From NCBI RefSeq assembly GCF_028331445.1, contig NZ_JAQMHX010000005.1, positions 310,001-374,000 on the forward strand: a stretch of DNA of 64,000 nt, given 5' to 3'. The number at the start of each line of letters is the position of its first letter. Position 1 is the first letter of the stretch. The translations under genes were made by a program, and so were the position numbers. Under the pieces are notes generated by a model, which was not told the DNA's origin, did not search any database, and was given only the letters and a program-made list of their open reading frames with translations. Shown here piece by piece: positions 1 to 64,000 of the stretch. Origin of the DNA: Candidatus Phyllobacterium onerii. GTDB lineage: Bacteria; Pseudomonadota; Alphaproteobacteria; Rhizobiales; Rhizobiaceae.

Positions 1-1079
1 CGGCCTATCGTGGTTATCTGATGGATTCGGTGCGCCCAAGGAGTTGGTACACGGAACGTCCGGGTCGCTGGATTGCCGAACAGGAATGGCCATCGAAGGC
101 GATTGCTCCCGAAGTGCTGCATCTGCAAGCCGACAAATCCCTTGCCGCCGAGGTATCTGACGGCTTTTCCCATCTCGTGGCGTCGCCGCAGGATTGCGGC
201 ATGATGGGCGGCGAATATTGCGCGATCTGGCTCGGACCGGAAATGCCCGGCGACCAGCGCCGCGACGATGCGCTGTCGGTTTGCTATGGCACGGTTCTGG
301 ACAAGCCCATCGATATTGTCGGCGCGCCGGAGATCAAATTGACGCTGTCGAGCGACAAGCCGGTTGCTATGGTCGCGGTGCGGCTTTGCGATGTGCATCC
401 GGATGGTGCGTCGACCCGCATCACCTATGGCGTATTCAATCTGTGCCATCGCAGCGGGCACGACAAGCCGGAGCCGCTTGTGCCGGGAGAAGCGATCGAC
501 ATCCGCTTCAAGCTTGACGATATTGCCTATCGCATACCGGCCGGGCACATATTGCGGGTGGCCGTCTCGTCGTCCTATTGGCCGATGGTCTGGCCCTCAC
601 CGGAAAGTGTAAGCCTCACGATAGAGGGTGGGCAGATCAGCGTTCCTTCGCGGGAGCTGGCGACAGGCGACGAATGGACCTTTCCGGAGCCGGAAGCCGC
701 GTCGCCGTGGCAGCTTGAAACCTTGCGCACCGGCGGCAACAGCCGGTCGATCGAACATGATCAGGTCACAGGCAAGATCAGTCTGGTGATTGAAGACGAT
801 TTCGGCGAAGCGCGAGACAAGGATCATGGACTGATCCATGGCGGCGTTGCGCGCGAGCGCTGGGAAATCAACGCCGACGATCCACTTTCCGCCTATGGCG
901 AAACTCATTGGACCGAGATTTCAGGGCGCGACAACTGGCGCATCCGCACCGAGACTTTCACGACGATGCGGTCTGACAAGCACAATTTCTATCTGACTGG
1001 GCGCATCGAAGCATACGAAAACGACAATGCGGTGTTCGAGCGCGATTTTACCGAGACGATTGCACGCAATCACATCTGA
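1..1079 (+). CDS. CocE/NonD family hydrolase, 3' part only
   Basis: The reading frame is open from the left edge (codon phase beginning at base 3) to the TGA at 1077-1079, so this is the carboxy-terminal 358 residues of a larger protein. CocE/NonD hydrolases are serine esterases or X-Pro peptidases with an alpha/beta-hydrolase core followed by a beta-jelly-roll (PepX_C) domain. What is visible matches the jelly-roll end of the family; the nucleophile serine lies outside the window, so activity cannot be judged. It precedes a peptide-type ABC importer and a carnitine gene set, which suggests (inference) that it hydrolyses an imported ester or amide. Family assignment is fairly sure, substrate unknown. 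Confidence 0.75.
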   Translation, partial: AYRGYLMDSVRPRSWYTERPGRWIAEQEWPSKAIAPEVLHLQADKSLAAEVSDGFSHLVASPQDCGMMGGEYCAIWLGPEMPGDQRRDDALSVCYGTVLDKPIDIVGAPEIKLTLSSDKPVAMVAVRLCDVHPDGASTRITYGVFNLCHRSGHDKPEPLVPGEAIDIRFKLDDIAYRIPAGHILRVAVSSSYWPMVWPSPESVSLTIEGGQISVPSRELATGDEWTFPEPEAASPWQLETLRTGGNSRSIEHDQVTGKISLVIEDDFGEARDKDHGLIHGGVARERWEINADDPLSAYGETHWTEISGRDNWRIRTETFTTMRSDKHNFYLTGRIEAYENDNAVFERDFTETIARNHI

Positions 1080-1084
1080 CTTTG

Positions 1085-1104
1085 AACGCTGTATCTGCAG
1101 CGTT
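1085..1104 (+). terminator. short hairpin after the hydrolase gene
   Basis: A perfect 7-bp stem, AACGCTG / CAGCGTT, with a 6-base loop starts six bases after the stop codon. It is followed by GTCTTA and not by a run of T, so it may slow or weakly terminate transcription, or only protect the 3' end. Confidence 0.35.
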
Positions 1105-1214
1105 GTCTTAAATACCAAACTTAAAGGGTTGAAATTTACGGATATCAGGTCGCATAATTCACAAAAACCAGAATTGGGACGCCGGGCGTCGCAAGCAGAA
1201 GAAGGGGAATAGAT

Positions 1215-2804
1215 ATGTCAAACGAACTCGATTATCTCAGCCGCAGGGTTGCACTTGGCAAGCTTTCGCGCCGCGACTTTCTCGGCCGCGCCGCGGCACT
1301 TGGTGTCACCACCGTCTTCGCCAACTCCCTGCTTTCAAGTGCCGCGCTTGCCGAAGGTCCGGTCAAGGGCGGAACGTTGAAAGCCGGCATGCAGGGCGGC
1401 GCTTCCACTGACAGTCTTGATCCTGCGACGTGGCAGAGCCAGGTCCCCTACAAGTTCGGCCGCCAGTGGGGCGAACAGCTCGTGGAAATCCAACCCGACG
1501 GCAAGCTCAATCCGAAGCTCGCAACGGAATGGGGTTCTTCGGACGATGCCAAGGTCTGGACCTTCAAGATCCGCAAGGGTGTGCAGTTCCATGACGGCAA
1601 GGAGATGACGCCGGACGATGTCGTCGCCACGATGGAACGTCACTCGGATGCCAATTCGAAATCCGGCGCCCTCGGCATCATGGGCGGCATCGAAAGCGTG
1701 AAGAAAGACGGCGATACTGTTGTTTTCACACTGAAAGAAGCAAATGCCGATCTACCGTTCCTGATGGACGACTACCATCTTATGATCCAGCCGGGCGGCG
1801 GTAAGGACAAGCCGACTGCAGGTATCGGTACGGGACCATACAAGGTGGTGACCGATGAGCCGGGCGTTCGTCATATCGGGACGAAATTCCCGAACTACTG
1901 GGACGGCGACAAGCGTGGCCACGCCGAGCAGATCGAAATCATCGTCATCAACGACGCGACTGCCCGCACCGCGGCTCTGCAGTCCGGCCAGGTACACATG
2001 ATCAACCGCGTCGAGCCGAAGATCGTCGATCTCGTCAAGCGCGTGCCGGGCGTTACGATCCAGAACGTCGCGGGCAAGGGGCACTACGTTTTCATCGCCC
2101 ACTGCAACACCGCGCCCTTCGACAATATGGATCTGCGTATGGCACTGAAATATGCGATGAACCGCGAAGAGATGGTGAAGACCATTCTGCGCGGCTACGG
2201 CTCCGTTGGTAACGACACGCCGATCAACAAGGCGTATCCGCTGTTTTCGGACGATCTCGAACAGCGCAAATACGATCCCGACAAGGCGGCATTCCACTAC
2301 AAGAAGTCCGGCCACGAAGGTTCGGTGCTGCTTCGTACTTCCGATGTTGCATTTCCCGGCGCAATCGATGCGGCGCAGCTTTATCAGCAGAGCGCTGCCA
2401 AGGCTGGCATCACCATCGAAGTCAAGCGCGAGCCTGGCGATGGTTACTGGTCGCAGGTCTGGAACAAGCAGCCGTTCTCGGAATCCTACTGGGGCGGTCG
2501 GCCGACGCAGGACCAGATGTTCTCGACGGCTTATTATTCCAAGGCCGATTGGAACGACACACGCTTCTTCAACGAGAAGTTCGACAAACTGCTGTTGCAG
2601 GCGCGCGGCGAACTGGACGAAGCCAAGCGCAAGGCCATGTATCGCGACATGAATGTCATCGTACGCGACGAAGGCGGTGTCATCGTGCCGATGTTCAACG
2701 ACTTCATCGATGCGACGAGCAAAAAGGTTGGCGGCTGGGTGCCGGACGGCAATCAGGAGATGAGCGGCGGTTACGCATTGTCGCGCTGCTGGCTGATCGC
2801 GTAG
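1215..2804 (+). CDS. ABC transporter substrate-binding protein, peptide/DppA type
   Basis: This 529-residue protein is a family 5 solute-binding protein (SBP_bac_5), the periplasmic receptor of dipeptide/nickel/opine-type importers. The amino terminus carries a twin-arginine signal (SRRDFL, residues 18-23), a hydrophobic stretch, and an A-L-A site near residue 47, so export by Tat is likely. The ATG is preceded by AGAAGGGG. It begins a four-gene importer operon with two permeases and a double ATPase. Peptide-type receptors have varied ligands, including opines, glycosides and quaternary amines; the neighbouring carnitine genes make a betaine or acylcarnitine ligand possible, but this is inference. 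Confidence 0.9.
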   Translation: MSNELDYLSRRVALGKLSRRDFLGRAAALGVTTVFANSLLSSAALAEGPVKGGTLKAGMQGGASTDSLDPATWQSQVPYKFGRQWGEQLVEIQPDGKLNPKLATEWGSSDDAKVWTFKIRKGVQFHDGKEMTPDDVVATMERHSDANSKSGALGIMGGIESVKKDGDTVVFTLKEANADLPFLMDDYHLMIQPGGGKDKPTAGIGTGPYKVVTDEPGVRHIGTKFPNYWDGDKRGHAEQIEIIVINDATARTAALQSGQVHMINRVEPKIVDLVKRVPGVTIQNVAGKGHYVFIAHCNTAPFDNMDLRMALKYAMNREEMVKTILRGYGSVGNDTPINKAYPLFSDDLEQRKYDPDKAAFHYKKSGHEGSVLLRTSDVAFPGAIDAAQLYQQSAAKAGITIEVKREPGDGYWSQVWNKQPFSESYWGGRPTQDQMFSTAYYSKADWNDTRFFNEKFDKLLLQARGELDEAKRKAMYRDMNVIVRDEGGVIVPMFNDFIDATSKKVGGWVPDGNQEMSGGYALSRCWLIA

Positions 2805-2813
2805 GCTCGGCGG

Positions 2814-3773
2814 ATGAGTACGCCTGTCCTTAAACTGGTCGCCCAGCGCATTGCGATGGGCGTACTCCTTCTCCTTGCTGTCTCGGTGCTGATATTCGTC
2901 GGTACGCAGATCCTGCCTGGAGACGTCGCACAGTCCATTCTTGGACAATCCGCCACGCCGCAAGCTCTCGAAAATTTGCGGCGTGACATGGGCCTCAACG
3001 ATCCGGCCTATATCCGCTACTTCCGTTGGCTTGGCGGTATCCTGACCGGCAATCTCGGCACGGCTCTCTCCAGCGGGCAGGACATCGCCACGTCGCTGAA
3101 GGACCGGCTGTGGAACACGCTGTTCCTCGCTTCGGCGGCGGCGGTGGTTTCGGTTCCGCTGGCAATCGGCCTCGGGCTTCTCGCCGTGCGCTATCGCAAC
3201 GGCCCCGTAGACAAGATCATATCCGGGCTTGGTCTCGCCTCGACATCATTGCCGGAATTCTTCACCGGTTATCTGCTGATCTATTTCGTTGCCGTACAGC
3301 TGCAATGGTTTCCGAGTGTGTCGACGGTTTACGCGGGGATGCCATTTGGTGAACGACTGAGCGCCATTGCCCTGCCGGTCACAGTACTGACGCTGGTCGT
3401 TCTCGCACACATGATGCGTATGACCAGAGCGGCAATTCTCAACGTGATGCAATCTGCCTATATCGAGACGGCTGAACTGAAAGGGCTGACGCCATTCCAG
3501 ATCATCACGCGACATGCCTTTCCCAATGCCATCGCGCCTATCGTCAACGTCGTCATGCTCAATCTCGCATTCCTGATTGTCGGCGTGGTCGTCGTCGAGG
3601 TGATTTTTGTCTATCCCGGCATGGGACAATATCTGGTCGATCACGTTGCCAAACGCGACGTCCCGGTCGTTCAGGCATGCGGGCTGGTTTTCGCGGCTGT
3701 CTATATCAGCCTCAATATTGTTGCTGATATCGTGGCGATTGTTTCCAATCCCCGCCTCAGACATCCGAAGTGA
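2814..3773 (+). CDS. ABC transporter permease, DppB type
   Basis: The 319-residue product is a polytopic inner-membrane permease of the peptide/nickel ABC family (BPD_transp_1). It shows the amino-terminal DppB-type region with one membrane span, a periplasmic segment, and a membrane core with the EAA-like cytoplasmic loop (around residues 220-240, TAELKGLTPFQIITRHAFPN) that docks on the ATPase. It starts nine bases after the binding-protein gene and is followed ten bases later by the second permease, which supports one transcript. It would form the heterodimeric channel with the next gene product. Confidence 0.9.
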   Translation: MSTPVLKLVAQRIAMGVLLLLAVSVLIFVGTQILPGDVAQSILGQSATPQALENLRRDMGLNDPAYIRYFRWLGGILTGNLGTALSSGQDIATSLKDRLWNTLFLASAAAVVSVPLAIGLGLLAVRYRNGPVDKIISGLGLASTSLPEFFTGYLLIYFVAVQLQWFPSVSTVYAGMPFGERLSAIALPVTVLTLVVLAHMMRMTRAAILNVMQSAYIETAELKGLTPFQIITRHAFPNAIAPIVNVVMLNLAFLIVGVVVVEVIFVYPGMGQYLVDHVAKRDVPVVQACGLVFAAVYISLNIVADIVAIVSNPRLRHPK

Positions 3774-3783
3774 GGCCCGGCAG

Positions 3784-4608
3784 ATGCTGAATATAAAGAC
3801 CATACCGATCAGCGCATGGATTGGCCTCATCATCACAGCGTTGTTTCTCTTCGCGGCGATCTTCGCCCCTTGGGTTGCGCCGTACTCTGTTGGCGAAACG
3901 GTCGGCGATGTGTGGGAGCCAAGTTCTGCAAAGTACTGGCTCGGCACGGACAATCTGGGGCGCGATCTGCTGTCGCGCATGATCTACGGTGCGCGCATTA
4001 CCATCTTCATCGCCGCAATGGCGACCGCATTGTCGTTTATCCTGGGGTCGGTGCTGGGTTTTGCGGCAGCGGTTATCGGCGGCTGGTTCGACCAGCTCAT
4101 GTCGCGCTTCGTCGATCTGATCATGGCGATTCCAACGTTGATCTTCGCGCTTGTCGTGCTTTCGGTGCTGCCTGCCAACGTCGTTACGCTTATCCTGGTG
4201 ATGGGCCTGCTCGATGCCACCCGGGTGTACCGGCTGGCGCGCGCTGTCGCTGTCGATATCAATGTGATGGATTTCGTCGAGGCGGCAAAACTGCGCGGCG
4301 AGGGACGCATGTGGATCATCTTCCGGGAAATCCTGCCGAATGCACTGACGCCGCTGATCGCCGAGCTCGGGCTGCGGTTTATCTTCGCGGTGCTGTTTCT
4401 CTCGGCGCTGTCGTTCCTCGGTCTTGGCGTGCAACCGCCGGACGCGGATTGGGGCGGCATGGTCAAGGAAAACAAGGAAGGCATCGTTTTTGGCATCCCG
4501 GCGGCGCTCATTCCGGCTGCGGCCATCGCCATCCTTGCCATTTCGGTTAATCTGGTTGCCGACTGGATCCTCAATCGCACCACCAGCCTGAAGGGAGGGC
4601 GCGGCTAA
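3784..4608 (+). CDS. ABC transporter permease, DppC type
   Basis: The second permease of the importer has 274 residues from the ATG at 3784. The frame is open further upstream, but an earlier start would lie inside the DppB gene; the chosen ATG leaves a ten-base spacer. The protein has an amino-terminal anchor, the family's GTDNLGRD motif, then membrane spans with an EAA loop (VEAAKLRGEGRMWIIFREILPN). Its stop codon overlaps the next start (TAATG), indicating translational coupling to the ATPase. Confidence 0.9.
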   Translation: MLNIKTIPISAWIGLIITALFLFAAIFAPWVAPYSVGETVGDVWEPSSAKYWLGTDNLGRDLLSRMIYGARITIFIAAMATALSFILGSVLGFAAAVIGGWFDQLMSRFVDLIMAIPTLIFALVVLSVLPANVVTLILVMGLLDATRVYRLARAVAVDINVMDFVEAAKLRGEGRMWIIFREILPNALTPLIAELGLRFIFAVLFLSALSFLGLGVQPPDADWGGMVKENKEGIVFGIPAALIPAAAIAILAISVNLVADWILNRTTSLKGGRG

Positions 4609-6266
4609 TGGCCAAACGTCCCGTAGACAGAAGTGGAACCCTGCTCGATATCCGCAATCTGCGTATCGAGGCGACGAGCTACCCTCCCGGAGAACCGCCG
4701 CGCAATGTCGTCATTGTCGACGATGTTTCGGTGAAGGTCGAGCGCGGCAAAGTGCTGGGGCTCATTGGCGAGTCCGGTGCAGGCAAGTCGACCATCGGCC
4801 TTTCCAGCATGTGCTATGGCCGCGGCGGCGTGCGGATCACCGGCGGCGAAGTTTTGCTTAACGGACGCGACATATTGAAAGGTGGGCCAAGATTGCTACG
4901 GCAGGTCCGCGGACGTGAAGTCTGCTACGTCGCGCAATCTGCTGCCGCTGCCTTCAATCCTGCGCGCAAGCTGATGGATCAGGTGGTCGAGGCAGCGCTT
5001 CTGCACGGCATTTGCTCGAAGGCCGTAGCCGAGAAACGTGCGATCGGGCTGTTCAAGAAGCTTGGCCTGCCCAATCCGGAGACGTTTGGTCAGCGTTTTC
5101 CGCATCAGGTGTCAGGCGGACAGCTGCAGCGGGCCATGACCGCTATGGCGCTATGCTCGGAGCCGGATCTGATCGTGTTTGACGAGCCGACAACCGCGCT
5201 CGATGTGACCACGCAGATCGATGTGCTGGCTTCGATCAAGGATGCGATCCGCGATACGAATGTAGCGGCCCTTTACATCACCCATGATCTCGCCGTCGTG
5301 GCGCAGGTGGCGGATGACATCATCGTCTTGCGGCACGGCAAGAAAGTCGAATACGGCGATACGCACCAGATCATCAAGGAACCACGCCAGCAATACACCA
5401 ACCAGCTGGTCTCGGTACACCATATCCCGCACGAGCAAAACAACCCGACCGACGCGCCGATCCTGGTCGTCAACAATGTCACGGCGGCCTATGGCGGCGG
5501 GCTGGTGAAGGTCCTGAAGAACGTCTCCGTGGATATCCATCTTGGCCAGACCCTGGCTGTCGTTGGTGAATCCGGTTCGGGTAAATCCACGCTGGCCCGC
5601 GCGATAACCGGGCTGTTGCCGCCGATGGAGGGAAGCATAACCTTTGATGGACGGACCCTGTCACCCCGGCTGGCGAACCGTACGCGCAACGATCTGCGCG
5701 AGTTGCAGATGATCTATCAAATGGCGGATACCGCCATGAACCCGCGCCAGACCATCGGCACGATTATCGGCCGGCCGCTCGAGTTCTATTTCAAGATGAG
5801 GGGCAGGGAGCGCGACAGGCATGTCACGGAGCTCCTCGAAAAGATCGAGATGGGCAAGGGCTTTGCCGATCGGTACCCAGCCGAGCTCTCCGGCGGTCAA
5901 AAACAGCGCGTGTGCATCGCGCGGGCGCTGGCGGCAAAGCCGAAGCTCATCATCTGCGACGAGGTCACCAGCGCGCTGGATCCGCTGGTTGCGGACGGCA
6001 TATTGAAACTGCTGCTCGATCTGCAGAAGGATGAGAACGTCGCCTATCTCTTCATCACGCATGATCTTGCAACGGTGAAATCCATCGCCGATTCCATCGC
6101 GGTGATGTATCGCGGCGAGGTGGTTCGCTACGGACCGAAGTCGGAAGTCCTGGCGCCGCCTTTCGACGACTATACTGATCTGTTGTTGTCGTCAGTTCCG
6201 GAGATGGAGCTAGGATGGCTCGAAAACGCGATGAAACATCGCCGTATGGCCAGCGCCGGGAACTAG
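4608..6266 (+). CDS. ABC transporter ATP-binding protein, two fused nucleotide-binding domains (DppD-DppF type)
   Basis: This 552-residue cytoplasmic protein joins both ATPase domains of a peptide-type importer in one chain. Domain 1 has Walker A GESGAGKS (residues 54-61), signature VSGGQ and Walker B LIVFDEPT. Domain 2 has a second Walker A GESGSGKS, signature LSGGQ and Walker B LIICDEVT, where the usual proline after DE is valine. After each domain lies an oligopeptide-transporter carboxy-terminal extension. The gene overlaps the upstream permease by one base and its last four bases overlap the convergent esterase gene. Confidence 0.92.
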   Translation: MAKRPVDRSGTLLDIRNLRIEATSYPPGEPPRNVVIVDDVSVKVERGKVLGLIGESGAGKSTIGLSSMCYGRGGVRITGGEVLLNGRDILKGGPRLLRQVRGREVCYVAQSAAAAFNPARKLMDQVVEAALLHGICSKAVAEKRAIGLFKKLGLPNPETFGQRFPHQVSGGQLQRAMTAMALCSEPDLIVFDEPTTALDVTTQIDVLASIKDAIRDTNVAALYITHDLAVVAQVADDIIVLRHGKKVEYGDTHQIIKEPRQQYTNQLVSVHHIPHEQNNPTDAPILVVNNVTAAYGGGLVKVLKNVSVDIHLGQTLAVVGESGSGKSTLARAITGLLPPMEGSITFDGRTLSPRLANRTRNDLRELQMIYQMADTAMNPRQTIGTIIGRPLEFYFKMRGRERDRHVTELLEKIEMGKGFADRYPAELSGGQKQRVCIARALAAKPKLIICDEVTSALDPLVADGILKLLLDLQKDENVAYLFITHDLATVKSIADSIAVMYRGEVVRYGPKSEVLAPPFDDYTDLLLSSVPEMELGWLENAMKHRRMASAGN

Positions 6267-7213
6267 AGCTGGCCGGGCCAGCGGCCCTGGCCAAGCAGGT
6301 GCACGGCGGTGACGATACGCCGGAAGCTGGAGCGGGCGCGCTCCACACTGTGGCGCGCGCGCAGATAGGCGTGCACCAGACCGGGTTCGTTGTTCCAGAT
6401 CGCCTTGCCGCCGGCTGCAATGATCTTGTCGCGATAATGCCGGCCATCGTCCGATAGCGGATCGCATTCGGCTGAAATCACGACGGTGGCCGGCAGATCG
6501 GTAAAATCCGGATCATTCAACGGCGCGAAGCGCGGGTCGGTCGACCAGTTGAAGCCGCCGCCTCTGAGATTGAAATAATATAGCGTGTCGCGCGTCGTCA
6601 GCATCGGCGCTTCCGCATGGGTCACATAAGAGCCTTGATCGGTCGCCCCTCCCAGCCCGGGATAGATGAGAACCTGGCCAATGGGCGCGCGTTCGTGGCG
6701 GCGCACATGGTGCACGACCGCCGCCGCCAGATTCCCGCCGGCACTATCGCCGCACAGGACTATCGGCAAATCTGAAGTCGAAGCGACGTGCTCGAAGGCG
6801 GCAAGGCAATCCCTGAACGCGGATGGATGCAGGTGTTCGGGAACAAGCCTGTAATCGACCGCGATCACGCGGAAGTCTGTCCCGTCGCACAATTCGGCGC
6901 AGACATCGTCGTGGCTTTCAAGACCGCCAACGACGAAGCCGCCGCCATGAAAATAGAGGCAGATGGCTTTCGGATCGCAGTCGCGTTTTTCGTAGACGCG
7001 AAGTGGGATCTTGTGATTGCCGCTATCGATGAACTGGTCGGTCGCCGACATCATTTCGGGATAGCCGGCAAAAAATGCCCGGCACATGGTGTCGTAAACC
7101 TCCCGCTGCTGGGCAATCGAAAGCTCGATGGCATCGGGTGGGTAGAAACTGTTGGTACGTTCGATGAACGCCCAGGTTTCCTCGTCGATCAATATAGAAT
7201 AGTCGGTGGTCAT
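6263..7213 (-). CDS. alpha/beta hydrolase, hormone-sensitive-lipase type esterase
   Basis: The 316-residue product has the HSL (type IV) esterase signature HGGG at residues 89-92 (oxyanion hole) and the nucleophile elbow GDSAGG at 155-160, with Ser157 as the likely nucleophile. No signal peptide is apparent, so it should act in the cytoplasm on short acyl esters. It is the last gene of a six-gene minus-strand operon and overlaps the upstream hydratase gene by four bases (ATGA). That coupling to carnitine dehydrogenase and BKACE genes suggests a role in releasing carnitine or a related betaine from an acyl ester; this is inference, as type IV esterases vary widely in substrate. Confidence 0.88.
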   Translation of the reverse strand: MTTDYSILIDEETWAFIERTNSFYPPDAIELSIAQQREVYDTMCRAFFAGYPEMMSATDQFIDSGNHKIPLRVYEKRDCDPKAICLYFHGGGFVVGGLESHDDVCAELCDGTDFRVIAVDYRLVPEHLHPSAFRDCLAAFEHVASTSDLPIVLCGDSAGGNLAAAVVHHVRRHERAPIGQVLIYPGLGGATDQGSYVTHAEAPMLTTRDTLYYFNLRGGGFNWSTDPRFAPLNDPDFTDLPATVVISAECDPLSDDGRHYRDKIIAAGGKAIWNNEPGLVHAYLRARHSVERARSSFRRIVTAVHLLGQGRWPGQL

Positions 7214-7992
7214 TTCCCCTTCCAGACGGGCTCACGCTTTTCCGCGAAGGCTTTGAAACCCTCCTGGCCATCTTCGGATGCGTAGAGCGTGTCGACTGTA
7301 CGGAATTTGCGCTTGGTAATCCAGTTCATGGCTTCCTGAAAACCCATGCTCTCGGCTTCGCGCGCCACTTCCTTGATGGCGGCGAATACCAGCGGTGGCC
7401 CGCTTTCGAGCATGCGGGCGATTTCCCAAACCCGCTCCATCAGCTTGTCTTTCGGCAAGACCTCATTGACCAGCCCCCAACGGTGCGCCTCGATAACGTC
7501 CATCCAGCGACCTGTTAGCAGTAAATCCATGGCGACGTGATAAGGGATACGCTTCGGCAGCTTGACGGTTGCGGCATCGGCGAGGGTGCCCGCGCGGATT
7601 TCCGGCAGGGCAAAGCTGGAATGGTCGGAGGCATAGATCAGATCGCAGGAGAGGGCGAGTTCGAACCCGCCGCCGACTGCCATGCCATTGACAGCCGCGA
7701 TGACAGGCTTGTTGAGGTCGATCAGTTCTTGCAGACCTCCAAACCCGCCGACGCCATAATCACCATCGACCGCATCGCCGCCAGCTGCAGCCTTCAGGTC
7801 CCAACCGGCGCAGAAGAACTTGTCGCCCTCGGTCTGCACGATGGCGACACGCAGTTCGGGATCGTCACGGAATTTCTTGAACGTTTCGCCCATCAGACGG
7901 CTCGTCGTCAGATCAATCGCATTGGCTTTTGGCCGGTCCAGCGTGACTTCGAGAATGCCGCCTTCGCGGCGTGTCCTGACTACATCGTTCAT
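7210..7992 (-). CDS. caiD: enoyl-CoA hydratase/isomerase family protein, carnitinyl-CoA dehydratase-like
   Basis: From the ATG at 7992 this is a 260-residue crotonase-fold protein, close to the 261 residues of E. coli CaiD, which interconverts crotonobetainyl-CoA and L-carnitinyl-CoA. Crotonase features are visible: the oxyanion-hole loop CAGWDLKAAAGG, the segment MAVGGGFELALSCDLIYAS and the acidic LPEIRAGTLAD region. The frame extends 14 codons upstream, but the start at 7992 gives an ATGA overlap with the synthetase gene, the usual layout in this operon. The CaiD assignment rests on neighbours and general resemblance; another short-chain enoyl-CoA substrate is possible. Confidence 0.82.
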   Translation of the reverse strand: MNDVVRTRREGGILEVTLDRPKANAIDLTTSRLMGETFKKFRDDPELRVAIVQTEGDKFFCAGWDLKAAAGGDAVDGDYGVGGFGGLQELIDLNKPVIAAVNGMAVGGGFELALSCDLIYASDHSSFALPEIRAGTLADAATVKLPKRIPYHVAMDLLLTGRWMDVIEAHRWGLVNEVLPKDKLMERVWEIARMLESGPPLVFAAIKEVAREAESMGFQEAMNWITKRKFRTVDTLYASEDGQEGFKAFAEKREPVWKGK

Positions 7993-10067
7993 TTCAGCTC
8001 TCCCTTTGTCACCAACAGCGCATCGGCGATCCACGCACCGTCGCCCTGCCTGCAGACCAGCAGCGGATTGATATCAAGTTCGATAATTCGGCCAGAATTG
8101 TTCACGGCGAATGCGGCAATGCCCATGATTGCATCGATTGCCGCCCCAAGATCAGCCTTGGGCTTGCCCCTATAGCCATCCAGCAACGGGAACATGCGCA
8201 GCGAGCGCAGTGCCGTCTCGATATCCTCGCGGATCGAGGGCAAGAGCAAGGTTGCCGTATCCTGCAGCAATTCCACCAGAACGCCGCCGGTGCCGAGTGT
8301 CATCACTGGGCCGAATTGCGGGTCATCGATGATGCCTACGATAAGCTCGGCGACAGCGCCCGTGACCATCCGCTCGACATACAGGCCGGACCCAAGACCA
8401 GCAAGATCATCGGCGGCGGACCTGACCGCATCGGCATCTTTCAGATTGAGCCGAACGGCGTTCTGTTCGGACTTGTGGGCGATGCCGAGCGCCTTGAGGG
8501 CGACCGGATATCCGAGTGCGTCGGCAATGGCGACAGCCTCGCGAGTCGTGGTGCAACGCTGTCCCTCTGGCACCGGAAGCCCCGCACTCTTGAGAACGGC
8601 CTTGGCTTCGGCTTCGTCCGGGGTGCGTGTGCGGCCTTCCGCTTGGTCCTCTAGAACCGCCACGGCTTCCGCAAGCGGCATCTTCCACGCCTTGCCGATA
8701 AAGGCTGCAGCTTCCGCCGCATCGAAAGCTTCCGTTATGCCGCAGAGCGGCGCAATTCCCTTAGCCATCAGGCCGGACATGTATTCCTCCGGAATGTTTT
8801 CTGATAGCGAAGCGACAATGGCGCCTTTGGCCTTGTTGATTCGCAGCGCGTTTTCGAAGCCTCGAACGGTCGACCACCAATCCACGTCCGAACAACGATC
8901 CTTGCGCGGAAAATCGAGGACGAGGCAGCTTAGGGAAAAGCCGCCGGAAACCATGGCGGTGAATGTCTCTGTCAGTGCCGGCTCATTGTTCCAGATGAAC
9001 GTATGATAATCGAGCGGATTGGCGACGGCGACGAATGCTCCGAGCGTGGACTTGACCCGCGCCCGGTGCTCGGGCGTCAGTTCCGGAAAGTTGACCGCTC
9101 GTCCCTCGGCGCTATCGGCCATGACCGAAGCCTCGCCGCCGGAGCAGCTCATCGAGCTCAGAGTAATGCCGTCGAGCGGGCCGTGCACATGCAGAAGCTT
9201 CAATGTTTCAAGGAAGGATGCAATCGAGTTGACGCGGGCTATGCCTAGCCGCTTGAGAAACGCATCCGATGCTGCGTCCGAGCCCGCCAGCGAGGCGGTG
9301 TGCGAGACGGTCGCCGCCCGCGCCTGCGCCGAACGCCCGACTTTCATCGCGACTATAGGCTTGCCGAGTTCGCGGGCGCGCTTGGCAAGGAGTTCGAATT
9401 TTGGCGCCGACTGGAACGCCTCGATATGGAGGCCAAGCGCGGTAACGCGTTCATCTTCGAGAAGCGCAATTGCCATATCCGGGAGACCGGTCTGCGCTTG
9501 ATTGCCCGCCGTCATCACGTGGGCGATGGGCAGGCCGCGTGTTTGCATCGTCATGTTGATGGCGATGTTGGACGATTGCGTGATGATGGCGACGCCGCGC
9601 TCATCCGGGCCAAGCCGCCGCCCGCCATGCTGGTCGGGCCAGAGCAGTGCGCCATCGCAGTAGTTGATCAGCCCGTAGCAGTTGGGCCCAATGATCGGCA
9701 TGTCGCCCGCCGCTTCGACGAGTTCTTCCTGCAACCTTGCGCCATCGGCATCGTCGGCGCCTGCTTCGAGAAAGCCTGAGGCATAGCAGACAGCGACGCC
9801 CGCGCCGGCTTCACGCAGGTCGCGCACGATATCAAGCGTGAGAAAGCGATTGACGCCGACAAAGGCCGCATCGGGACTGCCCGGCAGATCGGCGACGGAA
9901 CGGTAGACCTTGAGGCCGCATATTTCGTCATGTTTGGGATGCACCGGCCAAATCTCGCCGGAGAAGCCCATTTTCTGGGATTGCTTGATGACTTCGGCGG
10001 CTTGCAGACCGCCGAAGACAGCAATGGTTTTCGGTCGTAGCAGACGATCGAGCTTATGCGGTGCCAT
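7989..10067 (-). CDS. acetate--CoA ligase family protein, ADP-forming acyl-CoA synthetase
   Basis: The 692-residue product has the single-chain layout of ADP-forming acyl-CoA synthetases: an amino-terminal CoA-binding Rossmann domain (PKTIAVFGG at 13-21), succinyl-CoA-ligase-like domains in the middle, and a carboxy-terminal ATP-grasp domain from about residue 470 with a TLGTGGVLVELL motif. It would form an acyl-CoA thioester from a carboxylate, ATP and CoA. Placed between a hydratase and an acyl-CoA dehydrogenase, it is the obvious activating enzyme for gamma-butyrobetaine, crotonobetaine or carnitine (inference). Enteric bacteria use the unrelated AMP-forming CaiC for this step. Confidence 0.88.
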   Translation of the reverse strand: MAPHKLDRLLRPKTIAVFGGLQAAEVIKQSQKMGFSGEIWPVHPKHDEICGLKVYRSVADLPGSPDAAFVGVNRFLTLDIVRDLREAGAGVAVCYASGFLEAGADDADGARLQEELVEAAGDMPIIGPNCYGLINYCDGALLWPDQHGGRRLGPDERGVAIITQSSNIAINMTMQTRGLPIAHVMTAGNQAQTGLPDMAIALLEDERVTALGLHIEAFQSAPKFELLAKRARELGKPIVAMKVGRSAQARAATVSHTASLAGSDAASDAFLKRLGIARVNSIASFLETLKLLHVHGPLDGITLSSMSCSGGEASVMADSAEGRAVNFPELTPEHRARVKSTLGAFVAVANPLDYHTFIWNNEPALTETFTAMVSGGFSLSCLVLDFPRKDRCSDVDWWSTVRGFENALRINKAKGAIVASLSENIPEEYMSGLMAKGIAPLCGITEAFDAAEAAAFIGKAWKMPLAEAVAVLEDQAEGRTRTPDEAEAKAVLKSAGLPVPEGQRCTTTREAVAIADALGYPVALKALGIAHKSEQNAVRLNLKDADAVRSAADDLAGLGSGLYVERMVTGAVAELIVGIIDDPQFGPVMTLGTGGVLVELLQDTATLLLPSIREDIETALRSLRMFPLLDGYRGKPKADLGAAIDAIMGIAAFAVNNSGRIIELDINPLLVCRQGDGAWIADALLVTKGELK

Positions 10068-10078
10068 TGAATGCTCCG

Positions 10079-11242
10079 TTACGCGCCATGGGGGCGGAGC
10101 AGGGCACGCGAGATGATGTGCCGCTGGATTTCGGATGTTCCTTCCCAGATGCGCTCGACGCGTGCATCACGCCAGATGCGCTCGAGCGGCAGGTCATCCA
10201 TCAAGCCCATGCCGCCATGGATCTGGATAGCCTCGTCGGCGACAAAGGCAAGCATTTCGGTGGCCTTGAGCTTGGCCATCGCCATGTCCTGATCCGTGAC
10301 TGTGCCCTGGTCGAATTTCCAGCCAGCTTCGAAGGTGAGCAGGTCTGCAGCTTTCAATTCCGTCGCCATATCGGCGAGCTTGAACGATACGCCCTGGAAC
10401 TTGCCGATCTGCTGGCCGAACTGCTGGCGCTGTGCTGCATATTCGATGGCGTGGCCAAGCGCCCGTTCGGCGCGGCCGAGACAGGTTGCTGCCACTTGCA
10501 GGCGGGTCGCGCCGAGCCAGGTATTGGCGACCTCGAAGCCCTTGTGGACTTCGCCGAGGATCTGTTCCTGCGGCAGGCGGCAATCGTCGAATTCGATGAT
10601 GGCATTGGTATAGCCGCGGTGCGAAACGTTCCGATAGCCTTCGCGGATGGTCATGCCGGGATGACCCTTGTCGACGAAGAAGGCTGTGATTTTCTTTTTC
10701 TTGCCGCGCGGCGTGTCTTCTTCGCCGGATGCAACGAAGAGAATGACGAAATCCGCTTCGACGGCGTGGCTGATGAAGTGCTTGGTGCCGTTGACGACCC
10801 AGTCCCCGCCTTTCTCGACAGCGGTCGCCTTCATGCCGCGCAGGTCGGAACCGGCGCCCGGCTCGGTCATCGCGAGGCAATCCGACTTTTCACCGCGGAT
10901 GCAGGGGAACAGGTACTTTTCCTTCTGCGCGTCGGTGCCGGCAAGCAGGATGTTGGAAGGACGTCCGACGCAGGTCCAGTGCAGCGCATAATTGGCGCGG
11001 CCAAGTTCCTTTTCGTAGAGCAGCCACGTCACGGTATCGAGACCGGCACCACCGACCTCCTCCGGCATGTTGGCGGCATAAAGTCCGGCTTCGATTGCTT
11101 TTTGCTTCAGTTCGTCGGCCAGTTCCTTGCGGAGGACGCCGGTACGCTCGACCTCTGCTTCGTGCGGATAGAGTTCGTTTTCGACAAAGGCGCGTGTCGT
11201 ATCGACGATCAGCCTTTGCTCCTCCGAAAGACCGAAATCCAT
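10079..11242 (-). CDS. acyl-CoA dehydrogenase
   Basis: A 387-residue FAD-dependent acyl-CoA dehydrogenase. It shows the family landmarks MTEPGAGSDL (FAD/substrate contact), IHGGMGLMDDLPLERIWRD and the carboxy-terminal RIWEGTSEIQR, whose glutamate is the usual catalytic base. The ATG at 11242 matches the conserved family beginning MDFGLSEEQ; the upstream 41 codons of open frame overlap the dehydrogenase gene and do not look like protein. In this operon the likely reaction is gamma-butyrobetainyl-CoA to crotonobetainyl-CoA (inference). Electrons would pass to ETF, which is not encoded in the window. Confidence 0.9.
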   Translation of the reverse strand: MDFGLSEEQRLIVDTTRAFVENELYPHEAEVERTGVLRKELADELKQKAIEAGLYAANMPEEVGGAGLDTVTWLLYEKELGRANYALHWTCVGRPSNILLAGTDAQKEKYLFPCIRGEKSDCLAMTEPGAGSDLRGMKATAVEKGGDWVVNGTKHFISHAVEADFVILFVASGEEDTPRGKKKKITAFFVDKGHPGMTIREGYRNVSHRGYTNAIIEFDDCRLPQEQILGEVHKGFEVANTWLGATRLQVAATCLGRAERALGHAIEYAAQRQQFGQQIGKFQGVSFKLADMATELKAADLLTFEAGWKFDQGTVTDQDMAMAKLKATEMLAFVADEAIQIHGGMGLMDDLPLERIWRDARVERIWEGTSEIQRHIISRALLRPHGA

Positions 11243-11246
11243 GGCG

Positions 11247-12311
11247 TTACCCCTTCTTTTTCTTGGGCTTGCTGGCGACCGCCTTGGTGGCTGCCTTGGA
11301 AACGGCAGGCTTCTGCGCGAGCTTCGACAGACGCTTGGTGTAGTCGTTGTGAAGTGCGCCTGCACCCCAGCCCTTGCCCTTGTTCTGCTTGGAAAGCGCT
11401 TCCATTATGGCCACGAGGTTATCGTCGCGGATGCGCTCGAGCTCGCGGATCGACAGGCCATGCGCCTGTTCATCCGACTGATTGGCGATCTTGTCGACCA
11501 GTTCCTCGTCAAGTTCCGGCACGTCCATCAGCTTGGTCCACGGCCAAGACAGGCATGGACCGAATTGCGCGATGAAGTGGCGCATGCCGGCTTCACCACC
11601 AGCAACGCGGTAGACCTGGAACATGCCCATCTGTGCCCAGCGAATGCCGAACGAATAGCGGATGATGTCGTCGAGTTCTTCGACCGTCGTGATGTCGTCC
11701 TTGATGAGCCACAGGGATTCGCGCCAGACGGCTTCGAGCAGGCGGTCGCCGACGAAGGCTTCGATTTCCTTGCGGATGACGACCGGCTTCATGCCGATCG
11801 AGGTGTAGAGTTCGCGTGCCTTTTCGACAGCCTCCGGCGAGGTCTGCTTGCCGCCGACGATCTCGACCAGGGGGAGGAGATAGACGGGATTGTAAGGGTG
11901 ACCGACGACCAGCCGTTCAGGATGCTTCATCGCCGTCTGCATGTCCGACGGCAGGATGCCCGAAGTCGAAGAACCAACGATGGCATCGACCGCCGCATGT
12001 TTATCGATTTCTGCGAGCACCTTGTGCTTCAGGTCGAGCCGTTCCGGCACGCTTTCCTGAATGAAGTCGGCACCGGCAACGGCCTGTTCGATCGACTTGG
12101 CAAATGTCAGCTTGCCTTCCTTTGGCAAGCCGCCCGGCACCATGGTCTTGTAGGCGCGGCGTGAATTCTTCATCACTTCGCTGACCTTGCGCTCGGCCTC
12201 CGGATCCGGATCGAAGATCGACACGTCGATACCATTAAGAAGGAGACGCGCTACCCAGCCCGCACCGATAACTCCGCCGCCGATTGCCGCGGCCTTGCGA
12301 ATACCTGCCAT
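11247..12311 (-). CDS. lcdH: L-carnitine dehydrogenase (3-hydroxyacyl-CoA dehydrogenase family)
   Basis: The 354-residue protein begins with an NAD-binding Rossmann motif GGGVIGAGW (residues 11-19), followed by 3-hydroxyacyl-CoA dehydrogenase landmarks SSTSGILPSDMQ, VGHPYNPVYLLPLVE and the carboxy-terminal helical domain. Resemblance is to L-carnitine 3-dehydrogenase, which oxidises L-carnitine to 3-dehydrocarnitine with NAD+. The last 40 or so residues are rich in Lys, Ala and Thr and end KPKKKKG. In some rhizobial enzymes I recall a thioesterase domain fused at the end; here a thioesterase is a separate gene at 14368. Spacing is six bases to the BKACE gene upstream and four to the acyl-CoA dehydrogenase downstream. 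Confidence 0.9.
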   Translation of the reverse strand: MAGIRKAAAIGGGVIGAGWVARLLLNGIDVSIFDPDPEAERKVSEVMKNSRRAYKTMVPGGLPKEGKLTFAKSIEQAVAGADFIQESVPERLDLKHKVLAEIDKHAAVDAIVGSSTSGILPSDMQTAMKHPERLVVGHPYNPVYLLPLVEIVGGKQTSPEAVEKARELYTSIGMKPVVIRKEIEAFVGDRLLEAVWRESLWLIKDDITTVEELDDIIRYSFGIRWAQMGMFQVYRVAGGEAGMRHFIAQFGPCLSWPWTKLMDVPELDEELVDKIANQSDEQAHGLSIRELERIRDDNLVAIMEALSKQNKGKGWGAGALHNDYTKRLSKLAQKPAVSKAATKAVASKPKKKKG

Positions 12312-12317
12312 GATTTC

Positions 12318-13223
12318 TTACCAGCCCTTCGTCAATTTCATGCGTTCTCGGACTTCGTTCGGTCCGAGAATGCGAGCACCCATGCCTTCAGCAACCTTCA
12401 CGGCGCGTTCCACCAACGGGCCATTGGTGGCAAGAACGCCCTTGTCGAGCCAGATATTGTCTTCAAGGCCGACGCGGATATTGCCGCCTGCGAGCATCGC
12501 CATCGCCGCATAGGGCATCTGGTTGCGGCCGATGGAGAAGGCCGAGAAGGTCCAGTTTGACGGGAGGTTGTTCGTCAGCGCGAGCAGCGTGTTGATGTCA
12601 TCCGGTGCACCCCACGGAATACCCATGCAAAGCTGCACCATGACCGGATCTTCAAGCAATTTCTGATCGTAAAGCCACTTGGCCAGAAGCAGGTGTCCAG
12701 TATCGAAGATTTCGACCTCCGGCCGCACGCCAAGGGCCTTGATCTGCGCCGCCATGGCTTTGAGCATGGCAGGCGTATTGGTCATGACATAATCGCCTTC
12801 GCCGAAATTCATCGTGCCGCAATCGAGCGTGCAGAGTTCCGGGCGCAACTTTGCCACATGTTCAAGGCGTTCCGTCGCGCCGGCCATATCGGTGCCGTTG
12901 GCCGAAGGCGGCATTGGCTGCTCGACGCTGCCGAGCGTAAGATCACCGCCCATGCCTGCTGTGAGGTTGAGGACCATATCGACGCCTGACGCCTTGATGT
13001 ACTCCACGACCTCGGCATAGAGCGCGACATCGCGCGAACCCTTGCCGGTCTTGGGGTCACGCACGTGAATATGCGCGATGGCTGCGCCAGCATTGGCTGC
13101 TGCGATACACTCATCGGCGATCTGGCGCGGGGTGACCGGAACCTTGTCGGAACGGCCTGTGGTATCGCCCGCACCGGTCACGGCGCAGGTGATGAATACT
13201 TCGCGGTTGGGGGTGAGTCCCAT
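12318..13223 (-). CDS. 3-keto-5-aminohexanoate cleavage enzyme family (BKACE), probable dehydrocarnitine cleavage enzyme
   Basis: A 301-residue BKACE (DUF849) TIM-barrel enzyme. The zinc-binding AHIHVRD motif (about residues 47-53) and the [10 protein letters not shown] segment are present. BKACE enzymes condense a beta-keto acid with acetyl-CoA to give acetoacetate and a new CoA ester. With carnitine dehydrogenase encoded next to it, the expected reaction is dehydrocarnitine plus acetyl-CoA to betainyl-CoA plus acetoacetate. It is the first gene of the minus-strand operon, with a good ribosome site (GGGAGC) before its ATG, and is divergent from the GlxA-type regulator. Confidence 0.9.
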
Positions 13224-13264
13224 TGTAAAGCTCCCATGTTCTTGTTGGCCTGATCATGCCCCGA

Positions 13265-13285
13265 TTGCCAAGCGATGCTTTGCAA
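13265..13285. promoter_or_regulatory. 21-bp inverted repeat in the divergent promoter region
   Basis: The 76-base spacer between the BKACE operon and the GlxA-type regulator holds TTGCcAAGC-gat-GCTTtGCAA, two 9-base arms that are reverse complements at 8 of 9 positions. A dyad of this size fits a dimeric AraC-family operator. The regulator start is only 14 bases away, so binding there could also control its own gene. Confidence 0.5.
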
Positions 13286-13299
13286 TATACGAATAGGAA

Positions 13300-14283
13300 T
13301 TGATGAATAACGAAACATCGCCACTCTTTTTGCCAAGTTCCAAACCGCTGCAGGTGACCGTTGTGGTTTTCAGCGGTGCCTCGCTCATGTGCGTGGCTTC
13401 AACAATCGATCCAATGCGTGCTGCGAATAGGGTGTCAGGCGCAAACCTGTTCAACTGGCGAATTGTATCACTCGATGGCGAACCGACAATGACGACGTGT
13501 GGTCTGCCGATTGCCGTATCCGGTTCATTCGATGCATCAGAAAAAGGCGATATATTATTGGTGGTTGGTGGTTTCGGCACATCTGACATTGCACGCACGA
13601 CTTTCACAGCCCATTTGCGCCGTGCAGTTCACAAATATCGGATGATCGGCGGCATCGAAGCTGGTTCCTGGCTGCTCGGGCGGGCAGGCCTGCTTTCAGG
13701 ACGCAAGGCGACAACGCACTGGGAGGACATGGAGGAGTTTACGGCCGAGTTTCCAGATGCGGACATTCGGCCAGACCGCTACGTCATCGATGGGCCGGTT
13801 TTCACTAGCGGCGGGGCCTCGCCAACCTTCGATCTCATGTTGCATCTGATCCGCTCGCGCTACGGCATGTCTGTCGCGCTCGATGTGGCGAGTGTGTTCA
13901 TCTATGACGGGACACATGCCTCGAACGATGCGCAGCCACTGGTTTCGCTGGGACGGCTCGACGACGTGCATCCAAAGCTCGCGGGCGCTATTCGCCTGAT
14001 GGAGCGCCATATCGAACAGCCATTGACCATCGGCGCCATTGCCAAGCGCTCTGGCCTGAGCGCCCGAAGTCTTGAGAAGATCTTTGCCAAGGCTGTGGGC
14101 GAGGGGCCCGGCCGGTACTACCTTCGGCTGCGACTGAAAGTGGCGCGGCGCTTGATTACCGATACGAAATCGCCGCTGGCAGATATCGCCGCGCGCACGG
14201 GTTTTTCATCGGCATCGGCTTTCACCAGAACCTTCCGCAATTTCGAAGGCAAGCCGCCAAGTGCTTTCCGCCCTGTTCATTGA
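13300..14283 (+). CDS. GlxA family transcriptional regulator (CdhR-like)
   Basis: A 327-residue regulator with an amino-terminal DJ-1/PfpI-like class I glutamine-amidotransferase-type domain (residues about 10-190) and a carboxy-terminal AraC-type double helix-turn-helix (about 225-325, ending in the typical FRNFEGKPPSAFRP). This architecture belongs to GlxA regulators such as CdhR and GbdR, which control carnitine and glycine betaine catabolism in Pseudomonas. It is divergent from the carnitine operon and upstream of the thioesterase gene. Two adjacent ATG codons (13300 and 13303) could both start the protein. Confidence 0.88.
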   Translation: MMNNETSPLFLPSSKPLQVTVVVFSGASLMCVASTIDPMRAANRVSGANLFNWRIVSLDGEPTMTTCGLPIAVSGSFDASEKGDILLVVGGFGTSDIARTTFTAHLRRAVHKYRMIGGIEAGSWLLGRAGLLSGRKATTHWEDMEEFTAEFPDADIRPDRYVIDGPVFTSGGASPTFDLMLHLIRSRYGMSVALDVASVFIYDGTHASNDAQPLVSLGRLDDVHPKLAGAIRLMERHIEQPLTIGAIAKRSGLSARSLEKIFAKAVGEGPGRYYLRLRLKVARRLITDTKSPLADIAARTGFSSASAFTRTFRNFEGKPPSAFRPVH

Positions 14284-14367
14284 GCGTCGCTTTTGACAAA
14301 GCAGCGTTACGGACTTCGTGTTTCAAACCGCGATCGAATAGTTGCGCCATCCAATCAGGAGCCCAGA

Positions 14368-14859
14368 ATGTCAGCCGAGAATTTGCCAGGTCAACTGTAC
14401 CGGTCCGTGCCGATTGCCATGGAGAAGGAGTGGATCGACTATAATGGTCACCTGAACATGGCGTATTACAACGTGGTTTTCGACCGGGGCGGCGACGAGT
14501 TTCTTGCCGAATTGGGCTTCGGCCCGAAATATGCCGCCGAACGCAAGCTGACGATCTACACCGCCGAAGTGCATATCTGCTACGTGCAGGAAATTCATCT
14601 CGATCATATCGTGACGGTTACCAGCCAGTTGATCGATTTCGATGCCAAGCGTCTGCACACGTATAATGAGATCGTGCACAAGGATGGCTGGGTGGCGGCG
14701 ACCGCCGAGGTGATGTCACTGCATGTGGATATGAACGGCCCAAAGGTCGTGCCGTTTCCCGACGATATTTTGGCGACGCTAGAGCGCTACAAGGAGGCTC
14801 ATTCCCAGCTGCCAATACCTGCGCGGGTTGGCCGCTCGATCGGGATCAAGCGGAAGTAG
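14368..14859 (+). CDS. hotdog-fold thioesterase family protein, probable betainyl-CoA thioesterase
   Basis: From the ATG at 14368 the product has 163 residues, with a CAGGAG ribosome site eight bases upstream; a start 25 codons earlier lacks such a site. The sequence has the hotdog-fold feature WIDYNGHLNMAYY near the start, as in 4-hydroxybenzoyl-CoA-type thioesterases. Next to carnitine dehydrogenase and BKACE genes the expected substrate is betainyl-CoA, giving glycine betaine and CoA (inference from the known carnitine pathway). Its last 14 bases overlap the convergent LysR gene. Confidence 0.85.
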   Translation: MSAENLPGQLYRSVPIAMEKEWIDYNGHLNMAYYNVVFDRGGDEFLAELGFGPKYAAERKLTIYTAEVHICYVQEIHLDHIVTVTSQLIDFDAKRLHTYNEIVHKDGWVAATAEVMSLHVDMNGPKVVPFPDDILATLERYKEAHSQLPIPARVGRSIGIKRK

Positions 14860-15754
14860 TCCCGCCAAACTGTTCAACCAGCCAGCGCTCGAATTGGCGG
14901 ATACGGGTTTCGCCGACGCGCTCCTTGCGGCAGATCATGTACCAGGCGCCGGGCTGCGGAACTTTCAGCGGGAACGGGGCGACAAGCCGCCCAGCCTGGA
15001 TGTCGTCAGCCACCAGAAAGTCCGGTGCCACGGCGAGGCCCTGACCATCCAAAGCGGACTGCAGGGCGGCAAGATAGGTGTCGAACTTCAACGTTACGGC
15101 TTGCGCGGTATCGGCGATGCCTGCCGCCTCCAGCCATGTGCCCCAATCCTCGGGGGAGGTATAAAGCGCGAGGCGTGGCACCTTGGCCAGAGCTTGAGCT
15201 CCAACGTCGCCTTCGATGCGCGCGGCCACTTGCGGACTGCACACGGGTCGCATTTCCGCCTTGACCAACAGGCGGTAGTGCAGGTTCATCCGCTCCGGCC
15301 GGGTGGTATGGATGATGCCGATGTCGGAACTATCGATGTTGAGTTCCCAATCGAGCTGGCTCGTGCCGATGCGGATGGCGAGATTGGGATTGACCTTGCG
15401 GAAGTCCGTCAGGCGCGGGATCAGCCAGCGGATGGCGAAGGTCGCATAGGTCTCGAGCGCCAAATCGTCGGTCGTGCCGATCCGATTGATCAGCGCCGTA
15501 CCGCGCGCAATTCGTTCGAAGGCATCACGCATATAGGGATAGTAGAGCGTGCCGGCGTCAGTCAGCGACACGCCGCGTGGCAGGCGTTCGAACAGCTTGA
15601 CGCCGAGGATGGTTTCAAGTTCGGCGATACGGTGGCTGATGGCGGATTGGGTCACGCCAAGTTCCTCTCCAGCAAGCCGGAAGCTCAACAGCCGCGCTGA
15701 CGCTTCAAACGCCCGCAACGAGCCGAGCGGCGGTATTCTGGGTTTGGACATCAT
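14846..15754 (-). CDS. LysR family transcriptional regulator, GcvA-like
   Basis: A 302-residue LysR regulator: winged helix-turn-helix at residues about 10-65 (FRLAGEELGVTQSAISHRI), linker helix, then a periplasmic-binding-like effector domain. The opening PPLGSLRAFEASARLLSF is typical of the GcvA-like branch. It is divergent from the Rieske/dehydrogenase operon and is the natural candidate regulator of those genes, perhaps responding to glycine betaine or glycine (inference). Two tandem ATG codons (15754, 15751) are possible starts. Confidence 0.88.
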   Translation of the reverse strand: MMSKPRIPPLGSLRAFEASARLLSFRLAGEELGVTQSAISHRIAELETILGVKLFERLPRGVSLTDAGTLYYPYMRDAFERIARGTALINRIGTTDDLALETYATFAIRWLIPRLTDFRKVNPNLAIRIGTSQLDWELNIDSSDIGIIHTTRPERMNLHYRLLVKAEMRPVCSPQVAARIEGDVGAQALAKVPRLALYTSPEDWGTWLEAAGIADTAQAVTLKFDTYLAALQSALDGQGLAVAPDFLVADDIQAGRLVAPFPLKVPQPGAWYMICRKERVGETRIRQFERWLVEQFGGTTSA

Positions 15755-15791
15755 GGCCTGGAAACCGCGTCGTTGGATGCTTGAGAATAAT

Positions 15792-15805
15792 TCATGTCTT
15801 TATGA
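15792..15805. promoter_or_regulatory. candidate LysR-type dyad between the divergent genes
   Basis: TCAT-gtcttt-ATGA is a short dyad 37 bases upstream of the LysR start and about 100 bases before the Rieske gene. LysR sites are commonly T-N11-A with dyad symmetry, and the position suits autoregulation plus control of the divergent operon. The match is short and could be chance. Confidence 0.3.
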
Positions 15806-15905
15806 GTAACGATCGCTTGAATGCGGCGCAATGCGGAATCATTCTAAACTGCGGCGCCTCTTCAAAAACAACCGGCGTCCGGGAACAATCCTTTCGGAGA
15901 ATGAG

Positions 15906-17138
15906 ATGGGTGCAGAACAAGCCTTAGCGGAAATTGCGCCGTCTCTGGACAAGATCGATCAACTGATCGCCGGGCACAAAGCCGGTCACGGGCTTGTTCG
16001 TGCGTTCTATATGGGTCCTGACGTCTATGCGCGTGATATGGAACGGGTGTTCCGGCGTCATTGGCATTGTATTGGTCACGCCAGCATCATTCCCAATGCC
16101 GGAGATTTCGAGCTTTTCAAGATCGACAGCGAGGCGGTGATTGTTTCACGCACCGAAGACGGCGCGATCCATGCCTTTTTGAACGTTTGCCGCCATCGCG
16201 GTGCCGAGGTCTGCACCAAGCAAAAGGGCAATGCGCGCTTCTTCGTCTGTCCCTATCATGCCTGGACATACACCAATGATGGCAGTCTGCGCGCCGCGCG
16301 GCTAATGCCGAAGGATTTCGATCGGAGCGCCCATGGCTTGAAGAAGCTGCATGTGAGGGTGGCCGAGGGACTGATCTTCATCTGTTTTGCCGACGAACCA
16401 CTGGATTTTTCCATTATCGAACAGTCGCTGCGTACAACTTGCGGGCAGTACGGCTGGGCGGATGCCAAGGTTGCGCACCGCGAGACCTATCCCGTTGATG
16501 CCAACTGGAAGCTTGCGGTCGAAAATTACGTGGAATGTTATCACTGTGGACCGGCCCACCCTGAGTACTCGCAAACGCATGCACTGGAGCAGCCAGCCGA
16601 GAAGATCGTTGAGCTGAATGCGCGCATGGAACAGCGCACCTGTGCGCTTGGCATCGACATTGCGACTGGCGATCACTGGCAGAGTTCGGCGCACGGCCAG
16701 GAAACGATTCATACGTTCCGCTATGCGCTCTACGACGGCGTTTCCAGCGGCAGCGAAGATGGTTCGCCTGTCGGGCCACTGATGGGGCGCTTCTCGGAGT
16801 TCGACGGCGGCGTTACCTCGATCCATCTTGGCGGCACGAGCTTCCTTGTGTGCTATCCGGACCACGGCATGATCTATCGGTTCATTCCGAAAAGCGTCGA
16901 CACGTGTGAGATGGAACTGATCTGGCTGGTGCGCGGCGATGCTGAAGAAGGCAAGGACTACGACCTCAAAAAGCTGACCTGGCTGTGGAAGGTCACGACC
17001 GCCGAGGACAAAACGATCATCGAGCATACGGCGCGCGGCGTCCGTTCGCACTATTTCGTGCCGGGACCGATTGCGCCGATGGAATATAATGAACTGCGGT
17101 ACATCCAGTGGTACCTCGATGAAATCGCACGGCCATAA
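15906..17138 (+). CDS. Rieske non-heme iron oxygenase alpha subunit, GbcA-like
   Basis: Read from the ATG at 15906 (ribosome site CGGAGAATGAG), the protein has 410 residues. The Rieske [2Fe-2S] ligands are Cys95, His97, Cys115 and His118, and the mononuclear iron site is ENYVECYHCGPAHPEYS with His213 and His218 and the bridging Glu210. Proteins of this type N-demethylate quaternary amines: GbcA (glycine betaine), CntA (carnitine), Stc2 (proline betaine). The dimethylglycine-dehydrogenase paralogues downstream favour glycine betaine to dimethylglycine plus formaldehyde. No reductase (GbcB-like) is encoded nearby. Confidence 0.85.
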   Translation: MGAEQALAEIAPSLDKIDQLIAGHKAGHGLVRAFYMGPDVYARDMERVFRRHWHCIGHASIIPNAGDFELFKIDSEAVIVSRTEDGAIHAFLNVCRHRGAEVCTKQKGNARFFVCPYHAWTYTNDGSLRAARLMPKDFDRSAHGLKKLHVRVAEGLIFICFADEPLDFSIIEQSLRTTCGQYGWADAKVAHRETYPVDANWKLAVENYVECYHCGPAHPEYSQTHALEQPAEKIVELNARMEQRTCALGIDIATGDHWQSSAHGQETIHTFRYALYDGVSSGSEDGSPVGPLMGRFSEFDGGVTSIHLGGTSFLVCYPDHGMIYRFIPKSVDTCEMELIWLVRGDAEEGKDYDLKKLTWLWKVTTAEDKTIIEHTARGVRSHYFVPGPIAPMEYNELRYIQWYLDEIARP

Positions 17139-17169
17139 TTGAAAAGCATGAGACTACAGGGGACTGCTT

Positions 17170-19617
17170 ATGTCTGATTTTCCAACGTCGGCGCGCGTCG
17201 TCATCATCGGTGGCGGGGCGGTCGGCGTTTCGTCGCTTTATCACCTCGCCAAAGCGGGGTGGACCGATTGCGTGCTGCTTGAAAAGAATGAGCTGACATC
17301 GGGATCGACATGGCATGCGGCGGGCAATGTGCCGACGTTTTCGGCCTCGTGGTCGGTGATGAACATGCAGCGCTATTCGGCGGAGCTCTATCGCGGGCTG
17401 GCCGCCGAAGTCGACTATCCCATGAACTACCATGTCACCGGATCGCTGCGGCTGGCGCATACCAAGGAGCGGATGCGGGAATTCCAGCGGGTGAAGAGCA
17501 TGGGCCGCTATCAGGGCATGGATATCGATGTGCTGGGGGTCGATGAGATCAACGGGCGCTATCCGTTTATTGCGACGCATGAGCTCGAAGGCGCGCTCTA
17601 CGATCCCAACGACGGCGATATCGATCCGGCGCAGTTGACGCAAGCTCTTGCCAAGGGCGCTCGCGATCTCGGCGCCAAGATCATCCGCTTTTGCCCTGTA
17701 ACAGGTGCCAGGCGCGACAACGATGAGTGGGTCATCTCGACGCCTCAGGGCGAGATTCGCTGCGAATACGTGGTCAATGCTGCAGGATATCGCGCGCAGG
17801 AAATCGGCAAGATGTTCGGCCGCGACGTGCCGATGATGGTTATGAGCCATCAATACCTGCTGTTCGACGAAATCCCGGAGATTGCCGCCTGGTCGCGTGA
17901 ACATGGCCAGAAATTGCCACTGCTGCGCGACGTGGATTCGTCCTATTATCTGCGGCAAGAAAAGAACGGCATGAATCTCGGCCCCTATGAGCGCAATTGC
18001 CGGGCGCATTGGGCGACTTCCGACGATCCGATGCCCGACGACTTCTCGTTCCAGCTTTTCCCCGACGATCTGGAGCGGCTCGAATGGTATCTGACCGATG
18101 CTATTGCACGCGTTCCGATCCTTGGCACGGCGGGCCTGTCGAAGATCATCAACGGTCCGATCCCTTACGCGCCGGATGGCAACCCGCTGATTGGCCCGAT
18201 GCCGGGCGTTCCCAACGCTTTCGAGGCCTGTGTCTTTACATTCGGTATTGCGCAGGCCGGCGGAGCGGGCAAGGTCCTCGCCGAATGGGTGACGGAGGGC
18301 GCGACGGAGTGGGATATGTGGTCGTGCGATCCGCGCCGGTTCACCGCGTTCACCGATCCTGACTATTGCGTTGCCAAGGGTGTTGAAGTCTACGGTCACG
18401 AATACGCCATCCACTTCCCGCGCCACACATGGCCGGCGGGACGCAACAAGAAGCTTTCACCGATCCATGACCGCATCGCCAAGCTCGGTGCGCAGTTCGG
18501 GGCTTATAATGGCTGGGAACGTGCCAACTGGTATGCGCAACCGGGCGACGATACGTCCGAAGACTCCACACAGACATTCCTGCGCGACGGTCCGTGGCAG
18601 CAGCGTATTCGCGAAGAATGCCATGCGGTGCGCGATGCTGTCGGCGTTCTAGACTTGCCGGGTTTCTCACGCTTCAAAGTAAGCGGTGAGGGCGCGCGCG
18701 CATGGCTGGCGACGTTGATAACAGGCATCGTGCCGAAACCCGGACGTATCGGCCTTGGCTACTTTTCCGATGACAAGGGCCGCGTGGTCACTGAGATGTC
18801 GATTATGGCAATCGACGAGGACGTGTTCTTTCTGATCACCGCCGGTGTTGCCGAATGGCATGATCGTGACTGGCTGCTCAACCATTTGCCGAAAGGCAGT
18901 GCAATCAGCATCAGTAATGTGACGGAAGACTTCTCCTGCCAGATCGTGACCGGGCCGAAGGCGCGCGATCTGTTCCGCGATATCTGCGATGCCGATCTCG
19001 AAAAATCCTGGCTGTCGCATCAGACGACGCAGATTGCCGGGCGCTATTGCCAATTGGTACGGGTATCGTTTGCCGGTGAGCTCGGCTGGGAAGTCCACAC
19101 CAAGGTGGCCGATACTGCCGCAATCTACGACGCGGTGTGGGAGGCGGGTCAGAAATACGGGATCAAGCCCTTTGGCATGTTCGCACTGGATTCGCTGCGT
19201 CTGGAAAAGGGTTACCGCGCGTGGAAGGGCGACCTGTCAACGGATTACACACCGCTGCAAAGCGGGCTCGAACGCTTCATCAAGTGGGAAAAGCCGGAAT
19301 TCATTGGCAAGGCTGCACTCGAAAGCGAAAAGCAGCAGGGCGTGAAGAAGCGCTTCGTGACGCTGACTGTTGACGCCGGCGATTGCGACGCGCCTTACAT
19401 GTCGACGCTCTGGCACGATGGCAATATCGTTGGAGAGACGACATCGGGCGGTTGGGGCCACCGCATCGACAAGTCCATCGCGCTCGGCATGCTGAAGACG
19501 GAACTCACTGAACCTGGCACCGAAGTCGAGGTGGAAATCTTCGGTGAGCGCTTCAGGGCGATAGTTCATCCTGACCAACCGCTATGGGATCCAAAGAACG
19601 AAAGAATTCGGGCATGA
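17170..19617 (+). CDS. FAD-dependent oxidoreductase with GcvT domain, dimethylglycine/sarcosine dehydrogenase family (copy 1)
   Basis: An 815-residue protein: DAO-type FAD domain with dinucleotide motif GGGAVG (14-19), His49 in STWHAAG (the position that binds FAD covalently in dimethylglycine dehydrogenase), then an FAO_M linker and a carboxy-terminal aminomethyltransferase-like (GcvT and GcvT_C) half from about residue 425. Such enzymes oxidise an N-methyl group and transfer the carbon to tetrahydrofolate. The segment after the FAD histidine differs from copy 2 (NVPTFSASWSVMNMQRYS), suggesting a different substrate. It starts 31 bases after the Rieske gene and overlaps copy 2 by ATGA. Confidence 0.88.
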   Translation: MSDFPTSARVVIIGGGAVGVSSLYHLAKAGWTDCVLLEKNELTSGSTWHAAGNVPTFSASWSVMNMQRYSAELYRGLAAEVDYPMNYHVTGSLRLAHTKERMREFQRVKSMGRYQGMDIDVLGVDEINGRYPFIATHELEGALYDPNDGDIDPAQLTQALAKGARDLGAKIIRFCPVTGARRDNDEWVISTPQGEIRCEYVVNAAGYRAQEIGKMFGRDVPMMVMSHQYLLFDEIPEIAAWSREHGQKLPLLRDVDSSYYLRQEKNGMNLGPYERNCRAHWATSDDPMPDDFSFQLFPDDLERLEWYLTDAIARVPILGTAGLSKIINGPIPYAPDGNPLIGPMPGVPNAFEACVFTFGIAQAGGAGKVLAEWVTEGATEWDMWSCDPRRFTAFTDPDYCVAKGVEVYGHEYAIHFPRHTWPAGRNKKLSPIHDRIAKLGAQFGAYNGWERANWYAQPGDDTSEDSTQTFLRDGPWQQRIREECHAVRDAVGVLDLPGFSRFKVSGEGARAWLATLITGIVPKPGRIGLGYFSDDKGRVVTEMSIMAIDEDVFFLITAGVAEWHDRDWLLNHLPKGSAISISNVTEDFSCQIVTGPKARDLFRDICDADLEKSWLSHQTTQIAGRYCQLVRVSFAGELGWEVHTKVADTAAIYDAVWEAGQKYGIKPFGMFALDSLRLEKGYRAWKGDLSTDYTPLQSGLERFIKWEKPEFIGKAALESEKQQGVKKRFVTLTVDAGDCDAPYMSTLWHDGNIVGETTSGGWGHRIDKSIALGMLKTELTEPGTEVEVEIFGERFRAIVHPDQPLWDPKNERIRA

Positions 19618-22058
19618 GTTCACTTCCCACGAAGGCCCGCGCCGTCATCATCGGTGGCGGCATTTCCGGCTGTTCCGTCGCCTATCATCTGGCCAAGCTC
19701 GGCTGGAGCGATATCGTTTTGCTCGAGCGCAAACAGCTGACCTCCGGCACGACATGGCATGCGGCGGGACTGATCGGCCAGTTGCGCGCCTCGCAGAACA
19801 TGACGCGGCTCGCCAAGTATTCGGCGGACCTTTACGTCAAGCTCGAGGCAGAAACCGAGGTCGCCACCGGCATGCGTCAGGTTGGCTCGATCACCGTCGC
19901 GCTGACCGAGGAACGCAAGCACGAGATATACCGGCAGGCGTCGTTGGCGCGAGCATTCGATGTCGATGTGCGCGAGATTTCTCCGCGCGAAGTCAAGGAG
20001 ATGTATCCGCATCTTAACATCGAGGATGTGGTTGGTGCGGTGCATTTGCCGCTCGATGGGCAGTGCGATCCGGCCAATATCGCCATGGCTCTTGCCAAGG
20101 GTGCGCGGCAGCGCGGCGCGAAGATCGTCGAGAACGTCAAGGTCACCGAAGTTCTCAAGAAAAATGGCCGTGTAACCGGCGTGACCTGGGCGCAAGGCGG
20201 AGATCACGGCACGATAGAGACCGATGTCGTGATCAACTGCGCGGGAATGTGGGCGCGCGATCTGGCGGGAACGTCGGGTGTGACCGTGCCACTGCATGCT
20301 TGCGAGCACTTCTATCTCGTCACCGAAGCCATCGAGGGGCTCGGGCGTCTGCCGGTGCTGCGCGTTCCCGATGAATGCGCCTACTACAAGGAGGATGCCG
20401 GCAAGATGATGCTCGGTGCTTTCGAACCGGTGGCCAAGCCATGGGGAATGAACGGTATTTCCGAGGATTTCTGTTTCGACCAGTTGCAGGAAGACTTCGA
20501 GCATTTCGAGCCGATCCTTGAAATGGGCGTCAACCGCATGCCGATGCTCGGTACTGCCGGTATCCATACATTCTTCAATGGTCCCGAAAGCTTCACCCCT
20601 GACGACCGGTACTATCTCGGCGAAGCGCCGGAGCTTGGCGGCTACTGGGTTGCAGCGGGGTATAATTCCATCGGCATCGTTTCCTCTGGCGGCGCCGGGA
20701 TGGCGCTTGCGCAATGGATAAACGACGGCGAAGCCCCATTCGACCTGTGGGAGGTGGATATTCGACGGGCGCAGCCCTTCCAGAAGAACCGGCGCTACCT
20801 GAAGGAGCGCGTCTCGGAGACGCTCGGCCTGCTCTATGCCGATCATTTCCCGTACCGGCAAATGGCAACATCGCGCAATATCAGGCGCTCGCCCATTCAC
20901 GAGCATCTGAAAGCGCGGGGAGCGGTGTTTGGCGAAGTTGCGGGATGGGAGCGCGCCAACTGGTTTGCCAAAGAGGGTCAGGAGCGCGAATACCGTTATT
21001 CGTGGAAGCGGCAGAACTGGTTTGAGAACCAGCGCGACGAACACCTCGCGGTTCGCAACAATGTCGGTCTGTTCGACATGACCTCATTTGGAAAAATCCG
21101 TATCGAGGGCCGTGATTCACTGGCATTCCTGCAGCGGCTTTGTGCCAATCAGCTCGATGTCGAGCCGGGCCGCATCGTCTATACTCAGATGCTCAACAAT
21201 CGCGGCGGGATCGAGAGCGACCTGACTATTACGCGGCTCTCGGACACGGCGTTTTTTGCCGTGGTGCCCGGCGCGACGCTGCAACGTGACCTTGCCTGGA
21301 TGCGCAAGCACCTCAAGGACGAGTTCGTGGTCGTCACAGACGTGACTGCGGCAGAGTCAGTGCTGTGTTTGATGGGCCCTAAATCGCGCGAGCTGATCCA
21401 GAAGGTCAGCCCGAGTGATTTCTCGAACGAAGGCAATCCGTTCGGAACGGCACGCGAGATCGAAATCGGTATGGGTTTGGCACGAGCACACCGCGTGACC
21501 TATGTCGGCGAGCTCGGCTGGGAACTTTATGTCTCGACGGATCAGACGGCACATGTTTTCGAGGCAATCGAAGAAGCCGGAAAGGACCTTGGCTTGAAAC
21601 TGTGCGGACTGCACACGCTGGACTCGTGCCGTATCGAAAAAGCCTTCCGGCATTTCGGCCACGATATCACCGACGAGGACCATGTGCTGGAAGCGGGGCT
21701 CGGCTTTGCCGTGAAGGCGGACAAGGGCGATTTCATCGGTCGCGAGGGGGTGCTGAAGAAGAAGGACACAGGGCTTGATCGCCGTCTGGTGCAATTCCGC
21801 CTGAACGACCCCGAGCCGCTGCTGTTTCACAATGAGGCAATCGTCCGTGACGGCAAGATTGTGGGGACGATCACATCCGGCAATTACGGGCATTATCTCG
21901 GCGGCGCGATCGGACTCGGCTATGTCCCGAGCAGGGGCGAAAGCGCCGAACAGGTACTGGCTTCCGATTATGAGATCGAGATAGCCGGTGTGCGGGTGAA
22001 GGCCGAGGCCTCGCTGCGGCCGATGTACGATCCCAAGGCCGAGCGGGTGAGGGTGTAG
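19614..22058 (+). CDS. FAD-dependent oxidoreductase with GcvT domain, dimethylglycine/sarcosine dehydrogenase family (copy 2)
   Basis: An 814-residue paralogue of the preceding protein with the same layout: GGGISG FAD motif, His49 in TTWHAAG, FAO_M linker and GcvT/GcvT_C domains. Its LIGQLRASQNMTRLAKYS segment matches the classical dimethylglycine/sarcosine dehydrogenase pattern better than copy 1. The ATG at 19614 overlaps the stop of copy 1 as ATGA; a start ten codons upstream is possible but less likely. The pair could perform the two successive demethylations from dimethylglycine to glycine (inference). Confidence 0.88.
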   Translation: MSSLPTKARAVIIGGGISGCSVAYHLAKLGWSDIVLLERKQLTSGTTWHAAGLIGQLRASQNMTRLAKYSADLYVKLEAETEVATGMRQVGSITVALTEERKHEIYRQASLARAFDVDVREISPREVKEMYPHLNIEDVVGAVHLPLDGQCDPANIAMALAKGARQRGAKIVENVKVTEVLKKNGRVTGVTWAQGGDHGTIETDVVINCAGMWARDLAGTSGVTVPLHACEHFYLVTEAIEGLGRLPVLRVPDECAYYKEDAGKMMLGAFEPVAKPWGMNGISEDFCFDQLQEDFEHFEPILEMGVNRMPMLGTAGIHTFFNGPESFTPDDRYYLGEAPELGGYWVAAGYNSIGIVSSGGAGMALAQWINDGEAPFDLWEVDIRRAQPFQKNRRYLKERVSETLGLLYADHFPYRQMATSRNIRRSPIHEHLKARGAVFGEVAGWERANWFAKEGQEREYRYSWKRQNWFENQRDEHLAVRNNVGLFDMTSFGKIRIEGRDSLAFLQRLCANQLDVEPGRIVYTQMLNNRGGIESDLTITRLSDTAFFAVVPGATLQRDLAWMRKHLKDEFVVVTDVTAAESVLCLMGPKSRELIQKVSPSDFSNEGNPFGTAREIEIGMGLARAHRVTYVGELGWELYVSTDQTAHVFEAIEEAGKDLGLKLCGLHTLDSCRIEKAFRHFGHDITDEDHVLEAGLGFAVKADKGDFIGREGVLKKKDTGLDRRLVQFRLNDPEPLLFHNEAIVRDGKIVGTITSGNYGHYLGGAIGLGYVPSRGESAEQVLASDYEIEIAGVRVKAEASLRPMYDPKAERVRV

Positions 22059-22077
22059 GGGTGGCTACCGCCCTGCA

Positions 22078-22120
22078 CCTCCCGTTCCGTCATCCTCGGG
22101 CTTGACCCGAGGACCCATGG
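22078..22120 (+). repeat. palindromic intergenic repeat, left member of an inverted pair
   Basis: This 43-base unit centres on the palindrome CCTCGGGCTTGACCCGAGG (22094-22112). Nearly the same unit occurs in inverted orientation at 22236-22279. Short palindromes of this type are dispersed in many alphaproteobacterial genomes. It lies between the convergent ends of copy 2 and the aminotransferase gene and may act as a bidirectional terminator or mRNA stabiliser. Confidence 0.75.
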
Positions 22121-22235
22121 CTGAGGAGCGCTGAGATCGACACTCACGCAAACGCATTCCAGCAATTCACGGGCTCAATGCGGGCTGCACTATCTGGATC
22201 AATTCGAGATTGTGAGTGCTGCTCTTCCTTCTTTG

Positions 22236-22279
22236 CCGTGGGTCCTCGGGTCAAGCCCGAGGATGACGGAGAGGGAGGT
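22236..22279 (-). repeat. palindromic intergenic repeat, right member of an inverted pair
   Basis: Inverted copy of the 22078-22120 unit, matching its reverse complement at all but a few positions over about 43 bases, with the same 19-base palindromic core. Together the two units could fold into a stem of more than 40 bp with a loop of about 115 bases. Confidence 0.75.
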
Positions 22280-22313
22280 GCCACGGCGAATCACCATAAC
22301 AACCAATCCCAGC

Positions 22314-23525
22314 TCAATTCATGCTGGTGAGCACCGCACTGAACTGTTCCAGCGCCCAATCGACCTGATCGCGCTTTATGACCAGCGGCGGAGCAATGCG
22401 GATCGTATCGCCATGGGTATCTTTGGCGAGAATGCCGCGCGCCTTGAGCTCGTAGCAGAAACGGTTGGCGCCGCCGGCTTCGGGGTGCAATTCGACCGCC
22501 AGCATCAGCCCGCGCCCGCGTACTTCGCGCACGATATTGCTGCGAATGCCTTTGAGCTCTTGCAGGAAATAGTCGCCTTCGATGCGCGAATTCTCGATCA
22601 TGTCTTCTTCGGTAAGCACCCGCAGCGCCGCGCGGGCAATAGCGCAGGCGAGCGGATTTCCGCCAAAGGTGCTGCCGTGCTGTCCGGGCTTGAGTACGCC
22701 GAGAACATCACTGTTGGAAAGGACCGCCGAGACCGGGTAAAAACCACCGGAGAGCGCCTTGCCGATCAGCGTTACGTCTGCTTCGATGCCTTCGTGCGCT
22801 TCGGCAAGCAAAGCACCGGTGCGGCCAAGGCCAGTCTGGATTTCATCGAGGATAAGCGTGACGTTATTCTCGGTGCAGAGTTCGCGCACTTTGGTGAAAT
22901 AGCCCTTCGGCGGAATGATCACACCGGCTTCGCCCTGGATCGGCTCGACAAGAAAGCCGACGGTGTTAGGGGTCAGTGCCGCGGCAAACGCGTCGATATC
23001 GCCGAAGGGCACGACCTTGAAACCCGGCGCAAACGGGCCGAAATTATCGCGGGCCGAAGGATCGGTACTGAAGCCGACGATACCCATGGTACGGCCATGG
23101 AAATTATCCGAACAGACGATGATTTCTGCGGCGTTTTCCGGAACGCCTTTGACCTCGTAACCCCATTTGCGCACGGCCTTTATGGCGGTTTCGACAGCTT
23201 CTGCGCCGCTGTTCATTGGCAGGATCTTGTGCGAGCCGGTGAGGGCGGCGAGTTCTTCGTAGAACAAGGCCAACTGGTCATTGCGGAAGGCGCGGGAGGT
23301 GAGCGTCAGCTTGCCAGCCTGTTCCGTCATGGCTTTCAGGATTTTGGGATGGCAATGGCCCTGGTTGACGGCCGAATAGGCTGAGAGGCAGTCAAGGTAG
23401 CGATTGCCGTCGATATCCCATACGTACACGCCTTCGCCGCGCTCCAGCACCACATCAAGCGGCTTGTAGTTATGCGCCCCAAGGCGGGATTCCGTCGAGA
23501 TCAGATCAGCGGCTGTGTGCAGCAA
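22314..23525 (-). CDS. rocD: ornithine aminotransferase (ornithine--oxo-acid transaminase)
   Basis: A 403-residue class III PLP-dependent aminotransferase. It shows the conserved [14 protein letters not shown] segment (aspartate contacting the pyridine nitrogen) and [15 protein letters not shown] with the PLP lysine. Ornithine aminotransferase converts ornithine and 2-oxoglutarate to glutamate-5-semialdehyde and glutamate. It lies 17 bases downstream of the arginase gene, with a GGAGGATAC ribosome site in between, so arginine to ornithine to glutamate semialdehyde is a two-gene operon. Confidence 0.93.
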
Positions 23526-23542
23526 AGTATCCTCCTATTGTG

Positions 23543-24532
23543 TCATACGTTCAGAGCGGCAGCGCTCTGTTCGGATAATGTCGGTTTGTCGAAAATCTGC
23601 CGGCCGAACAGGCTCGCAACGAGATCGACGAGGAGCAGGGCACTCTTGCCGCGCTCATCCAGGAATGGGTTGAGCTCAACCACGTCGAGCGAACCGACGA
23701 CGCCGGAATCGTGCAGCATCTCCATGACGAGATGCGCTTCGCGGTAGGTCGCGCCGCCAGGAACGGTGGTTCCGACGCCCGGTGCAAAAGACGGATCGAC
23801 GAAATCCACGTCAAAACTAACATGCAGGATGCCGTTGGCCTTCTGTACGCGCTCGATGATGCGGCGCAGCAGTTTGACAACGCCGAATTCATCGATCTGC
23901 CGCATGTCGATGACATCGATGCCGCGCTCACGCAGAAGCACGCGTTCAGTCTTGTCGATGGAGCGAATGCCGAAGAGATGCAGGTTTTCCGGTTTGACGA
24001 AACCATGCGGCTCATCACCGAAGACGCCTTCAAGGCCGGGTTCGCGGCAAAGGAGCGCCGCGGACATGCCGTGCATGTTGCCGGATGGTGAGGTGGCGGG
24101 CGTATTGAAATCGGAATGCGCGTCCAGCCAAAGCACGAACAATTCGCGGTTGTGCTCTTCGCAATAGCGCGCGATGCCGCCAATCGATCCCATAGACAGG
24201 CTGTGATCGCCGCCAAGAATTACCGGTAACGTGCCGTTTGTCATCGCGTCATAGGTCTCGACGGCCAGCATACGAGACCAGGCAGCGATTTTCTCGATGT
24301 AATGCGCAAGACCCTGGACGGGCGGAACAACAGGCAATACTTTCGGCAAGCGGAGATCACCGCGATCTTCCACCGGGTGGCCGAGGTCTTCGAGCATATG
24401 GATCAGCCCGGCAGTGCGCAGCGCTGCGGGGCCCATCAATGCGCCAAGCCTTCCGGCGCCTTCTTCGATCGGCGCGCCAATTACAGTCAGCTTCTGCTTA
24501 TGCGTGTCCTCGAAATTGTTCTGCATGTTCAT
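23543..24532 (-). CDS. rocF: arginase
   Basis: A ureohydrolase-family protein hydrolysing arginine to ornithine and urea. Manganese-binding motifs are visible: GGDHSLSMGS (His110), LDAHSDFN (Asp137, His139, Asp141) and SFDVDFVDP. The frame is open further upstream, but the extra residues look unlike an arginase amino terminus; ATG at 24532 (329 residues) or 24526 are the likely starts, neither with a strong ribosome site. It is the first gene of the operon with rocD and is divergent from an Lrp-type regulator. Confidence 0.9.
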   Translation of the reverse strand: MNMQNNFEDTHKQKLTVIGAPIEEGAGRLGALMGPAALRTAGLIHMLEDLGHPVEDRGDLRLPKVLPVVPPVQGLAHYIEKIAAWSRMLAVETYDAMTNGTLPVILGGDHSLSMGSIGGIARYCEEHNRELFVLWLDAHSDFNTPATSPSGNMHGMSAALLCREPGLEGVFGDEPHGFVKPENLHLFGIRSIDKTERVLLRERGIDVIDMRQIDEFGVVKLLRRIIERVQKANGILHVSFDVDFVDPSFAPGVGTTVPGGATYREAHLVMEMLHDSGVVGSLDVVELNPFLDERGKSALLLVDLVASLFGRQIFDKPTLSEQSAAALNV

Positions 24533-24578
24533 CAGCAACAACCACTTTCGCGTTTGAATGGTCTGAGATCTAACAAAG

Positions 24579-24603
24579 AATATCACGTTTCGGCCGTGAT
24601 ATT
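24579..24603. promoter_or_regulatory. perfect 9-bp inverted repeat in the rocF/Lrp promoter region
   Basis: AATATCACG-tttcggc-CGTGATATT is a perfect 9-bp dyad with a 7-base spacer, 46 bases upstream of rocF. It fits an Lrp/AsnC operator half-site arrangement and probably controls the arginase promoter. Confidence 0.5.
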
Positions 24604-24645
24604 GGCACTTCGACGCGGTGACAAAAAGACAGCATCCTGATAGCA

Positions 24646-24686
24646 ATGCGCATATTAATGTGCATTTTGATCAATCGACTTGATCA
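24646..24686. promoter_or_regulatory. cluster of palindromes upstream of the Lrp gene
   Basis: Two ATGC/TGCAT palindromes (24646-24653 and 24658-24665, four bases apart) are followed by two copies of TGATCA (24668-24673 and 24681-24686). Lrp-type octamers often bind arrays of short dyads, so this could be an autoregulatory site; -35/-10 elements are not obvious. Confidence 0.35.
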
Positions 24687-24698
24687 GATTGGAAAACA

Positions 24699-25121
24699 AT
24701 GGACGATGTGGACCGCAAATTATTGTCTTTGCTGCGGGATGATTGCCGCATGCCGGTTTCTTCCATGGCAACGATTCTGGGTATTTCACGCGCAACGGTG
24801 CGCACGCGTATCGATAGGCTGACCACAAACGGTACGATCCAGAGCTTCACTGTCAACCTGAAGGCGGGGGCGGGCATTTATGGCGTCCGGGCCGTTGCCA
24901 TGATTGAGGTGGCGGGGCAGGCCGCAGAAAAGGTTGTGCGGCGATTACAGGGCTTTCCGGAAATCCGCGCGCTGCATACTACGAACGGCCGCTGGGATAT
25001 CGTTGCCGAAATCGAAGTCGAGACCCTCGAGGCTTTCGACAAGACGTTGCGCGACATTCGCCATATTGACGGAATCACCTCGACGGAGACAAGTATCCTT
25101 CTGTCGACGCGCAAGAGCTAG
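24699..25121 (+). CDS. Lrp/AsnC family transcriptional regulator
   Basis: A 140-residue regulator with an amino-terminal AsnC-type helix-turn-helix (residues about 1-55, DVDRKLLSLLRDDCRMPVSS) and a carboxy-terminal RAM ligand-binding domain. It is divergent from rocF-rocD, separated by 166 bases containing several dyads, and is the probable arginine- or ornithine-responsive regulator of that operon (inference from position). Confidence 0.9.
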   Translation: MDDVDRKLLSLLRDDCRMPVSSMATILGISRATVRTRIDRLTTNGTIQSFTVNLKAGAGIYGVRAVAMIEVAGQAAEKVVRRLQGFPEIRALHTTNGRWDIVAEIEVETLEAFDKTLRDIRHIDGITSTETSILLSTRKS

Positions 25122-25260
25122 GATATACTGATATTCACGCCAGACGACCTGCAATGGCACTTTCCTGCGATGCGGTGCTCATGAACCCAAAAGTTCACTG
25201 CGCTCCGGTTCTCGAAAATCACCATTTTCGGCTCGTCTTGACGCGAATCTCAATATATCC
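25120..25260 (+). repeat. palindromic intergenic element, copy R1
   Basis: First copy of a dispersed family. The core (about 25145-25255) shares with the other copies a GACNGCNTGCAAATGG-like start, TTTCTGCG, a GGTGCTCATGAACCCA segment, a second CGCTCCGGTTCTCG and ACCATTTTCG. Imperfect terminal inverted repeats flank it: GGATATACTGATATTCACG (from 25121) against the reverse complement of CGCGAATCTCAATATATCC (ending 25260), 16 of 19 matching. It lies between the Lrp gene and pabB. Confidence 0.75.
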
Positions 25261-25273
25261 GTGCCTAGCGGTT

Positions 25274-25280
25274 AAGGAGG
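25274..25280 (+). promoter_or_regulatory. ribosome binding site fixing a TTG start for pabB
   Basis: AAGGAGG lies six bases before TTG at 25287. No ATG or GTG in frame has a comparable site, so translation of pabB most likely begins at TTG. Confidence 0.7.
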
Positions 25281-25286
25281 AGTGGT

Positions 25287-26687
25287 TTGCACATTCGTGA
25301 GATTCCATGGCTGGAACCTGTCGAAGCCGCCGAGCGATTGCGGGCTCTCGGAGGACTGAGCTTTCTCGACAGTGCCATGCGTCACGACACCCTTGGACGC
25401 TATTCCTATGTGGCCGCCGATCCGTTTGGCAAACTCGTCGTCGAAAAGGGGGTGCCGAACTGGAATGGCACCGCCGTCGACCGACATCCGCTCGAGGCGA
25501 TTTCGCACTATCTCGACCTTTATCGGCTCGACGATCAGCCCGGTCTTCCGCCATTTCAGGGCGGCGCAATCGGCTATTTTTCCTATGAATTCGGGAGATT
25601 GCTGGAGCGCTTGCCGCAGCCGGATGCGCCGGCGCAAGGCTTGATGCCGGATGCCGCCTGGTATTTTTACGATGTGGTGGTGGCGTTCGATCATCAGGCC
25701 GGAAAAGCCTGGCTTTTGTCATCGGGATTGCCGGAGGCGGACGAGGCGGCCCGGCAAAGGAAAAGTATCGAGCGTTCGGAATCGTTCCTGCGGCTTCTGC
25801 GAGAGGAGCCGAAGAAAGAAGCTTCGAATGTCGGGCAGCGGATAGCGCGGGCGTCCTGGCGATCGAATTTCGAGCGTGAGGCCTATATGCAGTCCGTTGC
25901 CAGGGTGGTGGAATATATCCTCGACGGCGATATCTTTCAGGCCAACATCGCGCAGCGATTTATCACCGATCTGCCGGAAGGCTTTGCAAAGTGGCAGTTC
26001 TATAGAGCACTGCGCCGGCGTAATGCCGCGACTTTTGCCGCCTATCTGGATCACGGCGATATCGTGATTGCGTCAAGCTCACCGGAGCGGTTTGTCGCGG
26101 TGCAAGGCGATCAGGTCGAGACGCGCCCGATCAAGGGTACGATGCCGCGGTCATCAGATCCTAACAGAGACAAAGAGTTGGCAGACATACTCCTCAAATC
26201 GGAGAAGGATCGCGCCGAAAACCTGATGATCGTCGATTTGATGCGCAACGACCTTTCCCGCGTTTGCCGTCCGCATTCCGTGCTGACACCCGTCCTTTGC
26301 GGGCTTGAGACCTATGCGAGCGTTCATCATCTGGTTTCCGCCGTCACGGGGCGGCTGATGGAGGGCAAATCCTTGATGGATCTGATCAGAGCGGCTTTCC
26401 CGGGCGGGTCAATCACAGGCGCGCCAAAGCTGCGGGCGATGGAGATCATCACCGAGATCGAGCGCGAGGCGCGGGGCGTCTATTGCGGCTCGATTGGTTT
26501 CATCGGCTTCAACGGCAATTTCGATGGCAATATCGGCATTCGCACCGTGCTGTTTCAGGGTGGACGGGCCGTGTTTCAGGCGGGCGGCGGTATTACAGCG
26601 CTATCCGATCCTGCTGCGGAATATCAGGAAACGCTGGACAAGGCAGCGCGCATCTTTGCCGTCTTCGATCAGGGTGATGCCCCATGA
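25287..26687 (+). CDS. pabB: aminodeoxychorismate synthase component I
   Basis: A 466-residue chorismate-binding enzyme that, with PabA, converts chorismate and glutamine to 4-amino-4-deoxychorismate for folate synthesis. The conserved ETRPIKGTMPRS motif carries lysine at the position where anthranilate synthase (TrpE) usually has alanine, which favours PabB over TrpE. Other landmarks are ENLMIVDLMRNDLSRVC and FPGGSITGAPKLRAMEII. The start is TTG with a strong ribosome site. Its stop overlaps the next gene (ATGA), so the two subunits are translationally coupled. Confidence 0.9.
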   Translation: MHIREIPWLEPVEAAERLRALGGLSFLDSAMRHDTLGRYSYVAADPFGKLVVEKGVPNWNGTAVDRHPLEAISHYLDLYRLDDQPGLPPFQGGAIGYFSYEFGRLLERLPQPDAPAQGLMPDAAWYFYDVVVAFDHQAGKAWLLSSGLPEADEAARQRKSIERSESFLRLLREEPKKEASNVGQRIARASWRSNFEREAYMQSVARVVEYILDGDIFQANIAQRFITDLPEGFAKWQFYRALRRRNAATFAAYLDHGDIVIASSSPERFVAVQGDQVETRPIKGTMPRSSDPNRDKELADILLKSEKDRAENLMIVDLMRNDLSRVCRPHSVLTPVLCGLETYASVHHLVSAVTGRLMEGKSLMDLIRAAFPGGSITGAPKLRAMEIITEIEREARGVYCGSIGFIGFNGNFDGNIGIRTVLFQGGRAVFQAGGGITALSDPAAEYQETLDKAARIFAVFDQGDAP

Positions 26688-27274
26688 TCCTGATCATCGA
26701 CAATTACGACTCCTTCGTCTTCACCGTGGCACGCTACTTTGCTGAACTTGGCGTCGAAACGCAGGTGGTCCGCAATGACGCGATTACGGCGGCGGAAGTC
26801 GAGCAGCTCGCACCCGAAGCAATTGTCGTTTCGCCGGGGCCGTGCGGGCCGCGCGAAGCCGGGCAATCGATGGACATTATCGAGGCGTTGAGCGGACAGG
26901 TGCCAATTCTCGGCATCTGTCTCGGCCATCAGTGTATTGGCGAAGTCTTTGGCGGCAAGGTCGTGCGGGCGCAAGAACCGATGCATGGGCGAGCCTCGGC
27001 CATCAATCATGGCGGGACAGACATCTTCAAGGGGCTGCCGAGCCCGTTCCGCGCCGGCCGCTATCACTCGCTGATCGTGGAGTCCGTCAAGGATGGCAGC
27101 GATCTGTCGGTGACCGCGCGGTCCGATGCCGGCGAGATCATGGGGCTCACCCACATCAGTCACCCGACCTATGGTGTGCAGTTCCACCCTGAATCAGTAC
27201 TGACGGAATATGGCCATGCCATGCTGGGTAATTTCCTGCGGCTTTCGCGCCGGTTCAAGAGATTTGCGCCATGA
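26684..27274 (+). CDS. pabA: aminodeoxychorismate/anthranilate synthase component II, glutamine amidotransferase
   Basis: A 196-residue class I glutamine amidotransferase supplying ammonia to PabB. The catalytic triad is visible: cysteine in GICLGHQCIGE (about residue 79), and histidine and glutamate in VQFHPESVLTEYG. It may serve TrpE as well, as in bacteria with a shared subunit. Its stop codon falls at the edge of a palindromic repeat element. No pabC is adjacent. Confidence 0.9.
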   Translation: MILIIDNYDSFVFTVARYFAELGVETQVVRNDAITAAEVEQLAPEAIVVSPGPCGPREAGQSMDIIEALSGQVPILGICLGHQCIGEVFGGKVVRAQEPMHGRASAINHGGTDIFKGLPSPFRAGRYHSLIVESVKDGSDLSVTARSDAGEIMGLTHISHPTYGVQFHPESVLTEYGHAMLGNFLRLSRRFKRFAP

Positions 27275-27387
27275 CGGCGTGCAAATGGTGATTTTCTGCG
27301 ATCCGGTTCTCATGAACCCAAAAGTTCACTGGGCTCCGGTTCTCGATAAGCCCATTTTCGACCCCTCCTGTAGCAAATCTCAATAAA
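27262..27387 (+). repeat. palindromic intergenic element, copy R2
   Basis: Second copy of the family, same orientation as R1, with near-identical core GGTTCTCATGAACCCA and AAAGTTCACTGG followed by CTCCGGTTCTCG. The left terminal motif GAGATTTGC (about 27259-27267) lies inside the last codons of pabA and pairs with GCAAATCTC on the right (about 27374-27382). R1 and R2 thus bracket pabB-pabA in direct orientation. Confidence 0.75.
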
Positions 27388-27535
27388 CTCCAAGGCGCCG
27401 CTATTTTTGCCTCTTTGTTCGATATTCCTGTTGGTCGCAACGTCAATCATCCGCTACACACTCAACTGAACCACGCCGTCACTTATCCGGCGCAGTGTCA
27501 AAATAATCCATAGAGCCACAGGCAGGAGACAGACC

Positions 27536-28981
27536 ATGCTTCGCAAGACTGATTTCTATATCGATGGAAAGTGGATAGCGCCGGTAGTGGCGAAAGAGCT
27601 TGAGGTGATCAATCCGGCCGACGAGCAGGCATTTGCCGTGATCTCGCTGGGTTCTGCAGCAGATGTCGACAAAGCCGTATCCGCCGCGCGCAAGGCTTTC
27701 ACCACATGGAGCGTCACCAGCCGCGAAGAACGCCTCGCATGGCTTGAGAGACTGCTTGTCGTTTATAAATCGCGCATCGCCGATATGGCCAAGGCGATCT
27801 CGTCCGAAATGGGCGCGCCGATCACAATGGCGTTGGATGAACAGGCTGCATCCGGGACCGGCCATATCAAGGCTTTCATCCGGTCACTCAAAGAGTTCGA
27901 GTTTGAGCGGCCGCTGAACGGTCACGACACGGTCCGGCTTGCCTATGAGCCGATCGGTGTCTGCGGCCTGATCACGCCTTGGAACTGGCCGATGAACCAG
28001 GTGGTTCTAAAGGTTGTCCCCGCGATTGCCGCAGGGTGTACCGTTATCCTCAAACCCTCCGAAATTGCTCCGATTTCATCGGTGATTTTCGCAGAGATGG
28101 TCGATGCCTCGGGTTTGCCAGCCGGTGTGTTCAATTTGGTCAATGGTGATGGCCCATCGGTTGGTGCCGCCATGTCAGCTCATCCCGGCATCGACATGAT
28201 GTCGTTCACAGGTTCCACCCGCGCTGGTGTTGCGGTGACCAAGGCCGCGGCTGATACGGTCAAGCGCGTATCGCTGGAGCTCGGCGGCAAGTCGCCGAAC
28301 ATCGTGTTTGCAGATTCGGATGTTGAAGCTGCAGTCAAGCGCGGCGTCGAGCATGTGTTCAACAATACCGGACAGTCCTGCAATGCGCCAACGCGCATGC
28401 TGGTGGAGCGCTCGGTCTATAGCAAGGCGACCGAAATCGCTGCCGAGACCGCCAAGGCCACCAAAGTCGGCGATCCATCGCAGGACGGCGATCACATGGG
28501 CCCGCTCGTATCTGAGATGCAGTTCAACAAGGTGCAGGGACTGATCGAGCAGGGGATCAAGGAAGGCGCGCGGCTGATTGCCGGCGGTACCGGACGCCCT
28601 GAAGGCTTCAATCGCGGCTACTACGTCCGTCCGACGGTTTTTGCCGACGTCAACAATGACATGGTAATCGCCCGTGAAGAAATTTTCGGACCGGTATTGG
28701 CGATGATCCCCTTCGACACGGAGGAAGAAGCGGTAGAGATCGCCAATGACACGCCATATGGTCTCGCCGCATATATCCAGTCAGGCGATCGCGAGCGTAT
28801 CAAGCGTGTGTCGAAGCAGTTGCGTGCTGGTATGGTGCGTATTAATGGTGCCGACCATGCGGCAGACGCTCCGTTCGGCGGCTACAAACAGTCGGGCATC
28901 GGGCGGGAAGGCGGTCACTTCGGGATCGAGGATTTTCTTGAAGTGAAGGCGATCAGCGGTTGGGAAGATAACGCTGCCTGA
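27536..28981 (+). CDS. aldehyde dehydrogenase family protein
   Basis: A 481-residue NAD(P)-dependent aldehyde dehydrogenase. The general-base glutamate lies in LELGGKSPNIVF and the catalytic cysteine in NNTGQSCNAPTR; the cofactor motif FTGSTRAG is present. The substrate cannot be read from sequence; sarcosine- or betaine-pathway aldehydes and glutamate semialdehyde are all conceivable. It stands alone between R2 and mgtE, with AGGCAGGAGACAG as ribosome site. Confidence 0.9.
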   Translation: MLRKTDFYIDGKWIAPVVAKELEVINPADEQAFAVISLGSAADVDKAVSAARKAFTTWSVTSREERLAWLERLLVVYKSRIADMAKAISSEMGAPITMALDEQAASGTGHIKAFIRSLKEFEFERPLNGHDTVRLAYEPIGVCGLITPWNWPMNQVVLKVVPAIAAGCTVILKPSEIAPISSVIFAEMVDASGLPAGVFNLVNGDGPSVGAAMSAHPGIDMMSFTGSTRAGVAVTKAAADTVKRVSLELGGKSPNIVFADSDVEAAVKRGVEHVFNNTGQSCNAPTRMLVERSVYSKATEIAAETAKATKVGDPSQDGDHMGPLVSEMQFNKVQGLIEQGIKEGARLIAGGTGRPEGFNRGYYVRPTVFADVNNDMVIAREEIFGPVLAMIPFDTEEEAVEIANDTPYGLAAYIQSGDRERIKRVSKQLRAGMVRINGADHAADAPFGGYKQSGIGREGGHFGIEDFLEVKAISGWEDNAA

Positions 28982-29030
28982 ATCTTAACTGACGAGACGC
29001 CATATTTGTCAGGAAGGCAGGTGCGGATAG

Positions 29031-30440
29031 ATGGAAACAGAAACTCTCCCGGAATCCGCACCTGAAGACGACGATGTCAACATCTATGGTGAGGATGGTG
29101 CTGTCCGCACCTCCTATCTGGCGCGTGTCGGCGCCGCCATCGCGGACCGGGATGTTCTGTTTCTAAGGTCGCATGTCGGCAAGCTGCACCAGTCGGAGCT
29201 TGGTCACGTCCTCGAGGCTCTGCAGCCAGATCAACGCAGAGCCCTCGTTGAACTTCTGGGCGACGAATTCGATTTTGCCGCCCTGACGGAAGTCGACGAG
29301 GCGGTTCGCCTTGAAATCGTCGATGCGATGCCGAACCGGCAGATCGCCGAAGGCGTTCAGGAACTCGATTCCGACGATGCGGTCTACATTCTCGAAGATC
29401 TCGAGCAGGAAGACCGCGACGAGATCCTGGCGCAGCTGCCGTTTACCGAACGGGTTCGCCTGCGCCGTTCGCTTGGCTACCCGGAGGAAACTGCCGGACG
29501 CCGCATGCAGACCGAGTTTGTCGCGGTGCCGCCATTCTGGACTGTCGGCCAGACCATCGATTACATGCGCGACAATGACGACTTGCCCGAGTCGTTCTCG
29601 CAGATATTCGTTATCGATCCGATGTTCCGGCTTCTGGGCGCCATCGACCTCGATCGCATCCTGCGTACCCGGCGCGACGTCAAGATCGACGAGATCACAC
29701 ACGAGACGCGGCATGCGATCCCGGCAACCATGGACCAGGAAGAAGCCGCACAAATCTTCGAGCAATACGATCTGTTGTCGGCGGCGGTGGTGGACGAAAA
29801 CGACCGGCTTGTCGGTGTTCTGACCATCGAGAACATCGTGGACGTCATTCAGGAAGAGGCCGAGGAAGATATCTTGCGTCTGGGCGGCGTCGGCGACGAA
29901 GAACTGTCCGACTCCGTGCTATCCACGTCGCGCTCGCGCACGCCCTGGCTGGTCGTCAATCTGTTCACTGCTTTCCTCTCGGCATCCGTAATCGGATTGT
30001 TTGACGGCACCATCCAGCAGATGGTGGCTCTGGCTGTGCTTATGCCGATTGTGGCATCCATGGGCGGCAATGCAGGCACGCAGACGATGACCGTGACGGT
30101 CCGGGCGCTGGCGACGCGGGACATGGATATCTACAATGCTGGCCGCATCATCCGCCGCGAGGCTTCGGTGGGGCTTATCAATGGTGTTATTTTCGCGATC
30201 ATGATCGGTGTTATCGCCGGTCTCTGGTTCGCAAATATCAATATTGGCGGTATCATTGCTGCGGCGATGGTCATCAACATGCTTGCAGCCGCACTTGGTG
30301 GTATTCTGATTCCGTTGTTGCTGCATCGTTTCGGTGCTGACCCGGCCATTGCGTCGGCGGTGTTCGTCACCACGGTGACTGATGTCGTTGGTTTTTCATC
30401 GTTTCTCGGCCTGGCAACCTGGTGGTTCGGCTTCAAATAA
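29031..30440 (+). CDS. mgtE: magnesium transporter MgtE
   Basis: A 469-residue MgtE: amino-terminal acidic superhelical domain (about 40-145), two CBS domains (about 150-270, magnesium-sensing), a connecting helix and five carboxy-terminal membrane spans with the conserved PIVASMGGNAGTQT motif near residue 340. It is a magnesium-gated channel of the inner membrane. The 5' spacer is only 49 bases, too short for a typical magnesium riboswitch. Confidence 0.93.
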   Translation: METETLPESAPEDDDVNIYGEDGAVRTSYLARVGAAIADRDVLFLRSHVGKLHQSELGHVLEALQPDQRRALVELLGDEFDFAALTEVDEAVRLEIVDAMPNRQIAEGVQELDSDDAVYILEDLEQEDRDEILAQLPFTERVRLRRSLGYPEETAGRRMQTEFVAVPPFWTVGQTIDYMRDNDDLPESFSQIFVIDPMFRLLGAIDLDRILRTRRDVKIDEITHETRHAIPATMDQEEAAQIFEQYDLLSAAVVDENDRLVGVLTIENIVDVIQEEAEEDILRLGGVGDEELSDSVLSTSRSRTPWLVVNLFTAFLSASVIGLFDGTIQQMVALAVLMPIVASMGGNAGTQTMTVTVRALATRDMDIYNAGRIIRREASVGLINGVIFAIMIGVIAGLWFANINIGGIIAAAMVINMLAAALGGILIPLLLHRFGADPAIASAVFVTTVTDVVGFSSFLGLATWWFGFK

Positions 30441-30490
30441 CATCCGTTTGGTGAAATATGGACTAAAGTTTACAACCGAATACAATCGTG

Positions 30491-30511
30491 CAATTGACTT
30501 TTACGTAATTG
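30491..30511. promoter_or_regulatory. imperfect dyad upstream of the MerR gene
   Basis: CAATTgacttTTACGTAATTG is an imperfect palindrome (TACGTAATTG against CAATTGACTT) overlapping a TTGACT -35-like hexamer. TTTACGTAA resembles sites reported for LiuR-type MerR regulators, so autoregulation is plausible. Confidence 0.35.
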
Positions 30512-30555
30512 CGTGAGCAAAAGATTCAATCGATACAACTGGGGCTGTGTCTGCA

Positions 30556-30942
30556 ATGCGCGAATATTACACCATTACTGAACTGACGCGGGAGTTTGGC
30601 GTGTCGACGCGCACATTGCGGTTCTACGAGGATGAGGATCTAATTCATCCGGTCAGACGCGGACGGACGAGACTGTTCCGGCCGTCCGACCGGCATTTGC
30701 TCAAACAGATTCTCCGCGGCAAACGGCTCGGGTTCTCCATTGCCGAGATCCAAGAGATAATCCAGATGTACAAAGAGCCGCCCGGAGAAATGGGACAGCT
30801 GCATCTGATGATGAAGCGCGTCGAGGAAAAGCGTGCAGAGCTGCGCCAGAAGCGCCGCGACATCGAGGAAACCCTGGCTGAACTCGATCAGGTCGAGGAA
30901 GGCTGTATCGAGCGGCTGGCTGAGTTGGGCGTTAATACGTAA
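30556..30942 (+). CDS. MerR family regulator, LiuR-like
   Basis: A 128-residue MerR-type regulator: winged helix at 5-70 (YTITELTREFGVSTRTLRFY), then a coiled-coil dimer helix rich in Glu/Arg (about 80-120). There are no metal-binding cysteine clusters at the end, unlike CueR/ZntR. The sequence resembles the LiuR group that controls branched-chain amino-acid and fatty-acid degradation, but no isovaleryl-CoA genes are in the window. An in-frame GTG three codons upstream is an alternative start. Confidence 0.85.
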   Translation: MREYYTITELTREFGVSTRTLRFYEDEDLIHPVRRGRTRLFRPSDRHLLKQILRGKRLGFSIAEIQEIIQMYKEPPGEMGQLHLMMKRVEEKRAELRQKRRDIEETLAELDQVEEGCIERLAELGVNT

Positions 30943-30945
30943 ACA

Positions 30946-31917
30946 TCACTGCGGCATGTTTTCCTGCGTGCAGATGCCGGCGATCTGCTGCATCTGCGGA
31001 TCGTTTTGATCGCGCTTTCCCGCAAACATCTCATCGAAGATGCCCTGCGCTTCGGTTTGCCCGATGACGCAATTGCAGAACTTCTCACAGAAAGCCTTGT
31101 CGTTGTCGTTCTGGCAACTCTGCACACAGGCGTTGCCGAAGACCTCGCGTGGTGCTGGAACCGCCGGCGGGAACAGTTGTGAAACAAGAAAAACACAGGC
31201 GATGATCACTGGCTGGTGGATCAGGTAGAAGGCGAGGCTGTGCCTGCCGATGAAGCGCAGGCCGCGATCGAGCCAGGATGGAGCGATATTTCCGGCAAGC
31301 AATTTGAGCGCACCGAAATGTTGCATCGTCTTGGCGAGCGCCATCCCAACAAGAACTGCTCCGAACCATGGGAAGATCGGCACGTAATCATTTGATCTTA
31401 TGATGATTTCCGAGAGGCCGAGCGGCCAGAATATTGGCGCGTCGAATGCCGGTGCGACGAAATAATGCGGAAGGGCAATGACCGCCGCTGCTGCCGCAGC
31501 AATAACCAGCGCAGGCAATCGCAAAAACAACAGCCCCAGAACGCTTGCCGCCGCTATTTCGTGCAGGATCCCGAAAAACACGAAGGTCTCCGGCGTGACG
31601 TACATCGTGACGAGCGTGATCGCCTGCGCGGCAGCGATGATCTGGACAAGGCGAATGCCGAACGAGCGCCAGCGAATGCCGCGACCATGCGCCAGCACAA
31701 GGCTGAAGCCGACTAGCGCGAGGAAGGTCGAGGCGATGACCCGGGCATAGAGTTTCCATGCGCCGTGACCGGTTGTTCCGGGTTCGAGATAGCCGAAAAA
31801 CTCGAAATCCCAACCCGTGTGGTAGGTCGCCATGGCGATAAGGGCGATACCGCGCAACACGTCCAGCTTGCCGAGGCGCGTCTTGGAGGGGGCATTTACA
31901 GTCTCAGCTTTATTCAT
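30946..31917 (-). CDS. DUF1624 / heparan-alpha-glucosaminide N-acetyltransferase-like membrane protein with Cys-rich tail
   Basis: A 323-residue protein starting with the acyltransferase-like pattern RLGKLDVLRGIALIAMATYHTGWD and followed by several membrane spans up to about residue 250. The last 62 residues (from about 262) form a hydrophilic tail with six cysteines spaced C-x3-C-x8-C-x3-C-x-C-x32-C, not part of the membrane domain. The tail is probably disulfide-bonded if on the periplasmic side (inference). The stop is four bases from the convergent MerR stop. Confidence 0.8.
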   Translation of the reverse strand: MNKAETVNAPSKTRLGKLDVLRGIALIAMATYHTGWDFEFFGYLEPGTTGHGAWKLYARVIASTFLALVGFSLVLAHGRGIRWRSFGIRLVQIIAAAQAITLVTMYVTPETFVFFGILHEIAAASVLGLLFLRLPALVIAAAAAAVIALPHYFVAPAFDAPIFWPLGLSEIIIRSNDYVPIFPWFGAVLVGMALAKTMQHFGALKLLAGNIAPSWLDRGLRFIGRHSLAFYLIHQPVIIACVFLVSQLFPPAVPAPREVFGNACVQSCQNDNDKAFCEKFCNCVIGQTEAQGIFDEMFAGKRDQNDPQMQQIAGICTQENMPQ

Positions 31918-31931
31918 GTGCAGGGAACTCG

Positions 31932-32080
31932 ATCAGGACCGTTGCGATTCGCGCTATGACGGCCTGCAAATGGCGTTTTTCTGCGCTTCCGGTGCTCACG
32001 TACCTTAATGTACGCTGCGCTCCGGTGCTCGAAAACCACCATTTTCGGCGCGTCACAATGCGAATCGCAACGGGTCCTAG
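31932..32080 (+). repeat. palindromic intergenic element, copy R3
   Basis: Best preserved copy. Perfect 14-base terminal inverted repeats, CCGTTGCGATTCGC (31939-31952) and GCGAATCGCAACGG (32060-32073), extend to about 21 bases allowing one gap. Inside are two direct copies of TCCGGTGCTC, an inner palindrome CGTAC-cttaat-GTACG, and the hairpin CGAAAA-ccacca-TTTTCG. Confidence 0.8.
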
Positions 32081-32184
32081 TGCAGCAACCGGCGCAGGCT
32101 AGGCGACATGGCTGACAAAATCCAACGGAAGTTTTTCTCACATATTCAAAGGTTTCTGTGAAACGGACATATTATGTCGCTTGA

Positions 32185-33456
32185 TTGACTGCTATCGCCC
32201 GTCGTGGAGCCGAAACTTGCGGCGACGCTCGAATCAATGCCCCCAAAGTCATCCCAGTGATCAATCAGGTTCGCCATCCTATCTGGATTACCACGGCCAA
32301 GCGCCCGACGGCGCGGGTCTTCGCGATCCTCTTTGGTATCGAATCAATGGCACGGGCGATCATCACCAGTGTCGTGCCGATCCAGACCTACGATCTCATG
32401 CAGAGCGAGCGCGGGGTCAGCATCCTCTACACCTGCATGTCATTGCTCGGGTTGATTTCGACGCTGTCGATCCCGCTGCTCATTGTCCGTATTCCGCGAC
32501 GCTGGGTCTACACGGCCGGAACCGTATCCCTGATCCTCGGGTGCTTTGCCTTCGCGCTTGATACGCTGCCGGGGCAGGCGGCAGGGCTATTCCTGCGCAC
32601 GTTCGGCTCAGGAACCTTGTCGATCACGCTGAGCCTCTACATCATGGATCACATCAAGAGGGGTGAACTGGTCCGCGCCGAGTCCGTGCGAATGGCGACG
32701 GCGACGTTTGCCTGGACTGCTGGTCCGTTTCTCGGTGTTTTCCTCTATACACAAGTCGGGATGGTCGCGCCGTTCCTGTTGTCGATAGGCTTCTCGCTGC
32801 TGCTGCTGACGCTGTTCTGGTATTTCCGTCTCAGCGACAATCCGGCGCTGCAGAAGGGCCCGAGCCGTCCGGCCAATCCTATCGCCAATGTGCGCCGCTT
32901 CGTTGTGCAGCCGAGATTGCGGCTGGCCTGGCTGATCGCCTTTTCGCGCTCGTGCTACTGGAGCACGTTTTTCGTCTATGGGCCGATCCTTATGGTGGCG
33001 ACAGGGCAAGGCAATCTTGCCGGCGGTCTTCTGGTTTCGCTCGGCAATTTGTTTCTGCTCGGCTCTATCCTCTGGGGCAAGGTTGGCATGGCCAAGGGAC
33101 TGATGCGGACGATTTCCGGTGTGTTCGTATTGCTGGCCGTGGCACTCATAGGAGCGGGCCTTGCCGGCGAAAGATTTCCCATGGTGGCTGCCATCATGCT
33201 GCTTTTTGGAGCGTTTTTCTGTGTGGCTATCGACACGCTTGGCTCAACGACGTTCATTCGCGCAGTCCATCCGCATGAGCGGGCGCAGATGACGGCGGTT
33301 TACCGGACTTATCTCGATTTTTCCGAGATATTGCCTGCGTTTTTCTACTCGATCATCCTGACGTTTTTCCATCTCGGCTCGATCTTCATCGCGCTTGCGA
33401 TGCTGATGATATTCACGGCCGTGTTCGTCTGGCGCTATCTGCCGCGCGGCCTATAG
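32185..33456 (+). CDS. MFS transporter
   Basis: A 423-residue polytopic membrane protein with about twelve hydrophobic segments and a long basic central loop (about residues 225-240), consistent with a major facilitator superfamily carrier. Substrate unknown. The start is uncertain: TTG at 32185 gives the full frame, GTG at 32257 is an alternative, and neither has a convincing ribosome site; the first membrane span begins near residue 40. The stop overlaps the convergent DUF599 gene by six bases. Confidence 0.82.
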   Translation: MTAIARRGAETCGDARINAPKVIPVINQVRHPIWITTAKRPTARVFAILFGIESMARAIITSVVPIQTYDLMQSERGVSILYTCMSLLGLISTLSIPLLIVRIPRRWVYTAGTVSLILGCFAFALDTLPGQAAGLFLRTFGSGTLSITLSLYIMDHIKRGELVRAESVRMATATFAWTAGPFLGVFLYTQVGMVAPFLLSIGFSLLLLTLFWYFRLSDNPALQKGPSRPANPIANVRRFVVQPRLRLAWLIAFSRSCYWSTFFVYGPILMVATGQGNLAGGLLVSLGNLFLLGSILWGKVGMAKGLMRTISGVFVLLAVALIGAGLAGERFPMVAAIMLLFGAFFCVAIDTLGSTTFIRAVHPHERAQMTAVYRTYLDFSEILPAFFYSIILTFFHLGSIFIALAMLMIFTAVFVWRYLPRGL

Positions 33457-34170
33457 GTCGGCGCTGACGCTGTTTTGCATCAGCACGTCCCGCGCCCTGG
33501 AAAAGAACTGGCGTCTCAGCAGCACAATGGCGACCAGCGTCGTTGTGATCATGAACAGCACGGGATGCAGAAACCATCCGAGATAGCCGATGGAAAAGAA
33601 AATACCGCGCAAGCCGCTGTTGAAATGCTGGCCGGCCTGGATGTTGATCCCCGCCGCACGATTGATTCCCGCAAGCACAACCGGATCGTCAGGGCCTTTG
33701 TCGCGCGCCATCGGAACGCTGCCGATCAAGATCGAACAATAGTTGAAAAGACGATATGACCAGGCGAATTTGAAGAATGCATAGGCAAAGAGAACGAGAA
33801 GCCCGAGGATTTTTGTCTCAAACAATTGCTGGGTGGTATTGCCCAGGAACGGCAGGTCGTGAAACAGCGTCAGAACGCGGCCGGATGAATTCAACAAGCC
33901 GAAACACCCGCCGATGGCCAGAATGGAGGTTGACGCAAAAAATCCGGTGCCCTGCTGCAAACCGATCATGATACTCGTGTCGATCATACGCAATTCGCGT
34001 GTCGCCATGGTCGCCATCCATTGCCGCCGCGCCTGGTTCATCTCGTAGGTCAGTGATTTTTTCCCTAAAAACCCGTTTGCGGTGGTATGGGAATAGAGCG
34101 CCCAGACGACGAAGAAATAAACCAGGGCGAATATGTCGAGCCAATAGGATGTGTTCGGGGCAGCTTCCAT
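33451..34170 (-). CDS. DUF599 family membrane protein
   Basis: A 239-residue inner-membrane protein of the DUF599 family with four or so membrane spans: one at the amino end (WLDIFALVYFFVVWALYSH), one near residue 80, one near 120 and one near 200. The RQWMATMATRELRMIDTSIMIGLQQG region is the family's conserved part. No biochemical role is known to me. It is divergent from sdaA. Confidence 0.8.
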   Translation of the reverse strand: MEAAPNTSYWLDIFALVYFFVVWALYSHTTANGFLGKKSLTYEMNQARRQWMATMATRELRMIDTSIMIGLQQGTGFFASTSILAIGGCFGLLNSSGRVLTLFHDLPFLGNTTQQLFETKILGLLVLFAYAFFKFAWSYRLFNYCSILIGSVPMARDKGPDDPVVLAGINRAAGINIQAGQHFNSGLRGIFFSIGYLGWFLHPVLFMITTTLVAIVLLRRQFFSRARDVLMQNSVSADL

Positions 34171-34390
34171 TGGATCTCTCTGTGGCGCAACAACTGATGA
34201 AATGCGAATGTACGTGAATCTGACCGGTTCGCAAATCTCGTGGATAGGCGTTTACAGGCTTTTTCTTTGACTTTTGCGCCTGCTGACCTATGTCGTATAA
34301 ACGCAAGGTGAAGTCGGTTGCGGGCTGCGGCAAATGTCGCCAGCAGGCCATTATGCGACGCAGGTGATTTCACCAATTCAAAGGCGCTAA

Positions 34391-35791
34391 ATGTTTCTGT
34401 CGGTTTTCGATCTGTATAAAATCGGCATCGGTCCGTCGAGTTCCCATACGATGGGCCCGATGACTGCTGGCAGCCTGTTTCTTGAGGAACTCAAGAGCGG
34501 GCAATGGCCGCGGCCGACGGGCGTCAAGGTCGATCGTTTGCGCGTGCATCTGCATGGTTCGCTGGCTTTTACCGGCATCGGCCACGCGACCGATCGGGCT
34601 GTCATTCTCGGGTTGTGCGGCCTGTTGCCGGCGACCGTTGATCCAAACGAGATGGACGCACTGCTTGAGACCGTGAAACAGACCAAGCGCATTTCGCCCG
34701 AAGGCCATCCGTCCTATCGCTTCGATCCGGCGACCGATCTCATCATGGATCGGCGGACGCCGCTTCCAGGTCACGCCAACGGCATGGCATTTGAAGCCTA
34801 TGACGTCGATGACCGGCTGCTCTTGCGCCGGATTTTCTATTCGGTTGGCGGCGGTTTCGTCGTGACCGAAGAAGAGCTGGAGGCTGCGAAAACCCGCACA
34901 GCGCCGAAGCCGGAACATCCGGTACCGTTCCCATTCAAGAATGCCGCTCAGATGATGAGCATGGCGAAGGAAAGCGGCCTTTCCATTGCTGAAATGAAAC
35001 GCAGCAACGAAGAAGTCTTCATGAGCCGCGATGAGCTGAACGCGGGTCTCGACCGGATCTGGGCTGCGATGCGCTCCTGTATCGATCGCGGCCTGGAGCA
35101 AGAGGGCATCATGCCGGGCGGCCTCAAGGTCAAGCGGCGCGCACGCTATCTGCACGATCGCTTGCAGGAAGAGTGGCGGCAAAACCGCATCAATCCGCTG
35201 CTCGCCAATGACTGGCTCTCTGTCTATGCGATGGCGGTCAATGAGGAGAACGCAGCGGGCGGGCGCGTCGTGACGGCGCCAACCAATGGCGCTGCTGGTG
35301 TCGTTCCTGCGGTGCTGCGCTACTATCTGCATTTCCACGACGATGCCGACGAAAACGGCATCCGCGATTTCCTGCTGACCTCGGCGGCTATCGGCGGGGT
35401 GATCAAGACCAACGCTTCGATCTCCGGTGCGGAAGTCGGTTGTCAGGGCGAAGTGGGTTCCGCTTCCGCTATGGCTGCCGCCGGGCTTGCCGCAGTGCTT
35501 GGCGGTTCGCCTGAACAGATCGAAAATGCCGCTGAAATCGCACTGGAGCATCATCTCGGCATGACCTGCGATCCAGTTGCTGGTCTTGTGCAGGTGCCCT
35601 GCATCGAGCGCAATGCGCTTGGTGCGGTGAAGGCGGTTACAGCAGCTTCGCTGGCGGTCAAGGGCGATGGCACGCATTTCGTGCCGCTGGATGCTTGCAT
35701 CGAAACGATGCGGCAGACCGGCGTCGACATGAATGAACGTTACAAGGAAACCAGTCTTGGCGGGTTGGCCGTCAATGTCGTCGAGTGTTAA
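34391..35791 (+). CDS. sdaA: L-serine ammonia-lyase (L-serine dehydratase), single chain
   Basis: A 466-residue iron-sulfur serine dehydratase converting L-serine to pyruvate and ammonia. The amino-terminal beta domain begins with the typical [21 protein letters not shown] and the carboxy-terminal alpha domain carries cysteines for the 4Fe-4S cluster ([29 protein letters not shown]). Serine from glycine plus methylene-tetrahydrofolate could feed it, making it a logical end of the betaine route 12 kb away, though no link is visible in the sequence. Confidence 0.93.
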
Positions 35792-35945
35792 AAGACCTTT
35801 GCCAATCCACCCTGTTGGTCATCTGACGCGATTTTCTGCGCTTCCGGTGCTCACGAACCAACAAGTCCGCTGCGCTCCCGTACTCGAAAACCGCACCAGC
35901 TAAATCATCAGGCTGAACTCTCAACAGGTCTTTTGCGGCGCTTGT
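35790..35945 (+). repeat. palindromic intergenic element, copy R4
   Basis: Diverged copy with core TTTTCTGCGCTTCCGGTGCT (from about 35831), then CTGCGCTCCCGTACTCGAAAA. It is bounded by an 8-base perfect inverted repeat, AAAAGACC (35790-35797) and GGTCTTTT (35938-35945), starting at the stop codon of sdaA. Confidence 0.65.
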
Positions 35946-35999
35946 GGAGAAGCCGCCATTATGGTTGACGCCACAACCTGAAAGCGTAAATGCTAGAGC

Positions 36000-36437
36000 A
36001 TGGCCCTCAATCTCGTAAAACTCTGCGTCGGATGCAGCGCGATCGAAGAACTCGCGGCGTGGATCGATTTCAAACTCGACGAACGCAGACGGGCAGGGTT
36101 GCCGGCTGAACAATTCCACACGACCCGCATGGTACCAAAGCGCGTCGAGGAACTGCTCGACGGCGGATCGCTCTATTGGGTGATCAAAGGCAATGTCCAA
36201 TGCCGCCAGCGACTGACGGATATCAGGACCTTTACCGACGATGAAGGTATATCGCGCTGCCACCTTGTGCTCGACCCGCGCATCATTCCAACGGAATGGC
36301 AGCCTCGCCGGGCATTTCAGGGCTGGCGTTACCTGACCAGTGAAGACGCGCCATTCGATGAAGGACACGGCAAGATGGGGCGGGCAAAACTGCCGCCAGA
36401 ACTTCGCAACGAGCTTGCGGCTCTAGGCTTGCTCTAG
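36000..36437 (+). CDS. DUF1489 family protein
   Basis: A 145-residue cytoplasmic protein of the DUF1489 family, common in Hyphomicrobiales and of unknown function. Recognisable segments are the opening LNLVKLCVGCSAIEEL, TRMVPKR near residue 42, and the GGSLYWVIKGNVQCRQ region. There are no membrane spans or signal peptide. It shares its TAG stop with a convergent small gene through a CTAG palindrome. Confidence 0.8.
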   Translation: MALNLVKLCVGCSAIEELAAWIDFKLDERRRAGLPAEQFHTTRMVPKRVEELLDGGSLYWVIKGNVQCRQRLTDIRTFTDDEGISRCHLVLDPRIIPTEWQPRRAFQGWRYLTSEDAPFDEGHGKMGRAKLPPELRNELAALGLL

Positions 36438-36703
36438 GAAACCCGAAGTCTTACCGCTGACACGCCGTTGCGGCTGTCAGAGTGCAAACGCAGCCGGACA
36501 GGCGGCATTGCGGCGCGCCGCGTGCGCGCAGCCTGACAAAGCAGGACATTCACCAGATCCATGGTCTTGAAGGCAGAATTGCCGCGGCGCAGGTCAGCAA
36601 TTTTCATTGCAGCCTGTTGCAGGGCCTGCATGCCGCCGAAAAATGGCCTGGTTTCTCTGGCTGTCAGATCAGCCTGGCTATGTATTTCTGTGGTACTGGA
36701 CAT
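36434..36703 (-). CDS. small hypothetical protein
   Basis: An 89-residue frame with an AAAGGG ribosome-site-like sequence about seven bases before its ATG. The product is hydrophilic, rich in Arg and Ala, with no motif I recognise. In favour of a real gene: an exact convergent join with DUF1489 (shared CTAG), a start well clear of other genes, and location between two minus- and plus-strand neighbours otherwise leaving over 300 bases empty. Not certain. Confidence 0.45.
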   Translation of the reverse strand: MSSTTEIHSQADLTARETRPFFGGMQALQQAAMKIADLRRGNSAFKTMDLVNVLLCQAARTRRAAMPPVRLRLHSDSRNGVSAVRLRVS

Positions 36704-36753
36704 TCGCAAAACCCTTTACGCTATACAAATCGGGGTCTTTCAGATCGCGTGCC

Positions 36754-38136
36754 TTACGATTGCGGAGCAATGGCAAAGCAGTTGAATTTCTGGCGTTTCA
36801 GTGCGGCACAAGCAGTGTTGGCTTCTTTGGCGGAGGGGATGCCGGCAAAGCGAGCGCGGTGATAGGTTGTCGAACCCTTCTGGAACTTTTCCGTATAGGG
36901 CGAGAGTGCTGCGATCGGACCGCCAACCTGCGCGGCGGCCTTGGATAGCATTGCCTTGGCTTCCTCCGAGCTGCCGACCGAAGCGATCTGCACCATCCAG
37001 CCGCCCGAAGGCGCCGATGCGGTGGTCACCGGATCGACCTCGTCCACATCGCCTTCGCCGATTTCAACCTTCGGCGACGGAGCAGGGACATGCAAAATAC
37101 GTTCGGCTGGCGATGGAGTTGGTGCGGGTTCTGCGTAGGCCGTCACGACCTCTGCTGGCTGTTCGGCCATTGCCTGCTTACGTTGAACGGGGATTGGTGC
37201 CTCTTCGCTCGCGGGGAGTTCAATAGCTGCGACCTCGACCTTGCTGTTCTTGCGCGAAGCAATCAGATTGCCGCCATCACGGCGCGACGCCGCCGGAAGA
37301 TACTTGGCAATGAGACCGGCCATCTGGGCATCGCGTGCTGGCGTGCTGGACCCACCCATGACGACGGCGACGAGCTTCTTCCCGTCAGTGCTGACCGACG
37401 AAACGAGGTTGAAACCGGAAGCGCGGGTATAGCCGGTCTTAATACCATCAACACCCTGTATCTTGCCGAGAAGGCGGTTGTGGCCAACGATACGGCGGCC
37501 ACGATAGCTGAAGCTCCGAGTGGAGAAGTAGCTGTAATACTGTGGAAAATGCTCACGAAGAGCGACGCCCAGCAATGCGAGGTCGCGCGCGGACGAATGC
37601 TGGTTGGGGTCGGGCAAGCCGTTTGCGTTGCGGAATTGCGTATTTCGCATGCCAAGTTGGCGGGCCTTGTTGGTCATCATCACTGCAAAGCGTGGTTCAG
37701 AGCCGCCGAGGAATTCCGCGATGGCTGTGGCCGAGTCGTTTGCCGATTTGGTGATGAGCGAGAGAATCGCAGCTTCCGCGCTGATCGTCTGTCCGGGCTG
37801 GAAGCCAACCTTCGTTGGCGGCTGCGCTGCCGCATAGGCGGAAACTGGAATTGGCGTTGATTTGGAAACCTTGCCGGATGCCATTGCATCGAACAGCATA
37901 TAAATCGTCATCATTTTCGTCAGGGATGCCGGGTAGCGCTGTGCATCCGCATTGGATGAATACAGCGTCTTGCCCGTATTGGCATCGACGACGATAGCCG
38001 CTTCTTTCGAAGCTGCGGCTGCCGAAGGCGACTCGGCGATGTTTATCCCGGCGCCTAACAGCAGAGCCAGAAATGCATAACCCAATTTTTGTACGTAGTT
38101 GGAACCTTGGTGGGCCTTATGATGCACAATCAACAC
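36754..38136 (-). CDS. D-alanyl-D-alanine carboxypeptidase (penicillin-binding protein) with SPOR domain
   Basis: A 460-residue serine peptidase of the S11 family. Active-site motifs are SLTK (nucleophile serine, about residue 71), SAN in KSANDSA, and KTG in DGIKTGYTRAS. A signal peptide or anchor occupies residues about 15-43. The middle is Pro/Glu/Ala rich, and the last 80 residues form a SPOR domain (GGWMVQIASVGSSEEAKAML) that binds denuded septal peptidoglycan. It would trim pentapeptide in the periplasm, probably at the septum. The start is GTG (38136 or 38127); there is no ATG near the signal peptide. Confidence 0.9.
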   Translation of the reverse strand: MLIVHHKAHQGSNYVQKLGYAFLALLLGAGINIAESPSAAAASKEAAIVVDANTGKTLYSSNADAQRYPASLTKMMTIYMLFDAMASGKVSKSTPIPVSAYAAAQPPTKVGFQPGQTISAEAAILSLITKSANDSATAIAEFLGGSEPRFAVMMTNKARQLGMRNTQFRNANGLPDPNQHSSARDLALLGVALREHFPQYYSYFSTRSFSYRGRRIVGHNRLLGKIQGVDGIKTGYTRASGFNLVSSVSTDGKKLVAVVMGGSSTPARDAQMAGLIAKYLPAASRRDGGNLIASRKNSKVEVAAIELPASEEAPIPVQRKQAMAEQPAEVVTAYAEPAPTPSPAERILHVPAPSPKVEIGEGDVDEVDPVTTASAPSGGWMVQIASVGSSEEAKAMLSKAAAQVGGPIAALSPYTEKFQKGSTTYHRARFAGIPSAKEANTACAALKRQKFNCFAIAPQS

Positions 38137-38316
38137 CTGCTCGAATATGCGCGTAGAAACTTTCCTGATGACCCTGATACATCAGAACGAATTCGTGGAC
38201 TTTAGTCGAACCAGCGTTACCAAACTGTTTATGGTAACCGAGCCGTTCATCTTTTCCGCGATATTTCGGTTAAATTTTAGATGAATATTGCAGTGCGGTA
38301 TGAATTTGACTTTTTG

Positions 38317-38325
38317 TGCACCGCA
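38317..38325. promoter_or_regulatory. TGC-N3-GCA site in the phasin promoter, candidate PhaR operator
   Basis: TGC-acc-GCA lies just after a TTGAC -35-like element and 50 bases before the phasin ATG. PhaR repressors of phasin genes bind TGC-N3/4-GCA motifs. A wider 7-bp inverted repeat, GTGCGGT (38293-38299) and ACCGCAC (38320-38326), brackets the -35. Confidence 0.4.
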
Positions 38326-38346
38326 CCCTACCTGTGAGTGGGTAGG
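38326..38346 (+). promoter_or_regulatory. hairpin in the phasin 5' leader
   Basis: CCCTACC-tgtgagt-GGGTAGG gives a 7-bp stem 28 bases before the start codon. It may stabilise the abundant phasin mRNA or mark the transcript start; role unknown. Confidence 0.35.
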
Positions 38347-38373
38347 AAATTTCAACTTTGAAAGGATCTACAA

Positions 38374-38706
38374 ATGGCCACTCCGTTCGAAACTCTGAAT
38401 GAATCGAGCAAGGAATTTGCCAATACCGCGATGAAGAGCGTTTCGGCTCTCACCCATGGGTTGCACACGATCGCCAATGAGGCGGCCGACTATTCCAAAA
38501 AATCATTCGAAGAGAGCAGCGCACTCATCGAAAAGCTGGCTACCATCAAGTCGCCTGAACAGATATTTGAAACCCACAGCGTCTTTTCGAAAAAGGCATA
38601 TGAAGCCTTTGTTGCTCAGGCGACGAAATTCGGTGAGCTCTATGCCGATCTCGCCAAGGAAGCCTACAAGCCCTATGAGGCAGCCGTAGCGAAGGTGACG
38701 AAGTAA
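38374..38706 (+). CDS. phasin family protein
   Basis: A 110-residue, almost entirely helical amphipathic protein of the phasin (PHASIN_2-like) family, which coats polyhydroxyalkanoate granules or, in some rhizobia, has a general stress role. Typical stretches are SSKEFANTAMKSVSALTHGL and KYAYEAFVAQATKFGELYAD-like repeats of Ala/Lys/Phe. The ribosome site is GAAAGGA. A strong terminator follows, so it is transcribed alone, as expected for a highly expressed gene. No PHA synthase is in the window. Confidence 0.85.
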   Translation: MATPFETLNESSKEFANTAMKSVSALTHGLHTIANEAADYSKKSFEESSALIEKLATIKSPEQIFETHSVFSKKAYEAFVAQATKFGELYADLAKEAYKPYEAAVAKVTK

Positions 38707-38727
38707 ATATCATCTACTTCGTCACTA

Positions 38728-38766
38728 AAAAAAGCCCGGCTGCCACGCGCAATCGGGCTTTTTTTA
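38728..38766 (+). terminator. Rho-independent terminator of the phasin gene
   Basis: AAAAAGCCCG and CGGGCTTTTT form a stem around a 13-base loop, followed by a run of T. It lies about 20 bases after the stop. Confidence 0.85.
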
Positions 38767-38877
38767 TTTCTGCGGGGCAATTCGGCCTTTGCAACCGCAA
38801 CTTGATATTGCAAGCTTCAGGAGAGGGCTTAAAATCAAGCCAGAGCGACCTACATAGAATGCATAAAGCTACACACT

Positions 38878-39255
38878 ATGAGAATGCGGGTATCGGAAGA
38901 GATGAAGCGGTTTTCACCCATGATGCAGGATGAGGACAAGGGAAGCGGCAACGGCCCCGGCCGGGGAACGGCTGTCATAACCCGGACCAAACCCAAACTG
39001 AAAAAGCCCAGTCTTTATCGCGTGTTGCTTCTGAATGACGATTACACACCCATGGAATTCGTCATTCACGTCCTGGAGCGGTTTTTCCAGAAGAACAGAG
39101 AAGATGCCACACGCATCATGCTCCATGTGCATAATCATGGGGTCGGAGAATGTGGTGTCTTTACCTATGAGGTCGCGGAGTCCAAGATGACCCAAGTCAT
39201 GGACTATGCGCGGCAAAACCAACATCCGCTGCAATGCGTGATGGAGAAAAAGTGA
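38878..39255 (+). CDS. clpS: ATP-dependent Clp protease adaptor ClpS
   Basis: ClpS delivers N-degron substrates to ClpAP. The conserved adaptor core is clear: [20 protein letters not shown] and [17 protein letters not shown], with Asn-Asp-Asp of the N-end pocket. The frame from 38878 gives 125 residues; the initial 14 residues are atypical and a start at 38920 (111 residues) would match the usual MQDED-type beginning. No site has a strong Shine-Dalgarno. clpA follows after six bases, as usual. Confidence 0.92.
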
Positions 39256-39261
39256 GGTTTC

Positions 39262-41730
39262 ATGCCATCTTTCTCACCTAGTCTGGAGCGCGCCCTGCAT
39301 CAGGCGCTGACAATTGCCAACGAGCATCATCACGAATATGCGACGCTGGAGCATCTGCTTCTCGCGCTGATCGATGATCAGGATGCAAGCAGTGTCATGC
39401 GTGCGTGCAATGTCGACTTGGCTCAACTGACGCGAACTGTGACCGACTACGTCGACAACGAACTGGATAACCTTGTCACCGGTTACGATGAGGATTCGAA
39501 GCCGACTGCGGCTTTCCAGCGCGTTATCCAGCGTGCGGTCATCCACGTCCAATCGTCCAACCGCGAAGAAGTGACCGGAGCCAACGTTCTTGTTGCTATT
39601 TTTGCCGAACGCGAAAGCCATGCGGCTTTCTTCCTGCAGGAACAGCAGATGACCCGCTACGATGCGGTCAACTACATTTCCCATGGAATCTCCAAGCGCC
39701 CTGGCGCCTCGGAGCCGCGCACCCCGCTCGGAGCCGAGAGCCCCAACGAAGACAGCCATGCTGCCGAGTCGGAAGAGGGTGCGACCAAGAAGAAGCAGGA
39801 TGCCCTGTCGGCCTACTGCATCAACCTGAATGATCGCGCCAAAGCTGGCAAGATTGATCCGCTTATCGGCCGTGATCAGGAGATCAACCGGACGATCCAG
39901 ATCCTGTGCCGCCGTTCGAAGAACAATCCGCTTTACGTCGGCGATCCCGGTGTTGGCAAAACCGCGATTGCCGAAGGTCTCGCCAAGCGCATCGTCGAAG
40001 GCAAGGTTCCAAGCGTCCTCAGCGATGCGACGGTATTCTCGTTGGATATGGGCACATTGCTTGCAGGAACACGCTATCGCGGTGATTTCGAAGAACGTTT
40101 GAAGCAGGTCATCAAGGAGCTCGAAGAGTTTCCGGGTGCGATCCTGTTCATCGACGAAATCCACACGATTATCGGTGCCGGCGCCACGTCCGGTGGTGCT
40201 ATGGACGCTTCCAATCTCTTGAAGCCAGCGCTTTCGACGGGTGCCATTCGTTGCATCGGTTCAACGACTTACAAGGAGTTCCGCCAGTTCTTCGAGAAGG
40301 ACAGGGCGCTTGTACGGCGTTTCCAGAAGATCGATGTCAATGAGCCGTCGATCCCCGATGCTATCGAGATCATGAAGGGCCTTCGGCCGTATTTCGAAGA
40401 CTTCCACAAGGTCAAGTACACCGTGGAGGCGATCAAGTCGGCGGTGGAACTTTCAGCGCGCTACATCAATGACCGCAAATTGCCGGACAAGGCGATCGAT
40501 GTCATCGACGAGACCGGTGCCAGCCAGATGCTGTTGCCGGAAGCGAAACGCAAGAAGTCGATCGGCGTCAAGGAAATCGAAGCAACCATCGCCACGATGG
40601 CCCGCATCCCGCCGAAGACTGTTTCGAAAGATGACGAAGCCGTGCTCTCCAATCTAGAGGCGGAACTGAAGCGCGTTGTCTACGGTCAGGATCTTGCCAT
40701 CGAAGCGCTGTCGTCATCGATCAAGCTGGCACGTGCCGGCCTGCGCGAGCCGGAAAAGCCAATCGGGTCCTACCTGTTCTCCGGTCCGACCGGCGTCGGC
40801 AAGACCGAAGTCGCCAAGCAATTGGCTGCCTCGCTCGGTGTGGAACTCCTGCGTTTCGACATGTCGGAATACATGGAGCGTCACACGGTATCGCGCTTGC
40901 TCGGTGCACCTCCCGGTTATGTCGGCTTCGATCAGGGTGGCCTTCTGACCGACGGCGTCGATCAGCATCCGCATTGCGTGCTGCTGCTCGATGAAATCGA
41001 AAAGGCGCATCCAGACCTGTTCAATATCCTGTTGCAGGTCATGGATCATGGCAAGCTGACGGATCACAACGGCAAACAGATCGATTTCCGCAATGTGATT
41101 CTGATCATGACGACCAATGCGGGCGCGTCCGATGCGGCGAGAGCGGCAATCGGCTTCGGTTCGTCGCGTCGTGAAGGCGATGACATGGAAGCGATCAACC
41201 GGCTGTTTACACCGGAGTTCCGCAACCGTCTCGATGCGATCATTCCGTTCGGTGCGTTGCCGGTTCCGGTTATCCATCAGGTGGTGCAGAAGTTCGTCAT
41301 TCAGCTCGAGGCACAACTTGCCGACCGCGGTGTGACATTCGATCTGCAGCCGGAGGCCATCGCATGGCTTGCCGAGAAGGGCTACGATGACCGCATGGGC
41401 GCCCGGCCGCTTGGCCGCGTCATTCAGGAGCACATCAAGAAGCCGCTGGCCGATGAGGTGCTGTTTGGCAGGCTGAAGAAGGGCGGTACAGTCCGCGTTT
41501 CGGTTGCCGAGAAGCCTGATGGTTCGAAAGGTCTGGTTCTCGACTACATCGCCGACGAAGTGGTGGTGAAGCCGAAGAAGGAAATACCGGTCGAAAAGAA
41601 GCCATTGGCGAAGAAGAAGCCGGCACCGAAGAAGCCGCTTGAAAAAGCGGGAGCCGATGTGTCAGCCACCAGGAACGTCGCTTCGCTGCCACCCAAGGCG
41701 TCGGTGCCAAAAGTGCCGCGGAAGAAATAA
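39262..41730 (+). CDS. clpA: ATP-dependent Clp protease ATP-binding subunit ClpA
   Basis: An 822-residue AAA+ unfoldase partner of ClpP. It has an amino-terminal Clp_N double repeat (1-140), Walker A1 GDPGVGKT (from residue 227), Walker B1 GAILFIDE, Walker A2 GPTGVGKT (from 508) and Walker B2 [13 protein letters not shown]. There is no ClpB middle coiled-coil, which sets it apart from ClpB. After the D2 small domain comes a Lys/Pro/Ala-rich tail of about 55 residues ([17 protein letters not shown]), absent in E. coli ClpA. Confidence 0.95.
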
Positions 41731-41732
41731 TC

Positions 41733-41762
41733 AAAAAGGCCACCTTCGGGTGGCCTTTTTCT
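41733..41762 (+). terminator. Rho-independent terminator of clpS-clpA
   Basis: AAAAAGGCCACC-ttcg-GGTGGCCTTTTT: a perfect 12-bp stem with a stable UUCG loop and T-run, three bases after the clpA stop. Confidence 0.92.
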
Positions 41763-41796
41763 TGATGGCATCCGCTCTTCCGTTTATCGCTGAGGC

Positions 41797-42552
41797 ATGG
41801 CTGATTCCGGATTGCCCTCCCACCATGCGGATGAGAACCTGAGGACCCGTTTTTCGTGGTTTCTGTCAGGCGCATCTCTGATCACCAGCATTCCTGCGTT
41901 GATCCTGATGACAGCGCATGTAGGCTTTGCTGGCTTTGCCAGTGAAAATGGCGTGCCCCTGCTGCAGGCGACATTCATGGTCGCCATCATCTGGGCTCTT
42001 CCGGCCAATATCGTTCTGATCGGTGCAATTGCGGGCGGTTATTCCCTATTTGGCGCGGCAATTGCGGTCGGCCTGTCGTCGATCCGCTTGATGCCAATGG
42101 TAGCGGCCTTCGTACCGGAAATGCGCGGGCCCAAGACCCGGAAGATTACCTTGCTGTTCCTGTCGCATTTCATTGCTGTCACCGCTTGGGTAATGGGCAT
42201 GGACCGGCTCAAGCACGTTCCACGCGATATGCGAACGAGTTATTTCGCCGGTCTTGGCATTACGTTGACGTTGACCAACACCCTCGTGGTGGCCATTGTT
42301 TATTTTCTTTCGACCGACTTTCCACCAATGGTTTTCGCTGCGTTGTTCTTTTTGACGCCAATGTATTTTTTGACCTCGCTGTGGGGTTCGGCGCGTGATC
42401 GATCGATCCATGTCGCTATGGTCTCCGGCCTGCTGCTGTTCCCGGTCATTCATTCCATCGCGCCGGCCTATGATCTGCTGCTGACCGGCGTTGCCGGAGG
42501 GATTGTGACCATGGCTTATGTGCATCTGGCCAAGAGGAGAGCCACCAGATGA
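41797..42552 (+). CDS. azlC: AzlC family branched-chain amino acid transport permease
   Basis: A 251-residue inner-membrane protein of the AzlC family, the large subunit of a two-part branched-chain amino acid exporter. It is strongly hydrophobic with about six to eight spans and the family segment LSSIRLMPMVAAFVP. It overlaps azlD by four bases (ATGA). It begins 66 bases after the clpA terminator, so it has its own transcript. Confidence 0.85.
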   Translation: MADSGLPSHHADENLRTRFSWFLSGASLITSIPALILMTAHVGFAGFASENGVPLLQATFMVAIIWALPANIVLIGAIAGGYSLFGAAIAVGLSSIRLMPMVAAFVPEMRGPKTRKITLLFLSHFIAVTAWVMGMDRLKHVPRDMRTSYFAGLGITLTLTNTLVVAIVYFLSTDFPPMVFAALFFLTPMYFLTSLWGSARDRSIHVAMVSGLLLFPVIHSIAPAYDLLLTGVAGGIVTMAYVHLAKRRATR

Positions 42553-42896
42553 CCTGGCAGAGCCTAACTGATTGGTGGTGGCCCTATCTGTTCATCCTGC
42601 TTGCAGGGTGGTTGCCCACCGATGTCTGGCGGTTCATCGGCGTGTTCATCGGTGGCCGGGTCAGTGAAGAGTCCGAGGCTTTGATCGCAGTGCGGGCCGT
42701 CGCCACGGCGCTTGTCGCCGGGGTCATCGCCCAATTGATCCTCTACCCAAGCGGGGCGCTGGCGGAGACCTCCGTGTTTCTTCGGATAGGTGCAGCCGCG
42801 GCAGGCTTCGTTGCATATCTCGCGCTCGGCAGACGTGTGATCATCAGCGTGATTGCCGGCGAAGCCGTTCTGCTCTGCGGATTGTTGTTAGCCTAA
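42549..42896 (+). CDS. azlD: AzlD domain protein, small subunit of the AzlCD exporter
   Basis: A 115-residue protein with about four membrane spans, matching the AzlD family by size, hydrophobicity and its position downstream of azlC with an ATGA overlap. The R-x-IGVFIGGRVSEESEALIAVRAVATALVAG region is typical. Its last nine bases overlap the convergent HIT gene. Confidence 0.82.
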   Translation: MTWQSLTDWWWPYLFILLAGWLPTDVWRFIGVFIGGRVSEESEALIAVRAVATALVAGVIAQLILYPSGALAETSVFLRIGAAAAGFVAYLALGRRVIISVIAGEAVLLCGLLLA

Positions 42897-43313
42897 AGCC
42901 TGCCTGATTTTCTCTGCGTTTTCGGCGAGGACGTTCTGATCTTCCATCTCCCCGGTATGCGGCCGCAGCGCGACGCCGTCAAAACGCGGAATGACATGGA
43001 AATGCAGGTGGAAAACCGTCTGTCCGGCGGCCGGTTCGTTGAACTGGATGACAGTGACGCCATCGGCATCGAAGGCCGTTTTGACTGCGCGTGCAAGCTT
43101 CTGTGTGGTGGTGATGACGGCTGACAGACTGGCTTGGTCAACATCCAGAATATTGCGGAATGGCGCCTTGGTTATCGCCAGGCAATGGCCTTTGCCTTGG
43201 GGCATGACGTCCATGAAGGCATAGGTTCCCTCGTCTTCGTAGAGCTTGTGCGATGGGATTTCCCCACGCAGGATCTTCGCGAATATATTGTTTGCATCAT
43301 AGGGTGCGGTCAT
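42888..43313 (-). CDS. HIT family protein (histidine-triad nucleotide hydrolase)
   Basis: A 141-residue histidine-triad protein with the active-site motif HLHFHVIPR near residue 95 (H-x-H-x-H) and the amino-terminal IFAKILRGEIPSHKLYEDE pattern of Hint-type enzymes, which hydrolyse nucleotide phosphoramidates. It lies 11 bases downstream of the FemAB-like gene. Confidence 0.92.
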   Translation of the reverse strand: MTAPYDANNIFAKILRGEIPSHKLYEDEGTYAFMDVMPQGKGHCLAITKAPFRNILDVDQASLSAVITTTQKLARAVKTAFDADGVTVIQFNEPAAGQTVFHLHFHVIPRFDGVALRPHTGEMEDQNVLAENAEKIRQALG

Positions 43314-43324
43314 GGCGTACCTCG

Positions 43325-44509
43325 TTACTGGTCAGACTTCTTGAAGGGCGTGTGCTCGTTGAGAACATGGCTCATCAAGGCGACATCCTCGCGTTCACGC
43401 TGCAAAAAATCATCGATGGCGCGACGCAATCCTGCGTGGGCAAGATAGTGCACCGAATGCGTTGTCACAGGCAGATATCCGCGTGCAAGCTTGTGCTCAC
43501 CCTGGGCACCCGCCTCGACCACATGAAGTTTCCGTTCGATGGCGAAGTCGATCGCCTGATGATAACAGACCTCGAAATGCAGAAAACGGTGATCTTCGAT
43601 GCAGCCCCAATGCCTGCCGAAGAGTCGATCCGATCCGATGAAATTGATCGCTCCAGCAATGTAGCGCCGGTCGCGCCGCGCCATCACCAGCACGATATCG
43701 TCGGGCATGCGCTCGCCGATCAGCGCGTAAAACTTGCGATTGAGATAGGGGCGACCCCATTTGCGGCTGCCGGTATCCATATAGAATGCAAAAAAAGTAT
43801 CCCAGATTTCCTGGGTGAGTTGGCCCCCGGTCAGTCGGTCGATGCTGATATCGTCGGCGAGGGCCTCGCGGCGTTCCTTCTTTAATGCCTTGCGTTTCCG
43901 CGAGGCGAGCGTTTCCAGAAAATCGTCATAGGTCGAATAGCCTTCATTGAAGAAATGAAACTGCTGGTCTATCCGATGCAGGAAGTCCGCGTCGGTGAAG
44001 GCAGGTAGATCCGTTTCATTGACGAAGGTGGAGTGGGCTGACGAAACGCCGAGTTGAATGGTCAGCTGGCGCAGACCATTCGCGAGAGCAGCGCGAACCG
44101 CATCGCCATCCCGATCACGCCGAACCAGCAAACGCGGCCCTGTAGCCGGGGTGAAGGGGATGCTCGCCTGCAATTTCGGATAGTAGCGCCCGCCGGCACG
44201 CTCAAACGCATCGGCCCAGCCGTGATCGAAGACATACTCGCCCTGACTGTGGCTCTTCAAATAACAGGGGACGGCACCGATCAGAGTGCCACAGCCATCT
44301 TCGAGACGCAAAAACTGCGGCAGCCAGCCCGCTTTGCGTGCGACGCAACCGGAATCTTCGAGCGCAGACAGGAAGGCATGCGACAGGAAAGGATTGTAAT
44401 CCGGTGCATCGCGCGATGTCCCTGAAAGCTCGGACCACTCGGTTTGCGTAAACGCGCCAACGCCATCGCAGACGCGCAAGGTGAAATCGCCTCGATCAAG
44501 ATTTGGCAT
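43325..44509 (-). CDS. FemAB-like GNAT family N-acetyltransferase (PF04339 type)
   Basis: A 394-residue cytoplasmic protein of the FemAB-like/DUF482 group. Recognisable segments include the NPFLSHAFLSALEDSG opening and, toward the end, GAQGEHKLARGYLPV and THSVHYLAHAGLRRAI. The family is related to peptidoglycan aminoacyltransferases, but its substrate is not established. It is the first gene of a two-gene unit with the HIT protein. Confidence 0.85.
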   Translation of the reverse strand: MPNLDRGDFTLRVCDGVGAFTQTEWSELSGTSRDAPDYNPFLSHAFLSALEDSGCVARKAGWLPQFLRLEDGCGTLIGAVPCYLKSHSQGEYVFDHGWADAFERAGGRYYPKLQASIPFTPATGPRLLVRRDRDGDAVRAALANGLRQLTIQLGVSSAHSTFVNETDLPAFTDADFLHRIDQQFHFFNEGYSTYDDFLETLASRKRKALKKERREALADDISIDRLTGGQLTQEIWDTFFAFYMDTGSRKWGRPYLNRKFYALIGERMPDDIVLVMARRDRRYIAGAINFIGSDRLFGRHWGCIEDHRFLHFEVCYHQAIDFAIERKLHVVEAGAQGEHKLARGYLPVTTHSVHYLAHAGLRRAIDDFLQREREDVALMSHVLNEHTPFKKSDQ

Positions 44510-44542
44510 TTTTGAAATAAGTTTCCTGACTCCGGACAGTGT

Positions 44543-44812
44543 TTAGCGATAGACCTCGCGCCGGTGGCCGATTTCCACAACCAACACTACAAGCCGATGA
44601 TCCTGCAGGTCACATAGGATGCGATAGTCGCCAATGCGATACCGCCATAAATTTCCAAGTTCGGAACCTTGCAGCGCCTTCCCTGTTTGGCGTGGATCGG
44701 CAAGGTTGGCAATTCGGTCATTTAGATATTTGTAGATACGAATACGCGCTTGCATATCCAGTTTTTCTATTGATTTACGGGCCAGGCGATCATATTCAAT
44801 CGACCAAGCCAC
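44543..44812 (-). CDS. type II toxin of the RelE/ParE family
   Basis: An 89-residue RelE/ParE-fold protein, read from GTG at 44812 (AWSIEYDRLARKSIEKLD), which has a GAGGAA site upstream inside the antitoxin gene; a GTG five codons earlier is the alternative. The DPRQTGKALQG and YRIGDYRILCDLQDHRLVVLVVEIGHR segments are typical of RelE toxins, with basic residues for mRNA cleavage. It overlaps the antitoxin gene by 17 bases, the usual translational coupling. Confidence 0.9.
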   Translation of the reverse strand: MAWSIEYDRLARKSIEKLDMQARIRIYKYLNDRIANLADPRQTGKALQGSELGNLWRYRIGDYRILCDLQDHRLVVLVVEIGHRREVYR

Positions 44813-45023
44813 GCCAGAATTCCTCACCGCTTATGATTTCAGTTTCACCACGTTTCAGGCGCAATAAGGCCTGCTCAGCTAGGTATAGGTCTTCAAGATC
44901 TTCCAAATGTTCTTCGATTGCTTGCCGAATGTAGAAGGTAGTTGTGCGTCCCGTCCTTGCAGATAATGCCTGCAACCGCTCATAGGTCTCGTCAGGAAGC
45001 CTTACTGCTGTTTGTTTGCTCAT
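44796..45023 (-). CDS. type II antitoxin, RelB-like ribbon-helix-helix DNA-binding protein
   Basis: A 75-residue antitoxin: an amino-terminal ribbon-helix-helix (TAVRLPDETYERLQALSART) followed by an acidic toxin-binding tail. It is the first gene of the pair and would repress its own promoter. Confidence 0.9.
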   Translation of the reverse strand: MSKQTAVRLPDETYERLQALSARTGRTTTFYIRQAIEEHLEDLEDLYLAEQALLRLKRGETEIISGEEFWRGLVD

Positions 45024-45035
45024 GGCACAGTCCTT

Positions 45036-45051
45036 GGTTTACACGTATACC
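45036..45051. promoter_or_regulatory. candidate operator of the toxin-antitoxin pair
   Basis: GGTtTACacGTATACC is a 16-base imperfect palindrome (12 of 16 symmetric) 13 bases upstream of the antitoxin ATG, near the likely -10. Ribbon-helix-helix antitoxins bind such short GTATAC-type dyads. Confidence 0.45.
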
Positions 45052-45075
45052 ATATAGAGGAAACCTGCTCCTGCC

Positions 45076-45801
45076 TCAAGCAGTACGCGGGTCAAATCCC
45101 TCAAAAGTGATTTGATCGACAAGGGCGTCGCTGATGGCCTTTTCGGCGATGCTCCTTACCGTCCAGGAGATGACGGGCATGTCCATCGTCCCCCGGACGA
45201 ATTCGACAAAACGGTTTTCCAGATGGTGGACATTGTAGGAGACGAAATCGATATCGTACGCCAGCATGGAAAAGTGCGCTTCGATATCTTCATCGCGAAC
45301 GCCCTCGGCGGTCAGTCCGGCGGGAATGCCCGGCGCATCTTTGCCGAAACGACGGATCAGGTGGTGATCGAAGGACATGATCGCTGCCTGGCCGTCATAT
45401 TCGGCTAGATCGTTGGCAACCGCCTTTACCAAGCCCTCGTCGCGCCCGGGAATTCCCTTGAGTTCGATGACGATGGGCACGCGGCCGTCAACCAACTTCA
45501 GGGCCTGAGCCAGCGTCGGTACATGATCCTGTGTGCCGCCGACACGAAGTTTGCCGGCTTGTTCGGCTGTCAGCTCGTCAATATTGCCTTTGCTCCCCGT
45601 CACACGGTCCAGCGTGCCGTCGTGGAAGACAATGGCTTTGCCATCGGCAGAGAGATGGACATCGCATTCGATGGCAAAGCCGGCGCCCGCGGCGGCGTCA
45701 AACGCCGAGAGAGTATTCTCCCAGCGCTTTTTGTTCAGATCGTGCAGACCGCGATGTGCGATCGGCACGGTTTTCAACCAGTCAAAAGAAGGCATGTTCA
45801 A
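45076..45801 (-). CDS. glycerophosphodiester phosphodiesterase family protein
   Basis: A 241-residue GDPD TIM-barrel protein that hydrolyses glycerophosphodiesters to glycerol-3-phosphate and an alcohol. The HRG motif (PIAHRGLHDLNKKRWENT) near residue 17 and the calcium/acidic ligand segment GFAIECDVHLSADG are clear. There is no signal peptide, so it is probably cytoplasmic. The start is ATG 45801, overlapping the RidA gene by ATGA; ATG two codons later is possible. Confidence 0.9.
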   Translation of the reverse strand: MNMPSFDWLKTVPIAHRGLHDLNKKRWENTLSAFDAAAGAGFAIECDVHLSADGKAIVFHDGTLDRVTGSKGNIDELTAEQAGKLRVGGTQDHVPTLAQALKLVDGRVPIVIELKGIPGRDEGLVKAVANDLAEYDGQAAIMSFDHHLIRRFGKDAPGIPAGLTAEGVRDEDIEAHFSMLAYDIDFVSYNVHHLENRFVEFVRGTMDMPVISWTVRSIAEKAISDALVDQITFEGFDPRTA

Positions 45802-46262
45802 CGAACCTCGATAATGGCTTCAATTTCAACAGGTGCGTTCAGGGGCAGGGCGGCCGTGCCCACAGCCGAGCGTGCGTGACGGCCTGCATCACCCAACACG
45901 GCGACGAGCAGATCCGAAGCGCCGTTGGCGACGAGGTGCTGTTCGACGAAATCCGGTGTCGATGCGACGAAAACCGTAATTTTCACGATCCGCATGAGCC
46001 GTTCGAGATCGCCCAGCGCTGCTTTCGCCTGCGCCAGAATATTGATCGCGCAGGCTTTGGCCGCTTCCTGACCCTGTGCGACGTTCAGCTCGGCGCCCAA
46101 AAGTCCGGTGTGAATGAGCTTTCCGCCTGCCAGCGGCAATTGCCCTGACGTCAGAAGAAGTGAGCCGGTCTGGGCGAATGGAACGTAATTGGCTGCCGGT
46201 GCCGCTGCGACAGGCAGCGTGATGCCAAGCTCCTGTAGGCGTTTTTCGATGGTGCTAATCAT
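45798..46262 (-). CDS. RidA family protein (YjgF/YER057c/UK114)
   Basis: A 154-residue RidA-fold protein. RidA proteins hydrolyse reactive enamine/imine intermediates from PLP enzymes such as serine/threonine dehydratases. The ALNVAQGQEAAKACAINILAQ and LVAVLGDAGRHARSAVG segments match the longer, archetypal-related subfamily; the active-site arginine is present in the GRHARSAVG segment. It is coupled to the phosphodiesterase gene by ATGA. Confidence 0.9.
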   Translation of the reverse strand: MISTIEKRLQELGITLPVAAAPAANYVPFAQTGSLLLTSGQLPLAGGKLIHTGLLGAELNVAQGQEAAKACAINILAQAKAALGDLERLMRIVKITVFVASTPDFVEQHLVANGASDLLVAVLGDAGRHARSAVGTAALPLNAPVEIEAIIEVR

Positions 46263-46381
46263 GGGATAATTTCCTTATGTTTTCGGAATCGCGAGGGATT
46301 GTGCAAGAAGTTGCGATTTTTGCCTCGCTTCCGCCAAGAGTTATTTTAATATGCACGTTCAAATATTGGAGAATCTTGTCG

Positions 46382-47203
46382 ATGCGCGTTCTACCTGTTG
46401 TTGTTTTCAGTCTCGGTGCCTTGGGCCTGACCGGCTCATCCATGGCTTTTGCGGCTGGAACCGCGACTCTTGTTCCGCATCGCGCCATTTACGATCTCAA
46501 ACTGGATAGTGCGCAGGACAGTAGCGGCATTACGGGTTTGACGGGCCGCATGGTCTATGAATTCAACGGCTCGGACTGCGAGGGGTATACGACGAACTTC
46601 CGCTTTGTCACGCGCGTCGACATGGAAGAACAACCTCAACGGGTGACTGACCAGCAGACGACGACATTCGAGTCCGGCAACGGTGACAAATTCCGCTTCG
46701 TGAATAAGACATTCGTCGACCAGAGCCTGACCAAGGAGGTGCGGGGCGACGCTGCACTGCTCAAGGACAAGACGGAAATTTCGCTGACAAAGCCGGAGGC
46801 AAGCAAAGAAGATCTCGAGCTGTCGCAGTTTCCAACACGCCACATGCAGGATTTGATCTCCAAGGCGTTGGCCGGAGAAGTTTTCTACCAGACAAAGCTG
46901 TTCGACGGATCGGAAGATGCCGACAAGGTCATAGCGACGACGGTCGTTATTGGCAAATCTGCGGTTTCCGATGACGACGAGACAAAGAATATGGGCCCAC
47001 TGGCAAAAGAAACGACTTGGCCGGTTTCAATCGCTTATTTCGACGACAATGAGAAGACGGAGGGGCTGCCGAGCTACCGCATCAATTTCAAGATGTATCG
47101 CAATGGCGTGACGCGCGATCTCAAGATGGACTATGGCGACTTCTCGATGACAGGGAAGCTCGTCAATCTGCAGCTGTTCGACGCCCCGAAATGCACGAAG
47201 TAG
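46382..47203 (+). CDS. eipB: EipB family cell-envelope integrity protein (DUF1849)
   Basis: From the ATG at 46382 (GGAGAA upstream) the product has 273 residues, close to the 280 of Brucella EipB. A signal peptide (MRVLPVVVFSLGALG, cleavage about residue 25) sends it to the periplasm. Two cysteines, in GSDCEGY and in APKCTK near the end, are placed like those that form the structural disulfide in EipB. The family is needed for envelope integrity in Brucella. A start 35 codons earlier is unlikely since the signal peptide would be buried. Confidence 0.9.
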   Translation: MRVLPVVVFSLGALGLTGSSMAFAAGTATLVPHRAIYDLKLDSAQDSSGITGLTGRMVYEFNGSDCEGYTTNFRFVTRVDMEEQPQRVTDQQTTTFESGNGDKFRFVNKTFVDQSLTKEVRGDAALLKDKTEISLTKPEASKEDLELSQFPTRHMQDLISKALAGEVFYQTKLFDGSEDADKVIATTVVIGKSAVSDDDETKNMGPLAKETTWPVSIAYFDDNEKTEGLPSYRINFKMYRNGVTRDLKMDYGDFSMTGKLVNLQLFDAPKCTK

Positions 47204-47293
47204 ACCTGTTGATGCCTTTTATCGGCCTCGCACTTGCGTTTGTGACAATTATCCATTAACAGCCGCTTCATTCCACACACGGGATTTGGGTTG

Positions 47294-47353
47294 ATATCGG
47301 GAGAAATCCGATATGGCCTCCGGTGGCGGGTTTCCCGCCTCTTCCCGTGGAGG
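47294..47353 (+). promoter_or_regulatory. structured 5' leader of rpsB
   Basis: Two hairpins lie just before rpsB: ATATCGG-gagaaat-CCGATAT (47294-47314), then GGCGGG-ttt-CCCGCC (47325-47339) nested within CCTCC (47317-47321) and GGAGG (47349-47353). The outer stem involves a GGAGG about 27 bases before the start. Structured S2 leaders are known in other bacteria; feedback by S2 here is inference. Confidence 0.4.
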
Positions 47354-47379
47354 TTCAACCGGAAAAGGAAATACAAGAG

Positions 47380-48186
47380 ATGGCATTGCCTGATTTCAGC
47401 ATGCGTCAGCTCCTAGAAGCTGGCGTTCACTTCGGCCACCAGACACATCGCTGGAACCCGAAAATGGCACCATACATTTATGGTTCCCGCAACAACATTC
47501 ACATTCTCGACCTGGCCCAGACCTATCCGCTGCTCAATACAGCGCTGAAGAAGGTTTCGGACACCGTAGCCCGTGGTGGCCGCGTTCTGTTCGTTGGCAC
47601 CAAGCGTCAGGCTTCGGACATCATTGCCGATGCAGCAACCCGTTCGGCCCAGTACTACGTCAATGCGCGCTGGCTCGGCGGCATGATGACCAACTGGAAG
47701 ACGATTTCGAATTCCATTCAGCGTCTGCGCAAGCTCGACGAGCTTCTTTCCGGCGATGCACAGGGCTTCACCAAGAAGGAGCGCCTGAACCTCGACCGTG
47801 AACGCGAGAAGCTAAACCGCGCACTTGGCGGTATCAAGAACATGGGTTCCGTTCCGGATCTTATTTTCATCATCGATACCAACAAGGAAGCCATCGCCAT
47901 CCAGGAAGCCAAGCGTCTTGGTATCCCGGTTGTCGCCGTGATCGATAGCAATTGCGATCCGGATCAGATCGATTTCCCGATCCCCGGCAACGATGACGCA
48001 TCGCGCGCGATTTCGCTTTATTGCGATCTGGTCGCCAAGGCTGCTCTCGATGGCATTCTGCGTCAGCAGGGTTCGCTGGGCATGGATATCGGTGCACAGG
48101 AAGAAGCTCCTGTCGAGCCTGCGCTCGAAGCTCCGGCTGAAGCTTCAGCGGAAGCTCCTGCTCAGGAAGGTGAAGCCTCCGCTTGA
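47380..48186 (+). CDS. rpsB: 30S ribosomal protein S2
   Basis: A 268-residue S2, from ATG at 47380 with AAAGGA upstream and the typical beginning [20 protein letters not shown]. Signature regions include [29 protein letters not shown] and [18 protein letters not shown]. The carboxy-terminal 30 residues are an Ala/Glu/Pro-rich extension typical for Hyphomicrobiales. It is followed by tsf. Confidence 0.97.
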
Positions 48187-48254
48187 GGTTTCATACACCC
48201 GTCGTATCGGGTGATTAACAATGATTCGATTGGCGCATAGCGCGCCGCAAAGTT

Positions 48255-48279
48255 GGCATGCTGGTTTCTCCAGTATGCC
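48255..48279 (+). promoter_or_regulatory. hairpin between rpsB and tsf
   Basis: GGCATGCTGG-tttctc-CAGTATGCC forms a stem of about nine pairs (one G-T), 25 bases before the tsf ATG, without a T-run. An additional small hairpin, CACCCG-tcgtat-CGGGTG, lies at 48196-48213. They may modulate the ratio of S2 to EF-Ts (inference). Confidence 0.4.
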
Positions 48280-48304
48280 TTCGCTTTGAGAAGAGGCGAC
48301 TAGA

Positions 48305-49228
48305 ATGAGCATTACTGCTGCACAAGTAAAAGAACTTCGCGAGATCAGCGGCGCCGGCATGATGGACTGCAAAACGGCCCTGACTGAAACCAATGGCGAC
48401 ATGGAAGCCGCTGTCGATTGGCTGCGTGCCAAGGGTATTTCGAAGGCAGACAAGAAGGCTGGACGTACGGCTGCCGAAGGTCTCGTCGGCGTCGCATCGA
48501 ACGGCAAGAAGGCCGTCGTTGTCGAGGTCAACTCCGAGACCGATTTCGTAGCCCGTAACGACGCGTTCCAGGACATTGTCCGCAACGTTGCCAATGTGGC
48601 ATTGACGACGGACGGTTCGACCGCTGCCGTTGCCGCTGCGACCTATCCGTCATCGGGCAAGTCGGTTGTCGACACAATCAAGGATGCCGTTGGCACAATC
48701 GGTGAGAACCTGTCGTTCCGCCGCTCGGCAGCCCTGACGGTCAACGAAGGCGTTGTCGCAACCTATATTCACAATGCTGTTTCCGACGGTCTCGGCAAGC
48801 TCGGCGTTCTGGTAGCGATCGAAACCGCCGGCAACGCAGATGTCGCACAGGCTTTCGGCCGTCAGGTCGCAATGCATGTCGCGGCCACCAACCCGCTTGC
48901 CCTGACTGCCGCCGAGGTCGATCCAGCTGCTGTCGAGCGCGAGAAGGCGGTCTTCACAGAGTCGGCCCGCCAATCCGGCAAGCCCGAAAACATCATCGAG
49001 AAGATGGTCGAAGGCCGTCTGCGCAAATTCTACGAGGAAGTTGTGCTTCTCTCGCAGGCTTTCGTCATCAATCCCGATCTGACCGTCGAGGCTGCTCTTA
49101 AAGAAGCCGAAAAGACGATCGGTGCACCGGCCAAGATCACGGCATTCGTCCGTTTTGCCCTTGGCGAAGGCATCGAGAAGGAAGAGACCGATTTTGCAGC
49201 GGAAGTTGCTGCAGCTGTGAAGAAGTAA
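48305..49228 (+). CDS. tsf: elongation factor Ts
   Basis: A 307-residue EF-Ts, the nucleotide-exchange factor of EF-Tu. Visible are the amino-terminal UBA-like domain ([19 protein letters not shown]), the exchange loop [13 protein letters not shown] near residue 80, and the [10 protein letters not shown] segment of the core. Length is standard for alphaproteobacteria. Confidence 0.97.
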
Positions 49229-49247
49229 TCTTAGACAACTGAAATCA

Positions 49248-49277
49248 AAGGGCATCGCGTGACAACGCGATGCCCTT
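49248..49277 (+). terminator. strong hairpin between tsf and pyrH
   Basis: AAGGGCATCGCG-tgacaa-CGCGATGCCCTT is a perfect 12-bp stem 19 bases after tsf. It lacks a T-run, so it is probably an attenuator or mRNA 3'-end stabiliser separating rpsB-tsf from pyrH. Confidence 0.6.
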
Positions 49278-49316
49278 CGTGTATCCGGAATTCGAAACGA
49301 CGTTGAGGAAGGTTCC

Positions 49317-50039
49317 ATGGCTGGTACGGCAGTTTATAAACGCGTTGTGCTCAAAGCCTCAGGGGAAGCTCTCATGGGCGATCAGGGCTTCGGCATTGAT
49401 GTTGCTGTCGCCGATCGAATTGCCAGCGATATCGCGGAAGCTCGTGCGCTAGGCGTCCAGGTTGGCGTCGTCATCGGCGGCGGCAATATCTTTCGCGGCG
49501 TAGCAGTTGCCTCCAAAGGCGGAGACCGCGTGACCGGCGACCACATGGGCATGCTCGCAACGGTGATCAACTCCCTGGCGCTGCGCACTTCATTGGTGAA
49601 GATCGGCATCGATACGGTTGTCCTTTCAGCGGTCACCATGCCTGAATTCTGCGAGACATTTTCGCAGCGGCTGGCGACCGAATATATGGACATGGGCAAG
49701 GTTGTGATCTTTGCCGGAGGCACTGGCAATCCCTTCTTTACGACAGACTCCGCAGCTGCCCTGCGTGCAGCGGAGATTGGGGCCGATGCCCTGTTCAAGG
49801 GCACCCAAGTCGACGGAATTTATTCGGCCGATCCTAAAAAAGACCCAAATGCTGTGCGGTTTGATCATCTGACCCACAAGGACGTGCTGGATCGCGGGCT
49901 CGCGGTGATGGATACAACGGCTGTTGCTCTTGCACGTGAAAATAATATCCCAATAATCGTCTATTCGATCCACGAAAAGGGTGGTTTTGCAGAAGTGCTA
50001 CAGGGTAGAGGACGCGCAACGGTCGTATCGGACCATTGA
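49317..50039 (+). CDS. pyrH: UMP kinase
   Basis: A 240-residue amino-acid-kinase-fold uridylate kinase converting UMP to UDP. Motifs: LKASGEALMGDQGFGID (phosphate binding), VIGGGNIFRG, and GTGNPFFTTDSAAALRA. The ribosome site GAGGAAGG precedes the ATG. The pyrH-frr order is standard. Confidence 0.97.
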   Translation: MAGTAVYKRVVLKASGEALMGDQGFGIDVAVADRIASDIAEARALGVQVGVVIGGGNIFRGVAVASKGGDRVTGDHMGMLATVINSLALRTSLVKIGIDTVVLSAVTMPEFCETFSQRLATEYMDMGKVVIFAGGTGNPFFTTDSAAALRAAEIGADALFKGTQVDGIYSADPKKDPNAVRFDHLTHKDVLDRGLAVMDTTAVALARENNIPIIVYSIHEKGGFAEVLQGRGRATVVSDH

Positions 50040-50082
50040 TTGTTCTGCCGGGCAGTTCCGCCAAGAATAAGGAGCATTGAGC

Positions 50083-50643
50083 ATGAGTGATGCACTCGAT
50101 CTTAACGACCTGAAGCGCCGCATGGACGGTGCCATACAGGCACTGAAACACGATCTCGGCGGGTTGCGCACCGGTCGCGCTTCGGCAAGCCTGCTGGAGC
50201 CCATCACAGTCGAGGCCTATGGTTCGCAGATGCCTCTCAATCAGGTTGCCAATATCACCGTGCCAGAGTCGCGAATGCTTGCAGTGTCCGTCTGGGACAA
50301 GTCGATGGTTGGCAAGGTTGAGCGCGCGATCCGCGAATCCGGTCTTGGTCTCAACCCGATTACCGACGGCAACAATTTGCGTATTCCGTTGCCTGAACTC
50401 AATGAGCAGCGCCGTAAGGAACTGGTCAAGATCGCCCACCAATATGTCGAGCATGCCAAGGTCGCAGCGCGTCACGTTCGCCGCGACGGCATGGACGAAT
50501 TGAAGAGGTTGGAAAAGGACGGCGATATCAGTCAGGACGACAATCGTGTCCTGTCCGAAAAAGTCCAGAAACTGACAGATGACACCATTACAGAAATGGA
50601 TAAAGTCGTTGCTGTCAAAGAAGCGGAAATCATGCAGGTTTGA
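50083..50643 (+). CDS. frr: ribosome recycling factor
   Basis: A 186-residue RRF that splits post-termination ribosomes with EF-G. Landmarks are [20 protein letters not shown], and [17 protein letters not shown] with the domain I/II hinge. Start ATG 50083 has AAGGAG eight bases upstream; an in-frame TTG two codons earlier is closer to that site and less likely. Confidence 0.97.
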
Positions 50644-50646
50644 GAA

Positions 50647-50744
50647 ACTTTTGATCACCACTTGATGGATATGTGTTGCGTTTCCAGTGCTCCGGTTCTC
50701 GAATACCAACCCACACGCCTCATGAGGGTAAAATTCTCAAAAGT
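50647..50744 (+). repeat. degenerate palindromic element, copy R5
   Basis: A shortened member of the repeat family in the frr-uppS spacer: GCGTTTCCAGTGCTCCGGTT is followed by CTCGAATACCA, and ACTTTTGA (50647-50654) and TCAAAAGT (50737-50744) form an 8-base perfect terminal inverted repeat. Identity with R1-R4 is limited to the core. Confidence 0.45.
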
Positions 50745-50790
50745 GTCCGAACCGACAATAGCGTAATCAGTCCACTGGAGGTCGAAGCCA

Positions 50791-51510
50791 ATGTCCAATC
50801 CGCGCCACATTGCCATCATCATGGATGGAAATGGCCGTTGGGCAAAGGCGAGGGGACTGCCACGGACGGCCGGCCACAAGGCTGGCGTCGATGCGCTGCG
50901 TGAGGTTATCCGCGCTGCGGGCAAGATGGATATACCCTTCCTGACGCTGTTTGCGTTCTCGTCCGAAAACTGGTCGCGGCCGCGCTCGGAAGTTACCGAT
51001 CTCATGGGTCTCCTGAAACTCTTCATCAGGCGCGACCTCGCTGATCTGCACAGAGAGAATGTGCGGGTGCGGATCATTGGAGAACGGCAGGATCTGGCCA
51101 AGGATATTCGCGGCCTCCTCGATGAAGCGGAAACGCTGACGGTCAGAAATACCGGACTCACGCTGGTTATTGCCTTCAATTACGGTTCCCGCAATGAGAT
51201 AACCCGCGCTGTTCAGCGGCTCGTTGCGGACGTTGCATCGGGTGTTATCACCCACGAAGACATTACGCCCGAAGCCATATCGGTGCGGCTGGATACAGCC
51301 GATATCCCGGACCCCGATCTGATTATCCGGACCAGCGGCGAAATGCGCCTGTCGAATTTCCTTCTCTGGCAGGCAGCCTATTCCGAATTCATGTTCTTGC
51401 CCTGCTATTGGCCCGACTTCCGGCCTTCCCATCTGGCCGAGGCCATAGAAACGTTCCATATGCGCGAACGGCGCTTCGGCGGTGTGGCGGCGCAGGAAAT
51501 CGCCCTGTGA
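50791..51510 (+). CDS. uppS: isoprenyl transferase (undecaprenyl diphosphate synthase)
   Basis: A 239-residue cis-prenyltransferase making the C55 lipid carrier for peptidoglycan and O-antigen. The catalytic aspartate and diphosphate site appear in [20 protein letters not shown] near residue 11, and the [20 protein letters not shown] region closes the active site. TGGAGG precedes the ATG. No dxr lies next to it. Confidence 0.95.
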
Positions 51511-51547
51511 CCTTTAAGGCCAATCCCCTGCGGCAGACCGGTGCGAT

Positions 51548-52378
51548 ATGATCGGAATTGGCTTTAGTGGTCTTTCCAATCTGCAAAAACGCATTCTGAG
51601 CGCGATTGTCCTTGTTATCATTGCGGTTGTTCTTACCTCGCTCGGCGGATTTGCCTTCGGTATTCTGGCCTGTGCCATAGGTTTGAGCGTGTTTTACGAA
51701 TGGCAAGTCATCACATTCGGGCGGTCAACATCCGTCACCCGCGGTCTGGCCTGGGTGTGCCTTATCTGTGTGATGGTGGTCCTTCTCTTCACCCAAGATG
51801 TCTTGACGATGATTAGCGTGCTGTTCGCAGGCGCAGCGCTTGTTGCAGCAATAGGCGGGCGTGCCAATGGCTATTGGCCGGCATTCGGCCTCATCTACGC
51901 CGGTTTTCCAGCCATTGCGCTGACATTGTTGCGCGGTGACACAGGCGATGGGTTTGCGGCAATCCTGTTCCTGTTTGCCGTCGTCTGGGCGACCGATATC
52001 TTTGCCTTTTTCAACGGACGGGCGCTTGGCGGGCCAAAACTAGCGCCGCGCTTCTCGCCCAACAAGACCTGGTCAGGTGCAATTGGCGGCGCAGCAGCAG
52101 GGGTAGCGGCCGGCGTCGGTTTTGCTGCCTTTATCACGCCGGCGGGCAGCGTTTCCGTTCCGCTGATCGCGCTTTTATTGTCGATCATCGCCCAGATCGG
52201 CGATCTTGGCGAATCATGGGTGAAACGTCGATTTGGCATCAAGGACTCCGGCCAACTCATCCCCGGTCACGGTGGTGTGATGGACCGGGTCGACGGGCTT
52301 GTAGCTGCTGCAGCATTGCTATACGTCATCGGGGCAATTCTGGTGACACCGGAAACGCCGTACGACATTCTTTTCTAG
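51548..52378 (+). CDS. cdsA: phosphatidate cytidylyltransferase
   Basis: A 276-residue integral membrane enzyme making CDP-diacylglycerol from phosphatidate and CTP. It has about seven to eight spans and the family signature SWVKRRFGIKDSGQLIPGHGG near residue 220. The ATG has only a weak ribosome site 37 bases after uppS. Confidence 0.95.
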   Translation: MIGIGFSGLSNLQKRILSAIVLVIIAVVLTSLGGFAFGILACAIGLSVFYEWQVITFGRSTSVTRGLAWVCLICVMVVLLFTQDVLTMISVLFAGAALVAAIGGRANGYWPAFGLIYAGFPAIALTLLRGDTGDGFAAILFLFAVVWATDIFAFFNGRALGGPKLAPRFSPNKTWSGAIGGAAAGVAAGVGFAAFITPAGSVSVPLIALLLSIIAQIGDLGESWVKRRFGIKDSGQLIPGHGGVMDRVDGLVAAAALLYVIGAILVTPETPYDILF

Positions 52379-52411
52379 ACGAGCGAACCCACAGGGCCAT
52401 CTGATTGGCCC

Positions 52412-52416
52412 GGAGG
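52412..52416 (+). promoter_or_regulatory. ribosome binding site fixing a TTG start for rseP
   Basis: GGAGG lies five bases before TTG at 52422, and no ATG upstream of the HExxH helix has such a site. Confidence 0.7.
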
Positions 52417-52421
52417 ATATA

Positions 52422-53561
52422 TTGATAGAAACACTGCATACTCTCTTCGGTACCCAGAGCGTTTTGATCGGGACGATTCTGCCATTCCTGATTGTTCTGA
52501 CCGTCGTGGTTTTCGTCCACGAAATGGGTCACTACCTTGTCGGTCGGTGGTGCGGAATTGGTGTCCAGGCATTCTCCGTCGGCTTCGGGCCAGAGTTGAT
52601 CGGATTCACCGATCGCAAGGGCACGCGCTGGAAGCTTTCGGCAATTCCGCTCGGCGGATACGTCAAATTTGCCGGCGACGAGGGGGTATCCAGCTCCGTA
52701 GGAAAGCCGGCTGCAGCGATGACACCGGAAGAGCGGGCTGTTGCCTTCCATACCCAACCGGTCTGGAAGCGTGCCGCCACCGTCTTTGCCGGTCCGGCGT
52801 TCAACATATTGCTCACGGTTGCCATTTTTTCGGTCTTCTTTTCTCTTTATGGCAAGATGGTCGCGGACCCTATGGTCGCGGAAGTTCGTCCCGGTGGTCC
52901 TGCAGCAATTGCCGGATTCCAGCCCGGCGACCGTTTCATCAGCGTAGACGGCGACAAAGTCGAGACCTTTTCGGACGTTCAGCGTCATGTGTCTTCGCGA
53001 GCCGGCGACGCCCTGAATTTCGTGGTGGAGCGCAAGGGCCAGGAAGTTCAACTGACCGCGACACCCGAGCTGCTGGAGCAAAAGGACCCGCTAGGGAACA
53101 CCGTCAAGATTGCAGTGATCGGCGTGGTCAACAATCAGGAGTTGGGTAATTTCCGGCGGATCGAATACGGCCCTGTCGAATCAGTTGTTCAGGCTGTGCG
53201 TGAAAGCGGGTTTATCATCGCTCGCACCGGTCAGTTTTTCAGCCGGTTTTTCGCAGGTCGTGAAGACAAGTGCCAATTGGGAGGGCCTGTCAAGATCGCC
53301 ACAATGGCAGGGCAAGCGGCGAGCCAGGGTATTGATTGGCTTATCCAGCTAACGGCGATGCTTTCCATCGGTATCGGCCTGCTCAATTTGTTTCCCTTGC
53401 CGCCTCTTGATGGCGGGCATCTGGTCTTCTACGCAGCTGAAGCCGTCATTGGCAGGCCTGTCAGGCCGGCGGTTCAAGAGATTTTCTTTCGCGCCGGATT
53501 CTTTTTAGTCTTAGGATTCATGGGGTTTGTTGTGTTTAACGATCTTTTTGCTTGCCGGTAG
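52422..53561 (+). CDS. rseP: RIP zinc metalloprotease RseP/MmpA (site-2 protease)
   Basis: A 379-residue intramembrane protease. The zinc motif HEMGH lies in the first membrane span (about residues 30-34) and the third ligand in NLFPLPPLDGGH near the end, with one PDZ domain between (about 135-215, PGGPAAIAGFQPGDRFISVDG). It cleaves anti-sigma and other membrane segments, releasing envelope-stress or cell-cycle signals; the Caulobacter homologue MmpA acts on PodJ. The start is TTG. It is separated from cdsA by 43 bases, with no dxr in between. Confidence 0.93.
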   Translation: MIETLHTLFGTQSVLIGTILPFLIVLTVVVFVHEMGHYLVGRWCGIGVQAFSVGFGPELIGFTDRKGTRWKLSAIPLGGYVKFAGDEGVSSSVGKPAAAMTPEERAVAFHTQPVWKRAATVFAGPAFNILLTVAIFSVFFSLYGKMVADPMVAEVRPGGPAAIAGFQPGDRFISVDGDKVETFSDVQRHVSSRAGDALNFVVERKGQEVQLTATPELLEQKDPLGNTVKIAVIGVVNNQELGNFRRIEYGPVESVVQAVRESGFIIARTGQFFSRFFAGREDKCQLGGPVKIATMAGQAASQGIDWLIQLTAMLSIGIGLLNLFPLPPLDGGHLVFYAAEAVIGRPVRPAVQEIFFRAGFFLVLGFMGFVVFNDLFACR

Positions 53562-53613
53562 CAAACGTTAAACATTGATGAAAATTTGAGGCGCTGGCTG
53601 GTCAATCGATATG

Positions 53614-53682
53614 ATCTGTTTACTATAAGCTTCGATTGGCGTGGCATGGATGCCACGCTTTCTTGTGAAGTAAACAGATTTT
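53614..53682 (+). terminator. nested inverted repeats upstream of bamA, probable terminator
   Basis: An outer perfect 10-bp repeat, ATCTGTTTAC (53614-53623) and GTAAACAGAT (53670-53679), encloses an inner hairpin GCGTGGCA-tgga-TGCCACGC (53639-53658). The outer right arm runs into TTTT. The structure could end the uppS-rseP transcript before bamA or act as a protein-binding dyad. Confidence 0.5.
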
Positions 53683-53790
53683 AACCGTAAGCCTTGCGTG
53701 TATGTAAAAACCGGCTATGACGGTGTGCGAGTAAGTGCTTATTCCGGGGTCTCGCCCGGGGACAACGAGAAACGAAGGTTCATAAGGCCT

Positions 53791-56166
53791 ATGGCGGCAA
53801 GTTCAAAATTTGTTGGTGCAGCGTCAGCGCTCGCCATATCAGCGGCTCTTGTGAGTTCGGGTGCAATCGTAACCACGGTGGCAGGCGTAACAGTAGCACA
53901 GGCAGCAACAGTAAGCCGCATTGAAGTGCGTGGTAACACACGTGTGGATGCCCAGACGGTTCGCGACAATCTGGGGATTACGCCCGGCAAGCCCTTTTCC
54001 AATGCAGACATCGATGCGGCGACCAAGCGTCTGTTCGGCACCGGCCTGTTCAGCGATGTGCGCATCAGCCAGTCAGGTGGAACACTGATCGTTCAGGTCA
54101 ATGAGCATCAGGTCGTCAACCAGGTCATTTTCCAAGGCAACAAGAAGATCAAGGATCCTGCGCTGCAAAATGCCGTGCAGTTGAAGCCGCGCGCCGCTTT
54201 CGACCAGGCGACGCTTGATGCCGATGTTGAGGCTGTGCGTGCTGCTTACCGCAATGTTGGCCGCAGCGATGCCACGGTCTCCGGCCGGACGATGGATCTG
54301 GGCGAAGGACGCGTCAACGTCGTGTTCGAGATCAATGAAGGCGATCGCACCAAGATTGCCAAGATCAATTTCGTCGGCAATCAGGCCTTTGGCAATCGCC
54401 GCCTGAGCGACGTTATCTCGACCAAAAAGTCCACTCCGCTTTCCTGGCTGACACGGAACGACGTTTACAGCGAAGATCGCCTTCGCGCAGACGAGGAAGC
54501 GCTTCGCCGGTTCTATTACAATCGCGGTTACGCGGATTTCCGTGTGATCTCTTCCACGGCTGACCTCGATCCAGCGACCAACGACTACACGATCACCATC
54601 ACAGTCGAAGAAGGTGAGAAGTACAAGTTCGGCGGCGTTCAGATCGAAAGCTCGGTCGAGGGTGTTGATACCTCGCAGTTGAACGGCCTTGTCAAGACGC
54701 GGGAAGGCGATACCTACAACGCCAAGGAAGTCGAAGACTCGATCATCAAGGTTTCCGAGAAGGTTGCCGGTCAGGGCTACGCGTTTGCCAAGGTTGAGCC
54801 GCGCGGTGACCGCAATTTCGAGAATCATACGATTTCCGTGACCTATGCCATCGATCAGGGCCCACGCGCCTATGTCGAGCGCATTGAAATCCGCGGCAAT
54901 GAGAAGACCCGCGATTTCGTCATCCGCCGTGAATTCGATGTCAGTGAAGGCGATGCCTTCAATCAGGTTTTGATCCAGCGTGCCAAGCGCCGCCTCGAAG
55001 CCCTGCAGTTCTTCCAGACAGTCAACATCTCGACGGCACCCGGTTCGCAGCCCGATCAGGTTGTGCTTGTCGTTGACGTCATCGAGAAATCGACCGGTGA
55101 ATTCTCCATCGGTGGCGGTTATACGACCGGTGGTGAAAACCCCGGACCGACGGTTGAAGCCTCGATAACCGAGCGCAACTTCCTCGGTCGTGGCCAGTAC
55201 GTCCGTATTGCCGCTGGTGGCGGTCTTGATAACAACCGTTCCTATTCGCTGTCGTTCACCGAGCCATACTTCCTCGGTCAGCGCATTGCAGCCGGCTTTG
55301 ATATCTTCAAGCGTCAGTCAGGCGTGAACAACAAGTACGAGACGGATTTGACCGGCGGTACCATTCGCTTCGGTCTGCCGATCACCGATGATCTGACAGC
55401 TGGCGTTGCTTACAACCTCACGCAAGAAGAGTATGACATCGACAATGACGCGATGATCCCGGGCACGAATATTCCGGATCCAACCGAAATTTCTCAGGCT
55501 TTCATCGATGCTGCAGAGGAAAGCCCGTGGATCAAGTCTTCGGTTAGCTGGTCGCTGACATATAATACGATCGACGATACAAAGAACCCGCATGACGGTA
55601 TCTACGCGAAGTTCAATCAGGAATATGCGGGTATCGGCGGCGACGCCAACTTCCTGAAGACAACGTTCAAAGGTCAGTATTACAAGACACTGTCCGATGA
55701 GCTGGACGTTGTCGGCTTGGTCGGTGTTGGCGCGGGTTATATCGCCGGCTTTGGCGACGAAGACCTGCGGGTGTTCGACCTGTTCAAGAACAACAGCGAA
55801 ATGATCCGCGGTTTCAAATATGCCGGTATCGGTCCACGAGATTTGTCGGTGGATGATAACGACGGCAGCTTCCTCGGCGGTACGACCTACTTCAGCGGAT
55901 CGCTGGAAACGCAGTTCCCGATGCCTGTTATTCCAGAAAGCATAGGCATCCGTGGTGCTTTGTTCGCTGATGCGGCCACCCTGTATGGAAACGACCTTTC
56001 AGAAGCTGCAGGCACAACCGAAATGGAATGGCGTGCATCGGTCGGTGCCAGTATCATGTGGGCGTCTCCATTCGGTCCGCTGCGCTTTGATTATGCTGTG
56101 CCGGTCAAAAAGGTTGAAGGCGATCAGGTTCAGAATTTCAACTTCGGCATGTCGAGCAAGTTCTGA
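53791..56166 (+). CDS. bamA: outer membrane protein assembly factor BamA
   Basis: A 791-residue Omp85 protein that inserts beta-barrel proteins into the outer membrane. A signal peptide (about residues 1-38) is followed by five POTRA domains (about 40-430, beginning SRIEVRGNTRVDAQTVRDNL) and the barrel (about 455-791) ending with phenylalanine, as expected for outer-membrane proteins. The ATG at 53791 matches the signal peptide; an open frame of 31 codons upstream is probably not translated. Confidence 0.96.
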   Translation: MAASSKFVGAASALAISAALVSSGAIVTTVAGVTVAQAATVSRIEVRGNTRVDAQTVRDNLGITPGKPFSNADIDAATKRLFGTGLFSDVRISQSGGTLIVQVNEHQVVNQVIFQGNKKIKDPALQNAVQLKPRAAFDQATLDADVEAVRAAYRNVGRSDATVSGRTMDLGEGRVNVVFEINEGDRTKIAKINFVGNQAFGNRRLSDVISTKKSTPLSWLTRNDVYSEDRLRADEEALRRFYYNRGYADFRVISSTADLDPATNDYTITITVEEGEKYKFGGVQIESSVEGVDTSQLNGLVKTREGDTYNAKEVEDSIIKVSEKVAGQGYAFAKVEPRGDRNFENHTISVTYAIDQGPRAYVERIEIRGNEKTRDFVIRREFDVSEGDAFNQVLIQRAKRRLEALQFFQTVNISTAPGSQPDQVVLVVDVIEKSTGEFSIGGGYTTGGENPGPTVEASITERNFLGRGQYVRIAAGGGLDNNRSYSLSFTEPYFLGQRIAAGFDIFKRQSGVNNKYETDLTGGTIRFGLPITDDLTAGVAYNLTQEEYDIDNDAMIPGTNIPDPTEISQAFIDAAEESPWIKSSVSWSLTYNTIDDTKNPHDGIYAKFNQEYAGIGGDANFLKTTFKGQYYKTLSDELDVVGLVGVGAGYIAGFGDEDLRVFDLFKNNSEMIRGFKYAGIGPRDLSVDDNDGSFLGGTTYFSGSLETQFPMPVIPESIGIRGALFADAATLYGNDLSEAAGTTEMEWRASVGASIMWASPFGPLRFDYAVPVKKVEGDQVQNFNFGMSSKF

Positions 56167-56178
56167 TAGATTGCTGAC

Positions 56179-56209
56179 CTCCCGGGGGGAGCAAGTTTCC
56201 CCGGGGGAG
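56179..56209 (+). promoter_or_regulatory. hairpin covering the lpxD ribosome binding region
   Basis: CTCCCGGGG (56179-56187) can pair with CCCCGGGGGAG (56199-56209) with a two-base bulge. The right arm contains GGGGGAG, the start of the purine-rich stretch before the lpxD ATG at 56220, so pairing could limit lpxD translation. Confidence 0.45.
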
Positions 56210-56219
56210 AAAGTAGCCG

Positions 56220-57275
56220 ATGGCCGATCCTATCTTTTATGAGCCACTGTTGGACGTAACAATTGGTCAGATCGCAGGTCTGACCAATGGCGTTCTCGTG
56301 GACAGTTCATTGGCAAATCGGCCGGTCAAGCGGTTGGCTTCGCTCTCGGATTCAGGTCCCGATGCGGTCGTATTTATCGAAAACAAGAAACACGCCCTGG
56401 ATCTCGGTAACCTCAAGGCTGCCGGCGTACTGTGTACCGACGAAATAAAGGCAAGCGTTCCCAAGAACGTCGCCATCATCGTAACCCGTCATCCGCAGCA
56501 GGATTTTGCTGCCATTGGCCGCGCGCTCTATCCCAATGCCGTCAATGCGCATTTGTGGAGCGGGCAAACCGGTATATCGACCCACGCGATTGTCCATCCG
56601 TCTGCAGAGATCGAAACTGACGTTACGATTGAGCCGGGCGCCATCATCGGCAGCAACGTTTCCATCGGTTCCGGCACCGTGATTGCTGCCAATGTCGTCA
56701 TCGGCAATGGGTGCAAGATTGGTCGCGATTGCTATATCGCTCCGAGTTGCTCGGTTCAGTACGCATTTTTGGGTAATCGCGTCTTGCTGCATCCGGGTGT
56801 AAGAATTGGCCAGGATGGTTTTGGGTATGTGCCTGGCAGAGCGGGGCTCGACAAGATGCCGCAACTCGGTCGCGTTATTATTCAGGACAATGTCGAGATC
56901 GGTGCCAATACAACGGTCGATCGTGGTGCTCTGGCTGACACGACTATCGGTGAAGGCACGAAAATCGATAATCTCGTGCAAATCGCCCATAATGTGCGTA
57001 TAGGGCGGCATTGCGTTATTGCTGCGCAATGTGGCATTTCGGGCAGTGTGGTCCTTGGTGACATGACGATGCTCGGTGGAAGCGTCGGGATCAAGGATCA
57101 TGTCAACATCGGTTCACGCGTCGAGATCGCCGCGGCGAGCGGCGTGATGAACGATATACCGGACGGTGAGAGGTGGGCTGGCGCGCCTGCTCAGCCGTTC
57201 AAGCAGTGGTTCCGCGAAATCGCGAGCGTGCGTGCGATGACGCGAACCAAGAAGGAGAGCGGTTCAGATGAGTGA
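56220..57275 (+). CDS. lpxD: UDP-3-O-(3-hydroxymyristoyl)glucosamine N-acyltransferase
   Basis: A 351-residue lipid A enzyme adding the second 3-hydroxyacyl chain to UDP-3-O-acyl-glucosamine. The amino-terminal uridine-binding domain is followed by a left-handed beta helix of hexapeptide repeats (about 105-320), with the catalytic histidine in [19 protein letters not shown]. It overlaps fabZ by eight bases. Confidence 0.96.
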
Positions 57276-57753
57276 TAATGTGAAAGCGGAGAGCCTCGGA
57301 GTTGCGGACATCCAGAAACTTCTGGCGAATCTGCCACATCGTTATCCATTTCTGCTGATCGATCGCATCGTCGATATCGACCGTGACGTGTCGGCCACCG
57401 GCATCAAGAATGTCAGCATCAACGAGCCGCATTTTGCCGGTCATTTTCCCGAACTACCGATCATGCCGGGTGTTTTGATCATCGAGGCCATGGCTCAGAC
57501 TGCCGGCGCGATCGTGCTCTTTCACAATGGCAGCGGCAAGCCGGGCAAGGTCTTCTTCATGACCATCGATAACGCCAAATTCCGCAAGCCAGTCGTTCCT
57601 GGCGACCAACTGAAGCTGCGGGTGACGAAGCTGAAGCAGCGCGGCAGCATCCACAAGTATGCCTGCATAGCCGAAGTCGACGGCGTGAAGGTTGCCGAAG
57701 CGGAAGTTGCTGCCATGGTCGGCTTTCCCGATGAAGACGAGTCTGGAGTCTGA
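57268..57753 (+). CDS. fabZ: 3-hydroxyacyl-[acyl-carrier-protein] dehydratase FabZ
   Basis: A 161-residue hotdog-fold dehydratase of type II fatty acid synthesis. The catalytic histidine is in [20 protein letters not shown] and the glutamate in the same helix. It sits between lpxD and lpxA, where it competes for the 3-hydroxyacyl-ACP used by both acyltransferases. Confidence 0.96.
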
Positions 57754-57761
57754 ACCTTTTT

Positions 57762-58589
57762 ATGTCTCGCATTCATCAGTCGTCTATTATCGAGCAGGGC
57801 GCAAAAATCGGAGACAGGGTATCTGTCGGACCATTTTGCCACATCGGATCTGAAGCCGTCATTGGCGATGACGTCGAACTTATCAGCCACGTCGTCATCA
57901 TGGGGCCGACAACGCTTGGGAGTGGTTCCAAGGTCTATCCCAATGCTGTTCTTGGGGGTGACCCGCAAAATACCAAGCACAAGGGCGGCTATACGACACT
58001 CATCATCGGCAAGAACTGCGTGATCCGAGAAGGCGTGACCATGCATCGCGGTACGGATGGCAGCCGTGGCATTACCACGATCGGCGACAATTGCATGTTC
58101 CTGGCTTATTCGCATGTCGCGCATGACTGCGTGATTGGCGACAATGTCACCTTCTCCAACAATGTGATGATCGGCGGGCACGTCACCATCGGCAACAATG
58201 TCATTATCGGCGGAGGTGCGGGTATTCATCAGTTCGTACGTGTCGGGCATCATGCCTTCATTGGCGGTCTTGCTGCCTTGGCAAGCGATCTCGTTCCCTA
58301 TGGTATGGCTATCGGCAACCACGCCTATCTCGGCGGGTTGAATATCATCGGGATGAAGCGATCGGGGATGGCGCGTCCGGAAATCCACAATCTGCGGCAT
58401 GCCGTCCGCATGTTGTTCGACCGCACGAAATCGATCAAGAGCCGCGCCGATGATGTGCGCGTGGCATTCCCGGATTCGCCCGCCGTAGCCGATCTGGTCG
58501 ATTTCATTACCACTGATACCAAGCGCGCCTATTGCACGCCGCCACTCGATTCCGCAATCGAGATCAGTGACAGTGACGACAACAGCTAA
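57762..58589 (+). CDS. lpxA: UDP-N-acetylglucosamine O-acyltransferase
   Basis: A 275-residue first enzyme of lipid A synthesis: hexapeptide left-handed beta helix (1-190) then a helical carboxy domain. The HRGT motif and SHVAHDCVIGDNV, with the catalytic histidine region, are clear. It overlaps lpxI by 23 bases. Confidence 0.96.
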   Translation: MSRIHQSSIIEQGAKIGDRVSVGPFCHIGSEAVIGDDVELISHVVIMGPTTLGSGSKVYPNAVLGGDPQNTKHKGGYTTLIIGKNCVIREGVTMHRGTDGSRGITTIGDNCMFLAYSHVAHDCVIGDNVTFSNNVMIGGHVTIGNNVIIGGGAGIHQFVRVGHHAFIGGLAALASDLVPYGMAIGNHAYLGGLNIIGMKRSGMARPEIHNLRHAVRMLFDRTKSIKSRADDVRVAFPDSPAVADLVDFITTDTKRAYCTPPLDSAIEISDSDDNS

Positions 58590-59466
58590 AACACCGCCAT
58601 CGACAGCTTTGCAGCCGCCCATAGCGGGACGGACCGCCATTGTCGCCGGCAATGGCCAGCTTCCAGTCGCCGTCGCCGAAAGTTTGCGTAAGCTTGGCGG
58701 CAATCCCCTGATTGTTGCGATCAAAGGCGAGGCGGAACCTGAGCTCTACGAGGGTGAGCACGCCGAGATTTCGATTGTCGAACTCGGCGGCCTTGTGAAG
58801 ATCCTGAGGGCCGAGGGCATTTCGAATGTCGTCCTCGCGGGCGGCATTCGTCACAGGCCAGAGTTCCGTGCTGCACTTCGACCGGGAAACGGCAATCTGG
58901 TTGCGCTTTATCGTTTCCTGCGGGCGTTCCGGCTGGGCGATGACGGCCTGTTGCGCGCCGTCATCGCGACAATCGAATCCTATGGTTTTCGCGTTCTCGG
59001 CGCCCACGAGATCGTTCCAGACATCCTTGCGCCAGTTCCAGGCACGCTGACGCGCAAGCGCGCTGACCAAGAAAGCGTCGCCAATATGAATGCGGCGCGG
59101 CAGGCTGCAATCATGATCGGCTCGCTCGACATCGGCCAAGCAGCAATCGCCATCGGACGTCGTGTTGTGGCGCTGGAAGGTGTCGAAGGCACGGATGCCA
59201 TGCTGCAACGCGTGGCGGATCTGCGGCATGCCAAGCGTATCAACCGCAAGGGCGGCGTTCTGGTCAAATGCGCCAAGCCGCAACAGGAAGTGCGTGCTGA
59301 CCTGCCGGCCATCGGGGTCAGCACCGTCGAGAATGCCGTCAAGGCGGGGCTAAAGGGTATTGCCATCGAGGCGCGTCGCACACTGATTCTCGGCTACGGC
59401 GAAACTATCGCCGCGGCCGACAAAGCCGGACTATTCATCGAGACCTTCGAACAGGAACCCTCCTGA
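58567..59466 (+). CDS. lpxI: UDP-2,3-diacylglucosamine diphosphatase LpxI
   Basis: A 299-residue DUF1009/LpxI protein that cleaves UDP-2,3-diacylglucosamine to lipid X and UMP in bacteria lacking LpxH. The LFIETF... end and the ESVANMNAARQAAIMIGSLD and GRRVVALEGVEGTDAML segments are typical. The start is GTG at 58567 or 58573, both inside lpxA; no ATG is available. The stop overlaps lpxB (TGATG). Confidence 0.94.
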   Translation: MTVTTTAKTPPSTALQPPIAGRTAIVAGNGQLPVAVAESLRKLGGNPLIVAIKGEAEPELYEGEHAEISIVELGGLVKILRAEGISNVVLAGGIRHRPEFRAALRPGNGNLVALYRFLRAFRLGDDGLLRAVIATIESYGFRVLGAHEIVPDILAPVPGTLTRKRADQESVANMNAARQAAIMIGSLDIGQAAIAIGRRVVALEGVEGTDAMLQRVADLRHAKRINRKGGVLVKCAKPQQEVRADLPAIGVSTVENAVKAGLKGIAIEARRTLILGYGETIAAADKAGLFIETFEQEPS

Positions 59467-60644
59467 TGACCGCCGCGCCGAAACCCCTGCGCCTTGCCAT
59501 TGTCACGGGGGAAGAGTCCGGGGATTTGCTGGGCGCCGATCTAGTGGAATCGCTGCGCCGGCAATATGCAGGCGAGGTGACGCTCACAGGTGTCGGCGGC
59601 GAGCATCTTGCCGCACTCGGACTCGACAGTTTGTTCGACCAGCATGAAATCGCACTCGTCGGCCTGAGTGCCATTATTCAAAAACTGCCGCAACTCCTGC
59701 ACCGGATCTCCCAGCTTTCGAAGGCAATCGTCGCAGCGAAGCCAGATTGTCTCGTGATCATCGACAGTCCCGATTTTACCCATCGCGTCGCGCGCAAGGT
59801 GAGGGCGGCTGATCCTTCGATCCCGATCATCAACTACATCAGCCCTTCGGTGTGGGCCTGGAGGCCGGAACGCGCCAAGGCAATGCGCGCCTATATCGAT
59901 CATGTGCTGGCGATCCTGCCGTTTGAGGTGCAAGCCCTGAAGGATCTGGATGGCCCGCCTGCGACCTATGTCGGGCACAGGCTGGTATCGCATGCGCCGT
60001 TGCTGGAAGCCGCAAAACAAAACCGCGCGCGCGACGCTAGCCTGGGGGACCGGGCTGAGAAGAACCTTGTTGTGCTGCCGGGTTCGCGCCGCTCCGAAAT
60101 CATCAGTCTCGCCGAACCATTTGGCGAGACCATCGATCTTTTGGCAAACCGCGGCAATCGCATCAACGTCGTTCTGCCGACGCTGCCGAAGGTCGAGCCA
60201 CTTGTCCGGCAATTGACTGCAAGCTGGACAGTGAAGCCTCGCATCGTTGTGGGTGAAGCGGAGAGATTGAAAGCCTTCGCTGAGGCCGACGCTGCGCTTG
60301 CGGCATCCGGAACGGTTTCGCTGGAACTGGCGCTGGCGCGTATTCCCACAGTCCTTTCGTATAAGCCGGACTGGCTGGCGCGGACATTTATTGCGCCAAG
60401 GATCAAGGTATGGAGTGCGGCGCTTCCAAATATCATCGCAGATGAGCCGGTTGTTCCGGAATATTTCAATATTTTTGTCCGACCCGGCCCTATTGCCCGT
60501 CAAATCGAGCAATTGTTGGTCCCGGGCCACCGGCGCAGCGCGCAGCTTGAAAGTTTCGACAAGGTTGCGAAGCTAATGCAGACTGAGCGTCCCGCCGGGG
60601 AGATTGCCGCAGAAAAAGTGCTGGAATTTGCTTCACACAAATGA
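59466..60644 (+). CDS. lpxB: lipid-A-disaccharide synthase
   Basis: A 392-residue GT19 glycosyltransferase joining UDP-2,3-diacylglucosamine and lipid X. Landmarks are AIVTGEESGDLLGADLV, YISPSVWAWRPERAKAM, and NLVVLPGSRRSEI. It ends the envelope operon and is followed by a bidirectional terminator shared with gltA. Confidence 0.96.
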   Translation: MTAAPKPLRLAIVTGEESGDLLGADLVESLRRQYAGEVTLTGVGGEHLAALGLDSLFDQHEIALVGLSAIIQKLPQLLHRISQLSKAIVAAKPDCLVIIDSPDFTHRVARKVRAADPSIPIINYISPSVWAWRPERAKAMRAYIDHVLAILPFEVQALKDLDGPPATYVGHRLVSHAPLLEAAKQNRARDASLGDRAEKNLVVLPGSRRSEIISLAEPFGETIDLLANRGNRINVVLPTLPKVEPLVRQLTASWTVKPRIVVGEAERLKAFAEADAALAASGTVSLELALARIPTVLSYKPDWLARTFIAPRIKVWSAALPNIIADEPVVPEYFNIFVRPGPIARQIEQLLVPGHRRSAQLESFDKVAKLMQTERPAGEIAAEKVLEFASHK

Positions 60645-60650
60645 CCAATA

Positions 60651-60676
60651 AAAAAGGCGCCGGATGGGCGCCTTTC
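60651..60676. terminator. bidirectional terminator between lpxB and gltA
   Basis: AAAAAGGCGCC-ggatg-GGCGCCTTTCTT forms a stem of about nine to ten pairs with A-rich and T-rich flanks, so it can serve lpxB on the plus strand and gltA on the minus strand. Confidence 0.85.
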
Positions 60677-60694
60677 TTGACCATATGATGGTGA

Positions 60695-61987
60695 CTATTT
60701 GCGATCTTCGACACTCACATAATCGCGCGGCGTCGCACCTGTGTAAAGCTGGCGCGGGCGGCCAATCTTCTGGTGCGGATCTTCAATCATCTCTTTCCAC
60801 TGGGCAATCCAGCCGACGGTGCGCGCAACAGCGAACAGCACGGTAAACATGGTGGTGGGGAAGCCAAGCGCCTTCAATGTGATACCGGAATAAAAGTCGA
60901 CGTTTGGATAAAGCTTCTTTTCGATGAAGTATTCATCGGTTAGCGCAATACGCTCAAGTTCCATGGCAACGTCGAGCAGCGGGTCGTCCTTGATGCCGAG
61001 TTCGGCGAGCACTTCGCGCGTCGTCTGCTGCATGATCTTCGCGCGCGGATCGTAATTCTTGTAGACGCGATGACCAAAGCCCATCAGGCGGAACGGATCG
61101 TTCTTGTCCTTGGCGCGATTGATGAACTCGGGAATGCGATCCATGGTGCCGATTTCCCCAAGCATCTGCAGCGCTGCTTCATTGGCGCCGCCATGAGCCG
61201 GACCCCAGAGGCAGGCAATGCCCGCAGCGATGCAAGCGAAGGGATTAGCGCCCGACGAACCGGCCAGGCGAACGGTGGACGTCGATGCGTTCTGCTCGTG
61301 ATCGGCGTGCAGGATGAAAATACGATCCATTGCACGTGCAAGAACCGGATTTGGCACATAGTCCTCACAGGGAACAGCGAAGCACATGTGAAGGAAGTTC
61401 GTCGCGAAATCGAGATTGTTCTTCGGGTAAACGAAAGGCTGGCCGATATGATATTTATAAGCCATCGCGGCGAGGGTCGGGATTTTCGCGATCATACGGA
61501 TCGAAGCGACCATGCGCTGATGCGGATCGGAAATGTCTGTCGAGTCGTGATAAAACGCGGACAGAGCGCCGACGCAACCGACCATGACGGCCATTGGATG
61601 CGCATCGCGGCGGAAACCACTGAAAAAGCGCGACATCTGCTCGTGCACCATAGTGTGCCGGGTGACGCGGAAGTCAAAGTCCGCCTTCTGGCTCTTTGTC
61701 GGCAATTCGCCGTAGAGCAATAGATAGCAGGCTTCAAGAAAATCGCCGTGTTCGGCCAGCTGTTCGATCGGGTAACCCCGATGCAGCAGGATACCTTCAT
61801 CGCCATCGATATAGGTGATCTGCGACTCGCAAGCAGCGGTGGATGTGAACCCCGGATCATACGTGAAGGCGCCGGTGTTCTTGTATAATGTCCCAATGTC
61901 CACGACATCCGGTCCAATGGTCCCCTTTTTGATTGGCAAGGAGAATTCGTGACCATTCAGGTCGATGTTGACGCTGTTTTCAGACAT
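60695..61987 (-). CDS. gltA: citrate synthase
   Basis: A 430-residue type II (hexameric, NADH-sensitive family) citrate synthase condensing oxaloacetate and acetyl-CoA. Active-site segments include [32 protein letters not shown] and [15 protein letters not shown]. Start ATG 61987 has AAGGAA upstream; a longer open frame is not needed. Transcribed toward lpxB. Confidence 0.97.
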
Positions 61988-62131
61988 TGCCGTTCCTTTC
62001 TTGCTTCGACTTGCGCTGATCCAGCGCAAAAGCATCTACCTCGAATGAGGCCATAATCTTATCTTGTCAGGCACGACACCGTACTCGAAAGGTACGATGT
62101 TGCAATGCAAAAATGCTCTCAAATTTGCGTG

Positions 62132-63559
62132 CTATTGCCCTTTTGCCTGATCCTCTATGCGCCCAAGGGATTCTTCCCTTCCCAAGACTGCCAATACATC
62201 GAAAACACCCGGAGACGTTGCTCTTCCAGTCAAAGCTGCGCGCAAGGGTTGCGCGATTTTACCGAGTTTCAGCCCCGTTTTTTCCGCGTAAGCCCGCACT
62301 GCAGCATCGAGCGGCTCAGCGCTCCATTCATCAACCGCAGTAAGGTCCGGAAGTACGCCGGAAAGAATGCTCCGGCCCTCCTCGTTAAGCAAGGCGTACG
62401 CTTTTTCATCAAGTGCAAGCGGCCGCTTCGCGAAAAGATACTTTGCGCTATCTGCGAGCTCGACCAATGTCTTCGCGCGCTCCTTCAGACCCGGCATCGC
62501 GGCAAGCAATTGCTTTTTCACGTTGTCATCCAAGCGCGATAGCATCTCCGGGCCACCCTCGATCTCCGGTAGTATATCGATCAGGGCTTTGACGAGGTCC
62601 GCATCGTCCGAGATGCGCATGTAGTGGCCGTTGATCGCCTCGAGCTTCTGGAAATCGAAGCGCGATGCGCCCCGGTTGATATCCGAGATTTCAAACCACT
62701 GGATCATCTGTTGATCGGACATAATCTCATCGTCGCCGTGGCTCCAGCCGAGACGAACGAGATAATTGCGCAGCGCCGCCGGCAGATAACCCATGGCGCG
62801 ATAAGCCTCCACCCCAAGCGCACCATGCCGCTTCGACAATTTTGCGCCGTCTGCGCCATGAATGAGGGGAATGTGACCCATGACCGGCACATCCCAGCCC
62901 ATCGCATCGTAGATAACCGTCTGTCGCGCGGCATTGGTCAAATGATCGTCGCCACGGATGATATGGGTGACGCCCATGTCATGATCATCGACTACGACCG
63001 CGTGCATATAGGTCGGATTGCCGTCGGAGCGCAGGATAATGAAATCGTCGAGATCCTTGTTTGGGAACCGAACATCGCCCTGAACCTGGTCGCGGACGAG
63101 TGTTTCACCCGTCTGTGGCGCCTTGATGCGGATGACCGGCTTGATACCTTCCGGTGCTTCCTTGGGATCGCGATCCCTCCAGCGCCCGTCATAACGTGGT
63201 GGGCGGCCTTCAGAGCGTGCTTTCTCGCGCATTTCCTCAAGCTCGGCCTGTGAAGCATAGCAATAATAGGCCTTACCCCTGGTGACGAGCTCCTGTGCAA
63301 CTTCGCGGTGACGTGGCGCGCGCTCATATTGCGACACGGCATCGCCATCCCAATCAAGACCCAGCCATTTCAAGCCGTCGAGAATGGCGGTTACGGCTGC
63401 TTCCGAAGAGCGTTCTCGATCTGTGTCTTCAATGCGTAGTAGCATCTTGCCGCCGGTATGCTTGGCATAAAGCCAATTGAACAGAGCGGTGCGGGCGCCG
63501 CCGATATGCAAATAACCGGTCGGGGAAGGTGCGAAACGGGTGACAACGGAAGATGACAT
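62132..63559 (-). CDS. gltX: glutamate--tRNA ligase
   Basis: A 475-residue class I aminoacyl-tRNA synthetase. The HIGH-like motif is HIGG (residues 18-21, in [19 protein letters not shown]) and the KMSKS-like motif is KLSKRHG. The start ATG 63559 has GGAGAA eight bases upstream; the open frame continues 105 codons further but reads as noise. The 144-base spacer to gltA contains CGTAC-tcgaaag-GTACG (about 62080-62096), perhaps part of the gltA promoter or leader. Hyphomicrobiales often carry a second gltX, so this may be one of two. Confidence 0.96.
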
Positions 63560-63672
63560 AAGTTCTCCAGCAGATGCCCGGCGTATTAGCCGAACGTCCA
63601 ATCGAATTGATCTGGCGTTCATGTAGCATAGCACCGCTGCTGTGCAAGGGCACTGGCAGAACCGGAAAGCAA

Positions 63673-64000
63673 ATGGAAGGTCCTGCCACCAGAACAAAGA
63701 CCAGAGAACAGCAGTTTTTTCTCCGTCCCGACAGCGGCGGCTATGAAATCGCGACTCAAACGCGGACCATTGATTTAGTCGTTGAAAAGGAAAACTGGCC
63801 TGCGAGGCTACGTGGACTTTGCAATTCTGCGCGAACGCAACTTCAGTCTGTGCGTCTCGCAATTCCCAAGGCATTCAACTGCGAGGTCGATCGCGGTACG
63901 CTGTTTCTGTTCTTACCTGTCTTTGCGGGTATCGGTGCGATTTTTTATTTTAACGCGGCTGTCGAACCGAGACTCAGTGCCATTCTTTCAGGGATAACCT
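63673..64000 (+). CDS. comEC: ComEC/Rec2 family competence protein, 5' part only
   Basis: A frame opens at ATG 63673 with GGAAAG a few bases upstream and runs off the right edge (109 codons). After a hydrophilic amino terminus it reads [20 protein letters not shown], which fits the first membrane span of the DUF4131/ComEC amino-terminal region. Divergent from gltX, which is where comEC is found in related genomes. Too little is visible to see the channel domain. Confidence 0.7.

Follow-up and report, generated by a model that had tools for sequence, protein, structure and literature searches.

In Pseudomonas aeruginosa, the caiX-cdhCAB-hocS operon takes carnitine to glycine betaine, and its published description includes an acylcarnitine hydrolase and a divergent AraC regulator of the GATR type, CdhR (PMC5806209). 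The same account has E. coli making gamma-butyrobetaine, with carnitine serving as electron acceptor (PMC5806209). For S. meliloti, the protein SM2011_c01638 is reported to convert carnitine to 3-dehydrocarnitine and betainyl-CoA to glycine betaine (PMC12482172, citing Bazire et al., 2019), while SAR11 clusters are described in which carnitine dehydrogenase and BKACE are paired with a gamma-butyrobetaine dioxygenase (PMC12421898).

We analysed a stretch of 64,000 nucleotides from the plant-associated bacterium Candidatus Phyllobacterium onerii (contig NZ_JAQMHX010000005.1, positions 310,001 to 374,000), hereafter the window. All the enzymes and both regulators listed for positions 6263..22058 in a preliminary description are present there as open frames with strong family matches. 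A packed six-gene operon runs on the minus strand from 13223 to 6263, in the order BKACE, carnitine 3-dehydrogenase, acyl-CoA dehydrogenase, ADP-forming CoA ligase, CaiD-like hydratase and esterase; the hydratase gene, starting at 7992, shares 4 bases with the end of the ligase gene, and the hydratase and esterase genes overlap by another 4 (ATGA). Next to the operon are genes for a GlxA-type regulator, a thioesterase, a LysR regulator, a Rieske oxygenase and two dimethylglycine-dehydrogenase-like proteins. We read the locus as a module that breaks down quaternary amines of the carnitine family, and put the probability of the full route proposed below at roughly 0.68.

The layout resembles that of the P. 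aeruginosa operon with its divergent regulator, as far as can be judged from the operon description; as described (PMC5806209), however, that operon does not contain the ligase, acyl-CoA dehydrogenase and hydratase (hereafter the trio), and the window holds no exact CdhR site. The carnitine locus of S. meliloti comprises a GlxA regulator, BKACE, a carnitine dehydrogenase-thioesterase fusion, acyl-CoA dehydrogenase, ligase, CaiD and an ABC transporter. Its core genes are identical in kind and order to those of the window, with 57-73% identity between the core enzymes, but dehydrogenase and thioesterase are two separate proteins in the window, and the S. meliloti gene table, which is incomplete, lists no Rieske or dimethylglycine-dehydrogenase gene within 12 kb on each side of the ligase.

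The carnitine 3-dehydrogenase (11247..12311, minus strand) scores 604.9 bits against NF005716 (PRK07531), above the curated cut-off of 592, and covers positions 2-343 of the 495 in the model. The fused C-terminal thioesterase is absent, and positions 349-495 are instead matched with 113 bits by a separate 4HBT protein at 14293..14859 on the plus strand. Compared with the S. meliloti fusion, the dehydrogenase is 65% identical to the N-terminal part and the 4HBT protein, predicted to be a betainyl-CoA thioesterase, 37% identical to the C-terminus. BKACE (12318..13223, minus strand) matches PF05853 with 321.2 bits (gathering threshold 24.8) and is 67% and 69% identical to its counterparts in S. 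meliloti and Paracoccus, respectively. In a sequence of steps taken from known pathways, the dehydrogenase would form 3-dehydrocarnitine, BKACE would, as its operon partners suggest, cleave this with acetyl-CoA into betainyl-CoA and acetoacetate, and the thioesterase would release glycine betaine. Since the dehydrogenase passes a curated cut-off and the rest of its model is matched by the detached thioesterase, this part of the route, as already claimed in the preliminary description, is strongly supported, and we consider it very likely to be correct.

The preliminary description had also extended the route upstream to gamma-butyrobetaine. Here we infer that gamma-butyrobetaine (or crotonobetaine) would be charged with CoA by the ligase, that the acyl-CoA dehydrogenase would yield crotonobetainyl-CoA, and that the hydratase would turn this into L-carnitinyl-CoA. 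L-Carnitine would then be freed, most simply by the reverse reaction of the ligase or by a thioesterase; a linked, dedicated enzyme for this release is not apparent in the cluster. Whereas the upstream enzyme of the SAR11 clusters is a dioxygenase (BBOX; PMC12421898), the window would feed the same pathway by a CoA route, and a PF06155 search of the genome found no protein of the size of a gamma-butyrobetaine dioxygenase.

The ligase (7989..10067, minus strand; CoA_binding_2, Succ_CoA_lig and ATP-grasp_5 domains) is predicted to be a gamma-butyrobetaine (crotonobetaine/carnitine)--CoA ligase. In E. coli, by contrast, the caiTABCDE genes, for which the same CoA intermediates are proposed, encode CaiB, a CoA transferase, and CaiC, a ligase of the AMP-forming type. 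The nearest PDB chain to the window ligase is 7cm9 (E 2e-64), the DMSP lyase DddX, with which it has in common the ADP-forming ligase superfamily architecture and the phosphohistidine (His256, corresponding to His292 of DddX), kept in 109 of 109 rows. This nearest structure would fit a ligase that is a DddX-type DMSP lyase and a trio that serves DMSP breakdown, but neither the catalytic base of DddX, Glu432, nor its other proposed substrate residues are conserved: in low-identity pairwise alignment, 61 of the 81 close rows have D and 20 have V at the Glu432 position, and Tyr181, Asp208 and Trp391 are likewise replaced in the window protein. For the remaining 28 rows, the letters listed at the Glu432 position are P, D, A, T, F, S and N, with no E among them. 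We therefore regard DMSP breakdown as a very remote prospect. Four aromatic residues, W143, Y354, W359 and W397, selected from 13 near-invariant aromatic or histidine positions for their nearness to DddX-aligned sites, show at least 95% conservation across the rows, and W397 aligns with F435, a cation-pi residue of DddX.

The acyl-CoA dehydrogenase (10079..11242, minus strand) is predicted to act on gamma-butyrobetainyl-CoA. It is 67% identical to its S. meliloti counterpart but only 33% to E. coli CaiA, it misses the equivalog cut-off of the CaiA model NF002885 (197 bits against 540), and its best solved matches are ordinary short-chain acyl-CoA dehydrogenases. For the hydratase (7210..7992, minus strand), a candidate crotonobetainyl-CoA hydratase that shares 52% identity with E. 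coli CaiD, the top NCBIfam model among 72 matched families is crotonobetainyl-CoA hydratase, NF002936; its 317 bits exceed the 215.5 of the second-best model but stay under the equivalog cut-off of 500. The CaiD tree places it in a clade of 22 rows (100/100) that does not include E. coli CaiD; the E. coli protein falls in a neighbouring group, weakly resolved and drawn open, of 8 rows, with 4 other trio CaiDs and 3 paralogues (91/90). Of the 25 trio CaiDs, 20 fall in the window clade, 4 in the E. coli CaiD group and one (L135) among paralogues. Fourteen alphaproteobacterial plasmid rows are 54.6-58.4% identical to E. coli CaiD, and in seven of these a ligase gene touches the match, with three more also having the ligase.

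Conservation of the operon and co-occurrence of its genes, which like the family assignments are direct observations, were followed in two sets of loci and a set of genomes. BKACE, carnitine dehydrogenase, acyl-CoA dehydrogenase, ligase and CaiD occur together in 78 of the 80 named loci (the best 80 of 451 relatives, nearly all Phyllobacterium and Mesorhizobium), the two others, L068 and L076, being interrupted by contig ends; the grouping is thus not due to chance. In a wider alphaproteobacterial draw, 3 of whose 20 loci were shortened by contig ends, 19 loci keep the trio together, and carnitine dehydrogenase and BKACE both adjoin it in 7 and not both in 13. The ligase was found in 21 of 289 alphaproteobacterial genomes, counting the window's own. 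With thresholds chosen after the scores were seen (at least 530 bits for the ligase and at least 300 for carnitine dehydrogenase), carnitine dehydrogenase is present in 19 of the 21 ligase genomes (18 of 20 without the window's own) against 20 of the 268 ligase-free genomes (one-sided Fisher p 5e-17, kinship ignored). Other thresholds gave 20/21 against 24/268, 25/30 against 14/259 and 27/30 against 17/259, and the association was seen in 12 of 13 families. Two ligase genomes have a weak carnitine dehydrogenase match, one of 270 bits with an internal stop and one of 250 bits. Operon structure, conservation and this genome-wide co-occurrence make the upstream extension well supported, though not proven, with the substrate remaining a prediction; that the trio acts on gamma-butyrobetaine or crotonobetaine appears likely to us.

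One alternative is that the trio serves another betaine or D-carnitine, or works reductively, turning carnitine into gamma-butyrobetaine as enteric bacteria do. Aminobacter and Parasedimentitalea carry a sister cluster that has diverged but has enzymes of these kinds, which can therefore be re-used, and gene content alone does not fix the direction. The oxidative direction is nevertheless favoured by the strong co-occurrence with carnitine dehydrogenase among genomes and by the oxidative route to glycine betaine, and the genome's best-scoring matches to CaiB and CaiC reach only 28% and 27%; we consider this alternative unlikely.

Adjoining the esterase gene, an ABC transporter is encoded on the plus strand, and it may import carnitine, acylcarnitine or gamma-butyrobetaine. 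Its family 5 (oligopeptide type) substrate-binding protein (1215..2804) is 64% identical to an S. meliloti protein adjoining the carnitine operon there and 43% to a Paracoccus counterpart located between BKACE and carnitine dehydrogenase. The permeases (2814..3773, 52% to Paracoccus; open frame 3607..4608 with matched part 3787-4605, 67% to S. meliloti) are followed by an ATPase with two nucleotide-binding domains (4608..6266, 70% to S. meliloti). At the left end of the window is the C-terminal part of a CocE/NonD-family hydrolase with a PepX_C domain (1..1079, plus strand; start upstream of the window), a possible ester hydrolase of the module; the match to the S. meliloti CocE/NonD protein, with 45% identity over 652 aa (L085:7131-9077), extends across this end. 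The last gene of the operon encodes an HSL-type alpha/beta hydrolase (Abhydrolase_3; 6263..7213, minus strand), predicted from its gene position to be an O-acylcarnitine esterase with a role like that of HocS. The transporter would bring in the substrate, and the esterase would release carnitine from short acylcarnitines. The role of this esterase, as well as the transporter (1215-6266), had been left out of the preliminary description. S. meliloti, Rhizobium (the transporter by annotation only) and Paracoccus have counterparts of both at this locus, and the esterase is found in 78 of the 80 named loci.

An esterase sharing an operon with the trio raises the question whether the trio burns a short acyl group such as butyrate, cut from acylcarnitines, and has nothing to do with gamma-butyrobetaine. 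The short-chain enzymes among the top solved matches of the dehydrogenase would agree with this, as would the annotation of this ligase group as acetate--CoA ligase family proteins. However, 19 of the 20 wide loci keep the trio and in none was the esterase detected (tblastn at 1e-8), the window operon contains neither a thiolase nor a further 3-hydroxyacyl-CoA dehydrogenase, the top model of the hydratase is the crotonobetainyl-CoA one, and the conserved aromatics of the ligase fit an onium group. We thus think acyl burning improbable, and retain gamma-butyrobetaine as the predicted substrate of the trio.

Of the two regulators, the GlxA-type AraC protein (13300..14283, plus strand) is divergent from the operon, in the position of CdhR. 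It scores 215 bits against the GbdR model NF052371 and misses the equivalog cut-off of 480, and the GGTCGC half-sites of P. aeruginosa CdhR (PMC5806209), with a spacer of about 15 bases, have no exact match within the window. The LysR regulator (14846..15754, minus strand), which we assign to the Rieske/dehydrogenase module, is present in 13 of the 80 named loci, the very ones that carry the Rieske gene.

Lastly, the Rieske oxygenase together with the pair of flavin-folate dehydrogenases would probably demethylate the product towards glycine. Both dehydrogenase-like proteins (17170..19617 and 19584..22058, the latter possibly starting at 19617; plus strand) have the dimethylglycine dehydrogenase architecture DAO, FAO_M, GCV_T and GCV_T_C. 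The first is 77% identical to its Neorhizobium counterpart; the second is 83% and 84% identical to those of Neorhizobium and Rhizobium, and dimethylglycine dehydrogenases head its PDB matches (best E 2.6e-134). The Rieske enzyme (15831..17138, plus strand) is of the quaternary-ammonium type, as is GbcA, with glycine betaine as candidate substrate, but it has no adjacent GbcB: no such reductase was found among the scanned neighbouring window genes. Its 283 bits against the GbcA model NF058607 are far under the equivalog cut-off of 670 and rank third in its own genome, behind matches on contigs C9 (517 bits) and C6 (395 bits). The C9 match adjoins a GbcB-like gene (384 bits), and contig C3 encodes two MTTB-type methyltransferases, one of which ends about 85 bases before a dimethylglycine-dehydrogenase-like match. 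Glycine betaine may accordingly be demethylated elsewhere, by the C9 pair or an MTTB protein, with the window enzyme using a different N-methylated compound, and in two Shinella plasmids the Rieske gene has no annotated carnitine gene within 11 kb. Yet the C9 pair is itself under both the GbcA and the GbcB cut-offs, and of 14 Phyllobacterium-type loci 13 have the Rieske gene next to the carnitine operon. The gene also adjoins that operon, in a different order, in Neorhizobium together with both dehydrogenase genes, and in Rhizobium sp. CC-CFT758 together with one of the two, where a stretch next to these genes has no listed gene. We regard demethylation elsewhere as a serious contender, somewhat short of an even chance, and give about even odds to glycine betaine being the substrate of the Rieske enzyme.

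The downstream end is consequently weaker than the rest of the route. A single continuous pathway to glycine, as had been proposed, is plausible and is helped by the Neorhizobium and, in part, the Rhizobium neighbours, but falls short of being established where glycine betaine is demethylated, given the better GbcA-GbcB-like pair on C9 and the two MTTB proteins on C3. The gene set, first called near-complete, does hold the listed enzymes, with two gaps that had been missed, the enzyme for carnitinyl-CoA release and the Rieske reductase. The pathway is largely one already known, and its least ordinary part is the ligase: the cluster probably admits its substrate one stage before carnitine, at gamma-butyrobetaine, through an unusual ADP-forming enzyme.

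Family scans of the window (C5:310001-374000 of a 6.0-Mb genome) recovered every enzyme that the preliminary description had listed. Six genes stand on the minus strand, namely those for BKACE (12318-13223), carnitine 3-dehydrogenase (CDH, 11247-12311), an acyl-CoA dehydrogenase (10079-11242), an ADP-forming ligase (7989-10067), a CaiD-like hydratase (7210-7992) and an HSL-type esterase (6263-7213). The first three gaps, from BKACE to the ligase, are 6, 4 and 11 bases, and the CaiD-like and esterase genes each overlap the stop of the preceding gene by 4 bases; the six genes likely form one operon. A 76-base gap separates it from a divergent GlxA-type regulator, followed by a 4HBT thioesterase, a LysR gene on the opposite strand, a Rieske gene and two DAO/GCV_T proteins. 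The cluster is real and conserved. For the most part it belongs to a known pathway, which has been studied in its S. meliloti form. What is new or unsettled is the ADP-forming ligase as a betaine--CoA ligase, the step at which carnitine is released, and which compound the Rieske protein acts on.

The conversion of carnitine to glycine betaine is strongly supported. The window CDH scores 605 bits against the carnitine 3-dehydrogenase model (cut-off 592), aligning with positions 2-343 of 495, and the separate window thioesterase covers positions 349-495 of the same model. In S. meliloti and Rhizobium, dehydrogenase and thioesterase are fused, whereas the window has two separate proteins; the first part of the S. 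meliloti fusion is 65% identical to the window CDH and the remainder 37% identical to the window thioesterase. The same chemistry is described for caiX-cdhCAB-hocS of P. aeruginosa, with cdhR divergent (PMC5806209). Because that operon includes a gene for a short-chain acylcarnitine hydrolase (PMC5806209), we read the window esterase, by position, as a predicted acylcarnitine esterase. A search of the window for the CdhR operator gave no exact match. R. pomeroyi has a verified carnitine transporter, cntTUVW (PMC10130141).

Among the 80 named loci examined (the best 80 of 451), the thioesterase was detected only in 14 of Phyllobacterium type, and an HD-domain protein lies near the carnitine genes in 59, mostly Mesorhizobium; in one fetched locus, L074, it stands between BKACE and CDH (7103-7726). 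The two proteins occur together in none of the 80 loci, and seven have neither, two of these being cut by a contig end. The best solved match of the HD-domain protein is PhnZ, and it is weak. The motif residues of mixed-valent di-iron oxygenases, His and His-Asp, are invariant in 58 aligned rows, and the final Asp of the motif is present in at least 90%. On a Pseudomonas plasmid, a relative (49%) adjoins a TauD-type dioxygenase and choline genes. The HD-domain protein might form glycine betaine by oxidising carnitine or a phosphonate analogue; the window's own genome gave no match to it at 1e-20.

Upstream of carnitine, the proposed route depends on the trio of acyl-CoA dehydrogenase, ligase and CaiD-like hydratase. 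The trio, CDH and BKACE are found together in 78 of the named loci, which are the best 80 of 451 and come mostly from two genera. In 20 loci of other alphaproteobacteria, three of them shortened by contig ends (L118, L123, L128), the trio is complete in all but L134, where the dehydrogenase is missing. CDH and BKACE adjoin it in seven (L119, L122, L126, L130, L131, L132, L133), BKACE alone in L117, and neither is present at comparable identity in the other 12; tblastn at 1e-8 detected the esterase in none of the 20. In our set of 289 alphaproteobacterial genomes, a ligase of at least 530 bits is found in 21, the window's own counted, and CDH of at least 300 bits in 19 of these versus 20 of the other 268. 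With the CDH cut lowered to 265 bits, the counts are 20/21 versus 24/268, and with the ligase cut lowered to 430 bits, 25/30 versus 14/259; these thresholds were chosen with the scores already known, the two genome searches scored at most 4 and 7 candidates per genome, and the Fisher test of the co-occurrence over the 289 genomes ignores kinship. The 21 ligase genomes represent 13 families, 12 of which have CDH at 300 bits, and the two genomes under that cut have matches of 270 bits with an internal stop (G128) and 250 bits (G133). This sharing of genomes, even where the genes stand apart, speaks for a trio that supplies carnitine dehydrogenase with substrate.

The trio is also found in named Ruegeria, Paracoccus and Alloyangia, and in Ruegeria pomeroyi DSS-3, where a gene for a DJ-1/PfpI protein (L172:13396-14001) lies between its ligase and caiD. 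The trio of R. pomeroyi DSS-3 bears the locus tags SPO_RS21265 (caiD), SPO_RS21275 (ligase) and SPO_RS21280 (dehydrogenase). In Ruegeria sp. AD91A (L140:1-9745), the trio and a GlxA gene adjoin a set of glycine cleavage, lipoyl synthase and glyA genes, perhaps linking betaine breakdown with glycine use. In S. meliloti Ak57 (L136, a 3.7-Mb record titled plasmid pSymB), the ligase is unannotated and its match is split in two, possibly owing to a frameshift or an error. A diverged sister cluster (L143:36-13002, L170:8016-16813, L130:1-3680) contains a CaiD-like protein, a 3-hydroxyacyl dehydrogenase, a GlxA regulator and BKACE, to which the Aminobacter version adds an ABC transporter, an acyl-CoA dehydrogenase, an acetoacetate--CoA ligase and an ADP-forming ligase with 40% identity; its substrate is perhaps another betaine.

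The window hydratase and E. coli CaiD share 52% identity. This figure is weakened as evidence for function, because CaiD paralogues in multi-copy genomes also reach 43-53% identity to the window protein and the tree places E. coli CaiD outside the window's clade, in an adjacent group of weak resolution. The adjacent group also contains the trio CaiDs of L119, L120, L126 and L133, together with three paralogues; in L119, L126 and L133, CDH and BKACE adjoin the trio. The trio CaiD of L135 falls among paralogues. Since the window hydratase also misses the equivalog cut-off for CaiD, sequence alone is no proof of the hydratase reaction and context weighs most. In 14 alphaproteobacterial plasmid rows with 54.6-58.4% identity to E. 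coli CaiD, a ligase gene touches the match in seven and three more have the trio, the plasmid gene tables being incomplete by their own description.

At the other end of the route, the preliminary description had assigned the Rieske protein to glycine betaine. The GbcA model gives it 283 bits (cut-off 670), whereas the same genome has GbcA matches of 517 bits at C9:115516-116724, adjoining a GbcB-like gene of 384 bits (cut-off 500), and of 395 bits at C6:143837-145057, likewise below the cut-offs. A fatty-acid-desaturase-family protein lies near the GbcA-GbcB-like pair (C9:109000-123000, locus L147). At C3:109599-120681, two MTTB-superfamily proteins, one just before the match, flank a dimethylglycine-dehydrogenase-like match (C3:111192-113333), an arrangement recalling a report that marine bacteria use a cobalamin-linked route for glycine betaine (PMC12478193). 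Given two better GbcA matches in its own genome, we reject glycine betaine monooxygenase as a firm claim for the window Rieske protein; with the MTTB pair as well, the assignment is not secure, but the position of the module beside the carnitine operon speaks for it. Indeed, LysR, Rieske and the first dehydrogenase stand beside the operon in 13 of the 14 Phyllobacterium-type loci (within the best 80 of 451), and the second dehydrogenase was matched in only nine because the flanking sequence retrieved stops at that point. In Neorhizobium sp. NCHU2750, both dehydrogenases (77% and 83%) and the Rieske gene (73%) adjoin the caiD end instead, and in Rhizobium sp. CC-CFT758 the ligase and CDH have a Rieske gene (74%) and one dehydrogenase (84%) close by. 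Repeated joining in differing orders suggests a working link. On two Shinella plasmids, with incomplete gene tables, the Rieske gene has no annotated carnitine gene within 11 kb.

The window ligase, 96-97% identical to those of three Phyllobacterium genomes, has DddX as its nearest solved relative (E 2e-64, residues 12-675). DddX couples CoA to DMSP and then eliminates DMS, with Glu432 as the proposed base (PMC8163506). We aligned 109 ligases (the window, the best 80 of 451 named, 20 from other alphaproteobacteria and eight plasmid rows including the diverged Aminobacter copy), counting DddX positions by hand on a pairwise alignment. The phosphohistidine is retained in 109/109. The Glu432 position holds Asp in 61 and Val in 20 of 81 close rows and is variable in the remaining ones, and on the residues aligned with DddX we reject the ligase as a DMSP lyase. 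W143, Y354, W359 and W397, selected for their closeness to DddX-aligned sites out of 13 aromatic or His positions of this kind, are retained in at least 95% of the 109 rows, and W397 aligns with Phe435, the cation-pi residue of DddX. The pattern fits a ligase for an onium acid, without elimination.

For CaiC and CaiB, the top-scoring matches in the genome have 27% and 28% identity, and a PF06155 search for the gamma-butyrobetaine hydroxylase route gave only a 168-aa frame, none being dioxygenase-sized. No gene assignment for the rhizobial gamma-butyrobetaine route was found in the literature searched, outside which lies the original S. meliloti enzyme study. Proteomics of R. pomeroyi on carnitine names CdhABC (PMC12478193); "SPOA" and "acyl-CoA" are absent from the main text, which is therefore silent on the trio.

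Free carnitine must leave carnitinyl-CoA before carnitine dehydrogenase acts. We looked for a shared thioesterase or CoA transferase where CDH does not adjoin the trio, covering some of the flanking genes. The ten proteins scanned, of which trio-only loci gave seven, L117 two and the window's own genome one, had no family in common; in Ruegeria, the genes annotated immediately next to the trio include no thioesterase or CoA transferase. In the window, the 4HBT thioesterase could instead be what frees carnitine from carnitinyl-CoA. ADP-forming ligases are reversible in principle, and discharge by the reversed ligase (carnitinyl-CoA + ADP + phosphate -> carnitine + CoA + ATP) could recover ATP. 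We tentatively propose, at a probability of roughly 0.3 for both parts jointly, that the ligase works both ways, spending ATP to charge gamma-butyrobetaine and regaining it by discharging L-carnitinyl-CoA, and that part of the DddX-like ADP-forming ligases are betaine--CoA ligases in which W143, Y354, W359 and W397 form an aromatic cage.

If this proposal is true, one reversible enzyme would stand in for CaiC as well as for the CoA transferase CaiB, and oxidative gamma-butyrobetaine breakdown would be ATP-neutral as far as carnitine. A Rhizobium-like strain is used industrially to convert gamma-butyrobetaine to carnitine (PMC2131755), and candidate genes for its route would be suggested. More widely, the widespread and generically named "acetate--CoA ligase family proteins" of alphaproteobacteria (rhizobia, Ruegeria, Paracoccus) would be betaine--CoA ligases, a group set apart from the DMSP lyase DddX that is named in papers on marine DMSP cycling.
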